DNA of 64,000 nt, from assembly GCF_001679485.1 (NCBI RefSeq), contig NZ_LZOZ01000017.1:62001-126000 (forward strand). The letters are read 5' to 3'. The stretch's first letter is position 1. Each line of letters opens with the position of its first letter. This DNA is from Haemophilus sp. CCUG 60358 (lineage in GTDB: Bacteria; Pseudomonadota; Gammaproteobacteria; Enterobacterales; Pasteurellaceae). The position numbers and the translations under genes are program-made. This document shows, piece after piece, positions 1 to 64,000 of the stretch. The notes under the pieces were generated by a model that had not been told where the DNA came from, ran no database searches, and saw only the letters and a list, made by a program, of their open reading frames with translations.

Positions 1-2078
1 TGCACGACGGTTGTTGTTGGCGTTGTGATACTCCAGTAGAACAAAAAGAGATCCCTCAATGGTTTATTAAAATCACTGATTATGCAGAACAATTATTAGG
101 TGGATTAGACCAACTTCCACAATGGCCAGACATGGTAAAAACCATGCAACGCAACTGGATTGGCCGTTCTGAAGGGGTAGAAATTACTTTTAATGTGGCA
201 GATACCGCAGAAAAAGTTGCGGTTTATACGACCCGTCCAGATACCTTCTATGGTGTAAGTTATTTAGGTATTGCAGCAGCGCATCCATTAGCGGACTTAG
301 CGGCAGAAAAGAATCCTGAATTAGCCGAATTCATCCGTGAAGCGAAAAATGCCAAAGTGGCGGAAGCAGACCTTGCCACCATGGAGAAAAAAGGGATGGC
401 AACCGGCTTATTCGCTATTCATCCATTAACCGGTGAAAAATTACCGATTTGGGTCGCTAACTTTGTATTAATGCATTACGGTACTGGCGCAGTAATGGCG
501 GTTCCAGCACATGACCAACGTGACTTTGAATTTGCTCAAAAATACGATTTACCAATTAAACAAGTGATCGCACCGCTTGCTGATGAAGAAATTGATTTAA
601 CCAAACAAGCTTTTGTTGAGCACGGTAAATTAGTGAACTCTGCTGAGTTTGACGGTTTAGATTTTGATGGTGCATTCAACGGTATCGCGGATAAATTAGA
701 AAAATTAGGTGTAGGTAAACGCCAAGTTAATTATCGTTTACGTGACTGGGGTGTTTCACGTCAACGTTATTGGGGTGCACCAATTCCAATGCTGACCTTG
801 CCAAACGGTGAAACCGTACCGGCACCAATCGAAGATTTACCGATTATCCTGCCAGAAGATGTGGTCATGGACGGCGTGAAAAGCCCAATTAAAGCAGACC
901 CAAACTGGGCGAAAACCACTTTCAACGGTGAACCTGCGTTAAAAGAAACGGATACTTTTGACACCTTTATGGAATCGTCTTGGTACTACGCACGCTACAC
1001 TTCACCAAGCTATGCTGAAGGCATGTTAGATAAAGATGAAGCCAACTATTGGTTACCGGTGGATCAATATATCGGTGGTATCGAGCACGCGACAATGCAC
1101 TTGCTCTACTTCCGTTTCTTCCATAAATTATTGCGTGATGCAGGTTTCGTCACGAGTGATGAACCGGCACAAAAATTATTATGCCAAGGTATGGTGTTAG
1201 CCGATGCATTCTACTACACCAGTCCAACCAACGAGCGTATTTGGGTAAGCCCAACGCAAGTGACCCTTGAGCGTGATGAAAAAGGTCGTATTATCAAAGC
1301 AACCGATCCGGAAGGCCGTGAATTGGTGCATACCGGTATGACCAAAATGTCGAAATCCAAAAACAACGGTATCGACCCACAAGAGATGGTGGAAAAATAC
1401 GGTGCAGATACCGTGCGTCTTTTCATGATGTTCGCGTCTCCTGCAGAAATGACACTTGAATGGCAAGAATCTGGCGTAGAAGGAGCAAAACGTTTCTTAG
1501 GTCGTGTATGGAATTTGGTGTATGAATACAGCCAAAATCCTGCAAAAACCGCTTTAGATGTGACCGCACTTTCTGCAGATCAAAAAGCACTTCGCCGTGA
1601 TGTTCATAAAACAATCGCAAAAGTGAGCGATGACATTGGTCGCCGTCAAACATTCAATACGGCTATTGCAGCAGTGATGGAGTTAATGAACAAATTAACC
1701 CGTGCGCCATTAGAAAGCGAACAGGATCGTGCGGTTATGGCGGAAGCATTGAGCGCTGTGGTGCGTATGCTTTACCCTATCACACCACATATCTGCTTTG
1801 AATTATGGAAAGCTTTAGGCAACGAAAGCAATATCGACCATGCAGAATGGGTGAAAGCTGATGAAGCGGCGATGGTAGAAGACGAAAAACTTATCGTGGT
1901 ACAAGTCAACGGCAAAGTACGTGGTAAAGTGACCGTTGCAGCTGATGCTGATGAAGAAACCGTGAAAACTGTTGCATTTGCAGATGAAAATGTGAAGAAA
2001 TTTACTGACAATACACAAATCGTGAAAGTGATTTATGTACCAGGTAAATTGTTAAATGTGGTGGTTAAACCGCAATAA
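1..2078 (+). CDS. leuS: Leucine-tRNA ligase (LeuRS), 5'-truncated by the window
   Basis: Class I aminoacyl-tRNA synthetase charging tRNA-Leu in the cytoplasm. The frame is open from base 3 and encodes 691 residues before the stop, so roughly 170 N-terminal residues including the HIGH motif lie outside the window (E. coli LeuRS has 860). Visible landmarks are the WRCDTPVE segment at the left edge, the CP1 editing-domain signatures TTRPDTF and [12 protein letters not shown], the KMSKS catalytic loop (KMSKSKNN, near base 1345) and the C-terminal VNGKVRGKV domain. The first in-frame ATG at 132 is internal, not the true start. It is followed by lptE after 87 bases, in the usual leuS-lptE-holA order. 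Identity is secure. Confidence 0.98.
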
Positions 2079-2089
2079 TCCATAAAATA

Positions 2090-2145
2090 ACCGCATTTTA
2101 TTCCAAGCGTTGCATAAACGACTATTAAACAAAATAAAGTGCGGT
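2090..2145. repeat. Opposed uptake-signal-like pair between leuS and lptE
   Basis: An exact DNA uptake signal (AAGTGCGGT) lies at 2137-2145, and a partial complementary copy (ACCGCATTTTA) starts at 2090. The two arms can pair around a loop of about 35 bases. Such opposed uptake signals are common in Haemophilus intergenic regions and can act as weak terminators. Pairing is visible here, but there is no clean T-tract, so termination is only a possibility. Confidence 0.45.
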
Positions 2146-2165
2146 GAATTTTACAGGTAATTTTT

Positions 2166-2669
2166 ATGATGAAATCAATCAAAACGATCTGCTTAGTTGG
2201 GGCAACAGCCTTTTTAACTGCTTGTGGTTGGCACTTCGATAATGGTGCTGCTGTTCCTGCAGAATTAAAAACAATGGCCCTTGAAAGCGGTGACCCATAC
2301 AGTGAAATGTCAATGGCAATGCGTAAGCAACTGCTTAGCAACAACGTAAACCTTGTTCCTGCAAAACAAGGTGTGCCAGTGTTGCGTTTAAATAAACAGA
2401 CTTCAAGCGATAAAGTGGCGTCTGTCTTTAAACAAGGTCGTGAAGCAGAAAAAGTACTGACCTTTGATGTTGAGGCTAGCGTGCGTTTAGCAAATGGGGA
2501 AACCTATCCAATCTCTGCAAAAATCAACCGCACTTTCTTTGATAACTCACGTGCTGCATTAGCAAAATCAGCTGAACGCGATGTGATTTGGAATGATATG
2601 CGCGAACAAGCGGCTCGCCAGTTAATTAATAAAATGGCCGCCTTGCAACATCAAGTTCAAGGAAAATAA
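2166..2669 (+). CDS. lptE: LPS-assembly lipoprotein LptE
   Basis: Outer-membrane lipoprotein that plugs LptD and helps insert lipooligosaccharide into the outer leaflet. The 167-residue product starts with a lipoprotein signal peptide ending in the lipobox FLTAC, giving lipidated Cys20, followed by the GWHF segment typical of this family. It lies between leuS and holA, the conserved position of lptE (formerly rlpB) in gammaproteobacteria. Its TAA stop shares its last base with the ATG of holA (TAATG), which implies translational coupling. Confidence 0.93.
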
Positions 2670-3706
2670 TGAACCGCATTTTTCCTGAGCAACTGGCCTC
2701 TAACCTGAACAGCCATTTAGCAAAAGTCTATTTTTTGGTTGGGACAGATCCCCTGTTGCTCAGTGAAAGTGAAGATCTCATTCATCAAGCAGCCCTTCTT
2801 CAAGGTTTTGATGAAAAAAATCAAATCACCATAGATACTAATACTGACTGGCCTGCATTAATTGAGGCCAGCCAATCTATGGGGCTCTTCTTTAATAAGC
2901 AAATTTTCATTCTCACTTTACCCGAAAATTTAACCGCACTTTTGCAGAAAAACCTTCAGCAATTTATTAATGGATTAAATGAAGATAGCTTATTTGTCCT
3001 CACCTTGCCTAAATTGTCTAAAGCAGCCGAAAAACAAGAGTGGTTTATTCAGGCAAATCAACTAGATCCACAAGCTGTTATTGTTAACTGCCAAACACCG
3101 AATTCAGAACAACTTTCTCGTTGGGTGAAGCATCGTACAAAAAACATGGGATTATCAGCTGATGAGGAAGCCATTCAACTACTTTGTTACAGCTATGAAA
3201 ATAATCTACTGGCATTGAAACAAGCGTTACAGCTTTTAGATTTGCTTTATCCTGATCACAGACTCACGTATAACCGCGTTAAATCAGTCGTAGAGCAATC
3301 TTCTGTCTTTACCCCTTTCCAATGGATTGATGCGTTGTTGTCAGGCAAGGCAAATCGCTCAAAGCGAATTTTGCGAGGTTTACAAGCTGAAGATGTGCAG
3401 CCAGTTATTTTATTGCGTACTTTACAACGTGAACTGCTCACCTTGTTAGAATTAACAAAACCACAGCTGCGTAATCCCTCTCTTAACACGAGTTTGCCAA
3501 CACAGACACTCAAAGCGGATTTTGACCGTCTCAAAATTTGGCAGAATCGTCGTCATCTTTATACGGCAGCGATACAACGACTGACTTATCAAAAGCTCTT
3601 TGAAATATTACAAGAATTGGCAGATATTGAGCGCACAACCAAGCAAGAATATGGTCAAGACGTGTGGGTAAAATTGGCAGACTTATCGGTTAAATTTTGC
3701 TTATAA
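2669..3706 (+). CDS. holA: DNA polymerase III subunit delta
   Basis: Clamp-loader subunit that opens the beta sliding clamp. The 345-residue length matches E. coli HolA (343). The N-terminal KVYFLVGTDPLLLSES segment is the family hallmark of the AAA+-like first domain, and the C-terminal region is helical (QRELLTLLEL through ELADIERTTKQ). The ATG overlaps the lptE stop by one base. A strong bidirectional terminator follows. One exact uptake signal lies inside the gene at 2933-2941. Confidence 0.95.
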   Translation: MNRIFPEQLASNLNSHLAKVYFLVGTDPLLLSESEDLIHQAALLQGFDEKNQITIDTNTDWPALIEASQSMGLFFNKQIFILTLPENLTALLQKNLQQFINGLNEDSLFVLTLPKLSKAAEKQEWFIQANQLDPQAVIVNCQTPNSEQLSRWVKHRTKNMGLSADEEAIQLLCYSYENNLLALKQALQLLDLLYPDHRLTYNRVKSVVEQSSVFTPFQWIDALLSGKANRSKRILRGLQAEDVQPVILLRTLQRELLTLLELTKPQLRNPSLNTSLPTQTLKADFDRLKIWQNRRHLYTAAIQRLTYQKLFEILQELADIERTTKQEYGQDVWVKLADLSVKFCL

Positions 3707-3710
3707 AAAA

Positions 3711-3736
3711 ATCTCGGCGTTAACCGAGATTTTTTA
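3711..3736. terminator. Bidirectional rho-independent terminator
   Basis: A 7-bp perfect stem ATCTCGG/CCGAGAT (3711-3717 and 3724-3730) has a 6-base loop, an A-run on the left and a T-run on the right. It can therefore stop both holA (+) and the convergent membrane-enzyme gene (-). Confidence 0.85.
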
Positions 3737-5416
3737 TTATTGCGCAATTTTTAAATCTTGATACAGATAATTTCGATAGCTATTCACTAAATCCATATCC
3801 GCTGCATCTTCGAGCTTACCTTGGCTTAGCTGACGCATAGCGATATTCGCTCGCATAAAGTCATCTTTCGGTGATAAACCTGCCACCTCAAGTAATACAC
3901 CACCAACAAAGGCTAAATCTAAGAAATCTTGCTGTTGAACAAAGTCAGTCTTACGATTAGTTCTAACCACAAATTGAGTCACATAATCTGGATTCTCAAA
4001 GTTACCTTTTTTCGGTGGAAGCTGATTATCAAAAGCGACTTGGTGATCACCAAAATAACCGAATACATAAGGTGTTTCACGCGATTTTAAATAATCATTC
4101 AAGCCTTCGATTGCCTCATTAAGGCTATCAATACGATCAATATAATCGTTCAAGCAAGAAATCGCTTTTCCCCCTAAACGCTTACTCGCCAAATTAAAAT
4201 GGTTTGGCATATTCGTGTTGTAAGGGCCGTGCTCTTTCATGGTGAGCACATAAACAAACATTGGCTGTTGTACATTTTCCAATGATGGATGCTGTTTCTG
4301 CAAAATCAGTTTGGTGTAATACATCATCTCTTCACTGCTAATATGCCAGAGATTTTTGCTGATTGATGCGGGATAGCCTAAATCTTGTGGTTGCAACATC
4401 AAATCAAAACCAAAGTGGTCATAAGCAGGTTTTGCGTTGTAGTTACCTTTCGTAAAAGGTGATAATGCCACGCAAAAATAGCCTTGCTCACGAAGGTTTT
4501 TAATAAAACCTGTCTGTAAGTGTGGCACAACAGAATAAAACACCCCACTTGCTAAAGCGCCAAAATCGGTTGAAGGCACCCCTGCAAGGAAAGCAAATTC
4601 AGATTTCCACGTTGCGCCGCCCACCGTATGTACACGCAATGGACTCACAAATGCAGTATCTTCCTGCTTATTAAACATTGAAAATGGTGGGATGATTTCT
4701 GCATCAAAATCAAATTGATGAGGGTTCAAGGTTGATTCTTGTAGACACACCACTATGTCTGGTTTTTCTGCGTCTGGCTTTTCTGCACTTTCAGTTTTAC
4801 TCTCAGCCTTTTCACTTAAAAGTGCGGTCATTTTTTCTTTAAATTTTTGGCTATTACCTTCAAATTCTGGCACTTTAAAGAATACGCCACGACAAGACAT
4901 AGGCAGGTTTAAGAAAACATCTCGACCATCATCTGGCAATGAGTCTAACCAGACTTTTGTCGCATCCGGATCTTTAGAATAATGCCACATTAAACCAACA
5001 CTCGTTGCTGCAAGTATTGCTGCGAATACACGAAATCCAGTTGAGGCACTTTCTACATCTGACCAACCTAAGACAGCATAGCCAAGTAGGCCTAATAGCC
5101 CTAATACACCGAAAATTGCGCCTTTATAATGTAAAAGGGTTTCCCAATTTCGCCAGTCTGTCACAAGCCAAAAATCTGAAATGAGTAAAGGTTGTTTGTA
5201 GTAATGGATTTTCATTCGATGGAATAACATCAACACCACAAAAAGTACGGACGCAAAATTCAATCCGCGTTGCCATTGACCAGTTATCGCAAACATTGAG
5301 TTAAACAATAAAACGAATAATGCTATCGCAAAAAAATATGTCCAACGATAGTGCGAATTGACGATAAAAATCACCGTTGCAATAAAAAATAAGCTCAGAA
5401 AAATACTTGGAATCAT
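3737..5416 (-). CDS. Inner-membrane sulfatase/alkaline-phosphatase-superfamily enzyme (LTA synthase/PEtn transferase-like)
   Basis: 559 residues. The N-terminal third is hydrophobic with several membrane segments (about residues 1-20, 28-45, 52-65, 100-118 and 128-145). A large periplasmic catalytic domain of the PF00884 sulfatase fold follows. Signatures are VGGATWKSEF around residue 270, where the Thr is the expected nucleophile, and FGDHQ near the C terminus, a metal-binding motif. A short E/K/S-rich linker (AEKPDAEKPD) joins the parts. Enzymes of this family transfer phosphoethanolamine or phosphoglycerol to surface glycans or lipids, so modification of lipooligosaccharide is plausible, but the substrate cannot be read from sequence. 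It follows mutT by 22 bases and probably shares the secA-mutT transcript. Confidence 0.8.
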   Translation of the reverse strand: MIPSIFLSLFFIATVIFIVNSHYRWTYFFAIALFVLLFNSMFAITGQWQRGLNFASVLFVVLMLFHRMKIHYYKQPLLISDFWLVTDWRNWETLLHYKGAIFGVLGLLGLLGYAVLGWSDVESASTGFRVFAAILAATSVGLMWHYSKDPDATKVWLDSLPDDGRDVFLNLPMSCRGVFFKVPEFEGNSQKFKEKMTALLSEKAESKTESAEKPDAEKPDIVVCLQESTLNPHQFDFDAEIIPPFSMFNKQEDTAFVSPLRVHTVGGATWKSEFAFLAGVPSTDFGALASGVFYSVVPHLQTGFIKNLREQGYFCVALSPFTKGNYNAKPAYDHFGFDLMLQPQDLGYPASISKNLWHISSEEMMYYTKLILQKQHPSLENVQQPMFVYVLTMKEHGPYNTNMPNHFNLASKRLGGKAISCLNDYIDRIDSLNEAIEGLNDYLKSRETPYVFGYFGDHQVAFDNQLPPKKGNFENPDYVTQFVVRTNRKTDFVQQQDFLDLAFVGGVLLEVAGLSPKDDFMRANIAMRQLSQGKLEDAADMDLVNSYRNYLYQDLKIAQ

Positions 5417-5438
5417 AATAAATAAATTTGATTAAATG

Positions 5439-5843
5439 TTATTTGACACTTTCAGCCACTAAACGCTGAATCAGCTTTAAATTGGCTGGTGGAAATTGCC
5501 CTGCATCAAGCTCACGTTGTTCAAGCCAAAAACCTTCTTGGCCTTCTCGTCCAAAAGGCTCGCCGATCCATTCAGTGACCAAATAAAAACTAAAATCTAA
5601 AATTTTGGTTGGATATTCAAATTGAAAACGTTCGTACAGTTCAGCATTTAAAATATGAATGCCAATCTCTTCTTCCAATTCTCTTTTTAAGGCTTCTTCA
5701 GGGGTTTCACCTGCATCAACTTTACCGCCTGGAAATTCTAATGCCTGTGCAAAATCTTGCCCTTCTAAACGCTGGGTCAAATATAGTTGCCCAAATTCAT
5801 TACGAATAATCCCTGCCGCAACTTGAATGATAGGCTTACTCAT
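5439..5843 (-). CDS. mutT: 8-oxo-dGTP diphosphatase MutT
   Basis: Nudix hydrolase that removes 8-oxo-dGTP from the nucleotide pool and so prevents A:T to C:G transversions. The 134-residue protein has a complete Nudix box: GGKVDAGETPEEAL followed by KRELEEEIGI, fitting GX5EX7REUXEEXGU. It starts 87 bases downstream of the secA stop on the same strand, as in other gammaproteobacteria where mutT follows secA. The gap holds an inverted repeat of an uptake-signal variant. Confidence 0.95.
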   Translation of the reverse strand: MSKPIIQVAAGIIRNEFGQLYLTQRLEGQDFAQALEFPGGKVDAGETPEEALKRELEEEIGIHILNAELYERFQFEYPTKILDFSFYLVTEWIGEPFGREGQEGFWLEQRELDAGQFPPANLKLIQRLVAESVK

Positions 5844-5867
5844 CGTTTTTCCTTATCTCAAAAGTAG

Positions 5868-5923
5868 AAAGAGCGGTCATTTTTAGCGGTATTTTAAAAC
5901 ACGCAAAAATTTAACCGCTCTTT
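5868..5923. repeat. Inverted pair of AAAGAGCGGT in the secA-mutT gap
   Basis: AAAGAGCGGT at 5868-5877 pairs perfectly over 10 bp with ACCGCTCTTT at 5914-5923. The sequence differs from the canonical uptake signal by one base (GAGCGGT instead of GTGCGGT). On the minus strand the hairpin is followed by a short pyrimidine-rich run, so partial termination after secA is possible. Confidence 0.55.
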
Positions 5924-5930
5924 TTCTTAA

Positions 5931-8627
5931 CTAAGCATATCTGGCTTTATTGCCATGACAATGCTTGTATTTTTTACCGGACCCACAAGGACAAGGTTCA
6001 TTACGACCAATATGGCGATCTGAATAGTCCTCGCTTTGAGCTTGCTCTGTGTTTTCACCTACAGGATGATGCGTTTGAGCTTCACGCTCAGCCATTGCTT
6101 GACGTGCACGTTCTGCTTCTTCCATCTCTTCCTGCGTACGTACTTTCACACGAGTGAGTGTCGTAATCACATGATGTTTTAAAGAATCTAACATTTCAGT
6201 AAACATACGGAAAGATTCTTTTTTGTACTCTTGTTTTGGATCTTTTTGCGCATAACCACGTAAATGGATACCTTGACGTAAATAATCCATTGCAGCCAAG
6301 TGCTCTTTCCAGAGTTCATCAAGGGTTTGTAACATCACGCCTTTTTCGAAATGACGCATAGTTTCTTCACCCGCAAGCGCTTCTTTGGCTTTGTATTCAT
6401 CTTCGGCTTCTTGAATAATGCGCTCACGCAAGTTTTCTTCATGAAGATTGTTATTTTCTTCTAACCAACGTTCAATTGGTAACTCAAGGCCAAACTCTTG
6501 CGCTAAACGCTCTTCTAAGCCTTTAATATCCCATTGTTCTTCCAACGATTGTGGTGGAATATATTGGTCAATCACATCATTAAATACATCGCTACGGATT
6601 GCTTTGATAGTCTCTGAAATATCATCATTATCGAGCAAGTAATTACGTTGTTCGTAAATCGCATGACGTTGGTCATTAGCCACATCATCGTATTCAAGCA
6701 AGTTTTTACGACCATCAAAGTGGAACGCTTCTACTTTCGCTTGCGCTGATGCGATCACTTTAGCAAGCAGCTTAGACTCCATCGCTTCACCTGGTTGAGT
6801 GAAGGCTTTACGCATCATATTCAATTTACCTTCATTCAGATAAATACGCATTAAGCCATCTTCTAAAGAAAGGTAGAAACGTGAAGAACCTGGGTCACCT
6901 TGACGACCTGAACGACCACGCAACTGGTTATCAATACGACGGGATTCATGACGCTCTGTTCCGATAATATGTAAACCACCGGCTTGCATTACGATCTCGT
7001 GATTTTTCTCCCACTCAGCTTTGATTGCCTCAATTTGCTCTGGTGTTGGATTATCCAATTTTGCCACTTGAGCTTTCCAGTTACCGCCCAGAATAATATC
7101 AGTACCACGACCTGCCATATTGGTTGCAATGGTTACTGCACCTGGTGCCCCCGCTTCAGCAACGATTTCCGCTTCTTGTGCGTGGAATTTTGCATTCAAT
7201 ACATTGTGTTTGATGCCCGCTTTATCTAACGCTTGAGAAAGCATTTCAGATTTTTCAACTGATACGGTACCCACAAGAACTGGTTGATTGCGAGCAACGC
7301 AGTCTTTGATATCTTCAATAATCGCATTGAATTTGTATTCTTCATTCTCAAACATGACGTCTGTACGATCATCACGAATCATTGGACGGTTGGTTGGGAT
7401 AACGACAGTTTCTAAACCATAGATTTGTTGGAATTCAAAGGCTTCGGTATCAGCTGTACCTGTCATACCCGCTAATTTGTCATAAAGACGGAAGTAGTTT
7501 TGGTAAGAAATAGAGGCAACAGTTTGGTTTTCACTCTTAATTTCTACCCCTTCTTTTGCTTCGATCGCTTGGTGTAAGCCATCAGACCAACGACGACCCG
7601 CCATAGTACGACCAGTGTGTTCATCCACGATCACGATCTCGCCATCTTTCACGATATAGTCTACATCGCGCTCAAATAAGGTGTTTGCTCGTAATGCCGC
7701 CATAACGTGGTGTAACAACACAATACGCGCAGGTGAATAAAGTGAATCACCTTCTGGCATTAAACCTTGCGCGATTAACCACTCTTCTACTTTTTCTTGA
7801 CCACGTTCAGTTAAATACGCTTGTTTGGTTTTAAGATCTAAGGTGTAATCGCCTTCACCGGTATATTCTTCCGTATCTTCTTTTTCTTGCTTAATTAAAT
7901 TCGGAATTAATTTATTTACCGCAATATAAAGCTCAGAACTGTCTTCCGCTTGACCAGAAATAATCAACGGCGTACGTGCTTCATCGATTAAGATAGAGTC
8001 CACCTCATCCACTAAAGCATAGCCTAAATGACGTTGGAAACGTTCTTCTTTAGAATGCGCTAAGTTATCACGAAGGTAATCGAAACCTAATTCGCTGTTT
8101 GTCGCGTATGTAATATCAGCCGCATAAGCTTCACGTTTTGCTTCAGGCGGTAAGCCAGGGATATTCACCCCAACAGTCATACCTAAGAATTCAAATAATG
8201 GACGGTTGGTATCCGCGTCACGACGTGCCAAGTAATCATTCACTGTCACAACATGTACGCCTTTACCTTCCAATGCCATTAAATAACAAGGCAAGGTTGC
8301 GGTTAAGGTTTTACCTTCACCCGTACGCATCTCTGCGATACAACGGTTTGTTAGCACCATACCACCAATTAATTGCACATCGAAATGACGCATACCGAGT
8401 ACACGTTTACCTGCTTCACGCACGGTTGCAAAGGCTTCTGGTAAAAGTTGTTGTAAGGTTTCACCGTTAGCTAAACGGCTACGGAACTCGTCAGTTTTTG
8501 CTCTTAATTCATCATCACTCAATGCTTCAAAAGCCGGCTCCATTTTGTTGATTTTCGCAACTTGTTTTCTTAATTTACGTAAAATACGATCGTTACGGCT
8601 ACCAAAAATTTTTGTTAAAAAACTCAT
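5931..8627 (-). CDS. secA: Preprotein translocase ATPase SecA
   Basis: Motor ATPase that drives unfolded preproteins through SecYEG. The 898-residue length matches the family (E. coli 901). Visible motifs are Walker A in RTGEGKT, the DEAD-type box [13 protein letters not shown], the helicase segment [10 protein letters not shown], the arginine-finger region [11 protein letters not shown] and the C-terminal zinc-binding [14 protein letters not shown] that contacts SecB. The upstream gene is a SecM-type leader, so expression is expected to respond to secretion stress. The ATG is preceded by GAAAGAGAA as ribosome-binding site. Confidence 0.98.
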
Positions 8628-8662
8628 AATTTCTCTTTCAAATAAAAAATAAAAAGGATCAT

Positions 8663-8678
8663 CCGATTAAAAAATCGG
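8663..8678 (-). promoter_or_regulatory. Hairpin in the secM-secA gap
   Basis: A perfect 6-bp stem CCGATT/AATCGG with a 4-base loop sits between the secM stop and the secA ribosome-binding site on the minus-strand transcript. In E. coli a secM-secA hairpin masks the secA Shine-Dalgarno until a ribosome stalls in secM. This one lies upstream of the ribosome-binding site rather than over it, so the exact masking pairing is not clear from inspection. Confidence 0.45.
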
Positions 8679-8700
8679 CTCGTTCAAAGATAAAAGAAAA

Positions 8701-9018
8701 TTAAATGATGGCTGGGCCGGCACGAATAGGGGCAAAAACAGGGAATTCTGCCGCAATAAAGTGCGGTTGAATTTTTTCGTGTTTTTGATTGGAATGGGTT
8801 TTGTGATTTGTTGGCTGAGGTTGAACCTGCAATGCTTGACGAATTTCACGCACCGCAATCAACATATGTTGTTCAGATGATGTTTGATAATTTTCGCCAC
8901 TCATATTTGACGAAGGCTGAGCCTCCAATCCCTGAGCAACAGGTAAAGCAAAAATCGCAATCATGCTTAACAGCAACTGCGACCAGAAATTTGTTTTACC
9001 TTTATTTGATTTCATCAT
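8701..9018 (-). CDS. secM: SecM-type secretion monitor (arrest leader for secA)
   Basis: A 105-residue presecretory protein directly upstream of secA. Residues 1-33 form a long positively charged signal sequence (FWSQLLLSMIAIFALPVAQG core). The C terminus reads FPVFAPIRAGPAII, so the E. coli arrest core RAGP is retained at residues 99-102, but the upstream F-xxxx-WI spacing is not. The local FAPIRAGP resembles the shorter arrest motif reported for the Mannheimia succiniciproducens SecM. The expected role is that stalling inside this leader exposes the secA start when export is slow. An exact uptake signal lies within the gene (8759-8767), which may explain its His/Gln-rich middle. Function is inferred from motif and position. 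Confidence 0.82.
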   Translation of the reverse strand: MMKSNKGKTNFWSQLLLSMIAIFALPVAQGLEAQPSSNMSGENYQTSSEQHMLIAVREIRQALQVQPQPTNHKTHSNQKHEKIQPHFIAAEFPVFAPIRAGPAII

Positions 9019-9090
9019 CTTATTGTCTCTGACAAAATTTGTGTGTATTGTATCGGAAATTCAACATAAAGTCATTATTGGGGTATTTTT

Positions 9091-9411
9091 GTGGAAAACA
9101 AGCATGAGCGTTATCAAAAAGCCATGAATATTATTGATGTGCTAGAGGGATCACAATTTGTCAAAATCATGCAGAAAGGCTTAATGTTGAATGAACTGAA
9201 CCAAAACATCAGTCGCCTTTTTCCACAAGAATTCAAAGGGCTCTTCCGTTTAGGCTCTATCAAGGATGGAAAACTCTTTGTTGAAGTCAAAAGTGCGGTC
9301 GTTCGCCAAGGAATTTTATTTCGACAAAGCGAATTACTCACTGCAATTCAACCGAGCTATCCAGAAGTAAAAGGCTTTGAGATTAAAATCAACCCAGAAT
9401 TAACCTACTAA
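9091..9411 (+). CDS. dciA: DUF721/DciA-family protein (possible replicative helicase operator)
   Basis: 106 residues with the DUF721 pattern: an N-terminal helix (NQNISRLFPQEFKG) followed by a beta-strand core (LFVEVKSAVVRQGI, FRQSELLTAIQ, VKGFEIKINPEL). In many bacteria DciA loads or regulates the DnaB helicase at initiation, and in several gammaproteobacteria the gene sits beside secM-secA, as here, in divergent orientation. The start is GTG at 9091 behind a GGGG ribosome-binding site; the next in-frame Met is residue 12. It is shorter than typical DciA, and the helicase role is inference. Its stop is one base from the convergent dam stop. Confidence 0.7.
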   Translation: MENKHERYQKAMNIIDVLEGSQFVKIMQKGLMLNELNQNISRLFPQEFKGLFRLGSIKDGKLFVEVKSAVVRQGILFRQSELLTAIQPSYPEVKGFEIKINPELTY

Positions 9412-9412
9412 A

Positions 9413-10267
9413 CTAACCTTTAAAGATAGCGATTAATTCTTTTACTTTAACTCGTTTTTCTGAAGATTGGCTAATCGAGCGCTGTACTTTAACGCGTTTG
9501 AATTTTGCCCCTTTATAAATCTCACGCGTAAATTTCGTATCGTGGTTAGAAATCACGACGGAAATTTGCTTTTCTTTTTGTGCTTTCTTTGCACATTCCG
9601 CTAAATTCTTTTGATGCTCAAGACCAAAAGCATTTCCCGCATATCCTGTAAAATTAGTATCTTGCGGAAGCGGTGCATAAGGCGGATCACAGTAGATCAC
9701 GCTGTGTTTATCCGCTAATTCAAATGTCTGTTGAAAATCAGCACATAAAAAGACCGCACTTTGCGCTTTATGGGCGAAATAGCGTAATTCATCTTCGGGA
9801 AAATAATGGGTTTTATAAGCCCCAAAGGGCACATTGAACTCATTTTTACTGTTATAACGGCATAATCCGTTAAACCCAAAACGATTCAAATAAAGGAACA
9901 ACACCGAACGCTCGAAAGAATCGGTGGATTGATTAAAGGCTTCACGCTGTGCGTAATAATAGTCGGCTGTATTGGCATTCTCTGCAAAGAAAATTGGCTT
10001 ACAAGCCTCAATATAGGTATCCACATTGTCTTTGACGATATTAAACAAGTTAATCAAATCAGGATTAATATCTGCCAAAATATAACGTTCAAAATAGGAA
10101 TTCAAAAAAACAGCACCCGCGCCAACAAAGGGTTCAATCAAACACTGTTTTCTTTTTGGAAAGACTCGGTTGAGATCGTCCGTTAAACGAAATTTACCGC
10201 CCGCCCATTTCAAAAATGGGCGGTGTTTAATTCGAGGTTTCGTTTTGTTATTTTTCGGACGCAACAT
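9413..10267 (-). CDS. dam: DNA adenine methylase (GATC)
   Basis: Methylates the adenine of GATC, guiding mismatch repair and replication timing. 284 residues with the S-adenosylmethionine-binding FLKWAGGK (residues 18-25) and the catalytic DPPY motif in VIYCDPPYAPLP. The basic N-terminal stretch before FLKWAGGK is about ten residues longer than in E. coli Dam. It follows aroB by 14 bases, so it is probably the third gene of an aroK-aroB-dam operon. The damX gene found between aroB and dam in enterics is absent. Confidence 0.96.
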   Translation of the reverse strand: MLRPKNNKTKPRIKHRPFLKWAGGKFRLTDDLNRVFPKRKQCLIEPFVGAGAVFLNSYFERYILADINPDLINLFNIVKDNVDTYIEACKPIFFAENANTADYYYAQREAFNQSTDSFERSVLFLYLNRFGFNGLCRYNSKNEFNVPFGAYKTHYFPEDELRYFAHKAQSAVFLCADFQQTFELADKHSVIYCDPPYAPLPQDTNFTGYAGNAFGLEHQKNLAECAKKAQKEKQISVVISNHDTKFTREIYKGAKFKRVKVQRSISQSSEKRVKVKELIAIFKG

Positions 10268-10281
10268 GAGAGCAATGACAG

Positions 10282-11370
10282 TTAGTCATGTTGTGTGCAA
10301 CGCTCAATCGCGTTTAGCACAAGAGATTTGTCGGTATCAGTCGCTACGTAGGCTTGACCAAGCGCTTTTAGCAACACAAGACGTAACTTACCTGCCAGTA
10401 CTTTTTTATCTCGCATCATGTGCGGTAAATAATCGTCTGGTTGCATAGCATCAGGCGAAACGGTCGGCAAATTAGCACGCGCTAAAAGTTTTTCTAAACG
10501 TGCAACATCTTCAAAAGAAAGATCGCCTAATTGTTCAGATAACACCGCAGCCATCATAGTTCCAGCTGCAACAGCTTCACCATGTAACCAGTTTCCGTAA
10601 CCTAAATGTGTTTCGATCGCATGTCCAAAAGTATGGCCGAGATTTAATAATGCACGATCACCTTTTTCAGTTTCATCGCGCGCAACGACATCCGCTTTAA
10701 TTTGGCAACAACGCGCAATACAATGCTGAAGTGAACTTTGATTTAACGCAACTAATTCATCAATATGTGCTTCAAGCCATTCGAAAAAGGCATAATCTAA
10801 AATCGCCCCATATTTAATGACTTCCGCAAGTCCCGCATTCACCTCACGTTTTGGCAAGGTATTGAGTGTAAGGGTGTCAATGATCACCGTAGAAGGTTGA
10901 TAAAACGCCCCAATCATATTTTTGCCCAATTCATGATTAACGGCTGTTTTGCCACCAACAGAAGAATCCACTTGGGCTAATAATGTGGTAGGAATTTGAA
11001 TAAAACGCACGCCACGCTGATAGCTTGCTGCAGCAAAACCTGCCACATCACCAATCACACCACCACCTAATGCAATAATGGTAGTATCTCGCCCATGATT
11101 ATGTTTTAAAAGTGCGGTAAAAATGAGGTTTAAAGAATCGAGCGTTTTATATTTTTCGCCATCAGGCAATAATACTGATTCAACCTGACAGCCGATTTTT
11201 TCTAGCGTTTGTATAACGGTTTCAAGATAATATTGTGCGACGGTTGGATTAGTCACGATCATCACTTTATCCCCTTTCTTCAGCGGATAACAGGTTTCAT
11301 CTTTTAATAAACCTTCACCAATGTAAATGGGATAACGACGTTCTTTTAATTCAACATTTACGCACAACAT
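10282..11370 (-). CDS. aroB: 3-dehydroquinate synthase
   Basis: Second step of the shikimate pathway, converting DAHP to 3-dehydroquinate in a metal- and NAD-dependent reaction. The 362-residue length is typical. The glycine-rich NAD-binding segment [14 protein letters not shown] and the metal-ligand region [12 protein letters not shown] (with HGEAVAAG) are visible. It lies 9 bases downstream of aroK on the same strand. The pathway yields chorismate, which is also a possible source of an aromatic starter for the adjacent aryl polyene locus; that link is inference. Confidence 0.97.
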
Positions 11371-11379
11371 TTTTAATCC

Positions 11380-11922
11380 TTAGAGTGAACCGTTTAAGCC
11401 GTTTAGATTATCAATTAAATCAACAATTTGATTAACCATTACTTTGGCATTTTGCTCATCTGTTGGCAAAGTAATATCCGCAATTTCTTCGTATAACGGA
11501 TTACGCACTTTAGCTAAATCTTCAAGCACTTGGCGAGGGTCATCAGCCCCTTGTAATAATGGGCGCTTTTTATCACGTTGTGTACGTTGATATTGCTTAT
11601 CTACCGTGGTTTCTAAATAAATGACAATACCACGAGCAGAAAGATAATTACGACTCTCTTTTGACATCACTGCTCCACCACCAGTGGAAAGCACGACGCC
11701 CTGTAATTGAGTCAATTCATTGATAATACGTTCTTCACGCTTACGAAAGCCTTCTTCGCCTTCTAAATCAAAAATCCAGCTAATGTCTGCTCCCGCACGT
11801 TCCTCAATTACGGCATCTGAATCGACAAAATCCATATTCAATTGTTGCGCAAGCTGACGGCCAATGGTGCTTTTACCCGCGCCCATTGGACCTACTAAAA
11901 AAATATTACGTTTTTCAGCCAT
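11380..11922 (-). CDS. aroK: Shikimate kinase I
   Basis: Phosphorylates shikimate with ATP. 180 residues with Walker [10 protein letters not shown] at residues 11-19, the shikimate-binding [11 protein letters not shown], the RKREE segment and the LID region (QRDKKRPLL). It is the first gene of the aroK-aroB-dam group. The upstream 362 bases separate it from the divergent biosynthetic locus. Confidence 0.97.
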
Positions 11923-12284
11923 TGTTATTCTTCTAACTTAAATAATGTTCAAATTAATCTTTCCTAATAAAAACTGGCCACCTGAAAAAATGGCAGCCCG
12001 AAAGATCACCCAAAAAATAATGAAGATTATCGCAATAAATCCCCCTATGTTTCAACCTTTAGCGGGAATTTATTTTAAGAAGCGCAAAAGTGCGGTCAGT
12101 TTTTGAGGGATTTTTATGTTTAGACTAATACTCGCCTCTAAAATCGCCACTAAACTAACCTTTTAAGCATGATGCTTACCTTTATTTTCAACTAAAACTG
12201 CTCTAGATAGCGCCTTTAAACAGGCTATAAATTAGGCATTAAATAATATATAATGGCGCGCTAAATTACATTTTACGTTTAATT
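11923..12284. other. Divergent intergenic region between aroK and the biosynthetic locus
   Basis: This 362-base gap must hold the aroK promoter and the promoter of the first biosynthetic gene. It contains one exact uptake signal (12088-12096), a possible 16-codon ORF at 12116-12166 behind GAGGGA, and a TATAAT box at 12249-12254. No longer gene is visible on either strand. Confidence 0.6.
12226..12254 (+). promoter_or_regulatory. Candidate promoter of the DAR/APE locus
   Basis: A consensus -10 TATAAT (12249-12254) lies 30 bases before the first ATG. A weak -35 TATAAA (12226-12231) is spaced by 17 bases. The good -10 combined with a poor -35 would fit activator-dependent transcription, but no activator site is recognised. 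Confidence 0.45.
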
Positions 12285-13205
12285 ATGTCTCAATCTCAAA
12301 AGCACATTTTAGTTATTTCTTATTCACAAACGGGGCAGTTGAATGAGCTGACTCAGCATTTTCTTCAACCATTGAAGCAACAAGAAAATATTGTTATTGA
12401 CGAATGCCAAATTGAACCGATTCAACCCTACTCTTTTCCTTGGAAATTTATTCCCTTTTTTAATCAATTTCCAGAATCAGTTCATCTCAAACCGGCACCG
12501 ATTGAAACGCCAATATTACAACGCGAAAAATATGATTTAGTCATCATCGCTTACAGCGTGTGGTTTCTATCGCCTTCACAACCTATCTCGGCATTTTTAC
12601 AATCTGAACAGGCTAAAATCTTAAAAAACACGCCTGTCATTACACTGATTGGCTGCCGTAATATGTGGTTGATGGCGCAAGAAAAAATGAAAAAAATGCT
12701 GACCGCACTTGATGCTAACTTAATTGGTAATGTGGTTAAAACGGATCAATCCAATGCTTGGGCAAGCTTTATTACAACTCCTGCATGGATGCTTAGTGGA
12801 GAAAAACGTTATTTTTCATGGCTGCCGAGTGCAGGAATTAGTGATGCAGATATGCAAGATATGCAACGTTTTGGATATCGTTTAGTACAGATTCTGAACG
12901 AAAATCAACCTTTAGATAAATCACTTTTCCAAAACATGGGCGCCGTCAAAATTGATGAAAAATTAATGATGAGCGAAAAAGTCGGTCATCGCAGCTTTTA
13001 TATCTGGGGAAAATTGCTGTTAAAGTGCGGTCAAATTTCGCCTGTTTTTCGTCAAGCCATGCTCTATTTTTATATCGTATTTTTGATTATACTAATTCTC
13101 ACTGTTGTACCACTTTCAGCCGTGGTAAAACGCCTATTAAAACCATTATTAAAAGAAAAACTGGCGCGCCAAAAGCGCTATTTTGCTGAACCTTCAGGGG
13201 AATAA
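12285..13205 (+). CDS. DarA-like dialkylresorcinol-forming flavodoxin-fold protein
   Basis: 306 residues. The N terminus (ILVISYSQTGQLNEL) is a flavodoxin-like phosphate-binding loop, and the central YDLVIIAYSVWFLSPSQP resembles the second flavin-contacting segment. One membrane segment is seen near residues 262-282 (FYIVFLIILILTVVPLSAV), followed by a basic tail. This architecture matches proteins annotated as dialkylresorcinol condensing enzyme (DarA), which aromatise the diketide condensation product formed by DarB. The next gene, three bases on, is a DarB-like KAS III, which strengthens the assignment. The function is inferred from family and context. Confidence 0.7.
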   Translation: MSQSQKHILVISYSQTGQLNELTQHFLQPLKQQENIVIDECQIEPIQPYSFPWKFIPFFNQFPESVHLKPAPIETPILQREKYDLVIIAYSVWFLSPSQPISAFLQSEQAKILKNTPVITLIGCRNMWLMAQEKMKKMLTALDANLIGNVVKTDQSNAWASFITTPAWMLSGEKRYFSWLPSAGISDADMQDMQRFGYRLVQILNENQPLDKSLFQNMGAVKIDEKLMMSEKVGHRSFYIWGKLLLKCGQISPVFRQAMLYFYIVFLIILILTVVPLSAVVKRLLKPLLKEKLARQKRYFAEPSGE

Positions 13206-13207
13206 TT

Positions 13208-14368
13208 TTGACTTCACTACATGATGTTTATATTAATCGAGTTGCTGCATTTTTACCAAATGAACCCGTAACAAATGATCAAATGGAACAAGTGCTCGGT
13301 ATGATTGGTAAGACACCATCCCGCGTACGTAAAATGATCTTACGTTCGAATGCGATAAAAACGCGTCACTATGCAATTAATCCGGAAACCCGAGAAACAA
13401 CACATACCAGCACTGAGCTTGCAGTAGAAGCCATTAATGATTTAATTCGCCAAGGGATGGATGTCAATGAGGTGAGTTGCTTGGCATGCGGTACGTCTTA
13501 CCCCGATCAAATTATGCCGGGCCAAGGTGTCATGGTGCATGGTTTAATCCCCAATGCACCACCTTATGAAGTCCTGACTGCCGCGGGTGTTTGTGTAGCG
13601 GGTATGGCAGCAATGAAACATGCTTACAATGCAGTTCGTACTGGTGAACATCAAAGTTCAATTGCCGTGGCATCTGAAGCGGCATCCGCCATCATGCGTG
13701 GTGAACATTTTCAAGCAGAAATTGAGCAACGACAATTAGATGAAGCTAAACCGGAAATTGGTTTTGAAAAAGATTTTCTACGTTGGATGCTTTCTGACGG
13801 TGCTGGTGCCGTACAATTAAGTAATCAGCCCAATCAGCATGGATTTAGCTTAAAGATCCACTGGATTGACCTTATTTCTTACGCCAATGAAATGCCTGTG
13901 TGTATGTATGCAGGTGCAGAGATTCGTGACGAACAATTTGTGAGTTGGAAAAACGTCACTAAAGAAGAGCGTGAAGCGCGTAGCCTGATGGCTGTTAAGC
14001 AAGATGTCAAATTACTCAATGAAAATATTGTGCGTTGCACGGTTGAAAATGCGCTATTACGCTTAATTGATAAATATGACTTAAAAGCAGACGAGATTGA
14101 TTATTTCTTACCTCATTATTCTTCAGGCTTTTTCCGAGATAAATTATTAGATGGACTGAAAAATATTAATTTTGAGATCCCACAAGAAAAATGGTTCACC
14201 AATCTTGAAAGTAAAGGGAATACAGGCTCTGCATCTATTTACATCATTTTGCAAGAATTTCTAGAGAAATTCCCGCTCCAAAATGGGCAAAAAGTATTGT
14301 GCTATATTCCAGAGAGCGGTCGTTTCTCCTCTTGTTTTATGTTGCTTGAGGTCGTGAATGGACATTAA
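13208..14368 (+). CDS. KAS III-type condensing enzyme, DarB-like
   Basis: 386 residues with the complete Cys-His-Asn triad of FabH-type ketosynthases: Cys129 in AAGVCVAGMAAM, His in FLPHYSSG and Asn in SKGNTGSASIY. DarB enzymes join two fatty or polyene acyl thioesters to a cyclohexanedione, which DarA oxidises to a resorcinol. The start is TTG at 13208 behind AGGGGA with good spacing; no in-frame ATG lies close by. The 3' end overlaps the following gene by 11 bases. It is much longer than housekeeping FabH (316 residues, also in this window), so it is not a duplicate of that gene. Confidence 0.78.
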   Translation: MTSLHDVYINRVAAFLPNEPVTNDQMEQVLGMIGKTPSRVRKMILRSNAIKTRHYAINPETRETTHTSTELAVEAINDLIRQGMDVNEVSCLACGTSYPDQIMPGQGVMVHGLIPNAPPYEVLTAAGVCVAGMAAMKHAYNAVRTGEHQSSIAVASEAASAIMRGEHFQAEIEQRQLDEAKPEIGFEKDFLRWMLSDGAGAVQLSNQPNQHGFSLKIHWIDLISYANEMPVCMYAGAEIRDEQFVSWKNVTKEEREARSLMAVKQDVKLLNENIVRCTVENALLRLIDKYDLKADEIDYFLPHYSSGFFRDKLLDGLKNINFEIPQEKWFTNLESKGNTGSASIYIILQEFLEKFPLQNGQKVLCYIPESGRFSSCFMLLEVVNGH

Positions 14369-14747
14369 TGAAATCCCACAAGACGACAGTAAAATTTTTC
14401 GTGGGCAAAAGAAAGTCATTTATGCCACTCAAAATGGTCATTATAAAACTGGCACAACAACAGGTTGGGATACAGAAGCATTTGTCACCGAACAAGCGGT
14501 TGAAGAATTTAACCAACTGACAAATGAAGCCTTAGATGCGGTAAAACGCGGTGAAAAATCACCGCTCTTTTATTATATGTATCGTTATCGTTTTGACCTG
14601 CCAACACTTGCTCAAACAACAGGGCTTTGGCAGTGGCAAATTAAACGACATTTTAAACCAAGTGTCTTTGAGAAACTGTCGGATAATGTATTGGCTAAAT
14701 ATGCAGAAGCATTTGGCGTGTCAACTTCAACATTAAAAACGATCTAA
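14358..14747 (+). CDS. Unknown protein with an XRE-like C-terminal segment
   Basis: 129 residues, not recognised as a named family. The N-terminal half has short beta-like stretches (QKKVIYATQNGHYKTGTTTG). The C-terminal half (about residues 75-129: LPTLAQTTGLWQWQIKRHF, then LSDNVLAKYAEAFGVS) has the spacing of an XRE-type helix-turn-helix. It overlaps the DarB-like gene by 11 bases, so it belongs to the transcript. A cluster-specific regulator is one reading; a small accessory protein with a structural HTH is another. Confidence 0.6.
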   Translation: MDINEIPQDDSKIFRGQKKVIYATQNGHYKTGTTTGWDTEAFVTEQAVEEFNQLTNEALDAVKRGEKSPLFYYMYRYRFDLPTLAQTTGLWQWQIKRHFKPSVFEKLSDNVLAKYAEAFGVSTSTLKTI

Positions 14748-14776
14748 ATAAAAATCACAGTTATATATTAATTCCT

Positions 14777-15766
14777 ATGAACAATTTCCAGCATCAGCAC
14801 ACGGCTCACTGCGAAAGTGGTGTCATGTCCACTATGTTGAAAGCACAAGGTGTCGATTTTAACGAGGCGATGGTTTTCGGCTTAGCCTCAGCGTTGACCT
14901 TTGTTTATATTCCATTAGTTAAAGTCAATGGAATGCCACTCATATCCTACCGCATGCCCCCAAAATCAATCATTAAAAATGTGGCAAAACGTTTAAAAGT
15001 GCGGTTAAACATACAAAAGTTTCGTTCGCCACAAGCTGGACAAGAAGCACTCGATCTCGCATTGACCGAAAATAAATTAGTTGGTTTACAAACCTCTGTT
15101 TTCTGGTTGCCTTATTTCCCACCAGAAATGCGTTTCCATTTTAATGCCCACAATTTAATTGTGTACGGCAAAGAGCACAATGACTACTTAGTTAGCGATC
15201 CCGTTTTTGAAACGGTACAGCATTGTGCTGCTGAAGATTTACAACGCGCGCGTTTTGTGAAAGGTGTACTGGCGCCAAAAGGGTTGATGTATTACTTTGA
15301 AAGCCAACCAGACTTAGCGAAGATTGATTTACCAAGTATTACCCGTAAAGCTATTCGAAAAAATGCCAAACAAATGTTGGCTCCACTCTTTTTCGTCGGT
15401 GTAAAAGGTATCCGTACTGTAGCCAAAAAAATTGAAAAACTGGCAACGCATCCTTCGGACAAATACAAACGCTTATATCTGGGTCACATCGTGCGTATGC
15501 AAGAAGAAATCGGCACTGGTGGTGCAGGTTTTCGCTATTTATATGCCTATTTTCTCGAACAAGCCTCTGATATCTGCCAAGAACCTAAATACAAACAGAC
15601 TTCCGAACAAATGACTGAAATTGGCGATATGTGGCGTCAATTTGCGGGATTATGTGTGAAACAATGCAAGAAACCAACAAATAAAGGTTATCACACCGTA
15701 GCTGAATATTTGCGTGACATTGCAAATAAAGAACAACAAATTTGGCAAACATTACGTAATTTATGA
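14777..15766 (+). CDS. BtrH-N-domain protein, putative acyl-ACP transferase
   Basis: 329 residues. The N-terminal half resembles the BtrH N-terminal domain, a papain/C39-like fold. Candidate catalytic residues are Cys13 in HTAHCESGVM, His in HFNAHNLIVYG and Asp in DYLVSDPVF. BtrH in butirosin biosynthesis moves an acyl group from an ACP to an acceptor, so this protein could release or transfer a chain from the cluster ACP. The C-terminal part is helical and of unknown role. It overlaps the ABC ATPase gene by 4 bases. Activity and substrate are inference. Confidence 0.65.
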   Translation: MNNFQHQHTAHCESGVMSTMLKAQGVDFNEAMVFGLASALTFVYIPLVKVNGMPLISYRMPPKSIIKNVAKRLKVRLNIQKFRSPQAGQEALDLALTENKLVGLQTSVFWLPYFPPEMRFHFNAHNLIVYGKEHNDYLVSDPVFETVQHCAAEDLQRARFVKGVLAPKGLMYYFESQPDLAKIDLPSITRKAIRKNAKQMLAPLFFVGVKGIRTVAKKIEKLATHPSDKYKRLYLGHIVRMQEEIGTGGAGFRYLYAYFLEQASDICQEPKYKQTSEQMTEIGDMWRQFAGLCVKQCKKPTNKGYHTVAEYLRDIANKEQQIWQTLRNL

Positions 15767-16485
15767 TTCAAATAAATAATCTTAGCCATCTCTACCCTAA
15801 CGCTGAAAAAAATGCATTAAGTGCGGTCAATTTTGATATTGAATCAGCTTCCACGATTGGACTTTTAGGTCCGAATGGTGCAGGTAAAACGACATTAATG
15901 TCTCTACTTGCTGGGTTGCAATCTGTGCAACAAGGAGAAATTTATTTTGACGGTGTACCTTTTGCAAAACTAAGCAAAAAACAGCGCCATCAGATTTCCT
16001 TGGTGCCACAGGATTTTGCATTTTATCCCTTGCTCACGGTTTTGGAAAATCTGAGATTTTTTGCGTCATTGTATGATGTTCGAGATAAAGGTTATTTACT
16101 AGAACTACTCGCTAAGGTAGATTTAACCTCTGATAAAAATAAGCTTGCGAAACATTTATCCGGCGGGTTAAAGCGCCGTTTAAATTTTGCTATTGGCTTA
16201 ATTAATCGCCCAAAAGTGATTTTTCTAGATGAGATCACAGTGGGTATTGACCCACAATCCCGCCAATTTATTTTAGATAGCGTAGCGGCGCTGAAAGAGC
16301 AAGGTGTGACGGTAATTTATACCTCTCATTATTTACAAGAAATAGAGCAATTATGTGATAAGTTAGTGCTGTTAAATGAAGGCAATCTCATTTATCAAGG
16401 CACCGTGCAAGGCATTTTAGAAGAAGGACAAAGTTTGGAACGTTTTTATTTAGATTTTTTAAATCAGGCGGGAAAAACATGTTAA
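15763..16485 (+). CDS. ABC transporter ATP-binding protein
   Basis: 240-residue nucleotide-binding domain with Walker A GPNGAGKTT, Q-loop VPQDF, signature LSGGLKRRL, Walker B VIFLDEIT and switch His in YTSHYLQE. The signature (SGGLKRR) is of the drug/pigment-export type rather than the import type. It overlaps its upstream neighbour by 4 bases and the permease gene by 7, so ATPase and permease form a two-gene exporter. The location between resorcinol-type genes suggests it moves a cluster intermediate or product. Confidence 0.9.
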   Translation: MIQINNLSHLYPNAEKNALSAVNFDIESASTIGLLGPNGAGKTTLMSLLAGLQSVQQGEIYFDGVPFAKLSKKQRHQISLVPQDFAFYPLLTVLENLRFFASLYDVRDKGYLLELLAKVDLTSDKNKLAKHLSGGLKRRLNFAIGLINRPKVIFLDEITVGIDPQSRQFILDSVAALKEQGVTVIYTSHYLQEIEQLCDKLVLLNEGNLIYQGTVQGILEEGQSLERFYLDFLNQAGKTC

Positions 16486-17720
16486 TTGCATCGATTTTTA
16501 AAGAAATGCGCCTATTAAGCCGTGATCTGCATGGTGTTGCTGTGTTATTCATTATGCCAATTCTGTTTATGTTGATTATGTCGGCGGCATTGAGTAATGA
16601 TAATACATTAAGCAATCGGTCAGAGATTGTACTATTAAGTGAAAAAAATCAGCTAAATGATGATTTTCTCACTCAACTCAAGAAAGAAAATCTTGCGGTT
16701 AAACAAGCTCCATTATCAGAATTAACTCAATATCAAGCTGATTTACAAACAGGTAAATTTGACCTATTGGTTTTAAATCCTAATCAAAAACAGACCGCAC
16801 TTTCGGAAGAACAGGCTTTACAACTTTGGTTGAATCCTAGTGTAGATCGCAGTTGGTTACTGGGTGTGAAAGGCGTATTGCAAAAACATTATTCACAACT
16901 ACGTTTAAACGATTATTTAGCTGATAATCACATCACATTAGAAAATAATAAACGCAAACCAATTAAAGAAATTCAGAATAAAGTCAATAAAGAGCTGGAT
17001 AGCAAATTTGCTCAAATTAATGATTATCTTTCTAAAGATTTGTGGCAAGAAATTTATGTCAATCGTCATGGAAAGGAAGTGAGCAAACCAAGCTCCGTGC
17101 AACATAGTGTACCGGCTTGGCTGATTTTTGGCATGTTCTTTATTATGATTCCTCTATCTAATGTGATGGCAATGGAGCGTCAAACCAATACGCTAACCCG
17201 TTTACGCATGGCGCGAGCCTCTGCATTGAGCTTGATTATTGCCAAATTAATTCCTTATTTTTTGATTAACCAGTTACAATTCGTCGGCATGGTCGCGCTT
17301 GGTTATTTTGTCCTCCCTGCACTTGATATGCCCGCATTTACACTCTCTGGAAGTTGGTTACCCTACATCGTATTATCCAGTGCAGTAAGTCTTGCGGCAC
17401 TAGGGTATGGTTTGTTAATTAGTGTAGTAGCGAGAACCACTGAACATGCGGTCGTATTAGGCGGAGGTGGTATTATTATCATGGCAGCCATTGGCGGTAT
17501 TATGGTGCCTGTTTATGTGATGCCAGAAATCATGCAAACTATTTCGCAATTTTCGCCTATGGGCTGGGCATTAAGTGGTTTCCAAAATTTATTATTAAAT
17601 CACTATCACCTTAACCAAATACAACAACCACTCTATTTATTAAGTGGATTTGGGGCAATCACATTACTTTTAGCTACTTTCATTTATCAACGACAATTAA
17701 CTAAACAAGCGAGATTCTAA
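16479..17720 (+). CDS. ABC-2 type exporter permease
   Basis: 413 residues. One N-terminal membrane helix (about residues 20-38, VLFIMPILFMLIMSAAL) is followed by a soluble extracytoplasmic region of about 170 residues and five further helices (from VPAWLIFGMFFIMIPL to the GFGAITLLLATFIY C terminus). This is the ABC-2 layout seen in exporters of drugs, polysaccharides and lipids. It overlaps the ATPase gene by 7 bases and ends on the first base of the ACP start codon. The substrate is unknown. Confidence 0.85.
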   Translation: MLIASIFKEMRLLSRDLHGVAVLFIMPILFMLIMSAALSNDNTLSNRSEIVLLSEKNQLNDDFLTQLKKENLAVKQAPLSELTQYQADLQTGKFDLLVLNPNQKQTALSEEQALQLWLNPSVDRSWLLGVKGVLQKHYSQLRLNDYLADNHITLENNKRKPIKEIQNKVNKELDSKFAQINDYLSKDLWQEIYVNRHGKEVSKPSSVQHSVPAWLIFGMFFIMIPLSNVMAMERQTNTLTRLRMARASALSLIIAKLIPYFLINQLQFVGMVALGYFVLPALDMPAFTLSGSWLPYIVLSSAVSLAALGYGLLISVVARTTEHAVVLGGGGIIIMAAIGGIMVPVYVMPEIMQTISQFSPMGWALSGFQNLLLNHYHLNQIQQPLYLLSGFGAITLLLATFIYQRQLTKQARF

Positions 17721-18010
17721 TGGCTTATACTTTTACACTGGAAGCGCCAGCACTTGAGCTGGAACTCAAAAAACTCATCGTTCAAGAAACGGAAAAAGAT
17801 GAATTTGATCCTGCCGAAATTCGTGATGATGAATGGCTATTTGGCGAACAAAGCCGTATTCAATTAGATTCATTAGATGCGTTACAAGTTGTTGTAGCAC
17901 TACAGGCTCATTTTGGTGTGCGTTTACAAGGTGATCGCATGGTGCGCAAACACATGATGAACATACGTGATCTCGCGGCTTTTATCCGTGAACAACATAG
18001 TAAAATCTAA
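17720..18010 (+). CDS. Acyl carrier protein of the DAR half
   Basis: 96 residues with the phosphopantetheine attachment motif LDSLDAL (Ser51). It is longer at the N terminus than housekeeping AcpP (76 residues) and more basic near its C terminus. Its ATG and stop each overlap neighbouring genes by one base (TAATG), giving tight coupling with the permease and ketosynthase genes. It probably carries the chain made by the following ketosynthase. Confidence 0.85.
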   Translation: MAYTFTLEAPALELELKKLIVQETEKDEFDPAEIRDDEWLFGEQSRIQLDSLDALQVVVALQAHFGVRLQGDRMVRKHMMNIRDLAAFIREQHSKI

Positions 18011-18996
18011 TGAACGTTTATCTCAATGCTGTTTCTGCTCGATTTGCTGAAAAGCTTGGTCAACGAGCTTCCAATATGCTAGGCCAACCGCTTAGCTTTC
18101 CTTATTTCAACGCATTTAAGGAACCGCTGCTGTCATTAGAGCAGCTCTATCACTATATTGATATTGAAATCGACCGCACTTTACAACGTGCGGGTTGGGA
18201 TAAATCTGATCTAAAAAACATCCCCATTCTACTTGGTTCTACCGCTTATATGATCAGTGACTGTGAAATTCGCATTGCTCATCACCAAGCATTACCGAAA
18301 GAATATAACCTTACTGCCATCGCTGAGAATTTAGGAAATCGCTATCAGACAGAAGTATCTAGTTTTGCCACGTCTTGTACATCTTCGGCACAAGCCATTG
18401 GTTATGCATACAAAATGCTGAAAACTGGTATGTATAAAAAGGCCCTAGTAGTTGGTTTTGAGATGTTTAATCGTCTTACTTTTGAACATTTCCAATCCAT
18501 GAACCTATTATCACAAGCCAATGAATATCACCCTTTCATCAATCCTACGGGCATTGTATTAGGCGAAGGCGTTGGGTGTGTCGCATTATCAACAGAAAAA
18601 AACGTGTCATTCCCATGTGAAATATTGGGGATAACAACAATCACAGATAATGAAAATCTGACCAACAGTAGCGAAACGGCATTACGTCAATTACTCACCA
18701 ACTGTTTAGCAAAAACAAATCTAAAAACAGAAAACATTCAAGGCATTAAAGTGCATGGTGTAGGGGGGAATAGCGATGAGATGGAACAATCAGTTTTACA
18801 GGAACTCTTCCCGAATACCGAAACCATTTTAGTAAAACCCTATATGGGGCATACGCTTGGTGCCAGTGGTGCATTAGAAACCGCATTTTTAATCGAACAC
18901 TTACAAAAAACTGATGTTAAGTGCGGTCACTTTTTAAATTATTTTTTAGGTTTTGGCGGTAGCAATATTGCATGGATTTTAAAGGTGAGTGAATGA
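18010..18996 (+). CDS. Short beta-ketoacyl-ACP synthase (KAS I/II-like)
   Basis: 328 residues, shorter than the usual 400-410 because the N-terminal region is reduced. The catalytic triad is still complete: Cys123 in FATSCTSSAQ, His249 in VHGVGGNS (HGTGT in most homologues) and His281 in MGHTLGASGA. It should therefore be able to condense. It is followed with a 4-base overlap by a chain-length-factor-like protein, so the two may form a heterodimer as in type II polyketide systems. An exact uptake signal is present at 18919-18927. Confidence 0.82.
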   Translation: MNVYLNAVSARFAEKLGQRASNMLGQPLSFPYFNAFKEPLLSLEQLYHYIDIEIDRTLQRAGWDKSDLKNIPILLGSTAYMISDCEIRIAHHQALPKEYNLTAIAENLGNRYQTEVSSFATSCTSSAQAIGYAYKMLKTGMYKKALVVGFEMFNRLTFEHFQSMNLLSQANEYHPFINPTGIVLGEGVGCVALSTEKNVSFPCEILGITTITDNENLTNSSETALRQLLTNCLAKTNLKTENIQGIKVHGVGGNSDEMEQSVLQELFPNTETILVKPYMGHTLGASGALETAFLIEHLQKTDVKCGHFLNYFLGFGGSNIAWILKVSE

Positions 18997-19589
18997 CATT
19001 TTATATAAAACAAACTAATCAGTTCATCGCCAATGGCGTGGATGATAAAACGTTACGCCAGCAACTCAAAGAACAAGGTCTCGATGCTCGTCGTTTAAGT
19101 CGTTTTACTCAACTTGCTTTGCTTGGTGCGATACCATTAAACCCCTATATTGATGAAAATACAGGAATTTATTTAGGATCGCTTTTTAATTCACCAAGCA
19201 AGTTTGATAAAATGTTTCATCAACTGATGGAGCAAAATTTGCCTAGCCCTTTAGATTTTATGGCAAATATCAATAACGCAGCGACGTTTCAACTGACTCA
19301 AACCTTACAAACCTCAGCCAACTCCGTATTTTTAGCGATTAACCATCAAACCATTTGGCAGCCACTAAAACTCGCCTTATTGGATCTTGAAAACGATGAA
19401 ATATCATCTGCATTAATCGGTTGGACGCTAGAAAAAAGTGAGCATTCTGAACAAACTGAAGGGGCCGTGTTTTGGCTTATTTCTAAAAATGGGGAAAATT
19501 CGGAAAGAAAACTTGATCTCTTCTCTCTTGAGCATTCAATGTCTGAAAGCTTAGATTTTCTTTCTCAAATCAAAAAAATAACACCTTAA
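18993..19589 (+). CDS. Ketosynthase-like chain-length-factor candidate
   Basis: 198 residues. The segment GIYLGSLFNSPSKFDKMF followed by LPSPLDFMANINNAATF has the layout of the N-terminal half of a ketosynthase (the Ketoacyl-synt_2 type), with no active-site Cys. Half-size ketosynthase-like proteins act as chain-length factors in aryl polyene systems. The start ATG overlaps the ketosynthase stop (ATGA). It is the last gene before a strong terminator. The family assignment is by pattern only; a pairing partner role with the preceding ketosynthase is inference. Confidence 0.6.
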   Translation: MTFYIKQTNQFIANGVDDKTLRQQLKEQGLDARRLSRFTQLALLGAIPLNPYIDENTGIYLGSLFNSPSKFDKMFHQLMEQNLPSPLDFMANINNAATFQLTQTLQTSANSVFLAINHQTIWQPLKLALLDLENDEISSALIGWTLEKSEHSEQTEGAVFWLISKNGENSERKLDLFSLEHSMSESLDFLSQIKKITP

Positions 19590-19614
19590 TTGATATCAAC
19601 TAAGGTGTTATTTA
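19576..19614. terminator. Strong bidirectional terminator at the end of the DAR half
   Basis: A perfect 13-bp stem (AAATAACACCTTA at 19576-19588 with TAAGGTGTTATTT at 19601-19613) encloses a 12-base loop that itself contains the palindrome TTGATATCAA. The stop codon of the upstream gene is part of the stem. It serves the convergent lipoprotein gene as well. Confidence 0.8.
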
Positions 19615-19622
19615 ATAAACAA

Positions 19623-20048
19623 TTACTTAACAATATCGCCTTTTAATGCCACACCACTCATTAAGTTACCCGCATGGCATTCATATTGCGTTGTGCTTTG
19701 GAAAGTGTTCTTTTTGTAATAACTGACGATATTACCCACTTTGCTCGCACCTTGTGATTTTGCTCTATCTTGGAATTGTTTTACCGTAGAAAGGAATGCC
19801 CACTGACAAGATTTTTCATCTGATTTATTTGCCGCATTCGTTTTCTTATTACTTACCAAACCTGCTTTAACTACTCTGCCTGGTGCTGGTTTGCCAAAAT
19901 AAAGTTTAACCGATGGGTCAATAATTTCTTTTGCTTCTGAAGAATTTAACGCATCCTGAATAGAATAATAATGCGTTGTATCTCTTGGTGCACAAGCAGC
20001 CATAAGCATAGCAGTAGCAACAATACTTAATTTAGATACTAATTTCAT
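19623..20048 (-). CDS. Small lipoprotein of unknown function
   Basis: 141 residues with a lipoprotein signal peptide (LSIVATAMLMAAC, lipidated Cys19). The mature part has two Cys that could form a disulfide (KSCQWAF and QYECHAG) and no recognised catalytic motif. It is on the opposite strand to the biosynthetic genes and is separated from them by the 19576 terminator, so it is probably transcribed on its own. A similar small family is sometimes labelled an excinuclease subunit; nothing in this sequence supports that. Confidence 0.75.
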   Translation of the reverse strand: MKLVSKLSIVATAMLMAACAPRDTTHYYSIQDALNSSEAKEIIDPSVKLYFGKPAPGRVVKAGLVSNKKTNAANKSDEKSCQWAFLSTVKQFQDRAKSQGASKVGNIVSYYKKNTFQSTTQYECHAGNLMSGVALKGDIVK

Positions 20049-20203
20049 TTTGACTCCTTTTGATTTGAATGAAATAAATATTTCCCTTTATAACATAGAG
20101 ATGAGTAATATATCAAATTTTAACCTATCTACGACTATTTTATTGTGAATAGAAGTAGTGTAGAATCTTAAAAATTTTTATTTATAACTTAAGGTACCAA
20201 CCC

Positions 20204-20623
20204 ATGAAAAAACTATTACTTTCCTCACTTTTATTTGGCTCATTTATTCTTTCAGCTTGTTCATCAGGTGTTAATGATGTAAAACCAGTAGAAGCTAAAA
20301 ATATCAAAGAAGTATGCTTGAAAGGATCTATTCGTAAAGCGCCAGATGAAATTGTAGAGGCTTTAACGAAAAGTTTAAAACAAAAACATATCGCAGCAAG
20401 ACTTGTTAAAAAAGATGAAGGCTGTAGTCATATTTTACACTTCAGCGTAAAAGGTAACTCTAAAATTATTGCAAGAGCAAGATTGGATTTAAGAGATTCA
20501 AATAAACTTTCTCTTGGCTCTGTTTCTTATAAACATCGCGGTGATGAAGCTGATCGTGTAAAACAAGTTGGTTTACAAGGCCAAACAGATTTAATGATTA
20601 ATGAATTATTCAAAAACAATTAA
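20204..20623 (+). CDS. Small lipoprotein of unknown function
   Basis: 139 residues with a signal peptide ending in the lipobox LSACSS (Cys19), then an alpha/beta region (VEALTKSLKQKHIAARLV, SHILHFSVKG). It has two further Cys residues (VCLKG and EGCSH). No family is recognised. It ends 16 bases before the first aryl polyene gene and is on the same strand, so it may open that transcript. It is divergent from the neighbouring lipoprotein gene, with about 155 bases between them. Confidence 0.75.
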   Translation: MKKLLLSSLLFGSFILSACSSGVNDVKPVEAKNIKEVCLKGSIRKAPDEIVEALTKSLKQKHIAARLVKKDEGCSHILHFSVKGNSKIIARARLDLRDSNKLSLGSVSYKHRGDEADRVKQVGLQGQTDLMINELFKNN

Positions 20624-20639
20624 TTTTTAACAATATAAC

Positions 20640-21377
20640 ATGACTGAAATCTGTAATTTCTCTTTTTCACTTAAGGGGTGGAATATTGTCTGCAATAAAT
20701 ACTTAGCAGCAGATGATTGGAAACAAGGCTATGCTTATTTACGAAACCAAAGTGAAACATTTGAAGACTTTGCACCTAAATTAGCTTTTTTACCACCACT
20801 TAAACGCCGTCGCTTAAGTGATTCTGCACGTCTCTTTTTTGAGGCTGCATGGGATTTGGTAGGAGAAAATGCAGATATGCCAGTGGTTTATGCTTCATCA
20901 AACAGTGAAATGAACCGCAATTTTGCGTTATGGCATTCATTATTGAAAGAAGGGGATGTTTCCCCTACCTCTTTTAGCCTATCAGTTCATAATGCATTAA
21001 TTGGACAATGGTCTGAATTACGTCAAGTGAAATCAGAAACCACTTCGATTATGGCCCGAGTGGACAATCTTGAAACCGCACTATTGGAAGCAACATTATT
21101 GCTTAATGAAGAGCATGAACAAGTGCTTGTTGTTATTGCAGAATCACCTCTTGAGGCAAAATACAATGCTCAACCGGTCATTCGTACTCCTTTAGGCTAC
21201 GCCTTGGTTTTAGTCGTTACTAAAGGAAAGCAATATCAATTAACGCTTACCGATTCCTCTTTTAATAATGATATCGCAGATAATGCACTAACTTGGGTTT
21301 CTCATCAACATCTTGAGAGTCGTGCTTGGCGTACACCAAGTAGTTCAAATGGAACTTGGCTATGGCAGAAAAATTAG
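20640..21377 (+). CDS. Beta-ketoacyl synthase chain-length-factor-like protein
   Basis: 245 residues resembling the N-terminal half of a ketosynthase: LSDSARLFFEAAWDL, VVYASSNSEMNRNFALW and PTSFSLSVHNALIGQWS. No catalytic Cys is present at the usual place. Proteins of this size and pattern open aryl polyene clusters and pair with a full-length ketosynthase (ApeC with ApeO in the Xenorhabdus system, from memory). Its 3' end overlaps the acyltransferase gene. Confidence 0.75.
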   Translation: MTEICNFSFSLKGWNIVCNKYLAADDWKQGYAYLRNQSETFEDFAPKLAFLPPLKRRRLSDSARLFFEAAWDLVGENADMPVVYASSNSEMNRNFALWHSLLKEGDVSPTSFSLSVHNALIGQWSELRQVKSETTSIMARVDNLETALLEATLLLNEEHEQVLVVIAESPLEAKYNAQPVIRTPLGYALVLVVTKGKQYQLTLTDSSFNNDIADNALTWVSHQHLESRAWRTPSSSNGTWLWQKN

Positions 21378-22135
21378 ATTTTCTTAAACGTTGGCTGGCT
21401 ACCGCCATTGCCTTTTTATTTTGGGCTGTGGCGGGTACATTATTACAACTTGTTTTACTTCCTTTTGCCAAAAAAGGAAAGCAAACTAATTTATCTACAC
21501 AGCTAAAAATTCGTCGTTTTGTCGGCGGGATTTGGTACTATTTTATTCGCTACCTGTCTTGTGCGGGCGCCTTAAAAGTGACTTACCAAGGGTTTGAAAA
21601 ATTGGGACGCCCTGGTCAATTAGTTGTAGTCAATCACCCATCGTTGCTTGATGTTGTATTGATTCTCAGTAAAGCACCTTCACTTAACTGTATTGTGAAA
21701 AAAGATCTTTTACACAATCCCACGATGAGAAATCAAATTCTTGCTTGTGGTTTTATTCCCAATACTGAGTCTCTAGAACTCTTAGATCATTGTGAACGTG
21801 TATTACAACAAGAAAGCCTGTTATTATTTCCTGAAGGAACAAGAACTGGCTGGGATGGCATTGTTAAATTGAATCGTGGTGCCGTTTCAATTGGATTACG
21901 TAGCGCAAAAGTGATTACACCTATTACCATCAAGATGAATCCATTAAGCCTAAAAAAGGGTCATCCATGGTATAAAATACCCGATAGACAAATTCATTAT
22001 GAACTATCAGTTGGCGATGATATAGATCCAAAAGAATGGATAGAAAATCAATCTATCCCAATGGCATCTCGCCGTTTAACGAAATATTTAGAAGATTATT
22101 TTAATTCTCAAACCTCACAAAAAGGATCGCAATAA
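21362..22135 (+). CDS. Lysophospholipid acyltransferase-family protein
   Basis: About 257 residues. An N-terminal membrane helix (WLATAIAFLFWAVAGTLLQL) is followed by a PlsC-type acyltransferase domain with block I NHPSLLDV (the HX4D motif) and block III FPEGTRTG. This places it in the 1-acylglycerol-phosphate acyltransferase superfamily, typical of aryl polyene loci, where it is thought to help attach the polyene to a lipid. I place the start at ATG 21362; a TTG two codons upstream (21356) is an alternative. It overlaps the preceding gene by 16 bases and ends on the first base of the ACP ATG. Confidence 0.85.
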   Translation: MAEKLDFLKRWLATAIAFLFWAVAGTLLQLVLLPFAKKGKQTNLSTQLKIRRFVGGIWYYFIRYLSCAGALKVTYQGFEKLGRPGQLVVVNHPSLLDVVLILSKAPSLNCIVKKDLLHNPTMRNQILACGFIPNTESLELLDHCERVLQQESLLLFPEGTRTGWDGIVKLNRGAVSIGLRSAKVITPITIKMNPLSLKKGHPWYKIPDRQIHYELSVGDDIDPKEWIENQSIPMASRRLTKYLEDYFNSQTSQKGSQ

Positions 22136-22398
22136 TGCAACTTGAACAACAATTAAAACAACTTATCATTGACAGCCTAGCATTAGAAGACATCAGTATC
22201 GAAGATATTGAAACTGACATGCCTCTTTTTTCATCTGAAGGGTTAGGTTTAGATTCAGTTGATGCCTTAGAATTAGGCTTAGCTGTTCAAAAAACATTTG
22301 GTTTACAATTAGATGGCGAACAAACTCAATTAAGAGATTACTTTGAAAGTGTAGCCACGCTTGCTCACTTTATTCGCACACAAAAAGGTGAGGCATAA
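22135..22398 (+). CDS. Acyl carrier protein 1 of the aryl polyene half
   Basis: 87 residues with the phosphopantetheine site LDSVDAL (Ser41). It is strongly acidic, like type II ACPs. It overlaps the acyltransferase stop by one base and is followed after 3 bases by a second ACP gene. Two tandem ACPs are a hallmark of aryl polyene clusters, where they divide starter and extender roles. Confidence 0.9.
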   Translation: MQLEQQLKQLIIDSLALEDISIEDIETDMPLFSSEGLGLDSVDALELGLAVQKTFGLQLDGEQTQLRDYFESVATLAHFIRTQKGEA

Positions 22399-22401
22399 TT
22401 C

Positions 22402-22653
22402 ATGACTGAACAGGAAATCAGAGACTTATTAACGGAAGCTCTGGAATCATTATTTGAGATTGAGCCAGAAAGAATTAAGCCAGAAACAAATCTTTATGAA
22501 GATTTAGAGATCGATAGTATTGATGCTATTGACTTAATTGATCATATTAAACGTAAAACAGGGCATAAACTTCAAGCAGAAGATTTCCGTAATGTGCGTA
22601 CTGTAGATGACGTGGTTCAGGCGGTTCTTAAACTTAGTCAAAACGCACAATAA
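22402..22653 (+). CDS. Acyl carrier protein 2 of the aryl polyene half
   Basis: 83 residues with phosphopantetheine site IDSIDAI (Ser39). It differs clearly from its neighbour in sequence. Its stop overlaps the ATG of the AMP-ligase gene by one base (TAATG), so the ligase and this ACP are probably made together. Ligase-bound starter acid may be loaded onto it, which is inference from position. Confidence 0.9.
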   Translation: MTEQEIRDLLTEALESLFEIEPERIKPETNLYEDLEIDSIDAIDLIDHIKRKTGHKLQAEDFRNVRTVDDVVQAVLKLSQNAQ

Positions 22654-24335
22654 TGACTCCTTACTTACCGACTTCTCTTATTGCTCAGCACCCAAATTGG
22701 CACTATGCTGATTTTGAGTGCCGAGCATTTCAAATTTCAGCTGAATTGCAACAGCGTCAACTTCGTTCTGTCACAGTATGGCTAGAAGATGGTGCAACGT
22801 TGGCATGCCTGCTGCTAGGTGCTTGGCATGCTAATGTTCGTGTTCTTTTTCCACCTAATTTCACTGAAGAAAGTATTCAGTGGGCAAATGATTATTCTGA
22901 ACTTTGGCTCACTGATCGTGATATTAAACTCGAAAAATGCGAACAAATCTCTCAATTTGGTATTACACAAGATTGGGAAAAAATTGCTAAAAATCGACCG
23001 CTCTTTGACTTTAGTAACCAAACTGAAATCTGGTTGAAAACATCAGGTAGCACTGGCGAGGCCAAAACCATCATTAAAACAGCAGAACAAATGTGGTTAG
23101 GCGGAGAAGTATTAGCCGAAGGTTTACCATTTACTGCTGAAAATAATATTACTGCAATTAGCACTGTGAGCATTCAGCATATTTACGGCTTAACAGTACA
23201 TATTATGATGTCACTGGTTAACGGTTGGCAAATTGGTCGGAAACAACTTTTCTACCCTGAATGCATCATGCAAGAAGCCAATAAATCACAATCGGCAGTT
23301 ATTGTAAGCAGTCCAGCGATGCTTTCTGGCATAGACTGGCAGCAAATGAAAATTGCTGAAAATATTGTAGGTATTATTTCTTCTGGCGGCGCATTAGCTG
23401 AAGAGCTCTCTGAGCAAATTAGAGCAAAAATTCACCATCCTGTTATCGAAATTTATGGCAGTACTGAGACAGGTCCAATTGCTATTCGGGATGATATTTC
23501 CCTTTGGCGACAATTACCTAATAGCCAGCTTGGCAGCAATGAGCAAGGCGAGTTATGGATTGAAGGTGTTTGGCTTGCCAAACGCGAACAAACCGCAGAT
23601 GTGGTTGAGTTTGAAGAAAATGGTTTCCGTTTATTAGGACGAGCGGATCGCATTGTCAAAATAGGGGATAAACGAATTTCCTTACTAGGTGTAGAAACAG
23701 CATTGAATAAACACGAATTTATTGAAGATTGTTATATTGCTCAACATCCTGAGAAATCTCGTCTTGCTGCCTGGATTGGATTAACTGAACAAGGCATTCA
23801 ATTTTTTAGAGAGAAAGGGCGAAGAGCGCTTATTCATAAGCTAAAACTTTTCTTAGAGCATTCACAAGAAAAAGCAGCTATCCCTCGTTTTTGGCGATTC
23901 ACTTATCAATTACCACGTAATAGTCAGTCAAAAATAAATAAGCTGGAATTTAATCGCACTTGTTTAGAAACCTGTAAGGATGCGATTTGGCTTGAACAAA
24001 GCAAAAATGAAAATTCACAAATCTCAACCGGTATTGTGCCGCTTGATTTAGTGTATCTAAAAGATCACTTCGCTGAATTTCCATTAGTCCCTGGCGTCAT
24101 TGAATTACAATGGATTTCGGAAAAAATAAAGACGTTTTTTGGTAAAGAAGTCATTATCCGTTCATTCGATAAACTGAAGTATCAAACATTCTTACGACCG
24201 AATGATCGCTTTGATATTCAATTAAAATGGGATTCATCAAAAAATAGAATGGCATTTCAATTACTTGCCAATAATGAAACTTGCTGTACTGGATTAGCCA
24301 TCATAGAGCATGAAGATCACCCTACTGATTGTTAA
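22653..24335 (+). CDS. AMP-dependent ligase fused to an ApeI-like hotdog dehydratase
   Basis: 560 residues in two parts. Residues 1 to about 430 are an adenylating ligase: P-loop WLKTSGSTGEAK, the adenine-binding EIYGSTETGPIA and the hinge region GRADRIVKIGDKRIS. Residues from about 450 form a FabZ/ApeI-type hotdog domain with FPLVPGVIELQWISEK in the position of the dehydratase active-site helix. The ligase probably activates an aromatic acid (4-hydroxybenzoate or a relative) for loading on an ACP, and the dehydratase removes water during chain extension. In other aryl polyene loci the two are separate genes. It overlaps the next gene by 26 bases. Confidence 0.8.
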   Translation: MTPYLPTSLIAQHPNWHYADFECRAFQISAELQQRQLRSVTVWLEDGATLACLLLGAWHANVRVLFPPNFTEESIQWANDYSELWLTDRDIKLEKCEQISQFGITQDWEKIAKNRPLFDFSNQTEIWLKTSGSTGEAKTIIKTAEQMWLGGEVLAEGLPFTAENNITAISTVSIQHIYGLTVHIMMSLVNGWQIGRKQLFYPECIMQEANKSQSAVIVSSPAMLSGIDWQQMKIAENIVGIISSGGALAEELSEQIRAKIHHPVIEIYGSTETGPIAIRDDISLWRQLPNSQLGSNEQGELWIEGVWLAKREQTADVVEFEENGFRLLGRADRIVKIGDKRISLLGVETALNKHEFIEDCYIAQHPEKSRLAAWIGLTEQGIQFFREKGRRALIHKLKLFLEHSQEKAAIPRFWRFTYQLPRNSQSKINKLEFNRTCLETCKDAIWLEQSKNENSQISTGIVPLDLVYLKDHFAEFPLVPGVIELQWISEKIKTFFGKEVIIRSFDKLKYQTFLRPNDRFDIQLKWDSSKNRMAFQLLANNETCCTGLAIIEHEDHPTDC

Positions 24336-24867
24336 TATATTGCTTGCGCTGACAGCCATCGCTTACCCGATTATTTGGCTTTTCTTTCAAGTAGAACAAC
24401 TCTTGCATACGTTACCTTATGTAATGAGTTTATTATGGTTGATTAAAAGCCTAATACAGCCAAATAAGGGACAAAGAATTTTTGCATTGAGCATGGCCGC
24501 CCTATTATTTCTTGTGGGGTGGCAACGTTCACTCGATATGATGTATTGGTATCCTATTTTAATGAATGGAATTATGTTGGTGTTATTTGGCGGAAGTCTA
24601 TTCCAATCTCAATCATTGGTTGAAAGATTAGCACGTTTACAAACGCCTAATCTCAATGCTCAAGCTATTCAATATACTCGCCGAGTAACCCAAGTCTGGT
24701 GTGGTGTATTTTGTTTAAATATTTTGCTTTCAACTCTCTTCGTTGCATTCGACTTATTAGAATATTGGGCAATTTATACTGGGGTTATTTCTTACATTAT
24801 TATGGGCCTAGTTATGAGTATTGAATGGCTCATTCGTCAACGCGTAAAACGGAATCACTATGAATAA
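24310..24867 (+). CDS. Predicted inner-membrane protein (COG4648-like)
   Basis: 185 residues and largely hydrophobic, with about five membrane helices (residues near 5-25, 35-50, 58-75, 115-135 and 142-162). No catalytic motif is seen. Small membrane proteins of this type occur beside the AMP ligase in aryl polyene clusters; their role is unknown. It overlaps both neighbours (26 and 8 bases), which fits a single translationally coupled unit. Confidence 0.75.
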   Translation: MKITLLIVNILLALTAIAYPIIWLFFQVEQLLHTLPYVMSLLWLIKSLIQPNKGQRIFALSMAALLFLVGWQRSLDMMYWYPILMNGIMLVLFGGSLFQSQSLVERLARLQTPNLNAQAIQYTRRVTQVWCGVFCLNILLSTLFVAFDLLEYWAIYTGVISYIIMGLVMSIEWLIRQRVKRNHYE

Positions 24868-26167
24868 ACATCAACCTAACTCACTTATTGCATTAAATCC
24901 AGAATGGCGCTGGCAAGATTTTACTTATCGCTGTCAACAAATTAGCCAACAACTTCAACAAGATAACATTCAAAGTGCGGCATTTTGGTTTGAAGATGCG
25001 GCAAACTATGCCTGTGCAATGCTTGCCTGTTTTGATGCTAAAACCCGAATTTTACTTCCACCAAACCTTTTAGATGAAAATCAAGAATGGATTCGTGATA
25101 ATGCTGATATGTTATTTGATGATAATAAATTCAACACCTATGGTATTTCACAAGTTGTTGATAAAAAAGATTTCTTCATTGATAAACATTGTCAAACCGA
25201 AATTTGGTTAAAAACATCAGGAAGTAGTGGTCAACCTAAAATTATGCTGAAAACAGCGGAAAAAATGTGGCAAGAATCTGAAGCAATTAGTCAGTCACTC
25301 CCTTTCCCTGAAGGACATGACATCCATGTTGTTTCAAGCGTTTCAGCACAACACCACTATGGTTTATCCTATCGAGTCATGTTACCGCTGACAATGGGCT
25401 GGTCAATTGGTCGCAAACAGCTCCCTTATCCAGAATATATGATTGCAGAAAGCCTTATTGCGAAACAATCTATCTGGATTAGCAGCCCAGCATTACTGAC
25501 CCATTTAAATTTAGATGAACCTCAACTTCATCAATGTCGTATTTTAGGGATTCTGTCTTCTGGTGGGATGTTGCCAGAAGAAACCGCAACGGCAATGCGC
25601 AAAAAACTTAAGACTAAAACAATTGAAGGCTATGGTAGTACAGAAACTGGCGTCATTGCGTTTCGTGAACAAGCCGGACTTTGGACCCCTACCCCCGTAA
25701 CTAAAATTGGGGTTAATGAAGAAAATGCATTATGGGTTGAATCACCTTGGCTTGAACAGCGTGAGCAAACAGCTGATGGCGTTGAAATTATTGGTAATCA
25801 ATTTAACTTATTAGGACGCATTGATCGCATTGTTAAATTTGGCGATAAACGTATTTCTTTAGTTCGAATTGAGCAAGACCTACTGAAACACACTTATATT
25901 CGAGATTGCTATGTTGCACAGCACCCTAATCATTTACGCCCAGCAGCTTGGGTAGAATTGAATGAGGAGGGAATCTCCTTTTACCTACAAAAAGGACGAG
26001 CTGAGTTATTAAAACAACTCCGTCTTTACTTAAGCAAAACGCAGGAACACTCAGGGTTACCTCGTTTTTGGCGATTTACTAACAGATTGCCACGTAATAG
26101 CCAATTCAAGATTAGCCGTGCTGATTTTGATGCTGTATTCTTGCACGAAAAAGAAGAACAATTTTAA
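24860..26167 (+). CDS. Second AMP-dependent ligase, without a dehydratase domain
   Basis: 435 residues. It is clearly paralogous to the ligase part of the gene at 22653: both share TEIWLKTSGS, SIGRKQL or QIGRKQL, and the RIDRIVKFGDKRISL hinge. It has its own P-loop (TSGSSGQPK) and YGSTETG adenine-binding segment, so it appears active. It lacks the C-terminal hotdog domain. Either it activates a different acid or it is a partly redundant copy. It is preceded by the membrane-protein gene with an 8-base overlap. Confidence 0.85.
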   Translation: MNKHQPNSLIALNPEWRWQDFTYRCQQISQQLQQDNIQSAAFWFEDAANYACAMLACFDAKTRILLPPNLLDENQEWIRDNADMLFDDNKFNTYGISQVVDKKDFFIDKHCQTEIWLKTSGSSGQPKIMLKTAEKMWQESEAISQSLPFPEGHDIHVVSSVSAQHHYGLSYRVMLPLTMGWSIGRKQLPYPEYMIAESLIAKQSIWISSPALLTHLNLDEPQLHQCRILGILSSGGMLPEETATAMRKKLKTKTIEGYGSTETGVIAFREQAGLWTPTPVTKIGVNEENALWVESPWLEQREQTADGVEIIGNQFNLLGRIDRIVKFGDKRISLVRIEQDLLKHTYIRDCYVAQHPNHLRPAAWVELNEEGISFYLQKGRAELLKQLRLYLSKTQEHSGLPRFWRFTNRLPRNSQFKISRADFDAVFLHEKEEQF

Positions 26168-26173
26168 ATTGCT

Positions 26174-26902
26174 ATGATGGAACCTAAACTTATTGCGATT
26201 ATCCCGCACTACAATCATTCCGACAAAATTGGCAATGTAATTAACCAATTACACAAGCTAAATTTGCCTGTATTAGTGGTAGATGATGGCTCATCCGAAC
26301 AGCATAAAAAAACGTTATCTTCTCTTTCTGAAAAAGACAATCTGCATATTCATTATTGCTCACAAAATCAAGGTAAAGGTGGTGCAATGAAAGTAGGCTT
26401 TAGGTTAGCGTTTGAGCAAGGATTCACACATGCATTACAAGTAGATGCTGATGGTCAACATAATCTCATTGATGCTCTTTTAATGCTGCAAAAAATGCTA
26501 GAAAATCCGACCGCACTTATTTGTGGTAACCCTATATACGGTGATGACGCACCTAAATCTCGACTTTATGGGCGAAAAATTACGGATTTTTGGAATGCCA
26601 TTCATACACTTTCTCTCGATATTAAAGATGGCATGTGTGGTTTTCGCTTATATCCATTGAATCGTACCATTGAAATTCTCGATAACGAACATATTGGGAA
26701 TCGCATGGATTTTGATATTGAAATTATCATCAAAGCTCATTGGTACCAAATTCCGTTAATTTGGGTTGATACCCCCGTTTCCTATGATAAAAACGGCGTC
26801 TCACATTTCAACGCTTGGAAAGACAATGTATTAATCAGTAAAATGCACATGTATTTATTTTTTGGTATGTTAAAACGCTTACTAACTGGAAAGCCTCTAT
26901 GA
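26174..26902 (+). CDS. Family 2 glycosyltransferase
   Basis: 242 residues with the GT-A fold signatures IAIIPHYNHSDKI, VVDDGSS and VDADGQH, the last being a DXD-like metal site. It resembles dolichyl-phosphate-mannose synthase-like enzymes. In aryl polyene clusters a GT2 and an LpxL-type acyltransferase are often fused; here they are separate genes overlapping by 4 bases. It may add a sugar to the polyene head or build the lipid anchor. The substrate is unknown. Confidence 0.88.
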   Translation: MMEPKLIAIIPHYNHSDKIGNVINQLHKLNLPVLVVDDGSSEQHKKTLSSLSEKDNLHIHYCSQNQGKGGAMKVGFRLAFEQGFTHALQVDADGQHNLIDALLMLQKMLENPTALICGNPIYGDDAPKSRLYGRKITDFWNAIHTLSLDIKDGMCGFRLYPLNRTIEILDNEHIGNRMDFDIEIIIKAHWYQIPLIWVDTPVSYDKNGVSHFNAWKDNVLISKMHMYLFFGMLKRLLTGKPL

Positions 26903-27837
26903 GTCAACCAAATGAAAATAGTCAACATTGGGCGAAACAATCGGAACGAGGAAATGCTTTCTTCTTAAATCTCACACGATTAATCGTAAAATATTGCCCA
27001 TTATGGTTAATTAAAATCGCCACATTTGTGGTGGTTTGTTATTTTTATCTTACTGCCCGAAAAGCGCGAAACAACATTAAGACTTATCAATATCGTCTTA
27101 AACAACAATTTCCGCATTGTCACCTCCCCTCATTCCCTGTATTTCGTCAATTTCTCTTTTTTGGTGAAATCATTTGTGACAACTTTGCGGTTTGGCAACG
27201 TAAAATCCATTACAAGGATTTAATTATCGATGATGCTGATAATTTATATGGCGATGTAGATCAAGGTGGACGAGGTCAGATTCTTGTTTGCTCGCATTTT
27301 GGTAACATCGAGATTTGTCGTGCATTAGTTGATAGTGGACAACATGAAGACTTTCATTTGAATGTATTAGTACATAGCAAAAATGCTGAAGCATTTAACA
27401 AAGCATTAGTTGAAGCTGGTGCTGACGCCTTACCTCTTATTCAAGTTGAAGATTTAGATGCGCAAAAAATGTTAGAGCTTTCTCAACGCTTAGAACGAGG
27501 TGAATGGATTGCGATTGCAGCTGATCGCGTACCTATTCGTGGCGATAAAACACAATCAGTCAATTTCCTTGGTCACTCTGCTGAATTTCCTCAAGGTGCG
27601 TGGTTGCTTGCAAGTATTTTAAAAGCGCCTTTAAATACAATTTTCTGCCTTAAAGAAAAAGGACAATATCGAATGAAATTGCGCCATTTTTCTCCCCCAA
27701 TTAGTGGGCGTGGCAAAGCGCGAGAAGAAAATATTAAACAGGTCATGCAACAATATGCGGACTTACTTGCCAAAGAATGTGCAGAAAATCCTTTACTTTG
27801 GTTTAATTTTTATAACTTTTGGAATGATAAAAAATGA
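26899..27837 (+). CDS. LpxL/HtrB-type lipid acyltransferase
   Basis: 312 residues with one N-terminal membrane helix (LIKIATFVVVCYFYLTA) and the late-acyltransferase motifs CSHFGNIEICRAL (catalytic His), RVPIRGDKT and FPQGAWLLAS. Family members acylate lipid A; in aryl polyene loci this protein is thought to transfer an acyl or polyene chain. It starts in an ATGA overlap with the glycosyltransferase stop and ends in one with the thioesterase start. Confidence 0.88.
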   Translation: MSQPNENSQHWAKQSERGNAFFLNLTRLIVKYCPLWLIKIATFVVVCYFYLTARKARNNIKTYQYRLKQQFPHCHLPSFPVFRQFLFFGEIICDNFAVWQRKIHYKDLIIDDADNLYGDVDQGGRGQILVCSHFGNIEICRALVDSGQHEDFHLNVLVHSKNAEAFNKALVEAGADALPLIQVEDLDAQKMLELSQRLERGEWIAIAADRVPIRGDKTQSVNFLGHSAEFPQGAWLLASILKAPLNTIFCLKEKGQYRMKLRHFSPPISGRGKAREENIKQVMQQYADLLAKECAENPLLWFNFYNFWNDKK

Positions 27838-28277
27838 AAAAGCACGTTTTTTGCCGTCATAATTCTGAATTCGAAGTGCAATTCTTTGATGTCGATTCTA
27901 TGGATATTATGTGGCATGGACATTACGTTAAATACCTTGAGATGGCACGTTGTCAATTTCTAGAGGAAATTGGCTATACCTATGACGTTATGAAGAAACA
28001 AGGGTTTGGTTGGCCAATCGTTCAACTTAACATTAAATATGTTAACCCTGCATTATTTCGTCAAAAAATCCGAATTGAATTAAAAGTAGTCGAATATGAA
28101 ACTTGCTTGCGCATTGATTATGTTATTTTTGATGCTAAAACCAATCAAAAATTAACCACGGCAAGTACAACCCAAGTAGCCGTTAGTATGCAAACACGCG
28201 AAATGCAATTACAAACGCCACCATGTTGGCAAAGTGCGGTCAAAACTCATCCTACTTTTGTATCTGAAGGGGAATAA
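27834..28277 (+). CDS. 4-hydroxybenzoyl-CoA-type hotdog thioesterase
   Basis: 147 residues. VQFFDVDSMDIMWHGHYVKY and the helix LEMARCQFLEEIG are the classic YbgC/4HBT motif, with the catalytic Asp in the DVD segment. In aryl polyene systems a thioesterase of this class (ApeK) is present. It may release stalled chains or the finished acid. An exact uptake signal is found at 28232-28240. Confidence 0.9.
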   Translation: MKKHVFCRHNSEFEVQFFDVDSMDIMWHGHYVKYLEMARCQFLEEIGYTYDVMKKQGFGWPIVQLNIKYVNPALFRQKIRIELKVVEYETCLRIDYVIFDAKTNQKLTTASTTQVAVSMQTREMQLQTPPCWQSAVKTHPTFVSEGE

Positions 28278-28279
28278 TA

Positions 28280-28864
28280 ATGCGATTGATGATCTTCATC
28301 TTAGGTTTGTTCCTAAGCAGCGTGAGCTTCGCTTTTTCTGAAGCTGATTTGGTGAAACAACTCCAGCAACCTCAAAGCGTTCAAGGAAACTTTATCCAAC
28401 ATCGCTATTTAAAGGCATTAAATAAGCCAATTGAACTGCAAGGTCAATTCTCCTTGTTAGCTCAAAAAGGGCTATTATGGCAGCTTGAGAAACCGTTTAA
28501 TAACAACTTAAGAGTGACGCCTAAGGGGATTCAACAATGGAATGGGACCCAATGGGTTAATAGCGGTAATGTTGGGCAAAACGAGCAAATTGGTCTTTTT
28601 TTAGGTTTATTATCCGGCAATATTGATGGACTTAAATCTCAATTTGATTTTGCATTATCCGGCAATGCTAACCAATGGCAACTGACCTTAACGCCTAATT
28701 CATTATTAATGCAGCAAATCTTCACAACCATTGAAATTTCAGGCGATCAAACTGTGAAAAAATTAACCTTAAATGAAAAACAAGGCGATCGCACACAAAT
28801 TGAATTTAAGCAAATCCAGCTTAATCAGCCATTAAGTCAGTTTGCCCGTTCAGCGCTGGAATAA
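28280..28864 (+). CDS. LolA-like periplasmic lipid carrier
   Basis: 194 residues with a Sec signal peptide (MRLMIFILGLFLSSVSFA), then a LolA-type half-barrel (VQGNFIQHRYLKALNKPI, GLLWQLEKPF, TPKGIQQWNG). LolA relatives bind lipidated cargo, so this protein probably carries the hydrophobic product between membranes. It sits directly before the MMPL exporter gene, as in known aryl polyene clusters. Confidence 0.88.
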   Translation: MRLMIFILGLFLSSVSFAFSEADLVKQLQQPQSVQGNFIQHRYLKALNKPIELQGQFSLLAQKGLLWQLEKPFNNNLRVTPKGIQQWNGTQWVNSGNVGQNEQIGLFLGLLSGNIDGLKSQFDFALSGNANQWQLTLTPNSLLMQQIFTTIEISGDQTVKKLTLNEKQGDRTQIEFKQIQLNQPLSQFARSALE

Positions 28865-28877
28865 ACTATTGTAAAAG

Positions 28878-31154
28878 ATGAAAAAAACAACCGAACTTTC
28901 CTTGTTATATGCTGTATTTATCTTGTTTGTTTCCCTATTGTTTGGCTATTTTGTCAAACAAGGAAATTGGCTACAAACAGATTTACACACATTACTTCCA
29001 TCTCAACAAGAATGGGCGGATATTCAAGTTCTCGCTGACCAACAGCAAGAAAAACAGCTAAACAGCCAAATTATTGCGCTTATCGGACATCCTGACGAAA
29101 AACAGGCTTTTCAGCTGACAGACCATATTGCGCAAACGTGGCGTAGTAGCAAACTTTTCTCTCATATTACCGATCGCATTCAGCCTAACCTTACTCAGCT
29201 ACAACAAGATATTCAGCTTGTCGCATTTGCCACTTTGCCACAAGCCGTTCGTGAACAGTTGATTAATGATCCTAAAGGCTATTTTCAGCAATATGCAGAG
29301 GACATCGTTAACCCATTTAAGCGAAATAATTTACTCTCACTAGAACAAGATTGGCTCGGTTTTGGACGTTTTGCCCAGCAAACACAACAAGGTAATGTAC
29401 AATGGCACGCCGAAAATGGCATGCTCACTGTCAACCAAGGTAATATGACTTGGGTTTTATTACGTGCTGAACTGCAACAAAATGATTTCATCAATCCATC
29501 AGAAAATTTAACCGCACTTCTAACGGAAAATCGCCAATATCTCACTCAATCTGGTGCACAATTTAAAATTACAGGTAGTGCATTGTTTGCCGCTGATGCA
29601 AAACAAAAAGCCGAAAAAGAAAGCACATTAATGAGCGTACTCGGCGTGAGTTTAACGTTATTATTATTACTGATTGTCTTTCGTACTCCTCGTATTTTAT
29701 GGCTATTTTTGCCGATTCTAATTGGAATGCTTTCAGGTGTCGTTGCAACCGTGTGGGGATTTGGTCAAATTCATATTCTTACCCTTGTTATTGGGACCAG
29801 TCTCGTCGGTGTATTAATTGACTTCCCTCTTCACTGGCTTGCAGGATCTCTTTTTGACCGAAAATGGTTGCCACTTCTTGCGATGCAAAAATTGCGTTTT
29901 ACCTTTTTCATCAGCTTGTTAGTTACCTTACTTGGGTATGGACTACTTGCCTTTACCCATCTGCCTATCTTGCAGCAAACTGCTCTTTTTTCCGCCGTAT
30001 CCTTGAGTACTGCATTACTTGCGACACAGCTATTCTTACCTTATTTATTTTATCGGTATCAGCCAACCATATTATTACCCGAGAGAAGAACATTTAATAC
30101 CATACAAAAAGGATTAAATATCTTTGCAAACAAACGCTTTAATAAAGGTACACTTCTTATTATCTCTCTTTTAGTTTTAGGAGGCGGTATTAAATCCTCA
30201 TGGCATGACGATATCCGACAATGGGTCTCCATGCCTCAATCCATGCTAAATGAAGCCCAAACTATCGGTGAACTCACTGGTGTTGATTTAGGAAGCCAAT
30301 ATTTTTTATTGACGGCTGAAAATGAGACATTACTACTTGAAAAAGATGCGAAGTTAAGCAAGCAATTAGCTCAACGTAACATCACATTTAAATCATTAAG
30401 CCAGTGGATTTTGCCCCTCACAGAACAGATGCAATTCGCAGAACACCTTCAACACATCTCTGCTGATGATTATGCTGTTTTAAATGATATTGGTGTGCCA
30501 ACTGAAAAAATTCAGCAAAATTTGACCGCACTTTCTCAACGTAAGCCATTGACCTTATCTGAAGCGCTTAATACGCAACTTGGACAAGCGTGGAAGATAC
30601 TTTATTTAGGTGAATTAGCCCCTAACCAAGTGGCGAGTATCATAAAAATATCTCAAGCGGATAGTGCAACAATGCAAGTATTGGCAAATAATCAAGATAT
30701 TTTCTGGCAAGATAAACGAGCTTATTTAAATCAAGCCTTTAAAGAAGCAAAAGAGCAAGCTGCTTGGCTAAAAATCATTTCTTTTGCTATCGCTGGATTG
30801 CTTTTATGGAAAGTATTTGAAACCAAAACAAGTATTCGAATCTTGTTCATTCCTTGTATAGCAATCTTAGGAACGGTTGCTATTTTGGGTTGGATTGGTT
30901 TGCCTATTGGTTTATTTTCGATGTTTGGATTATTACTGGTTTCAGCCATTGGTATTGACTACGCCGTTTATATGAAAACCGTACATGAAGAGCTATCTCA
31001 TAAACGCATTACACTGACATTAGCTGCCTGTACCACATTAATCTCATTTTTACTGCTCGCCATTAGCTCCACACCAGCAGTGGCGACATTTGGTATAAGT
31101 GTCAGTATTGGTGTTATAATAAGCCTTTTAACCACATTAAAACTCATGCGCTAA
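28878..31154 (+). CDS. MMPL/RND-family exporter
   Basis: 758 residues with the duplicated RND layout: helix 1 near residues 9-28, a large periplasmic domain, helices 2-6 (from SVLGVSLTLLLLLIVF), a second periplasmic domain and helices 8-12 (from IISFAIAGLLLWKV). SAIGIDYAVYMK in the second half and TSLVGVLIDFPLHW in the first are the charged proton-relay helices. Such exporters move lipids and polyenes across the inner membrane. It is the likely route for the aryl polyene-lipid product. Confidence 0.9.
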   Translation: MKKTTELSLLYAVFILFVSLLFGYFVKQGNWLQTDLHTLLPSQQEWADIQVLADQQQEKQLNSQIIALIGHPDEKQAFQLTDHIAQTWRSSKLFSHITDRIQPNLTQLQQDIQLVAFATLPQAVREQLINDPKGYFQQYAEDIVNPFKRNNLLSLEQDWLGFGRFAQQTQQGNVQWHAENGMLTVNQGNMTWVLLRAELQQNDFINPSENLTALLTENRQYLTQSGAQFKITGSALFAADAKQKAEKESTLMSVLGVSLTLLLLLIVFRTPRILWLFLPILIGMLSGVVATVWGFGQIHILTLVIGTSLVGVLIDFPLHWLAGSLFDRKWLPLLAMQKLRFTFFISLLVTLLGYGLLAFTHLPILQQTALFSAVSLSTALLATQLFLPYLFYRYQPTILLPERRTFNTIQKGLNIFANKRFNKGTLLIISLLVLGGGIKSSWHDDIRQWVSMPQSMLNEAQTIGELTGVDLGSQYFLLTAENETLLLEKDAKLSKQLAQRNITFKSLSQWILPLTEQMQFAEHLQHISADDYAVLNDIGVPTEKIQQNLTALSQRKPLTLSEALNTQLGQAWKILYLGELAPNQVASIIKISQADSATMQVLANNQDIFWQDKRAYLNQAFKEAKEQAAWLKIISFAIAGLLLWKVFETKTSIRILFIPCIAILGTVAILGWIGLPIGLFSMFGLLLVSAIGIDYAVYMKTVHEELSHKRITLTLAACTTLISFLLLAISSTPAVATFGISVSIGVIISLLTTLKLMR

Positions 31155-31180
31155 AAAACGCATAAAAATGACCGCACTTT

Positions 31181-31681
31181 ATGATAAAAAAATATCTTTT
31201 ATTATGGACATTAACATTACTGACAGCTTGCTCAACTTTACCTAATATTGAGGCATTACCGGAAGTAAAAACAGACAGCCGAACCTTTAAAGTAGAGCAA
31301 CTTGCAGAACAGCAAGTTAAACAAACAAGCTTGCTGACTGTTCAGTTCCAGCCTGAGCAATGGCGATGGGTTCAAACCGATCCTCTAGGTTCACCCATTG
31401 CTCGATTATTATTAACGAAACAAGGCTGGAAAAATGACGGCTTTGTGATGCCGAATAAACAAGCACAAGGCTTGTTCTTAGCGCTGGCAACTGCATTTAC
31501 AGAACAACAACCCGATGCAAAACACTTAACATTAATGAATGTGGATGTATCGCATCAACAAAATACGGTGATTTACCAACAGAATGGTCGTTTTTTATGG
31601 AACGTTCGCAAACAATCAAATCAATATTTTATTCAGCTAGCAGATGGCAGTCGTTGGCAAATTGAAGAACTTAACAATTAG
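31181..31681 (+). CDS. DUF3261 outer-membrane lipoprotein
   Basis: 166 residues with lipobox LLTACS (Cys17) and a beta-rich mature domain (VQFQPEQWRWVQTDPLG, GSRWQIEELNN). DUF3261 lipoproteins occur with the MMPL exporter and LolA-like protein in aryl polyene clusters and probably complete the path to the outer membrane. The start codon is directly preceded by an exact uptake signal (31171-31179), and no Shine-Dalgarno is visible; coupling to the upstream gene may drive initiation. Confidence 0.85.
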   Translation: MIKKYLLLWTLTLLTACSTLPNIEALPEVKTDSRTFKVEQLAEQQVKQTSLLTVQFQPEQWRWVQTDPLGSPIARLLLTKQGWKNDGFVMPNKQAQGLFLALATAFTEQQPDAKHLTLMNVDVSHQQNTVIYQQNGRFLWNVRKQSNQYFIQLADGSRWQIEELNN

Positions 31682-31689
31682 GAATCTCT

Positions 31690-32910
31690 GTGCAATTATT
31701 TCTTTCTCAACCAGGCATTTTGAGTAGCATTGGCGATAGTCTATCTCAACATGTTCAAACTTTATTGGAAGGTAGTGACTCGCCACTGACTTTTTCTAAC
31801 AAACATTTCCAAGAAAATGGCTTGCAGGGTAAATGTAATACTCTGGGTGAAGTCAACACATCCTTGCGGGCATTTCCAGCTGATTTACCAAAAAAACATC
31901 ACAGCCGAAACAATCAATTACTCTGGCACAGCTTAGAACAAATTGAACCAACCATTCAGAAAGCTATCTCACGTTTTGGTCGCCATCGTATTGCAGTAGT
32001 TATCGGTACATCTACCACAGGTGTAGATGAAAATTTACCTGTATTTAAATATGCTGCAGAACATGAGGATTGGTCTGGTGCTGAATTTAATCAACAACAA
32101 CAATATTTTTCTGCTCCGGCTGATTTTATTGCCCATCAATATGGCTTAACCAATCTTATCTATGGCATTTCAACTGCCTGTACATCAGGTGCGAAAGCAT
32201 TAATTAGTGCAGCTCGTCTATTGAATGCGAACTTGTGCGATGCAGTAATTTGCGGCGGTGTCGATACTTTATCGCTATTAACCTTAGTTGGCTTTAACTC
32301 TCTCTCTGTTTTATCTGCTGAACAAACCAATCCTTTTTCAGCTAATCGCCAAGGTATCAATCTAGGTGAGGGTTCCGCTGTATTTGTGATGAGCAAAGAA
32401 AAATTAGATGATCATAATGTGGCGCTATTAGGCTATGGGGCCAGCAGTGATGCCTATCATATGTCATCACCACACCCTGAAGGCGAGGGTGCGATTAAAG
32501 CCTTCCAAGCTGCATTAAACTCGGCACAACTAGCTCCAGAAGCCATTAATTGGGTTAATTTACATGGCACCGGCACCATCCATAATGATCAGATGGAAGC
32601 CTTAGCAATTCACCATATTTTTGGTCACGATACGCCTTGCACAACAACAAAACCTTATACAGGACACACGCTAGGCGCAGCGGGTGCTATTGAGGCGGCT
32701 ATTTTATGGGGGATGATTGACCGCACTTTTAATCCAACAGGTAAACTTCCTGCACAATTATGGGATAAACAAGCCGATGAAAAAATGCCACCAATTGCCA
32801 TTACTGATCACATGAGTTCTTGGAAATCCGAAAGACGCATTGGTGCAAGTAGCTCTTTCGCTTTTGGTGGTAATAATTCAGTACTTATTTTAGGGGAAGT
32901 GAATGATTGA
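31690..32910 (+). CDS. Beta-ketoacyl synthase of the aryl polyene half (ApeO-like)
   Basis: 406 residues with the complete triad: Cys164 in STACTSGAKA, His292 in LHGTGTIHND and His326 in TGHTLGAAGA. The start is GTG at 31690 with AGGA six bases upstream. It overlaps the dehydratase gene by 8 bases. In known clusters the full ketosynthase of this position pairs with the chain-length-factor-like protein encoded at the start of the cluster (here 20640). Confidence 0.9.
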   Translation: MQLFLSQPGILSSIGDSLSQHVQTLLEGSDSPLTFSNKHFQENGLQGKCNTLGEVNTSLRAFPADLPKKHHSRNNQLLWHSLEQIEPTIQKAISRFGRHRIAVVIGTSTTGVDENLPVFKYAAEHEDWSGAEFNQQQQYFSAPADFIAHQYGLTNLIYGISTACTSGAKALISAARLLNANLCDAVICGGVDTLSLLTLVGFNSLSVLSAEQTNPFSANRQGINLGEGSAVFVMSKEKLDDHNVALLGYGASSDAYHMSSPHPEGEGAIKAFQAALNSAQLAPEAINWVNLHGTGTIHNDQMEALAIHHIFGHDTPCTTTKPYTGHTLGAAGAIEAAILWGMIDRTFNPTGKLPAQLWDKQADEKMPPIAITDHMSSWKSERRIGASSSFAFGGNNSVLILGEVND

Positions 32911-33355
32911 TTTAACCTGTCCTATTACTGATATTTCACCATTAATCCCTCATAGTGGGGAAATGGTCATGCTAGATAAAATCACTGAATTTGGCGAAGA
33001 TTATTTGATCGCAGAGATGACCGTAAAGCCAGACTGTCTGTTCTTAAAAGACGGTAAATTGGCTACTTATATGGGCGCTGAAATCTTAGCTCAAGGCGTA
33101 GCAGCGTGGGCGGGATGTAAATGTGTAAAAGCAGGTCAACCTATTGGATTAGGCTATTGGATCGGCTCAAGAAAACTGACATTACATCGTCAAGATATTT
33201 CCGTAGGAAGCTTATTACAAATTCAAATTAAACGTTCTATTGAAGACGCAACGGGATTTGGTGTTTTTGACTGTACGTTAATCGATCTTTCTAATCAGCA
33301 ACCTTTAGTGGAAGGTGCATTAAACGTTTTCAGACCACAAGTATCACAGGAATAA
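32903..33355 (+). CDS. ApeP-type hotdog dehydratase
   Basis: 150 residues. LIPHSGEMVMLDKITEFG carries the catalytic His and YMGAEILAQGVAAWAG the catalytic Glu/Asp helix of FabA/FabZ-like dehydratases. It probably removes water from the beta-hydroxyacyl-ACP to build the conjugated double bonds. It overlaps the ketosynthase stop by 8 bases and precedes the ketoreductase gene by 3. Confidence 0.88.
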   Translation: MIDLTCPITDISPLIPHSGEMVMLDKITEFGEDYLIAEMTVKPDCLFLKDGKLATYMGAEILAQGVAAWAGCKCVKAGQPIGLGYWIGSRKLTLHRQDISVGSLLQIQIKRSIEDATGFGVFDCTLIDLSNQQPLVEGALNVFRPQVSQE

Positions 33356-33358
33356 AAA

Positions 33359-34087
33359 ATGAATGAAAGCATTTTAGTTACAGGCTCAAGCCGAGGTATC
33401 GGCAAAGCCATCGCCTTACGCCTTGCACAATCAGGTTTTGATATTGTGGTTCATTGCCGCAGTCGTATTGAAGAAGCTGAAGAGGTCGCACAATCAATTC
33501 GAGAATTAGGTCGTCAAGCTCGTGTATTACAGTTTGATGTTAGTCATCGATACGAAACCGCAGAAAAACTACTTGCTGATGTTGAATCTCACGGTGCTTA
33601 TTATGGCGTTGTGCTCAATGCCGGATTAACACGAGATAATGCATTCCCTGCGCTGACTGATGAAGATTGGGATGTTGTTTTACGCACGAATTTAGATGGA
33701 TTTTATAATGTTCTCCATCCTATTATGATGCCAATGATCCGACGCCGTAAAGCGGGTCGAATCGTTTGTATCACATCTGTATCTGGACTAATTGGCAACC
33801 GAGGCCAAGTTAACTATAGCGCCTCTAAGGCCGGTATTATTGGTGCAGCAAAAGCACTTGCCGTCGAACTCGCTAAACGTAAAATCACGGTAAACTGTGT
33901 GGCTCCAGGTCTCATCGATACGGATATATTAGATGAAAATCTTCCGATTGATGAAATTTTAAAAATGATTCCAGTTGCAAGAATGGGAGGCCCTGAAGAA
34001 GTCGCGCATGCCGTAGATTTTCTGATGGATGAAAAAGCCGCTTATATTACTCGCCAAGTTATTGCTGTTAATGGTGGGCTTTGCTAA
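33359..34087 (+). CDS. 3-ketoacyl-ACP reductase of the aryl polyene half (FabG-like)
   Basis: 242-residue short-chain dehydrogenase with the cofactor loop TGSSRGIGKAIA, catalytic Ser in ITSVSGLIGN and YSASK (YxxxK). It reduces beta-ketoacyl-ACP in each extension cycle. It is clearly distinct from the housekeeping fabG in this window, so it is a dedicated paralogue. It is the third enzyme of the KS-DH-KR group. Confidence 0.9.
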   Translation: MNESILVTGSSRGIGKAIALRLAQSGFDIVVHCRSRIEEAEEVAQSIRELGRQARVLQFDVSHRYETAEKLLADVESHGAYYGVVLNAGLTRDNAFPALTDEDWDVVLRTNLDGFYNVLHPIMMPMIRRRKAGRIVCITSVSGLIGNRGQVNYSASKAGIIGAAKALAVELAKRKITVNCVAPGLIDTDILDENLPIDEILKMIPVARMGGPEEVAHAVDFLMDEKAAYITRQVIAVNGGLC

Positions 34088-34096
34088 AACATTTGC

Positions 34097-34117
34097 AGTA
34101 CAAAAATTTTTTGTACT
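34097..34117. repeat. Palindrome before the last ketosynthase gene
   Basis: AGTACAAAAA (34097-34106) pairs with TTTTTGTACT (34108-34117) across a single base. It lies in the 60-base gap, the longest gap among the late aryl polyene genes. It could be an operator or a processing site; nothing else supports either. Confidence 0.4.
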
Positions 34118-34147
34118 AATCTAATAATAAATAATCGAGACAAAAAA

Positions 34148-35392
34148 ATGAAACGAGTTGTCATTACAGGTATTGGCGCAGTCACGGCCTTTGGAAAAAC
34201 ATGGAAAGACGTAAAAGCCGCCTTTCAACGCAAACAAAATGCAGTTCAAGCGAAAACTGAATGGGCTGAACGTTATCCTGAGTTAGGAGCAAATCTCGGC
34301 GCTGAAATCCATAATTACACCCCGCCAGCCCATTGGAATCGAAAACAACTTCGCAGCTTAGGTCGTGTCTCTCAATTTGCCGTTGAAGCTGCTGAACTCG
34401 CCTTAGCAAATGCTAATCTATTAGATGAAAATGGGGTTATTTTGCCTTATTTAAAAGAAGGAATAATGGGCGTAGCCTGTGGTTCTTCCACTGGCTCAAC
34501 AAATGATGTCAGAGATGCGGCAGAACTCCTCATGACAGGAAAATCGGATGGTTTTAATGCCAATACCTATGTGCGTATGATGCCTCATACCACGGCAGCA
34601 AATATTGGTATTTTCTTTGGTCTAACTGGCCGAATCATTCCTACGTCTAGTGCTTGTTCTTCCGGCAGCCAAGGTATTGGCTATGCTTATGAATCAATTA
34701 AACATGGTTTAATCCCGATGATGCTTGCTGGAGGAGCAGAAGAATTTTGTCCATCTGAAGTTTATGTATTTGACTCTCTTTATGCTGCAAGTAGAAATAA
34801 TGCTCACCCTAAACAAACTCCTCGTCCTTATGATAAAGATCGTGATGGATTAGTAATTGGTGAAGGTGCTGGTATTTTTGTATTAGAAGAGCTGGAACAT
34901 GCGCTTTCTCGTGGTGCCAATATCATTGCAGAAATTGTTGGCTATGGTGCCAATAGTGATGGTGCTCATGTAACTCGTCCACAAAAAGATACTATGCAGC
35001 GCTGTATGGAGCTAGCCTTAAAAGATGCACAGCTATCTCCAGAGCAAGTGGGCTATGTAAATGGCCATGGCACGGCCACCGAACAAGGCGACATCGCAGA
35101 AACACTCGCAACGGAAGCTGTGTTTGGAAAAGTACCACTTAGCTCACAAAAAAGCTATCTAGGACATACCCTAGGTGCTTGTGGCGCATTAGAATCGTGG
35201 TTTTCAATTGAAATGATGCGTGATGGCTGGTTTGCCCCAACCATTAATTTAGATAATATTGACGAACGCTGTGGCAAATTAGACTATATTCAAGGTGATG
35301 GACGACAAATTCAAACAAACTACGTGATGAATAATAACTTTGCTTTTGGAGGAGTCAATACCTCGCTCATTTTTAAACGCTGGGAAGCGTAA
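34148..35392 (+). CDS. Beta-ketoacyl synthase of the aryl polyene half (ApeR-like)
   Basis: 414-residue KAS II-type enzyme with Cys170 in SSACSSGSQ, His307 in NGHGTATEQ and His340 in LGHTLGACGA. It is the last gene of the locus and is separated from the reductase by 60 bases. In characterised systems the final ketosynthase is a separate homodimer (ApeR). A bidirectional terminator follows directly. Confidence 0.9.
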   Translation: MKRVVITGIGAVTAFGKTWKDVKAAFQRKQNAVQAKTEWAERYPELGANLGAEIHNYTPPAHWNRKQLRSLGRVSQFAVEAAELALANANLLDENGVILPYLKEGIMGVACGSSTGSTNDVRDAAELLMTGKSDGFNANTYVRMMPHTTAANIGIFFGLTGRIIPTSSACSSGSQGIGYAYESIKHGLIPMMLAGGAEEFCPSEVYVFDSLYAASRNNAHPKQTPRPYDKDRDGLVIGEGAGIFVLEELEHALSRGANIIAEIVGYGANSDGAHVTRPQKDTMQRCMELALKDAQLSPEQVGYVNGHGTATEQGDIAETLATEAVFGKVPLSSQKSYLGHTLGACGALESWFSIEMMRDGWFAPTINLDNIDERCGKLDYIQGDGRQIQTNYVMNNNFAFGGVNTSLIFKRWEA

Positions 35393-35395
35393 CAA

Positions 35396-35428
35396 AAAAG
35401 GCTATTCAAACGAATAGCCTTTTCTTTT
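35396..35428. terminator. Bidirectional terminator after the aryl polyene locus
   Basis: A perfect 12-bp stem (AAAAGGCTATTC at 35396-35407 with GAATAGCCTTTT at 35412-35423) has an AAAC loop, with A-rich and T-rich flanks. It separates the locus from the convergent dcuB-type gene. Confidence 0.9.
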
Positions 35429-35440
35429 ATCAGCAGTTAA

Positions 35441-37108
35441 TTATAGATAACCAAACAAGCTTGTGAAAATGTAACCGAAGATACATGAAGTGATTACACC
35501 GATTAAGCCCGGTAAAATAAAGCTGTGGTTAATTACAAACTTACCAATGTGGGTTGTGCCTGAACGGTCGAATTGGATTGCCGCAAGGTCACTTGGGTAA
35601 GTTGGTAAAATGTAGTAACCGTAACAAGCTGAAGCAAAGGCTAATATAACAGCTGGATCAACGCCGATACCTAAAGCTAATGGAACGAATGCAACCAATG
35701 CTGCCGCTTGTGAGTTTACGAATTTAGAAATTAATAACAACATCACGGCGTAAGTCCAAGGATGTGCTTTTACCACATCACCAAGTGCTGCTTTCATCAT
35801 TGGAGTGTGAACGGTAAACATGGTTTCTGCCATCCAAGAAATCCCGAATACAGCCACTAATGCAATCATACCTGAACGGAAAATTTCATTTTTACTGATT
35901 TTACCCGCATCAGTTTTAGTAAAGATAACAATTAATGCACCCGCTAATAACATGAAGATTTGAATAACGTGAACCATACTTAAATTCACTTTTTTCTTCG
36001 CAGTGTCTTTTAATACGATTGCAGCGTTATCGATAGTTTCAGTTTTATCACCCGCAGTGATGACAACATTGTTATCTTGAGCGGTAATTGTTTGAGCGAC
36101 TTCACCTTTATCGTTATAAATTGCAACGTTATTGTAGGCTGTTTGTGTTTTCGCTTTGCTGTCTTTAACATCAAGCACTAATGTACCATCTTTTGCTAAT
36201 GCAACAATTTTACCGTCTTTAACATTGAAAGATTTCACTGCTTTATCGGCAGAAACAATTTCAACTACTTGAGCTGGTGCTGATTTTTCAAAGGCTGGGC
36301 GTAAATCTTTAAAGTAACCTAATACCGCTACCACTAAAATTGCACCAAAGAAGATCCACATCGCATTCCAGCTAGATTGTGGTAATTTTTTATCTAATAA
36401 TGATGTGCTATCACCATAAACATATTTTTTGAATTCTGGATCTTTTAATTTCTCTTGGAATTCTGGGTCTTTATCTAAATCTTTACCGCGGAACCAGCTG
36501 AAAATACCGATAGCCAATACACCGCAAAGGGTTGAAGGCACGGTAATTTTTAATAAATCTAAATAACCATCAAAACCTGCTAATGGTGTTTTAGCATTCA
36601 CTAAGAATGTGGTTAAAGTCACTACTGCCACAGAAACAGGTGACGCAATGATACCCATTTGAGAAGCAATTGAGCTTGCTGCCATTGGACGTTCAGGACG
36701 AATATCATTTTTGATCGCAATATCATAAATGATTGGTAACATGGTATAAACCACGTGACCTGTACCACATAAAATAGTTAAGAAACAAGTTACAAATGGT
36801 GCCAAAATACTGACATATTTCGGGTTACGACGAAGCATTTTCTCCGCGATTTGTAACATGACATCTAAACCACCACTGGCTTGTAATGTTGCCGATGTCA
36901 CTACCACCGCAAGGATAGTTAGCATTACATCGATAGCTGGCTTACCTGGTTCAATACCAAAGCCGAAAACAAGAACAATTAAGCCTACCCCACCAAGCAT
37001 ACCCAGTGCGATACCACCTTTTTTTGCCCCGTAAAACAAACAGATAAGAACAATAACAAGCTGAATAGCAAACTGGCTACCTTCACCTAGGTTCATTAGA
37101 AAATCCAT
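35441..37108 (-). CDS. dcuB: Anaerobic C4-dicarboxylate transporter DcuB-type, with central insertion
   Basis: Fumarate/succinate exchanger of the DcuA/DcuB family (inner membrane). Residues 12-270 and 378-555 match the E. coli DcuB pattern closely: [43 protein letters not shown]-like [10 protein letters not shown] and [19 protein letters not shown]. The protein has 555 residues against 446 in E. coli. The excess is a beta-rich, charged stretch at about residues 275-375 ([19 protein letters not shown] and similar) that replaces the short DLRPSF loop. The insertion keeps the frame and neighbouring helices, so the transporter is probably functional. An FNR-like site lies upstream. Confidence 0.9.
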
Positions 37109-37344
37109 AAGATACTCCGAATCATTTTATGGTTAATTAGAAAAAATTTTGATCGAATACTAGCATCAAAATTAACTCATAATAAGTACTTTTAAGGTAA
37201 ATCTTGTTTTAAATCAAAAAATAAAGGGACTTAATAATAAAAGCAAATCTGAGAAAGATTAAAAAAGGAAAGTGCGGTCAGAAATTTAAGAGATTTAGAT
37301 ATATTTTTTTATTTGAAGATAAAGAATGTAGAAAAGAAATTTAA
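37109..37344 (-). promoter_or_regulatory. dcuB upstream region with FNR-type site
   Basis: TTGTTTTAAATCAA at 37204-37217 matches the FNR consensus TTGATNNNNATCAA at 9 of 10 positions. On the minus strand, TATTAT (37179-37184) lies about 25 bases downstream and would serve as -10, which puts the site near -40, the class II position. Anaerobic induction is expected for dcuB. An exact uptake signal also lies in this gap near 37271. Confidence 0.55.
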
Positions 37345-37376
37345 AGAAAAAAATTAGGCGACCTAAAAGATCGCCC
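37345..37376 (-). terminator. Terminator after acpP
   Basis: On the minus strand, GGCGA/TCGCC (arms 37357-37361 and 37371-37375) encloses a 9-base loop and is followed by TAATTTTTTTC. It sits 10 bases after the acpP stop. Confidence 0.7.
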
Positions 37377-37386
37377 AACTTAAAAA

Positions 37387-37617
37387 TTACTGATTGTTTT
37401 GAACGTAGTCAATCGCAGATTGAACAGTTGTGATTTTTTCAGCTTCTTCATCAGGAATTTCGATATCGAATTCTTCTTCTAAAGCCATTACTAATTCAAC
37501 TGTATCTAAAGAGTCCGCACCTAAATCTTCAACGAAAGAAGCTTCTGGTTTTACGTCTTCTTCTTTAACACCTAATTGTTCAACGATGATTTTTTTCACG
37601 CGTTCTTCAATACTCAT
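37387..37617 (-). CDS. acpP: Housekeeping acyl carrier protein
   Basis: 76 residues, the standard type II ACP, with phosphopantetheine site ADSLDTV (Ser36) and the acidic helix [19 protein letters not shown]. It is the last gene of the plsX-fabH-fabD-fabG-acpP order and has its own candidate promoter upstream. It supplies the carrier for fatty-acid synthesis and is distinct from the three cluster ACPs. Confidence 0.98.
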
Positions 37618-37658
37618 TTGTTTTTCCTATTGTTGTTTTAACTCATTTAAGAGCGGTT

Positions 37659-37686
37659 AGTGTATGCATTTTTGATAAAGTTGCAA
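37659..37686 (-). promoter_or_regulatory. Candidate acpP promoter
   Basis: On the minus strand a TTGCAA -35 (37681-37686) is separated by 16 bases from a TACACT -10 (37659-37664), about 40 bases before the acpP ATG. The 218-base gap between fabG and acpP makes a separate promoter likely. Confidence 0.45.
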
Positions 37687-37835
37687 CTATTTCTTAGGTG
37701 GTCGCACCACAAAAAAACAGGCAATGTAAAAACACATACAGAGAAAAAGTTACATTGCGATTGGGATTTTATCATTAACTAAACTGCTTTGCTATATGTT
37801 ATAGACAAAATCACTCATATATCCCCATGAAAGGG

Positions 37836-38564
37836 TTAGCTCATATATAAGCCACCATTCACATGTAATGTGGTACCGGTAATATAAGCCGCATCGTCAG
37901 AAGCTAAAAACGCTACCGCTTTTGCGATATCTTTTGGCTCACCTAAACGACCAGCTGGGACATTACCAAGAATACCCGCTTTTTGTTCTTCAGTAAGCAC
38001 TTCTGTCATATCTGTTGCGATAAAGCCTGGCGCCACAACGTTTACAGTAATACCACGTGATGCCACTTCTTTTGCTAAGCCTTTAGAAAAACCAATTAAG
38101 CCGGCTTTTGCGGCACAGTAGTTAGATTGACCAGGGTTACCCATTGAGCCCACCACTGAACCGATAGTAATGATACGACCGAAACGTTTTTTCATCATGG
38201 AGCGCAACATTGCTTTAGAAAGATGGAATACAGAGGTTAAGTTGGTTTGCATAATATCGAACCATTCTTCATCTTTCATACGCATTAATAAGTTATCACG
38301 AGTGATACCTGCGTTATTCACGAGGATATCAATATCACCGAATTGTTCTTTAATTTGTTCTAATACGGCATCAATACTTTCTTTGTCTGCCACATTTAAT
38401 ACTAAACCTTTACCTTTGTCACCAAGGTAAGCTGAAATTGTATCAGCACCTTTTTCAGAGGTTGCGGTACCAATTACAAATGCACCTTTTGATGCTAATT
38501 CTTCTGCAATTGCGCGGCCAATACCACGTGTTGCACCTGTCACTAATGCGATTTTATTTTGCAT
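37836..38564 (-). CDS. fabG: 3-oxoacyl-ACP reductase
   Basis: 242-residue NADPH-dependent reductase of the fatty-acid cycle. Motifs are TGATRGIGRAIA, NNAGITRDNLLMRM, the catalytic Ser in IGSVVGSMGN and YCAAK (YxxxK). It follows fabD by 13 bases on the minus strand. Confidence 0.97.
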   Translation of the reverse strand: MQNKIALVTGATRGIGRAIAEELASKGAFVIGTATSEKGADTISAYLGDKGKGLVLNVADKESIDAVLEQIKEQFGDIDILVNNAGITRDNLLMRMKDEEWFDIMQTNLTSVFHLSKAMLRSMMKKRFGRIITIGSVVGSMGNPGQSNYCAAKAGLIGFSKGLAKEVASRGITVNVVAPGFIATDMTEVLTEEQKAGILGNVPAGRLGEPKDIAKAVAFLASDDAAYITGTTLHVNGGLYMS

Positions 38565-38577
38565 TTTTAATCCCCTT

Positions 38578-39516
38578 TTATGCTAATAATGCTTCAACAG
38601 CATCTAATGATGCTGCATCATTTACTGATGTTGCTTGTAATTCTGCCACGATACGTTTTGTTAAACCGTTTAATACTTTACCTGGGCCGATTTCAACTAA
38701 AACTTCTACGCCATCTTGCGCCATTTTCTCAACGGTTTCAGTCCAACGAACTGGGCTATATAACTGACGAATAAGTGCGGTACGAATTTCTGCACTTTCT
38801 GTTTCCGCTTTGACATCCACGTTGTTTAATACTGGTGTTGCTGGCGCATTAAGCGTAATGCCTTCAAGTGTTACGGCCAATTGTTCTGCTGCTGGTTTCA
38901 TTAATGCACAATGTGAAGGCACGCTTACCGCTAATGGTAAAGCACGTTTTGCACCCGCTTCTTTACATAATGCTGCTGCACGTTCTACCGCTTCTTTCGC
39001 TCCAGCAATGACTACTTGACCTGGTGAGTTAAAGTTTACCGCAGATACCACTTCGCCTTGCTCGGCTTGTTTACATGCATTGATAATCGCTTCATTATCT
39101 AAGCCAATAATCGCATACATTGCACCAGTACCTTCTGGTACTGCTTGTTGCATTAATTTACCGCGTAATTCCACTAATTTAATCGCATCTTTAAAATCAA
39201 TGACACCTGCACAAACTAATGCTGAATATTCACCTAAACTGTGACCAGCCATCACACTTGGTTGCAATTGTGGGTATTTTTCTTGCCATACACGGAAGAT
39301 CGCAACGGATGCCGCTAATAATGCCGGCTGAGTTTGCCAAGTTTTATTTAATTCTTCTGCTGGCCCTTGTTGAACCAAGTTCCATAAATCATAGCCAAGC
39401 GCTTCAGATGCTTGTTTAAAAGTTTCGGTGACTACCGGATATTCGTTAGCAAGATCAGCTAACATGCCAACAGCTTGAGAACCTTGTCCTGGAAAAACCA
39501 TTGCGAATTTTTTCAT
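38578..39516 (-). CDS. fabD: Malonyl-CoA:ACP transacylase
   Basis: 312 residues with the active-site GHSLGEYSAL, the N-terminal VFPGQGSQAVGM and the C-terminal VEIGPGKVLNGL. It loads malonyl onto ACP. Because the biosynthetic locus carries no acyltransferase of this kind, this housekeeping enzyme probably also feeds malonyl to the cluster ACPs; that is inference. Confidence 0.97.
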   Translation of the reverse strand: MKKFAMVFPGQGSQAVGMLADLANEYPVVTETFKQASEALGYDLWNLVQQGPAEELNKTWQTQPALLAASVAIFRVWQEKYPQLQPSVMAGHSLGEYSALVCAGVIDFKDAIKLVELRGKLMQQAVPEGTGAMYAIIGLDNEAIINACKQAEQGEVVSAVNFNSPGQVVIAGAKEAVERAAALCKEAGAKRALPLAVSVPSHCALMKPAAEQLAVTLEGITLNAPATPVLNNVDVKAETESAEIRTALIRQLYSPVRWTETVEKMAQDGVEVLVEIGPGKVLNGLTKRIVAELQATSVNDAASLDAVEALLA

Positions 39517-39550
39517 GTTTTCTTCCTATTTCTTCATCGTTTAAATGTTG

Positions 39551-39578
39551 AAAGTGCGGTCAAATTTAACCGCACTTT
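39551..39578. repeat. Inverted uptake-signal pair between fabH and fabD
   Basis: AAAGTGCGGT (39551-39560) pairs perfectly with ACCGCACTTT (39569-39578) around an 8-base loop. Both arms are exact uptake signals. The hairpin could attenuate transcription between fabH and fabD, but the following T-run is short. Confidence 0.75.
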
Positions 39579-39608
39579 TAAAATTCTGTCGAGATTCTAA
39601 CAAATTAA

Positions 39609-40559
39609 TTAGAATCGCACCAATGCTGAACCCCAAGTCCAACCACCGCCAAAAGCTTCGAGTAAAAGCAATTGACCGCGTTGAATTCGACCATCTCGCA
39701 CTGCTTCATCTAAAGCGGTTGGTACAGTCGCCGCACTGGTATTCGCTGTACGATCAAGCGTTACCACGACTTGCGACATATCCATCTCTAATTTTTTCGC
39801 TGTCGCGGTGATAATACGTAAATTCGCTTGATGTGGCACAAGCCAGTCGATATCTGTTTTTTGGAGATTATTAGCAGAAAGGGTTTCTTCCACCACATTA
39901 GAAAGCTCACGTACCGCTAATTTAAAGGTTTCGTTACCTTGCATTTCAATATAACCAGATTTCTCCACACCACGTTCAGCTTGTGGAAGTAGTAATGCCG
40001 CATTGTTATCTGGCGATGCATGTAAATGCGTTGAAATAATGCCTTCTTGCTCTGATGCCTCTAAGATCACCGCACCTGCACCATCACCAAATAACACGAC
40101 AGTGCTACGATCGGTTTCATCTAATTTACGCGAGTTAAGATCTGCACCAATCACAAGGGCTTTTTTCACGCTGCCTGAACGAATAAATTTATCCGCTACG
40201 CCTAAAGCATAAACAAAACCGGTACAAGCCGCCGCTAAGTCAAAAGAAATTGCGTCTTCAATACCTAATAAACCTTGAATTTGGCAAGCTGAACTTGGAT
40301 AAGCGTGAGAACCACTGGTTGTCGCAACAATGATCAACTTAATTTCTTGAGGATCAAGATTAGCCATTTCAAGTGCTTTTTTGGCAGCTTCACATCCCAT
40401 TGTTGCAACAGTTTCATCTGCTGCAGCAATACGACGTTCACGAATACCTGAACGTGTCACGATCCATTCATCTGAAGTATCAACCATTTTTTCCAAATCC
40501 GCATTGGTACGAATATGGCTCGGCAAATAGCTACCGGTGGATAAAATTCTACTATTCAT
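39609..40559 (-). CDS. fabH: 3-oxoacyl-ACP synthase III
   Basis: 316-residue initiating ketosynthase. Catalytic residues are visible: Cys in [11 protein letters not shown], His in VPHQANLRI and Asn in [10 protein letters not shown]. It condenses acetyl-CoA with malonyl-ACP. It lies 18 bases downstream of plsX. It should not be confused with the DarB-like KAS III at 13208. Confidence 0.97.
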
Positions 40560-40577
40560 AATATCAAAACTTATTAA

Positions 40578-41597
40578 TTAATAACGTTGTAAACCTGCCA
40601 AGATTTTTTGTGGAATTTGCAAACGAGCTTGTAAAGCTGCATCCGCAATTGCACGAGCAAATGCATCCACATTTGCGCTGCCATGGCTTTTCACCACAAC
40701 AGCCGTTAATCCGAGTAAAGATGCCCCATTATATTCATCAGGGTTAATGCGTTTCAAGCGATGATAAGCATCCTTAAAGAAAAAACGCAGAATAAATTTG
40801 GCAAATGATTTAAAAATAGGCTGTTTTTCTTTTCCTTTCAGAAGAGATAACAGATTCTTAGCTGCCCCTTCAAGGGTTTTTAATGCAATATTTCCCGAAA
40901 ACCCATCACTCACGATCACATCAGCCACACCATTTAATAAAAAGTTACCTTCAATAAAGCCTGTATAATTAAGTGCGGTCGATTTTTCTAATAAATTCGC
41001 GGCTTCACGAATGGATTGATGTCCTTTAATTTCTTCCACACCAATATTGAGTAAGGCAATACGTGGATAAACTAAGTTCAATCGGTTTTCGGCAAAGATC
41101 GAGCCCATAACGGCAAATTCATAAAGATTTTGAGCAGAACATTCTACGTTTGCTCCTAAATCTAACATCACGGTTTTATCACCCGTCATTGACGGCAATA
41201 AGGATACCAACGCTGGGCGTTGAATCCCCTCTAAAGGCTGTAAGAGAACCTTTGACAATCCCATTAATGCACCCGTATTTCCTGCGCTGATACAACCTTG
41301 CGCCTCACCTTTCTGAACCATTTCAATAGCTAAACGCATCGACGTACCTTTGCTATGACGCAATGCATGAGAAATACCTTGATTGTTATCAATAGTCTTT
41401 GTGCAATGATGAATTTGAATACGTTCTAAAAGGGAAGAAGGTGCATTTTCCAGTAAAGGGGAAATTTGTTGGCTATCGCCAAACAGCACTAAAGAGAGCA
41501 TTGGATCTGCTTCCAACGCTGAAAGAGATGCGGGGATAGTAATACGGGGACCAATGTCCCCGCCCATCACATCTAACGCTAAGGTTAGACGGTTCAA
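40578..41597 (-). CDS. plsX: Phosphate acyltransferase PlsX
   Basis: 339 residues with LALDVMGGDIGPRITIPA at the N terminus and DGFSGNIALKTLEGAAK in the middle. It converts acyl-ACP to acyl-phosphate for phospholipid synthesis. It sits 21 bases after rpmF in the classic yceD-rpmF-plsX-fabH order. Confidence 0.97.
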   Translation of the reverse strand: MNRLTLALDVMGGDIGPRITIPASLSALEADPMLSLVLFGDSQQISPLLENAPSSLLERIQIHHCTKTIDNNQGISHALRHSKGTSMRLAIEMVQKGEAQGCISAGNTGALMGLSKVLLQPLEGIQRPALVSLLPSMTGDKTVMLDLGANVECSAQNLYEFAVMGSIFAENRLNLVYPRIALLNIGVEEIKGHQSIREAANLLEKSTALNYTGFIEGNFLLNGVADVIVSDGFSGNIALKTLEGAAKNLLSLLKGKEKQPIFKSFAKFILRFFFKDAYHRLKRINPDEYNGASLLGLTAVVVKSHGSANVDAFARAIADAALQARLQIPQKILAGLQRY

Positions 41598-41618
41598 GTG
41601 AATACCTTATAAGTGAAA

Positions 41619-41789
41619 TTACTTATTGATCACTTTGCGACCACGGTAGTAACCGTCAGCAGTTACGTGGTGGCGTAAGTGAGTTTCACCGCTTGCTTTA
41701 TCCACTGATACTGCAGCAGTAGTTAATGCATCGTGTGAACGACGCATATCACGACGTGAACGAGATTTTTTGTTTTGTTGAACAGCCAT
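41619..41789 (-). CDS. rpmF: 50S ribosomal protein L32
   Basis: A 56-residue ORF starting [20 protein letters not shown] and ending GRKVINK, the standard bL32 sequence pattern. It is strongly basic. It lies between yceD and plsX, its conserved position. Its ATG is preceded by AGGAG (TTTAGGAGTATAGCC), a good ribosome-binding site. Confidence 0.97.
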
Positions 41790-41811
41790 TGGCTATACTC
41801 CTAAATTTAAT

Positions 41812-42336
41812 TTACTTTTGCTTTAAATTAGCTAATACAGCGAACGGGTTCGGTTTTTTTGCCAATTCTTCAGGCAATTCGCCAAAAACCTGTTCGTGCG
41901 CGGACACTTCACAGTGTTCAGATGAATGCATTGGGACAAGCGGTAGAGCTAAAATAAGTTCGTCTTCCACTGCACCAAGTAAATCTATTTCACCAAACTC
42001 ATTAAATTCGATTGGCTCATAAATTTCCGGCAAGTCATCAGCCTGATCCCAATTAGCCACTGGACTATACATAAAATGACATTCCAATGTTTGTTTGAAT
42101 GGCTCGCCACAACGTTGACACTCTAATTCAACATCAACTTGTACTTGCCCTTTCATCACCACTAATTTTTGTGGATCAATATAAAACGATAATGTTACCT
42201 GTGCATCGCTGAGCACTTTCCCCGTAGATTCAGCTAAACGCACTAACTGACTAGCGGTATAATAACCATCATAATCAATTCTTTGTTGAGCGTCTTTAAC
42301 CGGATCAACGGTTAGGGGTAGTTTTACCTTTTGCAT
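41812..42336 (-). CDS. yceD: YceD family protein (DUF177, 23S rRNA accumulation)
   Basis: 174 residues beginning [20 protein letters not shown], as in E. coli YceD, with a CQRCGEPF zinc-like motif in the middle. The family is linked to 23S rRNA accumulation and is nearly always next to rpmF. No Shine-Dalgarno precedes the ATG; see the promoter entry just upstream. Confidence 0.95.
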
Positions 42337-42345
42337 AGGGTGCGA

Positions 42346-42374
42346 ATATTACCTGTTGTCAATAAAATAGTCAA
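42346..42374 (-). promoter_or_regulatory. Candidate yceD promoter, very close to the start codon
   Basis: On the minus strand TTGACT (42369-42374) and TAATAT (42346-42351) are spaced by exactly 17 bases. The -10 ends 9 bases before the ATG, so transcription would begin only a few bases upstream of the start. An 8-bp inverted repeat GTGCGAAT/ATTCGCAC (42340-42347 and 42380-42387) encloses the promoter. Confidence 0.5.
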
Positions 42375-42469
42375 AGGAAATTCGCACTAATTATGAGAAA
42401 AGTTCAATCGCTATCTAAACTTTCTCTAGATTTATGCCTTTGCAAAGTGCGGTCATTTTTTCCTGTGTT

Positions 42470-44314
42470 TTACTCGGCATGCTCACTTAAGAAGCCACCA
42501 CTTTGGTGTTTCCAAAGGCGAGCATAAAGGCCATTTTGTTCAAGCAATTCTGCGTGAGTTCCTTGTTCGACAATTTGTCCTTTATCTAACACGATTAAAC
42601 GATCCATTGCCGCAATAGTGGATAAACGGTGAGCAATGGCAATAACCGTTTTATTTTCCATCATCTTATCAAGACTTTCCTGGATCGCCACTTCCACTTC
42701 GGAGTCCAGCGCACTGGTCGCTTCATCCAACAGTAAAATTGGCGCATCTTTTAACATGACACGCGCAATGGCAATACGTTGACGTTGACCACCCGATAGT
42801 TTCACCCCACGTTCACCAACATGAGCATCATAGCCTTTTCTGCCTTGAGCATCGCTGAGATAAGGAATGAAATCGGCTGCTTCCGCACGTTTAGCTGCAT
42901 TGAACATTTCTTCATCTGTCGCTGTTGGGCGACCATAAATAATATTATCGCGAACAGAGCGGTGTAAAAGCGAGGTATCTTGTGTTACAAGACCAATCTG
43001 ACTACGAAGGCTTTCTTGGCTTACATCTAAAATATTTTGACCATCAATAGTAATTGAACCTTCTTGCGCTTCATAGAAACGTAGAAGTAAATTCACAATG
43101 GTTGATTTACCTGCACCAGAACGACCAATTAAGCCCACTTTTTCACCCGGTTTGATGGTGAGATTAAAATGGTTAAGCAACGGTTTATTCGGATAATAGG
43201 CAAACGAAATATCGTTAAATTTGATTTCACCTTGTTTCACTTCTAATGCAACACAATTTGGCTTATCGACAATGGTATGCGGTTTGGTTAGCGTTGCCAT
43301 ACCATCATTCACTGTCCCGATATTTTCAAATAAGCGAGCAGACTCCCACATAATCCAACGAGAAAGAGCATTTACACGTAACGCCATCGCAGTTGCAGTC
43401 GCCACCGCCCCCACACCGACTTGACCGTTTTGCCATAACACCACACCTAAAATCGCAGTACTTAACGTTAAGAAGATATTGGTTGCATAAGTTAAGGTAT
43501 CTAATGAACTCGCCAAACGCATTTGTGCATGCACGATGACCATAAATTCTTCCATGGAACGTTTCGCATAATTCGCTTCTCTCGCATCATGTGAAAATAG
43601 TTTTACCGTTGCAATATTTGAGTAAGCATCCGTAATACGTCCTGTCATTAAAGATCGTGCATCGGCTTGTCGTTGTGCTGTTTTCGATAAACGAGGAATA
43701 AGCAAACGTAAAATAGTCACAAATGCCACAATCCATAAGAAAAACGGCACTAAAAACCAAGTATCTAAAGCTGCAAGCACCAAACCTGAAGTAATAAAAT
43801 ATACGGCAACATACACCAACATATCCGCAATGGTCATGACGGTATCACGCACTGCAAGGGCGGTTTGCATCACTTTCGCCGATACACGGCCTGCAAATTC
43901 ATCTTGGTAGAAACTTAAGCTTTGTCCTAGCATCAAACGGTGGAAATTCCAACGCAAACGCATTGGGAACACCCCTTGTAGCGTTTGTAAGCGCACATTC
44001 ACGCCCACAAATGACCATACAATACTGAAAATAAGCAAGGCTGCCATACCGGCGAGTAAATGCCCTTTTTCTTGCCAAAGTGTGGTTGGTGAATAAGCGC
44101 CGAGCCAATCTACCAATAATCCCATAAATTGGAAAAGTAAGGCTTCCATCACACCAGTACCGACCGTCAATACCGCGAGTAAAAAGATCCAACCTTTCAT
44201 ACCATCAATGCTTGACCAAATAAAACGGAACAAGCCTTTTTCAGGCGTCGTTGGATTGCTTTTCGGATAAGGATTTAAACGGTTTTCAAACCATGAAAAT
44301 ATTTTATTAAACAT
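42470..44314 (-). CDS. ABC exporter, fused membrane and ATPase domains
   Basis: 614 residues: a six-helix exporter membrane domain (residues about 40-340) followed by a nucleotide-binding domain with Walker A GRSGAGKST, signature LSGGQRQRIAIARVML, Walker B ILLLDEATSALD and H-loop IAHRLSTIA. It belongs to the MsbA/multidrug half-transporter class and should work as a homodimer. The substrate is not readable. Uptake signals flank it on both sides. Confidence 0.92.
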   Translation of the reverse strand: MFNKIFSWFENRLNPYPKSNPTTPEKGLFRFIWSSIDGMKGWIFLLAVLTVGTGVMEALLFQFMGLLVDWLGAYSPTTLWQEKGHLLAGMAALLIFSIVWSFVGVNVRLQTLQGVFPMRLRWNFHRLMLGQSLSFYQDEFAGRVSAKVMQTALAVRDTVMTIADMLVYVAVYFITSGLVLAALDTWFLVPFFLWIVAFVTILRLLIPRLSKTAQRQADARSLMTGRITDAYSNIATVKLFSHDAREANYAKRSMEEFMVIVHAQMRLASSLDTLTYATNIFLTLSTAILGVVLWQNGQVGVGAVATATAMALRVNALSRWIMWESARLFENIGTVNDGMATLTKPHTIVDKPNCVALEVKQGEIKFNDISFAYYPNKPLLNHFNLTIKPGEKVGLIGRSGAGKSTIVNLLLRFYEAQEGSITIDGQNILDVSQESLRSQIGLVTQDTSLLHRSVRDNIIYGRPTATDEEMFNAAKRAEAADFIPYLSDAQGRKGYDAHVGERGVKLSGGQRQRIAIARVMLKDAPILLLDEATSALDSEVEVAIQESLDKMMENKTVIAIAHRLSTIAAMDRLIVLDKGQIVEQGTHAELLEQNGLYARLWKHQSGGFLSEHAE

Positions 44315-44390
44315 AACAATACCTTAAAAAATTAAAGGCAACAGAGCCGCCTAAAGTGCGGTCATTATAGCGCAAATTTTAAACGATGGG

Positions 44391-45284
44391 CTAAGTTTTG
44401 CGAAATTGGCTTGGTGAAAGCCCATAAATTGCTTTAAACGCCTTGCTAAAATGTGCTTCTGATTGATACCCTACTTCAAGAGCGATTGCCAAAATGGTCT
44501 TTTGCGTATTTTTCAATAAAACTGCAGCCATTTCTAACCGCACTTGTGTGAGAAATTTTCCTGGTGGCATCCCGAGTTGCTGTTGAAAGATCCGCATAAA
44601 TGTTGCACGAGACATGGATGCCAACTCCGCTAATTGCTCAATATTCCAATCTAATTGAGGTGAAAACAGGATTTTTTCAAGGACTTGATTCAGTCTTTTA
44701 TCCTGCAACGCGGCCAATAAGCCTTGATTGAGCAAACCTATTTGCTGAGCATGACGCAAAATATAAATAAACAATATATTTGATAGCGCATCAATCACCG
44801 ATTTTGTGCCTTGCTCCGATTTCTCAGCTTCTTGTAAAAAAATTGAAACCAGGGGCTGCACAGGCGTATTTTGTAGAGAAAGATGCAAATAGTCTGGCAA
44901 TGAATCAATTAATAATGACGGTTTTTGGTAATAAAATGTCCCACAAAACATCTTCAGATCAGGCGTACCGGCTCCTATTTGATGGACATTAAAAAGTGCA
45001 TTTGATTGCGCTCGCTGTAGGCTATTCTCTCTTTTTTGTTGAGAATTGCCCAAAAAGTGCGGTCGATTTTGAGGGAGAAAAAAGAGATCGCCTTTTTTTA
45101 AATGAAATTGTTTTCCCGTCAAGGTTACCCAACAGTCACCTTGCTCGATTAAATGAAATAAACCTTGATATTCCGCTGCATCAGGCTGATTTTCAACTTG
45201 CCAATCCCCTTGAAACAAGCAGCGAATATTGATTTCCCCGCGCACTTGTGCCAGTTGCGTTAATTTATCTAAATAATCCATCAT
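44391..45284 (-). CDS. AraC-family transcriptional regulator with cupin domain
   Basis: 297 residues. The N-terminal part (to about 190) is a cupin-like sensor (GDCWVTLTGKQFHLKKGDLF). The C-terminal part has two helix-turn-helix units (LAELASMSRATFMRIFQQQ and ILAIALEVGYQSEAHFSKAF) typical of AraC. It is divergent from the AhpD-like gene at 45385, with 100 bases between them, so that gene is its likely target. Confidence 0.9.
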   Translation of the reverse strand: MMDYLDKLTQLAQVRGEINIRCLFQGDWQVENQPDAAEYQGLFHLIEQGDCWVTLTGKQFHLKKGDLFFLPQNRPHFLGNSQQKRENSLQRAQSNALFNVHQIGAGTPDLKMFCGTFYYQKPSLLIDSLPDYLHLSLQNTPVQPLVSIFLQEAEKSEQGTKSVIDALSNILFIYILRHAQQIGLLNQGLLAALQDKRLNQVLEKILFSPQLDWNIEQLAELASMSRATFMRIFQQQLGMPPGKFLTQVRLEMAAVLLKNTQKTILAIALEVGYQSEAHFSKAFKAIYGLSPSQFRKT

Positions 45285-45384
45285 GAGATTTTCCGTCTAA
45301 AAGTTAAGACAATTTGACAAGTATCATACGCTAATCTGCTTATAATTTCTCTCGAAATTTGTACTAAATTTAAGGAGAAAAACA

Positions 45385-45729
45385 ATGTTTGCAGATTGGA
45401 AAAATGATGTAGCACACGTTAAAAAATCATTCGGTGCATTAGGTAAAAAATACCCAAAAATGTTACAAGCTTACGGCGCATTAGGTGCGGCTGCAGCAGA
45501 AGGTAACGTATTAGATGCCAAAACCCGTGAATTAATTGCATTAGCGGTTGCCGTAACAACTCGTTGTGAAAGCTGCATTGGCGTGCATGCTGATGAAGCT
45601 GTGAAAGCAGGTGCAACTGAAGAAGAAGTGGCAGCAGCATTAGCGATGTCTATCGCATTAAATGCAGGTGCAGCTTACACCTATTCTCTTCGTGCATTAG
45701 AAGCTTACAACGCACAAAAAGGCGAATAA
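45385..45729 (+). CDS. Carboxymuconolactone decarboxylase/AhpD-like protein
   Basis: 114 residues with the CxxC redox motif and downstream His in TRCESCIGVHADEAVKAGA, as in AhpD-type alkylhydroperoxidases. It probably acts in peroxide defence or as a thiol-dependent reductase. It has AAGGAG before its ATG and a terminator 26 bases after its stop. The divergent AraC gene is the likely regulator. Confidence 0.9.
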   Translation: MFADWKNDVAHVKKSFGALGKKYPKMLQAYGALGAAAAEGNVLDAKTRELIALAVAVTTRCESCIGVHADEAVKAGATEEEVAAALAMSIALNAGAAYTYSLRALEAYNAQKGE

Positions 45730-45755
45730 TTCGCAAGGAACTTTATGATTCTTTT

Positions 45756-45780
45756 AGCCCTCATTTGAGGGCTTTTTTTT
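45756..45780 (+). terminator. Terminator after the AhpD-like gene
   Basis: A 7-bp stem AGCCCTC/GAGGGCT (45756-45762 and 45767-45773) with an ATTT loop is followed by eight T residues. Confidence 0.9.
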
Positions 45781-45801
45781 ATCTCTAAAATTGACCGCAC
45801 T

Positions 45802-46857
45802 TTAAAATAAATTCAAAGCTCTCATCTGAGCCACCACTTGCTCTACCTGAATTTCAGCCATTAAATTTTTACCTTTTAATTTGGTCGCCCAAGGTAATTC
45901 GCTTGAAGGTTCTCCTTGTTCTTTTTGCACATTTTCTTCATATACCGATACCACATTATCCAGATTATGATAAGGTGCGGTGCGCAATGGGTTGTGATAA
46001 GCATACAATCCAATCACTGGCGTACCTTGAGTAGTGGCGATATGAGCGGGCCCAGAATCAGGCGAGATGACTAAATTTGCTTGATGAATTAATGCAGCAA
46101 GTTGTTTCAAACTGGTTTTTCCTGAAGCATCAACCGGCTGAAAATTACAAAGTGCGGTAATTTTTTTCACCATTTCTAATTCGCGTTTTGCCGGCGAGCT
46201 GCAAAAAATTACATTCACATTATGTTGATGAGCAATATTTGCCACTTCCGCATAACGCTCCACCAACCAATCTTTCTCGGCTTTACTGGAGCAAGGAGAA
46301 ATAATCAGATTTTTGCGCATTGGATCAATAAACTGTTTGGCATATTCTCGATCTGCATCAGAGATCGCCAATTGCCAAGAAAGCATTTCCGCCGGTGGCA
46401 CGCCTAGATAATCTGCAAAAGCCATGAAACCATCTAGCACATGAGGCGTTTCAGGATCTTGAACTCGACGATTCACAAACAACCACTGTCCTTCTCGAGA
46501 ACGTTTTTTGCCAAACCCAATTTTATATTTCGCTTGAATACCAAGAGAGATAATCGAAGCACGAAATGCCGTCTGCATATTCAAAAGCGCATCAAATTGA
46601 TTGTTTTTCAAAAACATCCATAAATTCCACACGCCTTTCCAACCGCTCTTTTTATCATAAGGGACAAGTTCCACGCCTTCAATGCCAGAAAGCAAGCCCA
46701 TTTCTGTTTTCCCCACAATCCACGTTAATTTGGTTTGCGGCCAATACTGTTGAATATGCTGCACCACAGCAAGTGCATGACAAACATCACCCACAGCAGA
46801 TAAACGCAAAATACAAAGTGATTTAGGGGGAGAGGTAAAAAGTGGAGAATGGGACAT
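45802..46857 (-). CDS. opsX: Heptosyltransferase OpsX (lipooligosaccharide inner core)
   Basis: 351-residue family 9 glycosyltransferase. LCILRLSAVGDVCHALAVV at the N terminus and ISPDSGPAHIATTQGTPVIG near the C terminus are heptosyltransferase signatures. In H. influenzae OpsX adds the first heptose to phosphorylated Kdo. It is divergent from kdkA, the Kdo kinase that makes the acceptor, with only 77 bases between them, which fits the one-Kdo core of Haemophilus. Confidence 0.93.
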   Translation of the reverse strand: MSHSPLFTSPPKSLCILRLSAVGDVCHALAVVQHIQQYWPQTKLTWIVGKTEMGLLSGIEGVELVPYDKKSGWKGVWNLWMFLKNNQFDALLNMQTAFRASIISLGIQAKYKIGFGKKRSREGQWLFVNRRVQDPETPHVLDGFMAFADYLGVPPAEMLSWQLAISDADREYAKQFIDPMRKNLIISPCSSKAEKDWLVERYAEVANIAHQHNVNVIFCSSPAKRELEMVKKITALCNFQPVDASGKTSLKQLAALIHQANLVISPDSGPAHIATTQGTPVIGLYAYHNPLRTAPYHNLDNVVSVYEENVQKEQGEPSSELPWATKLKGKNLMAEIQVEQVVAQMRALNLF

Positions 46858-46934
46858 TTGAGTTCCTCGCGCATTTAATTTCCGTCTATTTTAAAGTAGA
46901 ATGAGGGCATTTTCTATTATTCGGTTCAACTAAA

Positions 46935-47660
46935 ATGCTTGAATTCCAACAAGATAATCAATTCTTTCTTTTTAATCTCACGGAAAAACCAACAGAGCCA
47001 GCTTCATTTTTTGAATCGGCTTTTTGGGAAAAACAACAACGTATTACCGGTTCAGCCAAAGGACGTGGTACAACCTACTTCCTCAATACAAAAGATCTGT
47101 TTGGTGTAAACACTGCCCTTCGTCACTATTATCGCGGTGGTTTATGGGGGAAATTCAACAAAGATCGCTATCGTTTTCAATCATTTACTGAAACACGCAG
47201 CGTGGCAGAATTTCATCTGTTAAATCAACTCCATCAAGCGGGTGTAGCCGTACCCAAACCAATTGCTGCGAGTGTTAAAAAAGGCAAATTAGGTATTTGC
47301 TACCAAGCAGATATCTTGATTGAAAAGATCGAAAACGCCCAAGATCTGACCGCACTTTTACAAACCCAACAATTGCCGAATGATGTCTGGCAAGCCATCG
47401 GTAAATTAATTCGTCAGTTACATGATTTGCAAATTTGCCATACGGATCTCAACGCTCACAATATTCTCGTTCAACAACTCGGAAATGAACAAAAATGTTG
47501 GCTTATTGATTTCGATAAGTGCGGTCAAAAATCAGGAGATTCTTGGAAACAAGACAACTTAGAAAGATTACACCGCTCTTTTATCAAAGAAGTCGGCAGA
47601 ATGAATATTCAATTCAATGAAGAAAATTGGACTGAATTGTTGAAAGGTTATAACGCCTAA
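46935..47660 (+). CDS. kdkA: 3-deoxy-D-manno-octulosonic acid kinase
   Basis: 241 residues with the kinase-like catalytic loop CHTDLNAHNILV and metal-binding IDFDK. It phosphorylates the single Kdo on lipid A, a feature of Haemophilus and related genera. It is divergent from opsX. Two exact uptake signals lie within the gene (near 47350 and 47519). Confidence 0.95.
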   Translation: MLEFQQDNQFFLFNLTEKPTEPASFFESAFWEKQQRITGSAKGRGTTYFLNTKDLFGVNTALRHYYRGGLWGKFNKDRYRFQSFTETRSVAEFHLLNQLHQAGVAVPKPIAASVKKGKLGICYQADILIEKIENAQDLTALLQTQQLPNDVWQAIGKLIRQLHDLQICHTDLNAHNILVQQLGNEQKCWLIDFDKCGQKSGDSWKQDNLERLHRSFIKEVGRMNIQFNEENWTELLKGYNA

Positions 47661-47662
47661 AA

Positions 47663-47701
47663 CGCATTAGAGAAAGGCAATAAAAAAGACCGCCTAATGC
47701 G
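47663..47701 (-). terminator. Probable terminator after tRNA-Ile2
   Basis: CGCATTAG (47663-47670) pairs with CTAATGCG (47694-47701) around a 23-base loop. On the minus strand the hairpin is followed by TTTT and begins 12 bases beyond the tRNA 3' end. It may also stop kdkA transcripts, though the T-run favours the minus strand. Confidence 0.55.
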
Positions 47702-47712
47702 ATCTCAATAAA

Positions 47713-47789
47713 TGGTCCCCCTTGCCGGACTTGAACCAGCGACCAAGCGATTATGAGTCGCCTGCTCTAACCGACTGAGCTAAAGGGGG
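47713..47789 (-). tRNA. tRNA-Ile2, anticodon CAU (lysidine-modified)
   Basis: 77 bases including an encoded CCA. It folds as a standard cloverleaf: acceptor CCCCCTT/AAGGGGG, D-stem GCTC/GAGC, anticodon stem GGCGA/TCGCT with loop CTCATAA, and T-arm GCTGG-TTCAAGT-CCGGC. The anticodon CAT could suggest Met, but the anticodon-stem-to-T-arm sequence (GGCGACTCATAATCGCTTGG) is that of E. coli tRNA-Ile2 and not of elongator tRNA-Met. TilS would convert C34 to lysidine so that it reads AUA. Confidence 0.85.
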
Positions 47790-47801
47790 AAAGTGCGGTT
47801 G

Positions 47802-47830
47802 ATTATAGAGAAATAATCCTTTGAAGTCTA
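47802..47830 (-). promoter_or_regulatory. Promoter of tRNA-Ile2
   Basis: On the minus strand TAGACT (47825-47830) and TATAAT (47802-47807) are 17 bases apart; the -10 ends 12 bases before tRNA position 1. An uptake signal occupies the leader. Confidence 0.7.
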
Positions 47831-47835
47831 TATAC

Positions 47836-47872
47836 AAAAGGATGGTCGTTGGAAAATTGACCATCCTTTTTT
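47836..47872 (-). terminator. Terminator after glyS
   Basis: A perfect 12-bp stem (AAAAGGATGGTC at 47836-47847 with GACCATCCTTTT at 47859-47870) has an 11-base loop. It lies between the glyS stop and the tRNA promoter. Confidence 0.88.
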
Positions 47873-47879
47873 AGATTCA

Positions 47880-49946
47880 TTATTGCAATACCGAAATATC
47901 CGCCACTTGTAAGAACAAGCCTTGCAACGTGTTTAAAATCGCTAAGCGGTTTTGGCGTAATGCTGGATCTTCAGCATTTACCATTACGTTATCAAAGAAG
48001 CTGTCTACTGGCGCGCGTAAGTTCGCTAATTTATCTAATACTGCGGTGTAATCGCCTTGTGCGATAAGCGGTTGTACTTCAGTGCGTAATGCCAGTACGG
48101 CTTCAGCAAGGGCTTTTTCTGCTGGCTCGACACAAGCAGTCAAATTGATCTCGCCAATTGCTGCATCCGCTTTTGCTAAGATGTTGCTTACACGTTTGTT
48201 TGCTGCTGCTAACGCTTCCGCTGAATCTAAAGTACGGAAGTGTGAAACCGCACGCACGCGCGCATCAAAATCAGCAGGACGAGTTGGACGACGCGCCAAT
48301 ACCGCTTGAATCACATCTACCGCAATGCCTTCATCTTGATACCATGCACGGAAACGACCTAGCATGAAGTCCACCACATCAGCAACCACGTTTTGATTTG
48401 TGAGTTTATCACCGAAAAGTGCAGCTGATTTTTTCACTAAATCTTCTAAATCAAGTGGTAAGTTTTTCTCAACGATAATACGTAACGCGCCTAATGCCGC
48501 ACGACGCAATGCAAATGGGTCTGCGCTACCTTTTGGGGCTTGACCAATGCCGAAGATACCCGTTAAGGTGTCAAATTTATCGGCTAAAGCGACCGCACTT
48601 GCAACGAGTGATTTTGGTAATTCATCACCGGCAAAGCGTGGCATATATTGCTCATTTAATGCGACTGCGACTTCTTCATCTTCACCGTCATGACGAGCGT
48701 AGTGCATACCCATTACACCTTGTGTATCGGTGAATTCGAATACCATGTTGGTCATCAAGTCACATTTTGAAAGTAAACCTGCACGTTTTGCTTTTGCTTC
48801 GTCTGCGCCAATTTGTTTTGCAATTTCGCCTGCAAGTTGCTCAATGCGGTCAGTTTTATCTTTCAATGTACCCAGTTGTTGTTGGAACAACACGGTATCT
48901 AAGCGTGGTAAACGCTCAACCAGTTTTTGTTTTAAGTCCGTTTTGAAGAAGAATTCCGCATCGGTTAAACGTGGGCGAACCACTTTTTCGTTACCTTCGA
49001 TAATCGCGGTTGGATCTTCTGGGTTAATGTTCGATACGAAAATAAAGTGCGGTAATAATTTGCCGTCTTTGTCATAAATCGGGAAATATTTTTGGTCGCC
49101 TTTCATGGTGTAAACCAAAGCTTCCGCAGGCACCGCTAAGAAGCGTTCTTCAAATTTTGCCGCTAAAACGTTTGGATATTCCACCAATGAAGTCACTTCT
49201 TCAAGCAGGCTTTCTTCAATATCAGCCACGCCGCCAAGTGCGGTCGCTTTTGCTTGAGATTTTGCCAAAATTTCGGCTTTACGCTCATTGAAGTCCGCTA
49301 CCACAGAACCTTTTTCACGCAATAATTGTGGATATTGGTCTGCATGTTGAATTTCAAATTCTTTCTCGCCTAAGAAACGGTGACCGCGAATGGTACGAGC
49401 GCTTGCTACACCTAAAATTTCGCCTTCGATTAACTCATCACCTAACAACATAGTTACCGTGTGAACTGGACGGATAAATTGCACAGTTTTATCTGCCCAA
49501 CGCATTGGTTTTGGAATTGGCAATTTCGCCAACGCATTTACCACAATATCGTTTAGCAAGTTTTTGGTCGGTTGACCTTCAATTTTTGCACGATGAACTA
49601 ACCATTCGCCTTTATCAGTTGCAATGCGTTCTGCTTGTTCCACAGTAATACCACAACCACGCGCCCAGCCTTCTGCCGCTTTAGTTGGTTTACCTTCCGC
49701 ATCAAACGCAGCTGATACTGCAGGTCCGCGTTTTTCAATTTCTTTGCTTGGCTGTTGTGTGGCTAAGTTCAACACCTTTACCGCCAAACGACGTGGCGCC
49801 GCAAACCATTCGATTTTTTCGAAGGTTAAGCCCGCTTGGTTTAATTCCGCTTCAACATTATCCGCAAAAGAGGTCGCTAATGTTTTGAGAGCTTTTGGTG
49901 GCAGCTCTTCCGTGCCGATTTCTACTAGGAAGTTTTGGGTTGTCAT
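47880..49946 (-). CDS. glyS: Glycine-tRNA ligase beta subunit
   Basis: 688 residues (E. coli 689). N-terminal [18 protein letters not shown] and the central [17 protein letters not shown] (HD-like) are family signatures. Together with GlyQ it forms the alpha2beta2 enzyme. In most gammaproteobacteria glyS directly follows glyQ; here about 4.1 kb and seven genes separate them, and the two subunits must be transcribed differently or as one long unit. Confidence 0.97.
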
Positions 49947-49964
49947 TTTGTTTCTCTAAATTTA

Positions 49965-50411
49965 TTAAATACAAAAAATTTGTTGTAACCAAATTTTATC
50001 GTTTTCTGATTCTAAGCTATAAGGTCCATGAATTGATGATATGCAACCACCCAAATCTACTTTCTTCTCTTTAAATTTTGGTAAATTAGCATCTATGCTA
50101 TCAGTTACTGCAATCCAATCAACATATATCCTATGTTCTTTATGGCAAATATCTTTTACTATACCAAGAGCAAGAATTCTCATATCCTTAGCTCCTTTCC
50201 CACATAATCTTTTAACAGCTATGCGATCATCAACTTTTATGCAAGAAAATGAACTTAATTGTCGAGATATTGAGTTACCTCCTTTAAATTCATCAGGATT
50301 TACATCTTCTTTATTTAAATCCCAACAATACCAATATCCTCGTTTAAGGAATACCTCAAGCGCATCTTCAGAACCACCCCAAGTAGCCCCAACTAACCAA
50401 TAATTCATCAT
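49965..50411 (-). CDS. Unknown protein, possibly EVE/PUA-like
   Basis: 148 residues. The N terminus MNYWLVGATWGGSEDALEVF is aromatic-rich and followed by GYWYCWDL, a pattern seen in small EVE/PUA-fold proteins that bind modified bases. Later segments (RILALGIVKDICHKEHRIYVDWI) look like beta strands. Domain identity is uncertain. It sits between glyS and a miniature inverted-repeat element, and its codon use looks more AT-rich than that of its neighbours. Linkage to DNA modification or defence is possible but not shown. Confidence 0.6.
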   Translation of the reverse strand: MMNYWLVGATWGGSEDALEVFLKRGYWYCWDLNKEDVNPDEFKGGNSISRQLSSFSCIKVDDRIAVKRLCGKGAKDMRILALGIVKDICHKEHRIYVDWIAVTDSIDANLPKFKEKKVDLGGCISSIHGPYSLESENDKIWLQQIFCI

Positions 50412-50445
50412 CTGCTCCTAATTTGTCTTATTTTCTTCGTTATCA

Positions 50446-50651
50446 CTTCTGCCAAATCTCCCCTACCCCCTCTTTGCTAAAGAGGGGATTGGATCTTTGC
50501 AGAATTAAATACCTATATTCTACTTTAACGTTTTTTGAAAGCAGGTAATTTAATCTTTATTGAAATTAAAATGTAAATGAGTCAGTTACTATCAACTTAC
50601 TCAAGAAATCCCCCTCTTTAGTAAAGAGGGGTAGGGGAGATTTGGCAGAAG
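50446..50651. mobile_element. Miniature inverted-repeat element A (206 bp)
   Basis: Terminal inverted repeats of about 45 bp, 50446-50490 and 50607-50651, both begin CTTCTGCCAAATCTCCCC in inward orientation. Each end contains a hairpin of CCTCTTT and AAAGAGG. The 116-base interior has no ORF. The same ends occur in element B at 62850. No transposase is present; it looks like a MITE or other non-autonomous repeat. Confidence 0.8.
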
Positions 50652-50668
50652 CTAATCCAACCTCATAC

Positions 50669-51034
50669 TCAATCAGCCCTTACATTCTCTAAAAATAAAT
50701 AAATTTGCTCGACTACCGCTTCAATTTCACACATGACTTCATCATTGCTAAATCGCATCACCGTAAAACCAAGTGAATTTAATTCTGCATCTCGCAATGC
50801 GTCTTTTTCCTGATAATCAGGTTCATAGTGCTGACTACCGTCCAATTCGATAATCAACTTTGCTTTTGCACAATAAAAATCAACGATATAACTTAAAAGT
50901 GGCTTTTGTCGATTAAATCGAAAACTTAATAATTGATCTCGATTGATGCGTTGCCATAGCTTTCTTTCCGCATCCGTTTGATCCACTCGCAATTTTTGCG
51001 AATTCTCTTTTAAGTACTTTTCATAGGGTTGCAT
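50669..51034 (-). CDS. DUF559 endonuclease-like protein
   Basis: 121 residues with the restriction-endonuclease-like core YIVDFYCAKAKLIIELDGSQH, where the D and ExD residues fit a PD-(D/E)XK/Vsr-type fold. DUF559 proteins are common, often near mobile DNA, and their role is mostly unknown. It starts 5 bases after the phosphatase gene stop on the same strand and ends 18 bases from element A. Confidence 0.85.
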   Translation of the reverse strand: MQPYEKYLKENSQKLRVDQTDAERKLWQRINRDQLLSFRFNRQKPLLSYIVDFYCAKAKLIIELDGSQHYEPDYQEKDALRDAELNSLGFTVMRFSNDEVMCEIEAVVEQIYLFLENVRAD

Positions 51035-51039
51035 GAACG

Positions 51040-52305
51040 CTATTTCTTACCATTCTCAATCCCTTCACTCAACACCTTTTGAAACTGCTCGTAATCACAA
51101 AAGCCATGTTCATCTTTTTCACAGCCCTTGAGGGTTAATGCCGTTTGGTTTGGTGGTGTCGCTAAACTTAGTGGCGTGATGTTAATCAGCTGATCGGTGG
51201 TTTGATACACATAATCCAACTTAAATTTGAGCTTACCACTGGGTTTGTGTTTCCACACTTCAAATAGTAACTTGCCACCGATTGGGATATTTTCCAATGA
51301 ATCATCTAATTCATAAGGTTCAACACCTAGTGCTGCAAGCAGAGCAACAATATTAGAATCGTGTCCAACCAATAAGTTAATTTTGTTTTCACTATTTAGC
51401 TGTTGCTGAATAAATGCCAATAGCGGGTATGATGCATTTTGTGCTAACGCTTCGTTATTTTTAAATAACGTGCGGTAATATTCGTTTTTAATTTCGTTAA
51501 TTGCACGCCATTTTTCTTGGCTATCCACACGGCCGTTTGCAATTTCTGAATCAGGTTTGCCCACATAATGTGCGAGCAATAATGCACTGACAATTTTCTT
51601 TCCTTTGCTGATAGAGCCAGTAATTTTGACTGACTTGCCGTCTTTAATACTGTATTCACCGACGTTCCCACCTAAATCGCATTCGCCTTTTTGTAAGCAA
51701 TTTGGTGAGTTTTTGTAATCAATGATTTCACTCAATAGTGCATAATTTGGCGCTAATTTTTGCTGTAAAGCGGTTAAATCAACGTTATTTTTTGCAGATT
51801 CAATCAAGGCTTTGCTTGGATTATGCGCTTGCGTTTTAAAAATTGGATCTTTTTCTGAACCAATTTCACCACGATGTTGTAATTGCACATTACATCCAGC
51901 AAAAGCACCTGCCACAATCGCTTGCCCCGTTGCTACTGTGCGTTGTACTGCATTCGCATAAGCGAAAATACCTTCACCCGATGCACAACGATCTGTTGTT
52001 AATAAGCCTTTATCCGCAAGCCATTGCCCTAAATATTGGCCGAAATAGGTTTCTAGCACCGTCCCTTTTGCAGTGAGATAGCCAGATGGTACATTCCATT
52101 TTGCCCATTCATAAGGGGAATATTTCGCCATTTCTTGCGGATCTTTTTCCACTGGTGAACGCAATCCGTGTCGGCTGAAAATCAATACTTTCTCTAATTC
52201 ATAATCAGAACTTGAGGAAGTTTGACCATTTTCTGTTGCAAACGCACTACTTGCTAAAGCTGAGCCAAGCAAAAGTGCGGTGAATTTTAGGGTTATTTTT
52301 TTCAT
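51040..52305 (-). CDS. Periplasmic histidine-type acid phosphatase
   Basis: 421 residues with a Sec signal (LKFTALLLGSALASSAFA) and the catalytic FSRHGLRSP (RHGxRxP, nucleophilic His), plus LLVGHDSNI as the second catalytic HD. It matches the glucose-1-phosphatase/phytase class (AppA/Agp-like). The substrate is unknown; phosphate scavenging from phosphorylated sugars in the periplasm is likely. Confidence 0.9.
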   Translation of the reverse strand: MKKITLKFTALLLGSALASSAFATENGQTSSSSDYELEKVLIFSRHGLRSPVEKDPQEMAKYSPYEWAKWNVPSGYLTAKGTVLETYFGQYLGQWLADKGLLTTDRCASGEGIFAYANAVQRTVATGQAIVAGAFAGCNVQLQHRGEIGSEKDPIFKTQAHNPSKALIESAKNNVDLTALQQKLAPNYALLSEIIDYKNSPNCLQKGECDLGGNVGEYSIKDGKSVKITGSISKGKKIVSALLLAHYVGKPDSEIANGRVDSQEKWRAINEIKNEYYRTLFKNNEALAQNASYPLLAFIQQQLNSENKINLLVGHDSNIVALLAALGVEPYELDDSLENIPIGGKLLFEVWKHKPSGKLKFKLDYVYQTTDQLINITPLSLATPPNQTALTLKGCEKDEHGFCDYEQFQKVLSEGIENGKK

Positions 52306-52314
52306 ATTCGAGAC

Positions 52315-52761
52315 CTAATCATTTAATGTTGAAATTGAGCTATAAAAATTCAAGGCATATTTGGTGCCGTAAACTAACACCATAAATACTGCAACAATAT
52401 TGACTACCGCAAAAAAGATTAGTTGTTTACTGTTGCTCTCCACCCAGAGCATTTTAAATAATGCGAGCGTACCAATATTTTCATCAAGTTCGCTCTCTCC
52501 GCTTAGTGTTCTTAAGGTTTTCAGCATCTTGCGTACAAAAGCGACAGTATTTATTGCCATGACGCTGAGTGCAATAAATCCTGAAGCCAAACTTAAAAAC
52601 AGCACGAGCACATTACTCCACGCCCAATGTGTCCAATCCAGCTCAGAATACATAAATAACGCGAGTGATAAAAACAACACAGCGGGTGTTAAATTTCGCA
52701 AAAACATTAAATAGTCATCACCAATTCTAAATAAAAATTGCAAAAAACTGACTTTCTTCAT
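52315..52761 (-). CDS. Predicted membrane protein of unknown function
   Basis: 148 residues with three or four hydrophobic helices (about residues 23-38, 48-72 and 113-133), the middle loop being charged (RTLSGESELDENIG). No family is recognised. Its start overlaps the lipoprotein stop by one base and it precedes the phosphatase gene by 9 bases, so the three are probably cotranscribed. Confidence 0.75.
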   Translation of the reverse strand: MKKVSFLQFLFRIGDDYLMFLRNLTPAVLFLSLALFMYSELDWTHWAWSNVLVLFLSLASGFIALSVMAINTVAFVRKMLKTLRTLSGESELDENIGTLALFKMLWVESNSKQLIFFAVVNIVAVFMVLVYGTKYALNFYSSISTLND

Positions 52762-53141
52762 TACTTACGAATTTTCCAACTTTTCTTGGTTTTCATTAAA
52801 CGCACTTTGCCGTCTTTGGAGACATAGCCGCCTTTGACTACCTCTAAAATCGTGTTTTCAGGCAAATCAGAAGCAAACACTTCAACCTGTTGCTTATCTT
52901 CCGAAAGAATGCCATAAACCGCTTGAGTTTTATTGGCGGGATCGTCTAACTTAATTTCCGCTACATCAAACACTTGTACGCAAGCTTTTTTCAAATAAGA
53001 ATAAGACTGACCCGCACTGGGTAAGCAACCGTGAGCATCGGTTTCCCCGCCCACGGTTGGTATTTCAGCTTGCGGTTGTGCATTGCTACAAGCGGTCAAA
53101 ATCATCGCTGAAGTTGCAAAGGCTAACGCTTTTTTCATCAT
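52761..53141 (-). CDS. Lipoprotein of unknown function
   Basis: 126 residues with lipobox MILTACSN (Cys18). The mature part has CLPSAGQSYSYLKKACVQ, with two Cys that may form a disulfide, and a beta-rich end (VKGGYVSKDGKVRLMKTKKSWKI). The lipobox is encoded across ACCGCTTGT, the complement of the other Pasteurellaceae-type uptake signal (ACAAGCGGT). Start and stop each overlap neighbours. Confidence 0.75.
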   Translation of the reverse strand: MMKKALAFATSAMILTACSNAQPQAEIPTVGGETDAHGCLPSAGQSYSYLKKACVQVFDVAEIKLDDPANKTQAVYGILSEDKQQVEVFASDLPENTILEVVKGGYVSKDGKVRLMKTKKSWKIRK

Positions 53142-53401
53142 TTTAGAAAAATCTCTTTTAATTTGGATTCATCTAAAATAACACGATCATCATCTAACAA
53201 TAATGCCGGAAAGCCTGCATAGCCTTGCGCTTTGGCATTATCAAATGCTGGGTGACGATCACGCAAACGCAACCATTGTTTCAAATTTGGAATAGAAGAT
53301 AAGACTTCCACAGCCTCATAATCCACGCCTAGGCGTTTTAATTCCGCCACAAATGGCGCTGTATCAGGGCAATCTGCCGCATAATAGAGAATGGGTTTCA
53401 T
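53138..53401 (-). CDS. Glutaredoxin-like small protein
   Basis: 87 residues of a thioredoxin-like fold: ILYYAADCPDTAPFVAELKRLG, with a single Cys11 (CPDT) where glutaredoxins have CPYC, and GFPALLLDDD as the cis-Pro segment. It may be a monothiol redox protein or a structural relative. It overlaps the downstream lipoprotein gene by 4 bases and the upstream gene by one. Confidence 0.75.
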   Translation of the reverse strand: MKPILYYAADCPDTAPFVAELKRLGVDYEAVEVLSSIPNLKQWLRLRDRHPAFDNAKAQGYAGFPALLLDDDRVILDESKLKEIFLK

Positions 53402-54054
53402 TATTCACCTCCTTGTTCTGCTGCCGCAGTTGGGTTTAATGTCGGTTCGCCAATTTTTGTCAAACGGTTACGATCACGATGTTCAAATGGTGCATCATAA
53501 TTTGGGATAATCATGGTTGTGGTTTGATCATATGACCAAGTGCCATCATCATGGAATTTCACCGTCATTTCAAAACTTTCCGTGGTAAATGAACGTTCTA
53601 AAAACGGATTCGAAATGATGCCGTTTGTTAATGAACCGCGTACCGCTTTTACCGTAAACTCTTTCGCATCCGCCGGTGCATTACCGACTGCAATAAACGC
53701 TTGACCGCGTGGAATGCTACCCGTTAACAAAATATTGCCAGTTTCAGGTTCCCATAACCAGTAACCGACTTGATCATGGAAGGTTTCTACCTCGCCCGGT
53801 TGTACAATATGAGCGTGATAACGCAATCCATAATAGAGTTGCGGACCATTAGTTTGACCATCTGTCGGATGGGCTTCATAACGCTCGATATAAGGATCTT
53901 TTTCTGGTCCTTCCGCTTTCGGGTTGATATCTACACCACGCTTACCTTCCCAAACACCCGCTAATCTAGCCAATGGACCTAAATTCGCAAGCGTATTCGG
54001 ATCAGTTTCTGCTTCCGTGTAGATATCGTCTGGATATTGAAAATCTTTCATCAT
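53401..54054 (-). CDS. FABP/nitrobindin-like heme-binding beta-barrel protein
   Basis: 217 residues. LGPLARLAGVWEGKRGVD, the YGLRYHAHIVQPGEVETFHDQVGYW region and the C-terminal NRLTKIGEP fit the THAP4/nitrobindin-type ten-strand barrel (GxWxGxG-like start). Members bind heme or fatty acids. Function here is unknown; redox or NO chemistry is possible given the glutaredoxin-like neighbour. It lies 50 bases after glyQ. Confidence 0.6.
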   Translation of the reverse strand: MMKDFQYPDDIYTEAETDPNTLANLGPLARLAGVWEGKRGVDINPKAEGPEKDPYIERYEAHPTDGQTNGPQLYYGLRYHAHIVQPGEVETFHDQVGYWLWEPETGNILLTGSIPRGQAFIAVGNAPADAKEFTVKAVRGSLTNGIISNPFLERSFTTESFEMTVKFHDDGTWSYDQTTTMIIPNYDAPFEHRDRNRLTKIGEPTLNPTAAAEQGGE

Positions 54055-54104
54055 TTTCTCCTTATATCGTTGTGTTAATGCTTAAAGTGCGGTTGTTTTT
54101 CGCC

Positions 54105-55013
54105 TTATTTTTTACAGCCAGGGAAACCTAAGGCTTCACGGCTTGCATAATAGGCTTCAGCCACACCTTTAGTTAATGCACGAATCCGTAAAATATAGCG
54201 TTGACGTTCTGTGACCGAAATCGCCTTACGTGCATCTAACAAGTTGAAGCTGTGTGCAGCTTTTAAAATGCGCTCGTAAGCCGGTAATGGTAACGGACGT
54301 TCTAATTCCAATAAGCTTTTCGCTTCTTTTTCGTATTGATCGAAGCAGTAGAATAAGAAATCAGTATCGGCGTATTCAAAGTTGTAAGTTGATTGCTCGA
54401 CTTCGTTTTGGTGGAATACATCACCGTAAGTGGTTTTGCCAAGCGGGCCATCAGACCAAACTAAGTCATACACAGAATCCACGCCTTGGATGTACATCGC
54501 TAAACGCTCTAAACCGTAAGTTACTTCACCTGTTACCGGTTTACATTCTAAGCCACCCACTTGTTGGAAATAGGTAAACTGGGTGACTTCCATACCATTT
54601 AACCACACTTCCCAGCCTAACCCCCAAGCCCCTAAGGTTGGGTTTTCCCAGTTATCTTCCACGAAACGGATGTCGTTTTGCGTTGGATCAAAACCGAGCA
54701 TTTCAAGGGAGCCTAAATAGAGTTCTTGAATGTTGTCTGGAGACGGTTTAATCACCACTTGGAATTGATAGTAATGTTGTAAACGGTTCGGGTTTTCGCC
54801 ATAGCGACCATCGGTTGGACGACGTGAAGGTTGCACATAAGCAAATGCCATCGGCTCTGGGCCTAACGCGCGTAATGCAGTCATTGGGTGAGAAGTCCCT
54901 GCGCCCACTTCCATATCAAAAGGTTGCACAACGGTACAGCCTTGATTTGCCCAATATTCTTGCAAGGCTAAAATCATGCCTTGGAATGTTTTTACGTTGA
55001 ATTTTGTACTCAT
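54105..55013 (-). CDS. glyQ: Glycine-tRNA ligase alpha subunit
   Basis: 302 residues from ATG 55013 (E. coli 303), starting [18 protein letters not shown] and carrying [17 protein letters not shown] and [20 protein letters not shown] longer frame opens at 55124, but its first 37 residues are unlike the family and begin upstream of the -10 at 55050-55055, so 55013 is the better start. It forms the synthetase with GlyS. Confidence 0.97.
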
Positions 55014-55049
55014 AATTTTTTTAATAACAATGTGATGAAAAATACAGGC

Positions 55050-55101
55050 ATTATACTTGAAACTATAAGGCGGATAAAGGCGAAAAAGTGCGGTCAGAAA
55101 A
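55050..55101 (-). repeat. 52-bp repeat, copy 1, containing the glyQ promoter
   Basis: Matches copy 2 at 59871-59922 at 46 of 52 positions, all differences being transitions. On the minus strand it carries TATAAT (55050-55055) 37 bases before the glyQ ATG, and TTTATC 17 bases further upstream as a weak -35. It includes an exact uptake signal. Confidence 0.85.
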
Positions 55102-55195
55102 TCTTGGATCTTATATAACACCAAATTTTTCTGTTATTGACTAAAGTTAATCTAACCAAATTTAAAAGGGATTTACCAAAAAATAATGAGAATAA

Positions 55196-55255
55196 AAAAT
55201 GAGAGCCTCTTTATTCTGATATATCTCTATGCTAAATAAAGAAAACTCTCATTTT
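55196..55255 (-). terminator. Terminator after the autotransporter gene
   Basis: A two-part stem: AAAATGAGAG (55196-55205) with CTCTCATTTT (55246-55255), and inside it CTTTATT (55209-55215) with AATAAAG (55235-55241). On the minus strand it is followed by TTTTATT. Confidence 0.75.
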
Positions 55256-55278
55256 GATCATGGATGTTTAATTAAAGC

Positions 55279-58200
55279 CTACCAACGATACCCTAATTTC
55301 ACCCCAATTGTTCTCTGTTTACTTAATTGTGAACCTTGAGATTGAGCTGCATATACCGACATGTGGAAATGCAAGATCTCCCCACTTAAACCCAATTCTT
55401 TTTGCCAATAACGCCCGAACTGTTGTTGTAAAGTCGCCTGATTGACTTTAGTTTGCACGCGCGCATTTGAAGCATCGACATAATTTACCGAGAAATACGG
55501 TTTAATTGTCACATCTTGAGCTGGTGTAAAGGTGTAATCTACTTTAATCCCTGTAGTATAGCTATTAAATGCTATTTTCGGTGTCTGGATATTCACACCT
55601 TCGTATTGGTAATTTTCGCCTTCAACAAAATGGCGATTTACACCAAGATAAGGCTGAACACCTAATTCTCCTAAACGGAACTGATAGTTCGCATTAAGGC
55701 CATAACTCATCACACGACGATGAATTTTTTGGCTTTGTTCACCTGAAATTTTACTTGAACTCACCCCATAACCGGCGTTAACACCCAATTGCCAATCATG
55801 CCATTGATATTGTGCAAACGCTGACACCATCGTGAGATCCATCTGATTAGAGATCTGCTCATCAAAGGTATTATTAGCACGACCATGTGAGAAAATTGCC
55901 CCAATCCGTCCATTCTCAACTTTTTTCTTAACACCAATTTGGCGTAAATTCATATTTTGTTGATAAGCACGGAAATCATCTGAATCATAACGTTTTTTAT
56001 CTTGCGTAATATTCGTCCATACCGAAAGATCGGAATCCGAAACCAAAACTCTATCAAGCTCATGTTGAACCGAAAGCATGCTATTTACCGTTGCAGACAA
56101 TTCAGAGAGAGCACTATTTGAATAACGACTAATAAGCTCTTTTTGCTTGCGAGCTTCTTCAGCCTTGCGTGCTTCTTCAGCTTTACGAGCCTCTTCAGCT
56201 TTGCGTGCCTCTTCAGCCTTACGAGCTTCTTCAGCCTTGCGTGATTCTTCAGCCTTGCGAGCTTCTTCAGCTTTGCGTGCCTCTTCAGTCTTACGAGCTT
56301 CTTCCGCTTTGCGTGCTTCTTCAGCCTTACGTGCCTCTTCAGCCTTGCGAGCTTCTTCTGCTTTGCGAGCTTCTTCAGCCTTACGGGCTTCTTCCGCTTT
56401 GCGTGCCTCTTCAGCCTTACGAGCTTCTTCGGCTTTGCGTGCCTCTTCCGCTTTACGGGCTTCTTCTGCTTTGCGAGCTTCTTCAGCCTTACGAGCCTCT
56501 TCAGCTTTGCGTGCTTCTTCAGCCTTACGAGCCTCTTCAGCCTTACGAGCCTCTTCAGCTTTGCGAGCCTCTTCAGCTTTGCGAGCTTCTTCAGCCTTAC
56601 GAGCCTCTTCAGCTTTACGTGCTTCTTCCGCTTTACGTGCTTCTTCGGCTTTACGAGCCTCTTCAGCTTTACGAGCTTCTTCGGCTTTGCGTTGTTTTTC
56701 CGCTAGACGTTTGGCTTCTTCCGCTTTATGTTGCTCTTCCGCTTTATGTTGCTCTTCCGCTTTATGTTGCTCTTCGGCTAGGCGTTTCGCTTCTGCCGCT
56801 TTTTGTAGTTCAGCCTCTTTCATTGGGCTATAAAGGCGGTATTGATTGCCGTCTTTGACTAATTCATAACGCCATGTCCCTGCATCCACATAATTATCTG
56901 CGAGAGTAACATTAAGCCCAGAAGATGGCATTTGCTTCAGTGTCATCAGAGTCAGGTGTTCTAAAGCGGTTGGTTCTGCACCTGTATTATGCACTTTTAA
57001 TTTAAAATCACCTTGCGCTTGGCCATTAACTTCTAACTTATCACCTAAATATTGGTGTAAATAAGTACGATAATTAAAAATACCGTTACCATTTAAATTG
57101 CCGCTGATCGTTAACGTATTAAATTGGCTATTGTTCGCTTGAGTAACAAAATCTGGATTCAGCGTAATTTCACTATTATTGAGTGCCAAACTACCTAAAG
57201 TAGTACTTGCAGGCATTGTCCAATTTGCATTTTCTAAATTAACCGTTGTGCTTTCTGTCCCACTAATTTGATGTGAAAAACGACTATTTGCTAAATTAAA
57301 CTGAGCAGAATCTGATAATGTTACATTGCCAATTAACCGAGCATTATTCACAGTGGCATTCGCCTGATTAACAAGGTTTAACGAACCAGTTTGGGTTGCA
57401 TTATGGCTTAATATAAATTGACTATTCTGCGCTAAACTCACGTTACCGATTAAATCAACTAAGCCAGATGCTACCGCACTTGCTGAGTTCATTAGATGCA
57501 CGTTACCATTGACTTTTGTTCTTGGTAATGAATCGATTGTTTTCTGTTCTGTTAGATTTTCTGATTTACATTCTGTTAAGCCAGTCCAATCTGAACGGAT
57601 ACACACCAAATTCTCTTGATTTGGTGTCACACCAAAAGTGACTTTAGCATTATTGCTTAATTGCCAATTACCATTAATTGCAGAAACATTGCGAGAAACG
57701 ACCGCTTGTCCGTTCTGAATTTGGAAATTCTCAGCTGTAAAAGTGCGGTTAATCCAATCATCATCAATGATCACCTCTCCTCGGGTTGAACCTTCCATTT
57801 TGGCATGATTTTGATTTAAATGATTGTAAGCATGAGGCGTTGGACGACCGCTAAAAACTAACGTACCGCCATTTTGCGTGATATTGCCGTTTAAATTTGT
57901 CCCCCCAGAAAGCAACAAATGATTTTCTGCATTAACTGGTTGATAATTCACATTTAAACGACCATTTGTTTTGGCTTTATCTTGCTCACCAAACCAACCG
58001 TTAAATGCGATATATTTTTTATTGGTTAATTGTTTTGCATCACTATTAACAGTGGCATTTCCTGTAATGGTAATATTGGCTGCCTGAGTTTCATTACGGT
58101 TAACCAACATCGCACCTTCATCGATATTTTGAATACGCTCGAAGGTTAATGAATGTCCGTTAAGATCTAAACGCCCACCACGGAAACCAAAATAAATGTT

Positions 58201-59685
58201 GTTTGGATCCACTTGGTTTTCGCTATTCAGTTTAACTGTTGCTCTCCCGCTAACGATCCCGACTTCTTTAAAGGCTTGCTTTTGACCCGCATCATCTGCT
58301 TGTTGATCTAATACAACAAGACCATTACCCACACTCAGGCTTCCTAAGTTTTTCCCTTTACCATTAACAAGTAAGGTTCCCAGCCCAATTTTGGATAAGC
58401 GATCGCCTTCCGGATTATGTACTTGCCATTCAACCGTACTTTCTTCTCCAACAGAGACACCAGCGCCTTGCCAAGTCACGGTGTTATCACTTGGTTTAAC
58501 GGAAAAATCCCCTTCAAAATATAAGCCACCAGCTCCCTGATTTACCGTATTTTCGATAGTCAGTGTACCTTTTCCCATATCCCCTAAGTAGATATTTTTA
58601 CCATGATGTAATGCTGGCGACCATGGATTCGGCCCTTTATAAGTTGGAGCTTCATCACCATTATTTCCGCCACGAGAATCAAATGGTAAAGCGCTATTAT
58701 ACAAACCAATGGTTTGGGAACGTCTGCCATTTTGCGTAATGGTGCCATTTCCATCTTGAGTTGTTTTTAATGTGTAATTTGCGTTATTTAAAAAGAATCT
58801 GGCAGCAAGATCTTGCTCAAGAACCTCTTCAAGATAATCTTGGCGTGCAATTTGATATCCATTGCCCACCGCAGCATAAGGATGCCCTTCACGTAACACA
58901 CCGTTTAATAGCCATTTTCCCTGTTCCTTATCATAAATAAAGAAAGGAGAGCCACTATCACCTTGAGCGCCTGCAATTGGCAATGGACCATATTCATTAG
59001 GGGTTTGCACTCTGCCATTTAAATAGAGATGACCATCTCCCGTGCCGCCATCCATAAAGGTATTACCACCAGTAAGCCAAGCACCGCCATAGGCCAAGTC
59101 TGCGTTTGTATTATTGTTATCATCTTTCCAATATTGGTGACCACTACCGACACGAACACGCATTGGATATTTTTTCAAATCGGTATAAACCTTCCCATTC
59201 ATGCGAGAAACCATTTCAATAGGCGCAACTTCAGTGACAAATTTAGCAAGTCTTGGATGTTGATAGTCTGTCATATAACGGTGCGTACTATCATTTTTAT
59301 AGTTATAACGTTTGACGACTTTATATTTAAAATTGTGCTGATCGGGATTATGTCCTGTCATCCCAAAATCAACATCTTGATAACCTACATTATGTGCAAC
59401 ACTGATTAAGGTTTGATCACCGACCAATGTCGCATATCCACCTTTTGCTAGAGAAGATAAATCAGGCATAGGTACACCTTTCATCATTGTACCTATCATT
59501 TCCCCTTTTTTATTGTAGATATCAATATCTTGAGCACCAACTGTGAACTTCCCTTTATTCTCAGCAAAATCACGATAGTATTGGTAGTTGATACCAAAAT
59601 AAGTATGTCCTGCCGATGCTTGCGAAGCTATCCCTAATGAAACGCAAGCGGTTAAAAAGTTAAGACGAAATGCAATTTTTTTCAT
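55279..59685 (-). CDS. Serine-protease autotransporter (IgA1 protease/Hap family, peptidase S6)
   Basis: 1468 residues. An N-terminal signal peptide (about residues 1-25, ending SQASA) is followed by GHTYFGINYQYYRDFAENKG, a hallmark of S6 proteases. The triad is complete: His98 in SVAHNVGY, Asp140 in YMTDYQHPR and Ser244 in QGDSGSPFF, close to the numbering known for Hap. A long beta-helix passenger follows, then a low-complexity region of thirty RKAEEA-type hexapeptides and a C-terminal autotransporter barrel ending KLGYRW. It could cleave IgA1 or act as an adhesin-protease like Hap; sequence alone does not decide. Confidence 0.93.
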   Translation of the reverse strand: MKKIAFRLNFLTACVSLGIASQASAGHTYFGINYQYYRDFAENKGKFTVGAQDIDIYNKKGEMIGTMMKGVPMPDLSSLAKGGYATLVGDQTLISVAHNVGYQDVDFGMTGHNPDQHNFKYKVVKRYNYKNDSTHRYMTDYQHPRLAKFVTEVAPIEMVSRMNGKVYTDLKKYPMRVRVGSGHQYWKDDNNNTNADLAYGGAWLTGGNTFMDGGTGDGHLYLNGRVQTPNEYGPLPIAGAQGDSGSPFFIYDKEQGKWLLNGVLREGHPYAAVGNGYQIARQDYLEEVLEQDLAARFFLNNANYTLKTTQDGNGTITQNGRRSQTIGLYNSALPFDSRGGNNGDEAPTYKGPNPWSPALHHGKNIYLGDMGKGTLTIENTVNQGAGGLYFEGDFSVKPSDNTVTWQGAGVSVGEESTVEWQVHNPEGDRLSKIGLGTLLVNGKGKNLGSLSVGNGLVVLDQQADDAGQKQAFKEVGIVSGRATVKLNSENQVDPNNIYFGFRGGRLDLNGHSLTFERIQNIDEGAMLVNRNETQAANITITGNATVNSDAKQLTNKKYIAFNGWFGEQDKAKTNGRLNVNYQPVNAENHLLLSGGTNLNGNITQNGGTLVFSGRPTPHAYNHLNQNHAKMEGSTRGEVIIDDDWINRTFTAENFQIQNGQAVVSRNVSAINGNWQLSNNAKVTFGVTPNQENLVCIRSDWTGLTECKSENLTEQKTIDSLPRTKVNGNVHLMNSASAVASGLVDLIGNVSLAQNSQFILSHNATQTGSLNLVNQANATVNNARLIGNVTLSDSAQFNLANSRFSHQISGTESTTVNLENANWTMPASTTLGSLALNNSEITLNPDFVTQANNSQFNTLTISGNLNGNGIFNYRTYLHQYLGDKLEVNGQAQGDFKLKVHNTGAEPTALEHLTLMTLKQMPSSGLNVTLADNYVDAGTWRYELVKDGNQYRLYSPMKEAELQKAAEAKRLAEEQHKAEEQHKAEEQHKAEEAKRLAEKQRKAEEARKAEEARKAEEARKAEEARKAEEARKAEEARKAEEARKAEEARKAEEARKAEEARKAEEARKAEEARKAEEARKAEEARKAEEARKAEEARKAEEARKAEEARKAEEARKAEEARKAEEARKAEEARKTEEARKAEEARKAEESRKAEEARKAEEARKAEEARKAEEARKAEEARKQKELISRYSNSALSELSATVNSMLSVQHELDRVLVSDSDLSVWTNITQDKKRYDSDDFRAYQQNMNLRQIGVKKKVENGRIGAIFSHGRANNTFDEQISNQMDLTMVSAFAQYQWHDWQLGVNAGYGVSSSKISGEQSQKIHRRVMSYGLNANYQFRLGELGVQPYLGVNRHFVEGENYQYEGVNIQTPKIAFNSYTTGIKVDYTFTPAQDVTIKPYFSVNYVDASNARVQTKVNQATLQQQFGRYWQKELGLSGEILHFHMSVYAAQSQGSQLSKQRTIGVKLGYRW
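56152..56691 (-). repeat. Thirty tandem 18-bp units encoding (RKAEEA)30
   Basis: The arginine codons at 56691-56689 and 56151-56149 bound exactly 540 bases, or 30 units of 18 bp. Protein variants are few (one RKTEEA and one RKAEES), while third-codon bases vary, so the peptide is conserved more strongly than the DNA. It is a predicted long charged helix or coiled coil between the passenger and barrel. Three KAEEQH-type units lie just N-terminal. Confidence 0.95.
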
Positions 59686-59813
59686 AAAAATTACCTAAAA
59701 AGACCTCATAATTAAAATAATGAAACATAAAAGTGCGGTTATTTTCTGAAGGGATTTTAATCAAACCATTAAAAGGCACAGAAGAATATAAAGGCAGGAT
59801 TTATGCTATAAAT

Positions 59814-59843
59814 AATGGCTTAAAACGTAAATTTTAAGCCATT
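59814..59843. promoter_or_regulatory. Perfect 12-bp hairpin in the autotransporter 5' leader
   Basis: AATGGCTTAAAA (59814-59825) pairs with TTTTAAGCCATT (59832-59843) around CGTAAA. On the plus strand a T-rich run follows shortly after. It lies between the candidate promoter in repeat copy 2 and the autotransporter start, so it would be in the 5' untranslated region. Confidence 0.65.
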
Positions 59844-59870
59844 AGGATTTTTTAAACTGATTCCTCGTGA

Positions 59871-59922
59871 ATTATACTTGAAACTACAAAGTAGATAAAG
59901 ACGAAAAAGTGCGGCCAGAAAA
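59871..59922 (-). repeat. 52-bp repeat, copy 2, candidate autotransporter promoter
   Basis: 46 of 52 positions match copy 1 upstream of glyQ, in the same orientation. On the minus strand TATAAT (59871-59876) with TTTATC 17 bases upstream points toward the autotransporter start, about 185 bases away. The uptake signal in this copy is altered by one base (AAGTGCGGC). Confidence 0.85.
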
Positions 59923-59981
59923 ATCCTTAATTTTTTTATTTCTCTTAAATTTCATTCATTTTGATGATGAGTTATTTTCAT

Positions 59982-60027
59982 CGCCAGAAGTTTGCGCGCC
60001 AAGCCTCAAATGTGTAAACTGCTGGCG
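59982..60027 (+). promoter_or_regulatory. Leader hairpin before the TonB-dependent receptor
   Basis: CGCCAG (59982-59987) pairs with CTGGCG (60022-60027), and AGTTT (59989-59993) with AAACT (60016-60020), separated by one A-G mismatch. The 22-base loop is unpaired. CTTTTAT follows, so it could act as an attenuator. The conserved boxes of the cobalamin riboswitch are not seen. Confidence 0.5.
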
Positions 60028-60061
60028 CTTTTATACAGACTTTTATCCTAGGGATTTTAAA

Positions 60062-61984
60062 ATGAAAAAAAATGTGATTACTTCAGCGATTTTATTAGCG
60101 ATTCCGGCATTAGCGGCGGCTGAAGACGTGGCAAAATTAGATGTGATTAACGTCTATTCTGCCTCAGCTACCCCAACGAGCCTTCATCAAACGGCTTCTT
60201 CTGTTACCGTTTTAACCGAAAAAGATTTCGCACAACGTAGTGCGACTTATGTCAGTGATGTGTTGAAAACCGTACCGAGTTTAGCTGTTAGCGCATCGGG
60301 CGGTCGTGGCACATTAACTAATGTATTCTTACGTGGTGCGGATGCAAACCACACTGCAGTGATTATTGATGGCGTAAAAGTAAACCCTGTTTCTGGCTAT
60401 GGCTTTGATTTTGGTGGATTAGCATTAAGCAATATCGACCGCATCGAAGTCTTACGCGGCGAGCAATCTGCCCTTTGGGGAAGTGACGCCATGGGTGGTG
60501 TGATTTATATCACCACGAAGAAAGGCTTAGAAAAAGGTAAAACCTTCAACGTTGATTACGATTTCGGCACAGGCTCTAACCGCACAGTAGATGGTTCATT
60601 AACCCTTTCAGGCTCAAATAACGGTTTCTATTACGCTTTACACGGTGATAGCCACCACACCAAAGGCATTTCGGCACTCAGCAAAAACCGCTTTAACTAC
60701 ACCGCACAAGATGGCACAGCGGTAAGTACCGGTGGCTCAAGCGAACGCGATAAATTCCACCGTGATAATGCCTCTCTTCGTTTCGGCTATGACGATAACC
60801 AAAAAGGTTTTGATTTCTTAACCTCCCATAGCAGCCAAACTGCTAACTTTGATAACAGCGCAACGGATGAAAAAGGTCATTACACCCGCACACGTGACAC
60901 CTTGTTCAAATTAAGTGGTTTCTTAGGTAATGACGATGAATTGCTTAAACACAAAGTTGGGGTAAGCCATCTCACAACTGACAGCGATACTGTTGGCTAC
61001 ACATCGGCTTACGATGCAAAAAAACTCAATGCGAACTATCAATTAGACGTCAATTTCGATCGTGAAGGCTCTCTCACACAAGGTTTAAGTTTCTTAACTG
61101 ACTATCAAAAAACAGATTTTAACTCGTCTTATTTCAATAATGCAGGCAATAAAAAACTTATTGAGAAAAGCTTAGCGGCAGAATATCGCTTATTGCACGA
61201 TGCAGATCATAGTTTAAATATTAGTGGTCGTTACACTGACAGCTCTGAATACGAAAACTCATGGACTGGCCGTATCGCTGGCGCTTACCGTTTACACAAT
61301 AATGTGAAAGCACACGCAAGTTTTGGTTCTGCGATTCAAAACCCGACAATCACTGAATATTACGGTTACAACGCGCGCTATATCGGCAACCCTAATTTAC
61401 AACCAGAGAAAAGTTTAGGTGGCGATGTTGGTTTCTTATTTGAAACCAATGATGGTCGTCACAGCTTTGATGTGACTTATTTCGCTCGCAACGTGAAAAA
61501 CGCGATTAGCAGTGAAGTAATCAACTTTACCACTTATGCAAGCCGTGCCGTAAACCTTGAAGGTAAGAGCAAAGTGAAAGGTGTTGAAGTAGCTTATAAC
61601 GGTAAAGTTACCGATGCATTAACTGCTTATGCTAACTACACCTACACGCAAACCCGAGACAGCAAAGGCGCTGAATTGGCACGTCGTCCAAAACATTTGG
61701 CGAACGCGGGCTTAGCATACCAAATCACTGAAAAATTGGGTGCAGATGTAAATGTATCTTACACAGGCAAACGCATGGATACCTACTACTCACCAACTTA
61801 CAGCACACATAAAGTGAAATTGCCATCTTACACCTTGGCAAACTTAGGCGTGAACTATAAAGTAGCGGATAGCTTGACGATTTATGCGAACCTTAACAAC
61901 GTATTCAATAAAAAATACGAAAACGTACTAGGCTATGGTCAAGAAGGACGTAATATTTACGTTGGGTTAAAAGGATCGTTCTAA
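60062..61984 (+). CDS. TonB-dependent outer-membrane receptor (BtuB-like)
   Basis: 640 residues from ATG 60062, which has AGGGA upstream and starts the signal peptide KKNVITSAILLAIPALAAA. Plug-domain signatures are SSVTVLTEKDF, VFLRGADANHTAVIIDGVKVN and IEVLRGEQSALWGSDAMGGVIYI. The C terminus (QEGRNIYVGLKGSF) ends in the Phe typical of outer-membrane barrels. Overall it resembles BtuB. The binding-protein and FecCD-permease genes that follow suggest one uptake system; cobalamin or another chelate is possible. A longer frame from 59909 adds 51 residues that do not look like a signal peptide. Confidence 0.9.
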   Translation: MKKNVITSAILLAIPALAAAEDVAKLDVINVYSASATPTSLHQTASSVTVLTEKDFAQRSATYVSDVLKTVPSLAVSASGGRGTLTNVFLRGADANHTAVIIDGVKVNPVSGYGFDFGGLALSNIDRIEVLRGEQSALWGSDAMGGVIYITTKKGLEKGKTFNVDYDFGTGSNRTVDGSLTLSGSNNGFYYALHGDSHHTKGISALSKNRFNYTAQDGTAVSTGGSSERDKFHRDNASLRFGYDDNQKGFDFLTSHSSQTANFDNSATDEKGHYTRTRDTLFKLSGFLGNDDELLKHKVGVSHLTTDSDTVGYTSAYDAKKLNANYQLDVNFDREGSLTQGLSFLTDYQKTDFNSSYFNNAGNKKLIEKSLAAEYRLLHDADHSLNISGRYTDSSEYENSWTGRIAGAYRLHNNVKAHASFGSAIQNPTITEYYGYNARYIGNPNLQPEKSLGGDVGFLFETNDGRHSFDVTYFARNVKNAISSEVINFTTYASRAVNLEGKSKVKGVEVAYNGKVTDALTAYANYTYTQTRDSKGAELARRPKHLANAGLAYQITEKLGADVNVSYTGKRMDTYYSPTYSTHKVKLPSYTLANLGVNYKVADSLTIYANLNNVFNKKYENVLGYGQEGRNIYVGLKGSF

Positions 61985-62001
61985 TTATTACCCACTAATA
62001 A

Positions 62002-62025
62002 GGGCGTGCTTAGCACGCCTTTTTA
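62002..62025 (+). terminator. Terminator after the TonB receptor
   Basis: GGCGTGC (62003-62009) and GCACGCC (62013-62019) pair around TTA, followed by TTTTT. The next gene starts 33 bases further on. Confidence 0.9.
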
Positions 62026-62057
62026 CATTCTTGATGGCGTAGCGTATCATTATCTAT

Positions 62058-62843
62058 ATGCAAAAAACTCGCTTAATTTTAACCGCACTTTTCCTTCCGT
62101 TTACCGCTCAGGCTTCGGAACAATTTGTCTCGCTTACGCTTTGCAGTGACAGACTGCTTATCGAACTGGCTGAGCCTTCGCAAATTGCTGCTCAATCGCC
62201 TTATTCGAAAAAACCGTTGATGATGTTGGATAAAATCAATACCGACAAACCTGTACTGGAGCCGCAATTAACGGAATTATTGCCCTATTTGGATAAAACT
62301 ATTCTGATTAATGAAACCTTTTATCCACAATTAGTCGCGGAGCTGAAAAAACTCGGTGTGAAGATTATCCCGATTAACGACAGCCCACAAACGCCAGATG
62401 AATTGTTTACGCTGATTCTAGACTTAGGCAAACAACTGGGTAATGAGCAAAAGGCGGCTGATTTAGTAATAAAACTCAAATCACAAAACTTTCACTTAAA
62501 TCGACCGCTTACTGATACACTGGTTTTGTCAGAAACTGGTGTGGTAGAAAGTTATTATCCGCAATATCCCGTGCTGTTAAGTTTACTCGGATTAACACCG
62601 TTAAAAACACCACTTACCGCACAAAATTTCTCGTTAGAAAAAGTGATTTTAAGCCAACCGAATGTGCTCATTTCACTGACTGACAAACAAGGTTACAATG
62701 CACAAGCTGAATTACTGCACCACCCTATGTTGCAAGATTTTTTCAAAAATCAACCGCTTGTCAGCATCCCGATGAAATATACCTATTGCTTTGATCATGG
62801 CGTGTGGCAAGGGGCGGAGAAGATTTATCAACAGTTAAAATAA
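62058..62843 (+). CDS. Periplasmic binding protein of an ABC importer (BtuF/FecB-like)
   Basis: 261 residues with a Sec signal (LILTALFLPFTAQA). FVSLTLCSDRLLIELAEPSQ and LVAELKKLGVKIIPIND show the helical-backbone binding-protein fold of the cobalamin/siderophore class. It is smaller than typical BtuF but complete. It lies between a TonB receptor and a FecCD permease, so it should deliver the same substrate. An uptake signal is embedded in the signal-peptide codons (near 62082). Confidence 0.85.
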   Translation: MQKTRLILTALFLPFTAQASEQFVSLTLCSDRLLIELAEPSQIAAQSPYSKKPLMMLDKINTDKPVLEPQLTELLPYLDKTILINETFYPQLVAELKKLGVKIIPINDSPQTPDELFTLILDLGKQLGNEQKAADLVIKLKSQNFHLNRPLTDTLVLSETGVVESYYPQYPVLLSLLGLTPLKTPLTAQNFSLEKVILSQPNVLISLTDKQGYNAQAELLHHPMLQDFFKNQPLVSIPMKYTYCFDHGVWQGAEKIYQQLK

Positions 62844-62849
62844 TGTAGC

Positions 62850-63146
62850 TGACAAATCTCCCCTACCCCCTCTTTGCTAAAGAGGGGAATTTCATTATTA
62901 AATTAACCCTAGATGACATATTTATATGTCTTTATGTATAAATGATTAGAATAAACCATCAGAATTATAAATCCCGACACTATAATCCCACCCACTCTAC
63001 TAAAGAGAGGTATTGCATGATTAGATTAACCCAAAATAATGTGTTTACAGCTTTTATGTATAAATGATTAAAATAAAACATCAGAATTATAAATCTTGAC
63101 ACTATAATCCCCTCTTTAGCAAAGAGGGGTTAGGGGAGATTTGACA
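62850..63146. mobile_element. Miniature inverted-repeat element B (297 bp, internally duplicated)
   Basis: Terminal inverted repeats of about 41 bp at 62850-62890 and 63106-63146 share the ACAAATCTCCCCTA ends and the CCTCTTTGCTAAAGAGG hairpin with element A. The interior has two copies of a roughly 122-bp unit, each ending ACACTATAATCC (at 62988 and 63110). A decayed middle hairpin (near 62988-63011) separates the units. No ORF or transposase is seen. Confidence 0.82.
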
Positions 63147-63192
63147 AAATCAAATTAACAAATGATATTTGGATTACATAGGAAATTGATCA

Positions 63193-64000
63193 TTGACCAA
63201 AACACTCAAATTAAATACCGCACTTTTCTTCGCGCTGCTGTTGATTAGCGGCTTTGCGGTTTATCATCAGCTAGGTGACTTTGCCCATCTCAAAAATGCT
63301 GATGGTGTGCTCACCGATATGCGTTCGATGGTGCTGTGGGATATTCGTTTTCCGCGCATTGGTTTAGCTTTATTGACGGGTGCCAGCCTGGCGATTGCCG
63401 GCAATGCGATGCAAGGTATTTTCCAAAATCCACTAGCGAGTCCGGGCTTACTCGGCAGTAGCGCTGGTGCAACGGCTGCTAGTGTATTTATCCTTTATTA
63501 TTTTGCCGTGCCATTTTCACTGCTCTTAGCTGGAGGTGTAATTGGCGCGCTTTTAAGTTTTTTAATCGTGTATTTGATCGCTAAAAACTACGGCACCACA
63601 ATGATGATTCTAAGCGGCTTAGCGGTAAATATGTTACTTGGGTCAGCAATTGCATTACTGCTTTCCAACGCGGAAAGCCCATGGGCATTAGCTGAACTTT
63701 ATCGATGGCTACAAGGCTCATTGATGTGGGCGAAATTAGATACTTTGCTCATTTCTCTCCCGATTGTTCTTACGGGGATTTTCTGTTTATACCACACTCG
63801 CCGATACTTAGATTTACTTACCTTTGGTGAAGAAACAGCGAGCACAATGGGCGTAGATCCCAAACGTAGCTTTTTTATCAGCACCTTTGGTGTCGCTTTA
63901 TTAGTCGGTGCTACCATTCCACAAACCGGTACCATTGGCTTTATCGGCTTAATCGCGCCACACTTCGCCCGTATTTTACTGAAAGCTCGCCCATCACAGC
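63193..64000 (+). CDS. FecCD-type ABC permease, 3'-truncated by the window
   Basis: 269 residues are visible, starting at TTG 63193 (MTKTLKLNTALFFALLL) behind AGGAAA; an in-frame TGA lies at 63187 and the next in-frame ATG is far inside, so TTG is the only plausible start. Motifs are WDIRFPRIGLALLTGASLAI, MQGIFQNPLASPGLLGSSAGA and the C-terminal TGTIGFIGLIAPHFAR, all typical of BtuC/FecCD. At least seven membrane helices are seen. It follows the binding-protein gene, with element B in the gap. Confidence 0.92.
   Translation, partial: MTKTLKLNTALFFALLLISGFAVYHQLGDFAHLKNADGVLTDMRSMVLWDIRFPRIGLALLTGASLAIAGNAMQGIFQNPLASPGLLGSSAGATAASVFILYYFAVPFSLLLAGGVIGALLSFLIVYLIAKNYGTTMMILSGLAVNMLLGSAIALLLSNAESPWALAELYRWLQGSLMWAKLDTLLISLPIVLTGIFCLYHTRRYLDLLTFGEETASTMGVDPKRSFFISTFGVALLVGATIPQTGTIGFIGLIAPHFARILLKARPSQ

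What the first reader, a model, noticed from the sequence alone, without database searches (positions are those of the whole stretch)
12285..35392. Hybrid dialkylresorcinol + aryl polyene locus in a Haemophilus genome
Seen: DarA-like and DarB-like genes followed by a full aryl polyene gene set on one strand, with one housekeeping-type context on each side. Known: flexirubins (Bacteroidetes) and arcuflavin (Azoarcus) are esters of an aryl polyene acid and a dialkylresorcinol. Inferred: this locus makes a similar hybrid pigment, so a human-associated Haemophilus may carry a membrane-anchored antioxidant of this class. No ammonia-lyase or methyltransferase gene is seen, so the head group may be simpler than in flexirubins.
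Basis: partly seen in the sequence, partly recalled or inferred. Interest (0 to 1): 0.88.

Follow-up and report, generated by a model that had tools for sequence, protein, structure and literature searches.

The report
Haemophilus resorcinol–polyene pigment gene cluster
A Haemophilus parainfluenzae-type bacterium carries, in one 23 kb block missing from most of its close relatives, intact genes predicted to build a yellow membrane pigment by joining an aryl polyene to a dialkylresorcinol, and its relatives suggest that a duplicated activating enzyme in the block is kept only where the resorcinol half is also present.

Summary
Window 12285-35392 carries a nine-gene dialkylresorcinol (DAR) operon, in the order printed for the Azoarcus arcuflavin dar operon, followed by an E. 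coli-type aryl polyene (APE) set (ApeC-R). DarB passes the StlD/DarB model (582.6 bits, cut-off 450) and keeps Cys, His and Asn; DarE passes the DarH acyltransferase model; DarA models as a flavodoxin fold. A DAR-APE ester is the likeliest product; no chemistry was tested.

The block is an island: 9 of 9 closely related DarB-free genus genomes have a short gap instead. It is not unique: 35 of 140 family genomes have a real DarB, and Neisseria have similar loci.

Two points go further. The APE set holds two acyl-AMP ligases; the one fused to ApeI is intact in 20 of 20 DarB-positive clusters viewed and damaged or absent in 5 of 6 DarB-free ones (the sixth has a single ligase of another branch). 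No starter-acid enzyme was found: no UbiC in 11 of 11 genus genomes, no aromatic ammonia-lyase in 35 of 35 DarB-positive genomes.

Flexirubin-specific models are not met. Filed as a new variant of a known kind.

The parts
12119..35390 (.). Extent of the island: the stretch absent from relatives
   Evidence: blastn against 9 genus genomes without DarB: alignments end at 12118 (12116 in G006) and resume at 35391
12285..13205 (+). darA, dialkylresorcinol condensing enzyme / aromatase; flavodoxin fold with long C-terminal helices
   Evidence: homologues so named; model pLDDT 84.9; Foldseek to FMN flavoproteins
13208..14368 (+). darB, StlD/DarB family ketosynthase
   Evidence: NF005293 582.6 bits; StlD 5gk0 404.6 bits; Cys129 and His303 in 46/46, Asn338 in 45/46 rows
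14358..14747 (+). NCBI DarG family protein; darD of Azoarcus by position
   Evidence: NF053536 184.2 bits, cut-off 70
14777..15766 (+). NCBI DarH, BtrH-related acyltransferase (darE of Azoarcus by position and annotation); candidate ester-forming enzyme
   Evidence: NF053550 512.6 bits, cut-off 300; BtrH_N and DUF4872
15763..16485 (+). darF, ABC transporter ATPase
   Evidence: PF00005
16479..17720 (+). darI, ABC-2 permease
   Evidence: PF12698, PF01061
17720..18010 (+). darC, acyl carrier protein
   Evidence: PF00550
18010..18996 (+). darJ, short ketosynthase with Cys-His-His residues present (residue roles recalled)
   Evidence: PF00109/PF02801; sequence
18993..19589 (+). darK, ketosynthase-like protein, probable chain-length-factor partner of darJ
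   Evidence: weak Ketoacyl-synt_2 hit E 0.0026, below cut-off; position as azo0283 darK
19623..20048 (-). 141-aa putative lipoprotein, conserved companion of APE clusters at changing positions
   Evidence: found beside APE genes in many Pasteurellaceae loci
20204..20623 (+). 139-aa putative lipoprotein
   Evidence: weak Sbal_3080 hit, 21.2 of 80 bits; relatives before apeC
20640..21377 (+). apeC, chain-length factor
   Evidence: PF13723 169.4 bits
21356..22135 (+). apeD, acyltransferase
   Evidence: PF01553
22135..22398 (+). apeE, acyl carrier protein
   Evidence: NF006617 77.4 bits, cut-off 70
22402..22653 (+). apeF, acyl carrier protein
   Evidence: NF003757 115.3 bits, cut-off 65
22653..24335 (+). 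lig1: acyl-AMP ligase fused to an ApeI-type dehydratase
   Evidence: PF00501 and PF22818; motifs intact
24310..24867 (+). apeG-like protein
   Evidence: 35% identity to the E. coli gene in that place; no Pfam hit above cut-off
24860..26167 (+). lig2: second acyl-AMP ligase, ApeH counterpart
   Evidence: PF00501; 45% identical to lig1
26174..26902 (+). glycosyltransferase half of apeJ
   Evidence: PF00535; 46% to E. coli
26899..27837 (+). LpxL-like acyltransferase half of apeJ
   Evidence: PF03279
27834..28277 (+). apeK, thioesterase
   Evidence: PF13279
28280..28864 (+). apeL, LolA-like
   Evidence: PF03548
28878..31154 (+). apeM, MMPL/RND exporter
   Evidence: PF03176
31181..31681 (+). apeN, lipoprotein in the DUF3261 position
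   Evidence: position as in E. coli; no Pfam hit
31690..32910 (+). apeO, elongating ketosynthase
   Evidence: NF006618 441.3 bits, cut-off 407; best PDB match 6qsp
32903..33355 (+). apeP, dehydratase
   Evidence: PF22817
33359..34087 (+). apeQ, FabG2-type ketoreductase
   Evidence: TIGR01831 379.4 bits, cut-off 338.85
34148..35392 (+). apeR, ketosynthase
   Evidence: NF006587 683.5 bits, cut-off 470

Best explanation
The locus makes and exports a yellow DAR-APE ester of the arcuflavin/flexirubin class. Inferred steps: a ligase (lig2, ApeH-like) loads an aryl acid, most likely 4-hydroxybenzoate, on ApeE; ApeR starts and ApeO/ApeC extend it, with ApeQ, ApeP and ApeI giving conjugated double bonds; DarB condenses two fatty-acid-type intermediates to a cyclohexanedione and DarA, a flavodoxin-fold enzyme, oxidises it to the resorcinol; DarE transfers the polyene acyl group to a resorcinol hydroxyl; the LolA/MMPL/lipoprotein set and the ABC pair move the product outward. 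The extra ligase lig1 serves the DAR branch in some way, for example by activating polyene acid for the transfer. The locus looks like an old presence/absence polymorphism of the H. parainfluenzae group. Only gene content, order, motifs and distribution are shown; every catalytic step is inferred.
For: Gene content and model scores; dar gene order and annotation as in the arcuflavin producer, whose pigment carries a DAR by MS (PMC3949708, parts 1-3 of 5 read); APE order as E. coli, whose genes are tied to the pigment (PMC8253772, passages); DarB residues and clade; flavodoxin fold of DarA; linkage of dar and ape genes in many Pasteurellaceae in differing orientations; lig1 intact in 20 of 20 DarB-positive clusters viewed, damaged or absent in 5 of 6 DarB-free ones. 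Phenotype hint: H. parainfluenzae colonies 'grayish-white or sometimes yellowish', and H. felis, which has a DarA (P0105), 'characteristic yellow pigmentation' (PMC13076348, passages). Age: island identity to G009 is 88.9-96.2% per kb, near that of the flanks.
Against: No chemistry or expression data. Linkage does not prove that the halves are joined. Starter-acid source not found. The lig1 role is a correlation over few, partly related genomes; Neisseria DAR-APE loci (in the stretch viewed) and the Azoarcus table show one ligase, so lig1 is not generally needed. The sixth DarB-free cluster (G029) has one intact fused ligase, outside the lig1 group. Three genomes (G008, G065, Mannheimia L034) keep darA-darB without darE onward at that place, yet G008 and G065 keep lig1, so lig1 goes with darB rather than clearly with darE.
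Confidence: 0.8

Rival explanations
1. Two separate products: a plain aryl polyene and a free dialkylresorcinol (signal or radical scavenger), merely neighbours.
For: Three genomes keep darA-darB without the downstream dar genes at that place, and in G008 the dar genes lie far from the ape genes.
Against: The DarE acyltransferase, ABC pair, ACP and KS stand with darAB in most of the full-length loci; in Azoarcus free DAR was not detected and the DAR is part of the pigment (PMC3949708); lig1 of the APE half is damaged or absent in 5 of 6 DarB-free clusters, which links the two branches.
Confidence: 0.13
2. A silent or partly dead cluster: intact genes, but no product because the aryl starter is missing in an organism without ubiquinone synthesis.
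For: No UbiC in 11 of 11 genus genomes, no ammonia-lyase, no Rv2949c-like lyase in 14 of 14 searched; a paper reports ubiquinone pathways absent in the H. parainfluenzae group (PMC13076348, passages).
Against: All 28 genes are open and 90-100% identical in protein to those of G009 by local alignment, which suggests selection; 13 of 35 DarB-positive genomes lack UbiC yet keep DarB; yellowish strains are described.
Confidence: 0.07

Closest known systems
Arcuflavin locus of Azoarcus sp. BH72 (PMC3949708)
   Same: dar genes in the order A, B, D, E, F, I, C, J, K by annotation; an aryl polyene set in the same genome; product shown by MS to be a DAR-polyene hybrid
   Different: There the polyene genes are xanthomonadin-type, in two unlinked loci, with a XanB2-type chorismatase, a halogenase, a methyltransferase and, inside the dar operon, a PHD/PIN pair; here one contiguous block, E. 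coli-type APE genes, no such enzymes hit, and two ligases
APE_Ec cluster of E. coli (apeA-R; L126, PMC8253772 passages)
   Same: counterparts of ApeC to ApeR in nearly the same order
   Different: no dar genes; has an ApeB methyltransferase; one ligase with a separate ApeI; ApeJ is one gene, here two
Flexirubin loci of Bacteroidota
   Same: relatives of the DarG, DarH, LolA2 and FlxB models beside aryl polyene genes
   Different: flexirubin-specific model cut-offs are not reached; no tyrosine ammonia-lyase
DAR-APE loci of Aggregatibacter, Avibacterium, Rodentibacter and Neisseria
   Same: same dar operon beside ape genes
   Different: orientation and order of the two halves differ; the two Neisseria loci with the ligase in view (L019, L021) show one fused ligase

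Membership tests
DAR-APE hybrid biosynthesis (arcuflavin type) | StlD/DarB-family ketosynthase with catalytic residues | tested here: met
   NF005293 582.6 of 450 bits; Cys/His/Asn conserved; residue roles recalled from FabH
DAR-APE hybrid biosynthesis (arcuflavin type) | dar operon gene order A-B-D-E-F-I-C-J-K | tested here: met
   against Table 1 of PMC3949708, by order and annotation; Azoarcus sequences not compared; PHD/PIN pair absent here
DAR-APE hybrid biosynthesis (arcuflavin type) | complete aryl polyene core (ACPs, ligase, KS/CLF, KR, DH, starter KS) | tested here: met
DAR-APE hybrid biosynthesis (arcuflavin type) | dedicated enzyme for the aryl starter acid | tested here: not met
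   None hit in the locus; in relatives no UbiC in 11 of 11 genus genomes, no PF00221 in 35 of 35; chorismatase search PF21168 inconclusive since no control rang. The E. coli APE locus also lacks one, so this is not a necessary feature of APE loci
DAR-APE hybrid biosynthesis (arcuflavin type) | ester product | not testable with these tools
   needs LC-MS
Flexirubin biosynthesis (Bacteroidota) | NCBIfam flexirubin equivalogs DarG, FlxB, LolA2 above cut-off | tested here: not met
   139.2/170, 272.6/340, 79.2/125 bits
Flexirubin biosynthesis (Bacteroidota) | tyrosine ammonia-lyase starter gene | tested here: not met
   not hit in the locus; absent from 35 of 35 DarB-positive relatives
NCBIfam exception model resorcinol_DarB (NF053539) | score at or above 550 bits | tested here: not met
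   459.7 bits
E. coli-type APE cluster (APE_Ec) | ApeC to ApeR genes in order | tested here: met
   ApeH/ApeI differ by duplication and fusion, ApeJ is split
E. coli-type APE cluster (APE_Ec) | ApeB head-group methyltransferase | tested here: not met
   no methyltransferase hit in the locus

The most novel reading that the evidence does not exclude
In Pasteurellaceae the ApeH ligase was duplicated and the copy (lig1) became a dedicated acyl-ACP synthetase of the hybrid branch, re-activating the finished polyene acid for DarE to esterify to the resorcinol; and H. parainfluenzae, lacking any route to 4-hydroxybenzoate, makes this pigment only from aryl acid scavenged from its neighbours, so pigment formation is a cross-fed trait.
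Probability: 0.22. Interest if true: 0.65.

Novelty: new variant of a known kind. Interest (0 to 1): 0.45.

Why it matters
It extends a pigment class known chemically from Azoarcus and Bacteroidota to a relative of common human oral and airway bacteria, in a single compact and strain-variable locus that could explain why H. parainfluenzae colonies are only sometimes yellowish. The natural presence/absence pairs make its role testable. The lig1 pattern gives a specific, cheap test of how the polyene and resorcinol halves are joined, a step that is not resolved in the parts of papers read here.

Tried and rejected
Searched the plasmid collection for the first five dar genes (12285-16485): two Bacteroides records, each over 4% of the query, so no plasmid link. 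Considered recent mobile acquisition: not favoured, since no integrase or transposase model reached its cut-off among the genes scanned from aroK to dcu, island identity to G009 is near that of the flanks, and the uptake signal recalled as AAGTGCGGT occurs 13 times in the island (0.56/kb) against 35 times outside (0.86/kb); spread by transformation remains possible. Considered stilbene synthesis through StlD: DarB is similar to StlD, but the dar operon and the APE set argue for DAR. Looked for clade-specific pocket residues between lig1 and lig2: a few conserved differences, no substrate could be read from them. Rfam found only a tRNA. Promoter-like sites in 11900-20300 were at shuffle level (27 against 27.4, sd 5.1); terminator-like sites were 10 against 6.7, sd 2.5, one of them a 17-pair stem between darK and the minus-strand gene. 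Literature on pigment in Conservatibacter: one irrelevant paper. Counting limits: G084 (draft, lig1 and DarB split between frames) and G076 (lig1 not in view; its contig was sought among 15 others and not found) were left out of the 20; loci cut by contig ends and Mannheimia G093 (no ApeM match) were not counted; G028, a 25% ApeM match, was not counted among the DarB-free clusters. Two weak DarB hits of 25% identity (G032, G166) were dropped from 37 to give 35. From the DarB tree one short row (L046) and two duplicates (L041, L042) were dropped.
Full report
OBSERVATION. The locus is present at the stated place. Twenty-eight genes lie at 12285-35392; all are open reading frames and all but one are on +. 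Family scans give DarB, a DarG-family protein, a DarH/BtrH-type acyltransferase, an ABC pair, an ACP and a ketosynthase, followed by an aryl polyene set. DarA has no Pfam or NCBIfam hit at E 1e-3. 1607 homologues were found and 120 listed; many of the named ones are called dialkylresorcinol condensing enzyme, one of them from an H. parainfluenzae MAG, others hypothetical protein.

SOURCE. The window's own assembly is not held; the nearest genome, G001, shares 21% of sampled 31-letter words. The nearest named DarA is H. parainfluenzae, and the left flank is 93.9-95.8% identical to nine genus genomes. An H. parainfluenzae-group genome is the best reading.

DAR HALF. The order darA-B-D-E-F-I-C-J-K equals azo0293-azo0283 of the arcuflavin producer apart from a PHD/PIN pair (PMC3949708; parts 1-3 of 5 read). 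This rests on order and annotation; Azoarcus sequences were not compared. DarB scores 582.6 bits (cut-off 450), is close to StlD of known structure (404.6 bits), and keeps Cys129 and His303 in 46 of 46 and Asn338 in 45 of 46 aligned rows, four distant ketosynthases included. In the tree it sits with G009 (99), then G008 (87), within a set of ten rows with Aggregatibacter (98; quick method). The DarA model (pLDDT 84.9) is a flavodoxin-like domain followed by long helices; Foldseek finds FMN flavoproteins (3klb, 4j8p, WrbA), and also receptor structures, which I take to be hits to flavodoxin fusions (recalled; only some titles say so). That suits the oxidation of a cyclohexanedione to a resorcinol, which is inference. 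DarJ has the Cys-His-His residues; DarK is a weak CLF-like hit below cut-off. A 17-pair terminator-like stem lies between darK and the minus-strand gene, so the two halves may be separate transcripts.

APE HALF. Gene order matches the E. coli cluster from the CLF to the last ketosynthase, with differences: no methyltransferase, ApeJ in two genes, and two ligases, the first fused to an ApeI-type dehydratase. In E. coli ApeH is predicted to activate 4-hydroxybenzoate made by UbiC (PMC8253772, passages).

THE SECOND LIGASE. lig1 and lig2 are 45% identical. In the tree lig1 is one group of 17 rows (100/100); lig2-type rows join it at an unresolved fork, with E. coli, G029 and two Neisseria rows outside (the E. 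coli and G029 branches are long, so the root is unsure). This fits a duplication within Pasteurellaceae. In A. vicugnae (L143) and an uncultured Actinobacillus (L148, judged by tblastn only) the ApeI domain sits on lig2 instead, so the domain has moved between the copies. Across DarB-positive Pasteurellaceae, both ligases carry the A3 and A5 motifs (labels recalled) in 20 of 20 clusters viewed: window, G009, G008, G031, G034, G065, G063, G071, G094, G075, G072, G069, G062, G067, G070, G016, G068, G066, G064, G079. Six DarB-free clusters were found among 37 genomes (G028, a 25% match, not counted). lig1 is damaged or absent in 5 of 6: G012 and G020 lack the A5 stretch (G020 has a changed A3 as well), G030 and G032 lack the ligase core, and G022 has ApeI alone. 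The sixth, G029, has one intact fused ligase that lies outside the lig1 group. G012 still holds darD-, darE- and darF-like frames, which points to recent loss of DAR. Against this reading: the genomes are related and some are near-duplicates; Neisseria DAR-APE loci (L019, L021) show one ligase in the stretch viewed; the Azoarcus table lists one; and G008 and G065 keep lig1 although darE onward is missing beside their darABD.

STARTER ACID. No starter enzyme was hit in the locus. UbiC (PF04345) is absent from 11 of 11 genus genomes and present in 78 of 140 family genomes. Of 35 DarB-positive genomes, 22 have UbiC (two of these, G113 and G116, in pieces) and 13 lack it. Aromatic ammonia-lyase is absent in 35 of 35, and Rv2949c-like lyase in 14 of 14 searched. 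The XanB2-type search in six genomes was inconclusive. A 2026 paper states that ubiquinone pathways are absent in the H. parainfluenzae group (PMC13076348, passages). So the source is unknown: scavenging, slow chemical formation from chorismate, or an unrecognised enzyme. The window's own genome could not be searched.

ISLAND. In 9 of 9 genus genomes without DarB the flanks join with a gap of 60 bp in 8 and 120 bp in G006. G009 has the island at the same site. G008 matches only the right flank in the stretch fetched and keeps darA-B-D and the ape genes in separate places. Identity to G009 per kb is 88.9-96.2% inside the island and 92.0-94.8% in the left flank, which fits an old shared island. 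Against G001, which lacks the island, a tract of 99.3-100% begins at the island's right edge and runs about 5 kb, then 97-99% for 3 kb, while the left flank is 93.5-98.4%: a recent exchange beside the island.

DISTRIBUTION AND PRINT. DarB is real in 35 of 140 family genomes and 2 of 11 genus genomes; linked dar and ape genes occur in Aggregatibacter, Avibacterium, Rodentibacter, Actinobacillus, Conservatibacter and Neisseria. In the paper library, 'Haemophilus' + 'aryl polyene' + 'dialkylresorcinol' gave 0 papers, and 'Haemophilus parainfluenzae' + 'arylpolyene' + 'biosynthetic gene cluster' gave 0; wider searches (partly capped lists) gave surveys and other taxa. Passages of PMC8549736 report 36 APE clusters in A. 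actinomycetemcomitans and mention no DAR hybrid there; passages of PMC6469967, PMC11278768 and PMC12453396 report APE and resorcinol clusters in oral or lung bacteria in general. PMC3949708 says that dar genes lie in or next to the polyene cluster in nine of 39 listed genomes; its supplementary table could not be read, so Pasteurellaceae may already be in it. The library is partial, so absence from print is not shown.

PHENOTYPE. H. parainfluenzae colonies are described as grayish-white or sometimes yellowish, and H. felis as yellow (PMC13076348, passages); H. felis carries a DarA (P0105). In Frischella perrara an APE cluster, with no DAR mentioned in the passages seen, gives yellow colonies (PMC10104596), so yellow alone would not show the hybrid.

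VERDICT. The locus is real, intact and most likely makes a DAR-APE ester. It is a variant of a known class, notable for the duplicated ligase tied to DAR and for the missing starter enzyme.

Noticed in passing
window 35441-37108 (-): Dcu-type C4-dicarboxylate transporter with an extra stretch of roughly 100 residues between its two halves, matched over full length at 88-100% identity in 11 of 11 genus genomes and lacking in the paralogue matches.
   Followed up: partly
window 55279-59685 (-): Large autotransporter resembling IgA1 protease (recalled, no family scan) with a long run of EEARKA-type repeats; local GC and AT skew stand out.
   Followed up: no
window 35391 to about 40000: Tract of 99-100% identity to G001, which lacks the island, starting at the island's right edge: a recent exchange.
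   Followed up: yes
L035 / G094: Record titled Pseudomonas stutzeri NCTC11607, but 1.9 Mb and with a DarB beside that of Rodentibacter heidelbergensis in the tree: probably a mislabelled Pasteurellaceae.
   Followed up: partly
L034, L004, L080: Mannheimia haemolytica DSM 10531, A. kilianii PN_491 and G008 keep darA-darB (the last two also darD) without the downstream dar genes at that place; the Mannheimia genome also has no ApeM match.
   Followed up: partly
window 19623-20048 (-): The 141-aa putative lipoprotein travels with APE clusters but sits at different positions and strands, e.g. just before apeK in several genomes, with or without DAR.
   Followed up: partly
L083 about 13080-13160 (G001 empty site): The left border and the short gap that replaces the island hold an uptake-signal pair in inverted orientation; the window keeps only the left copy.
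   Followed up: no
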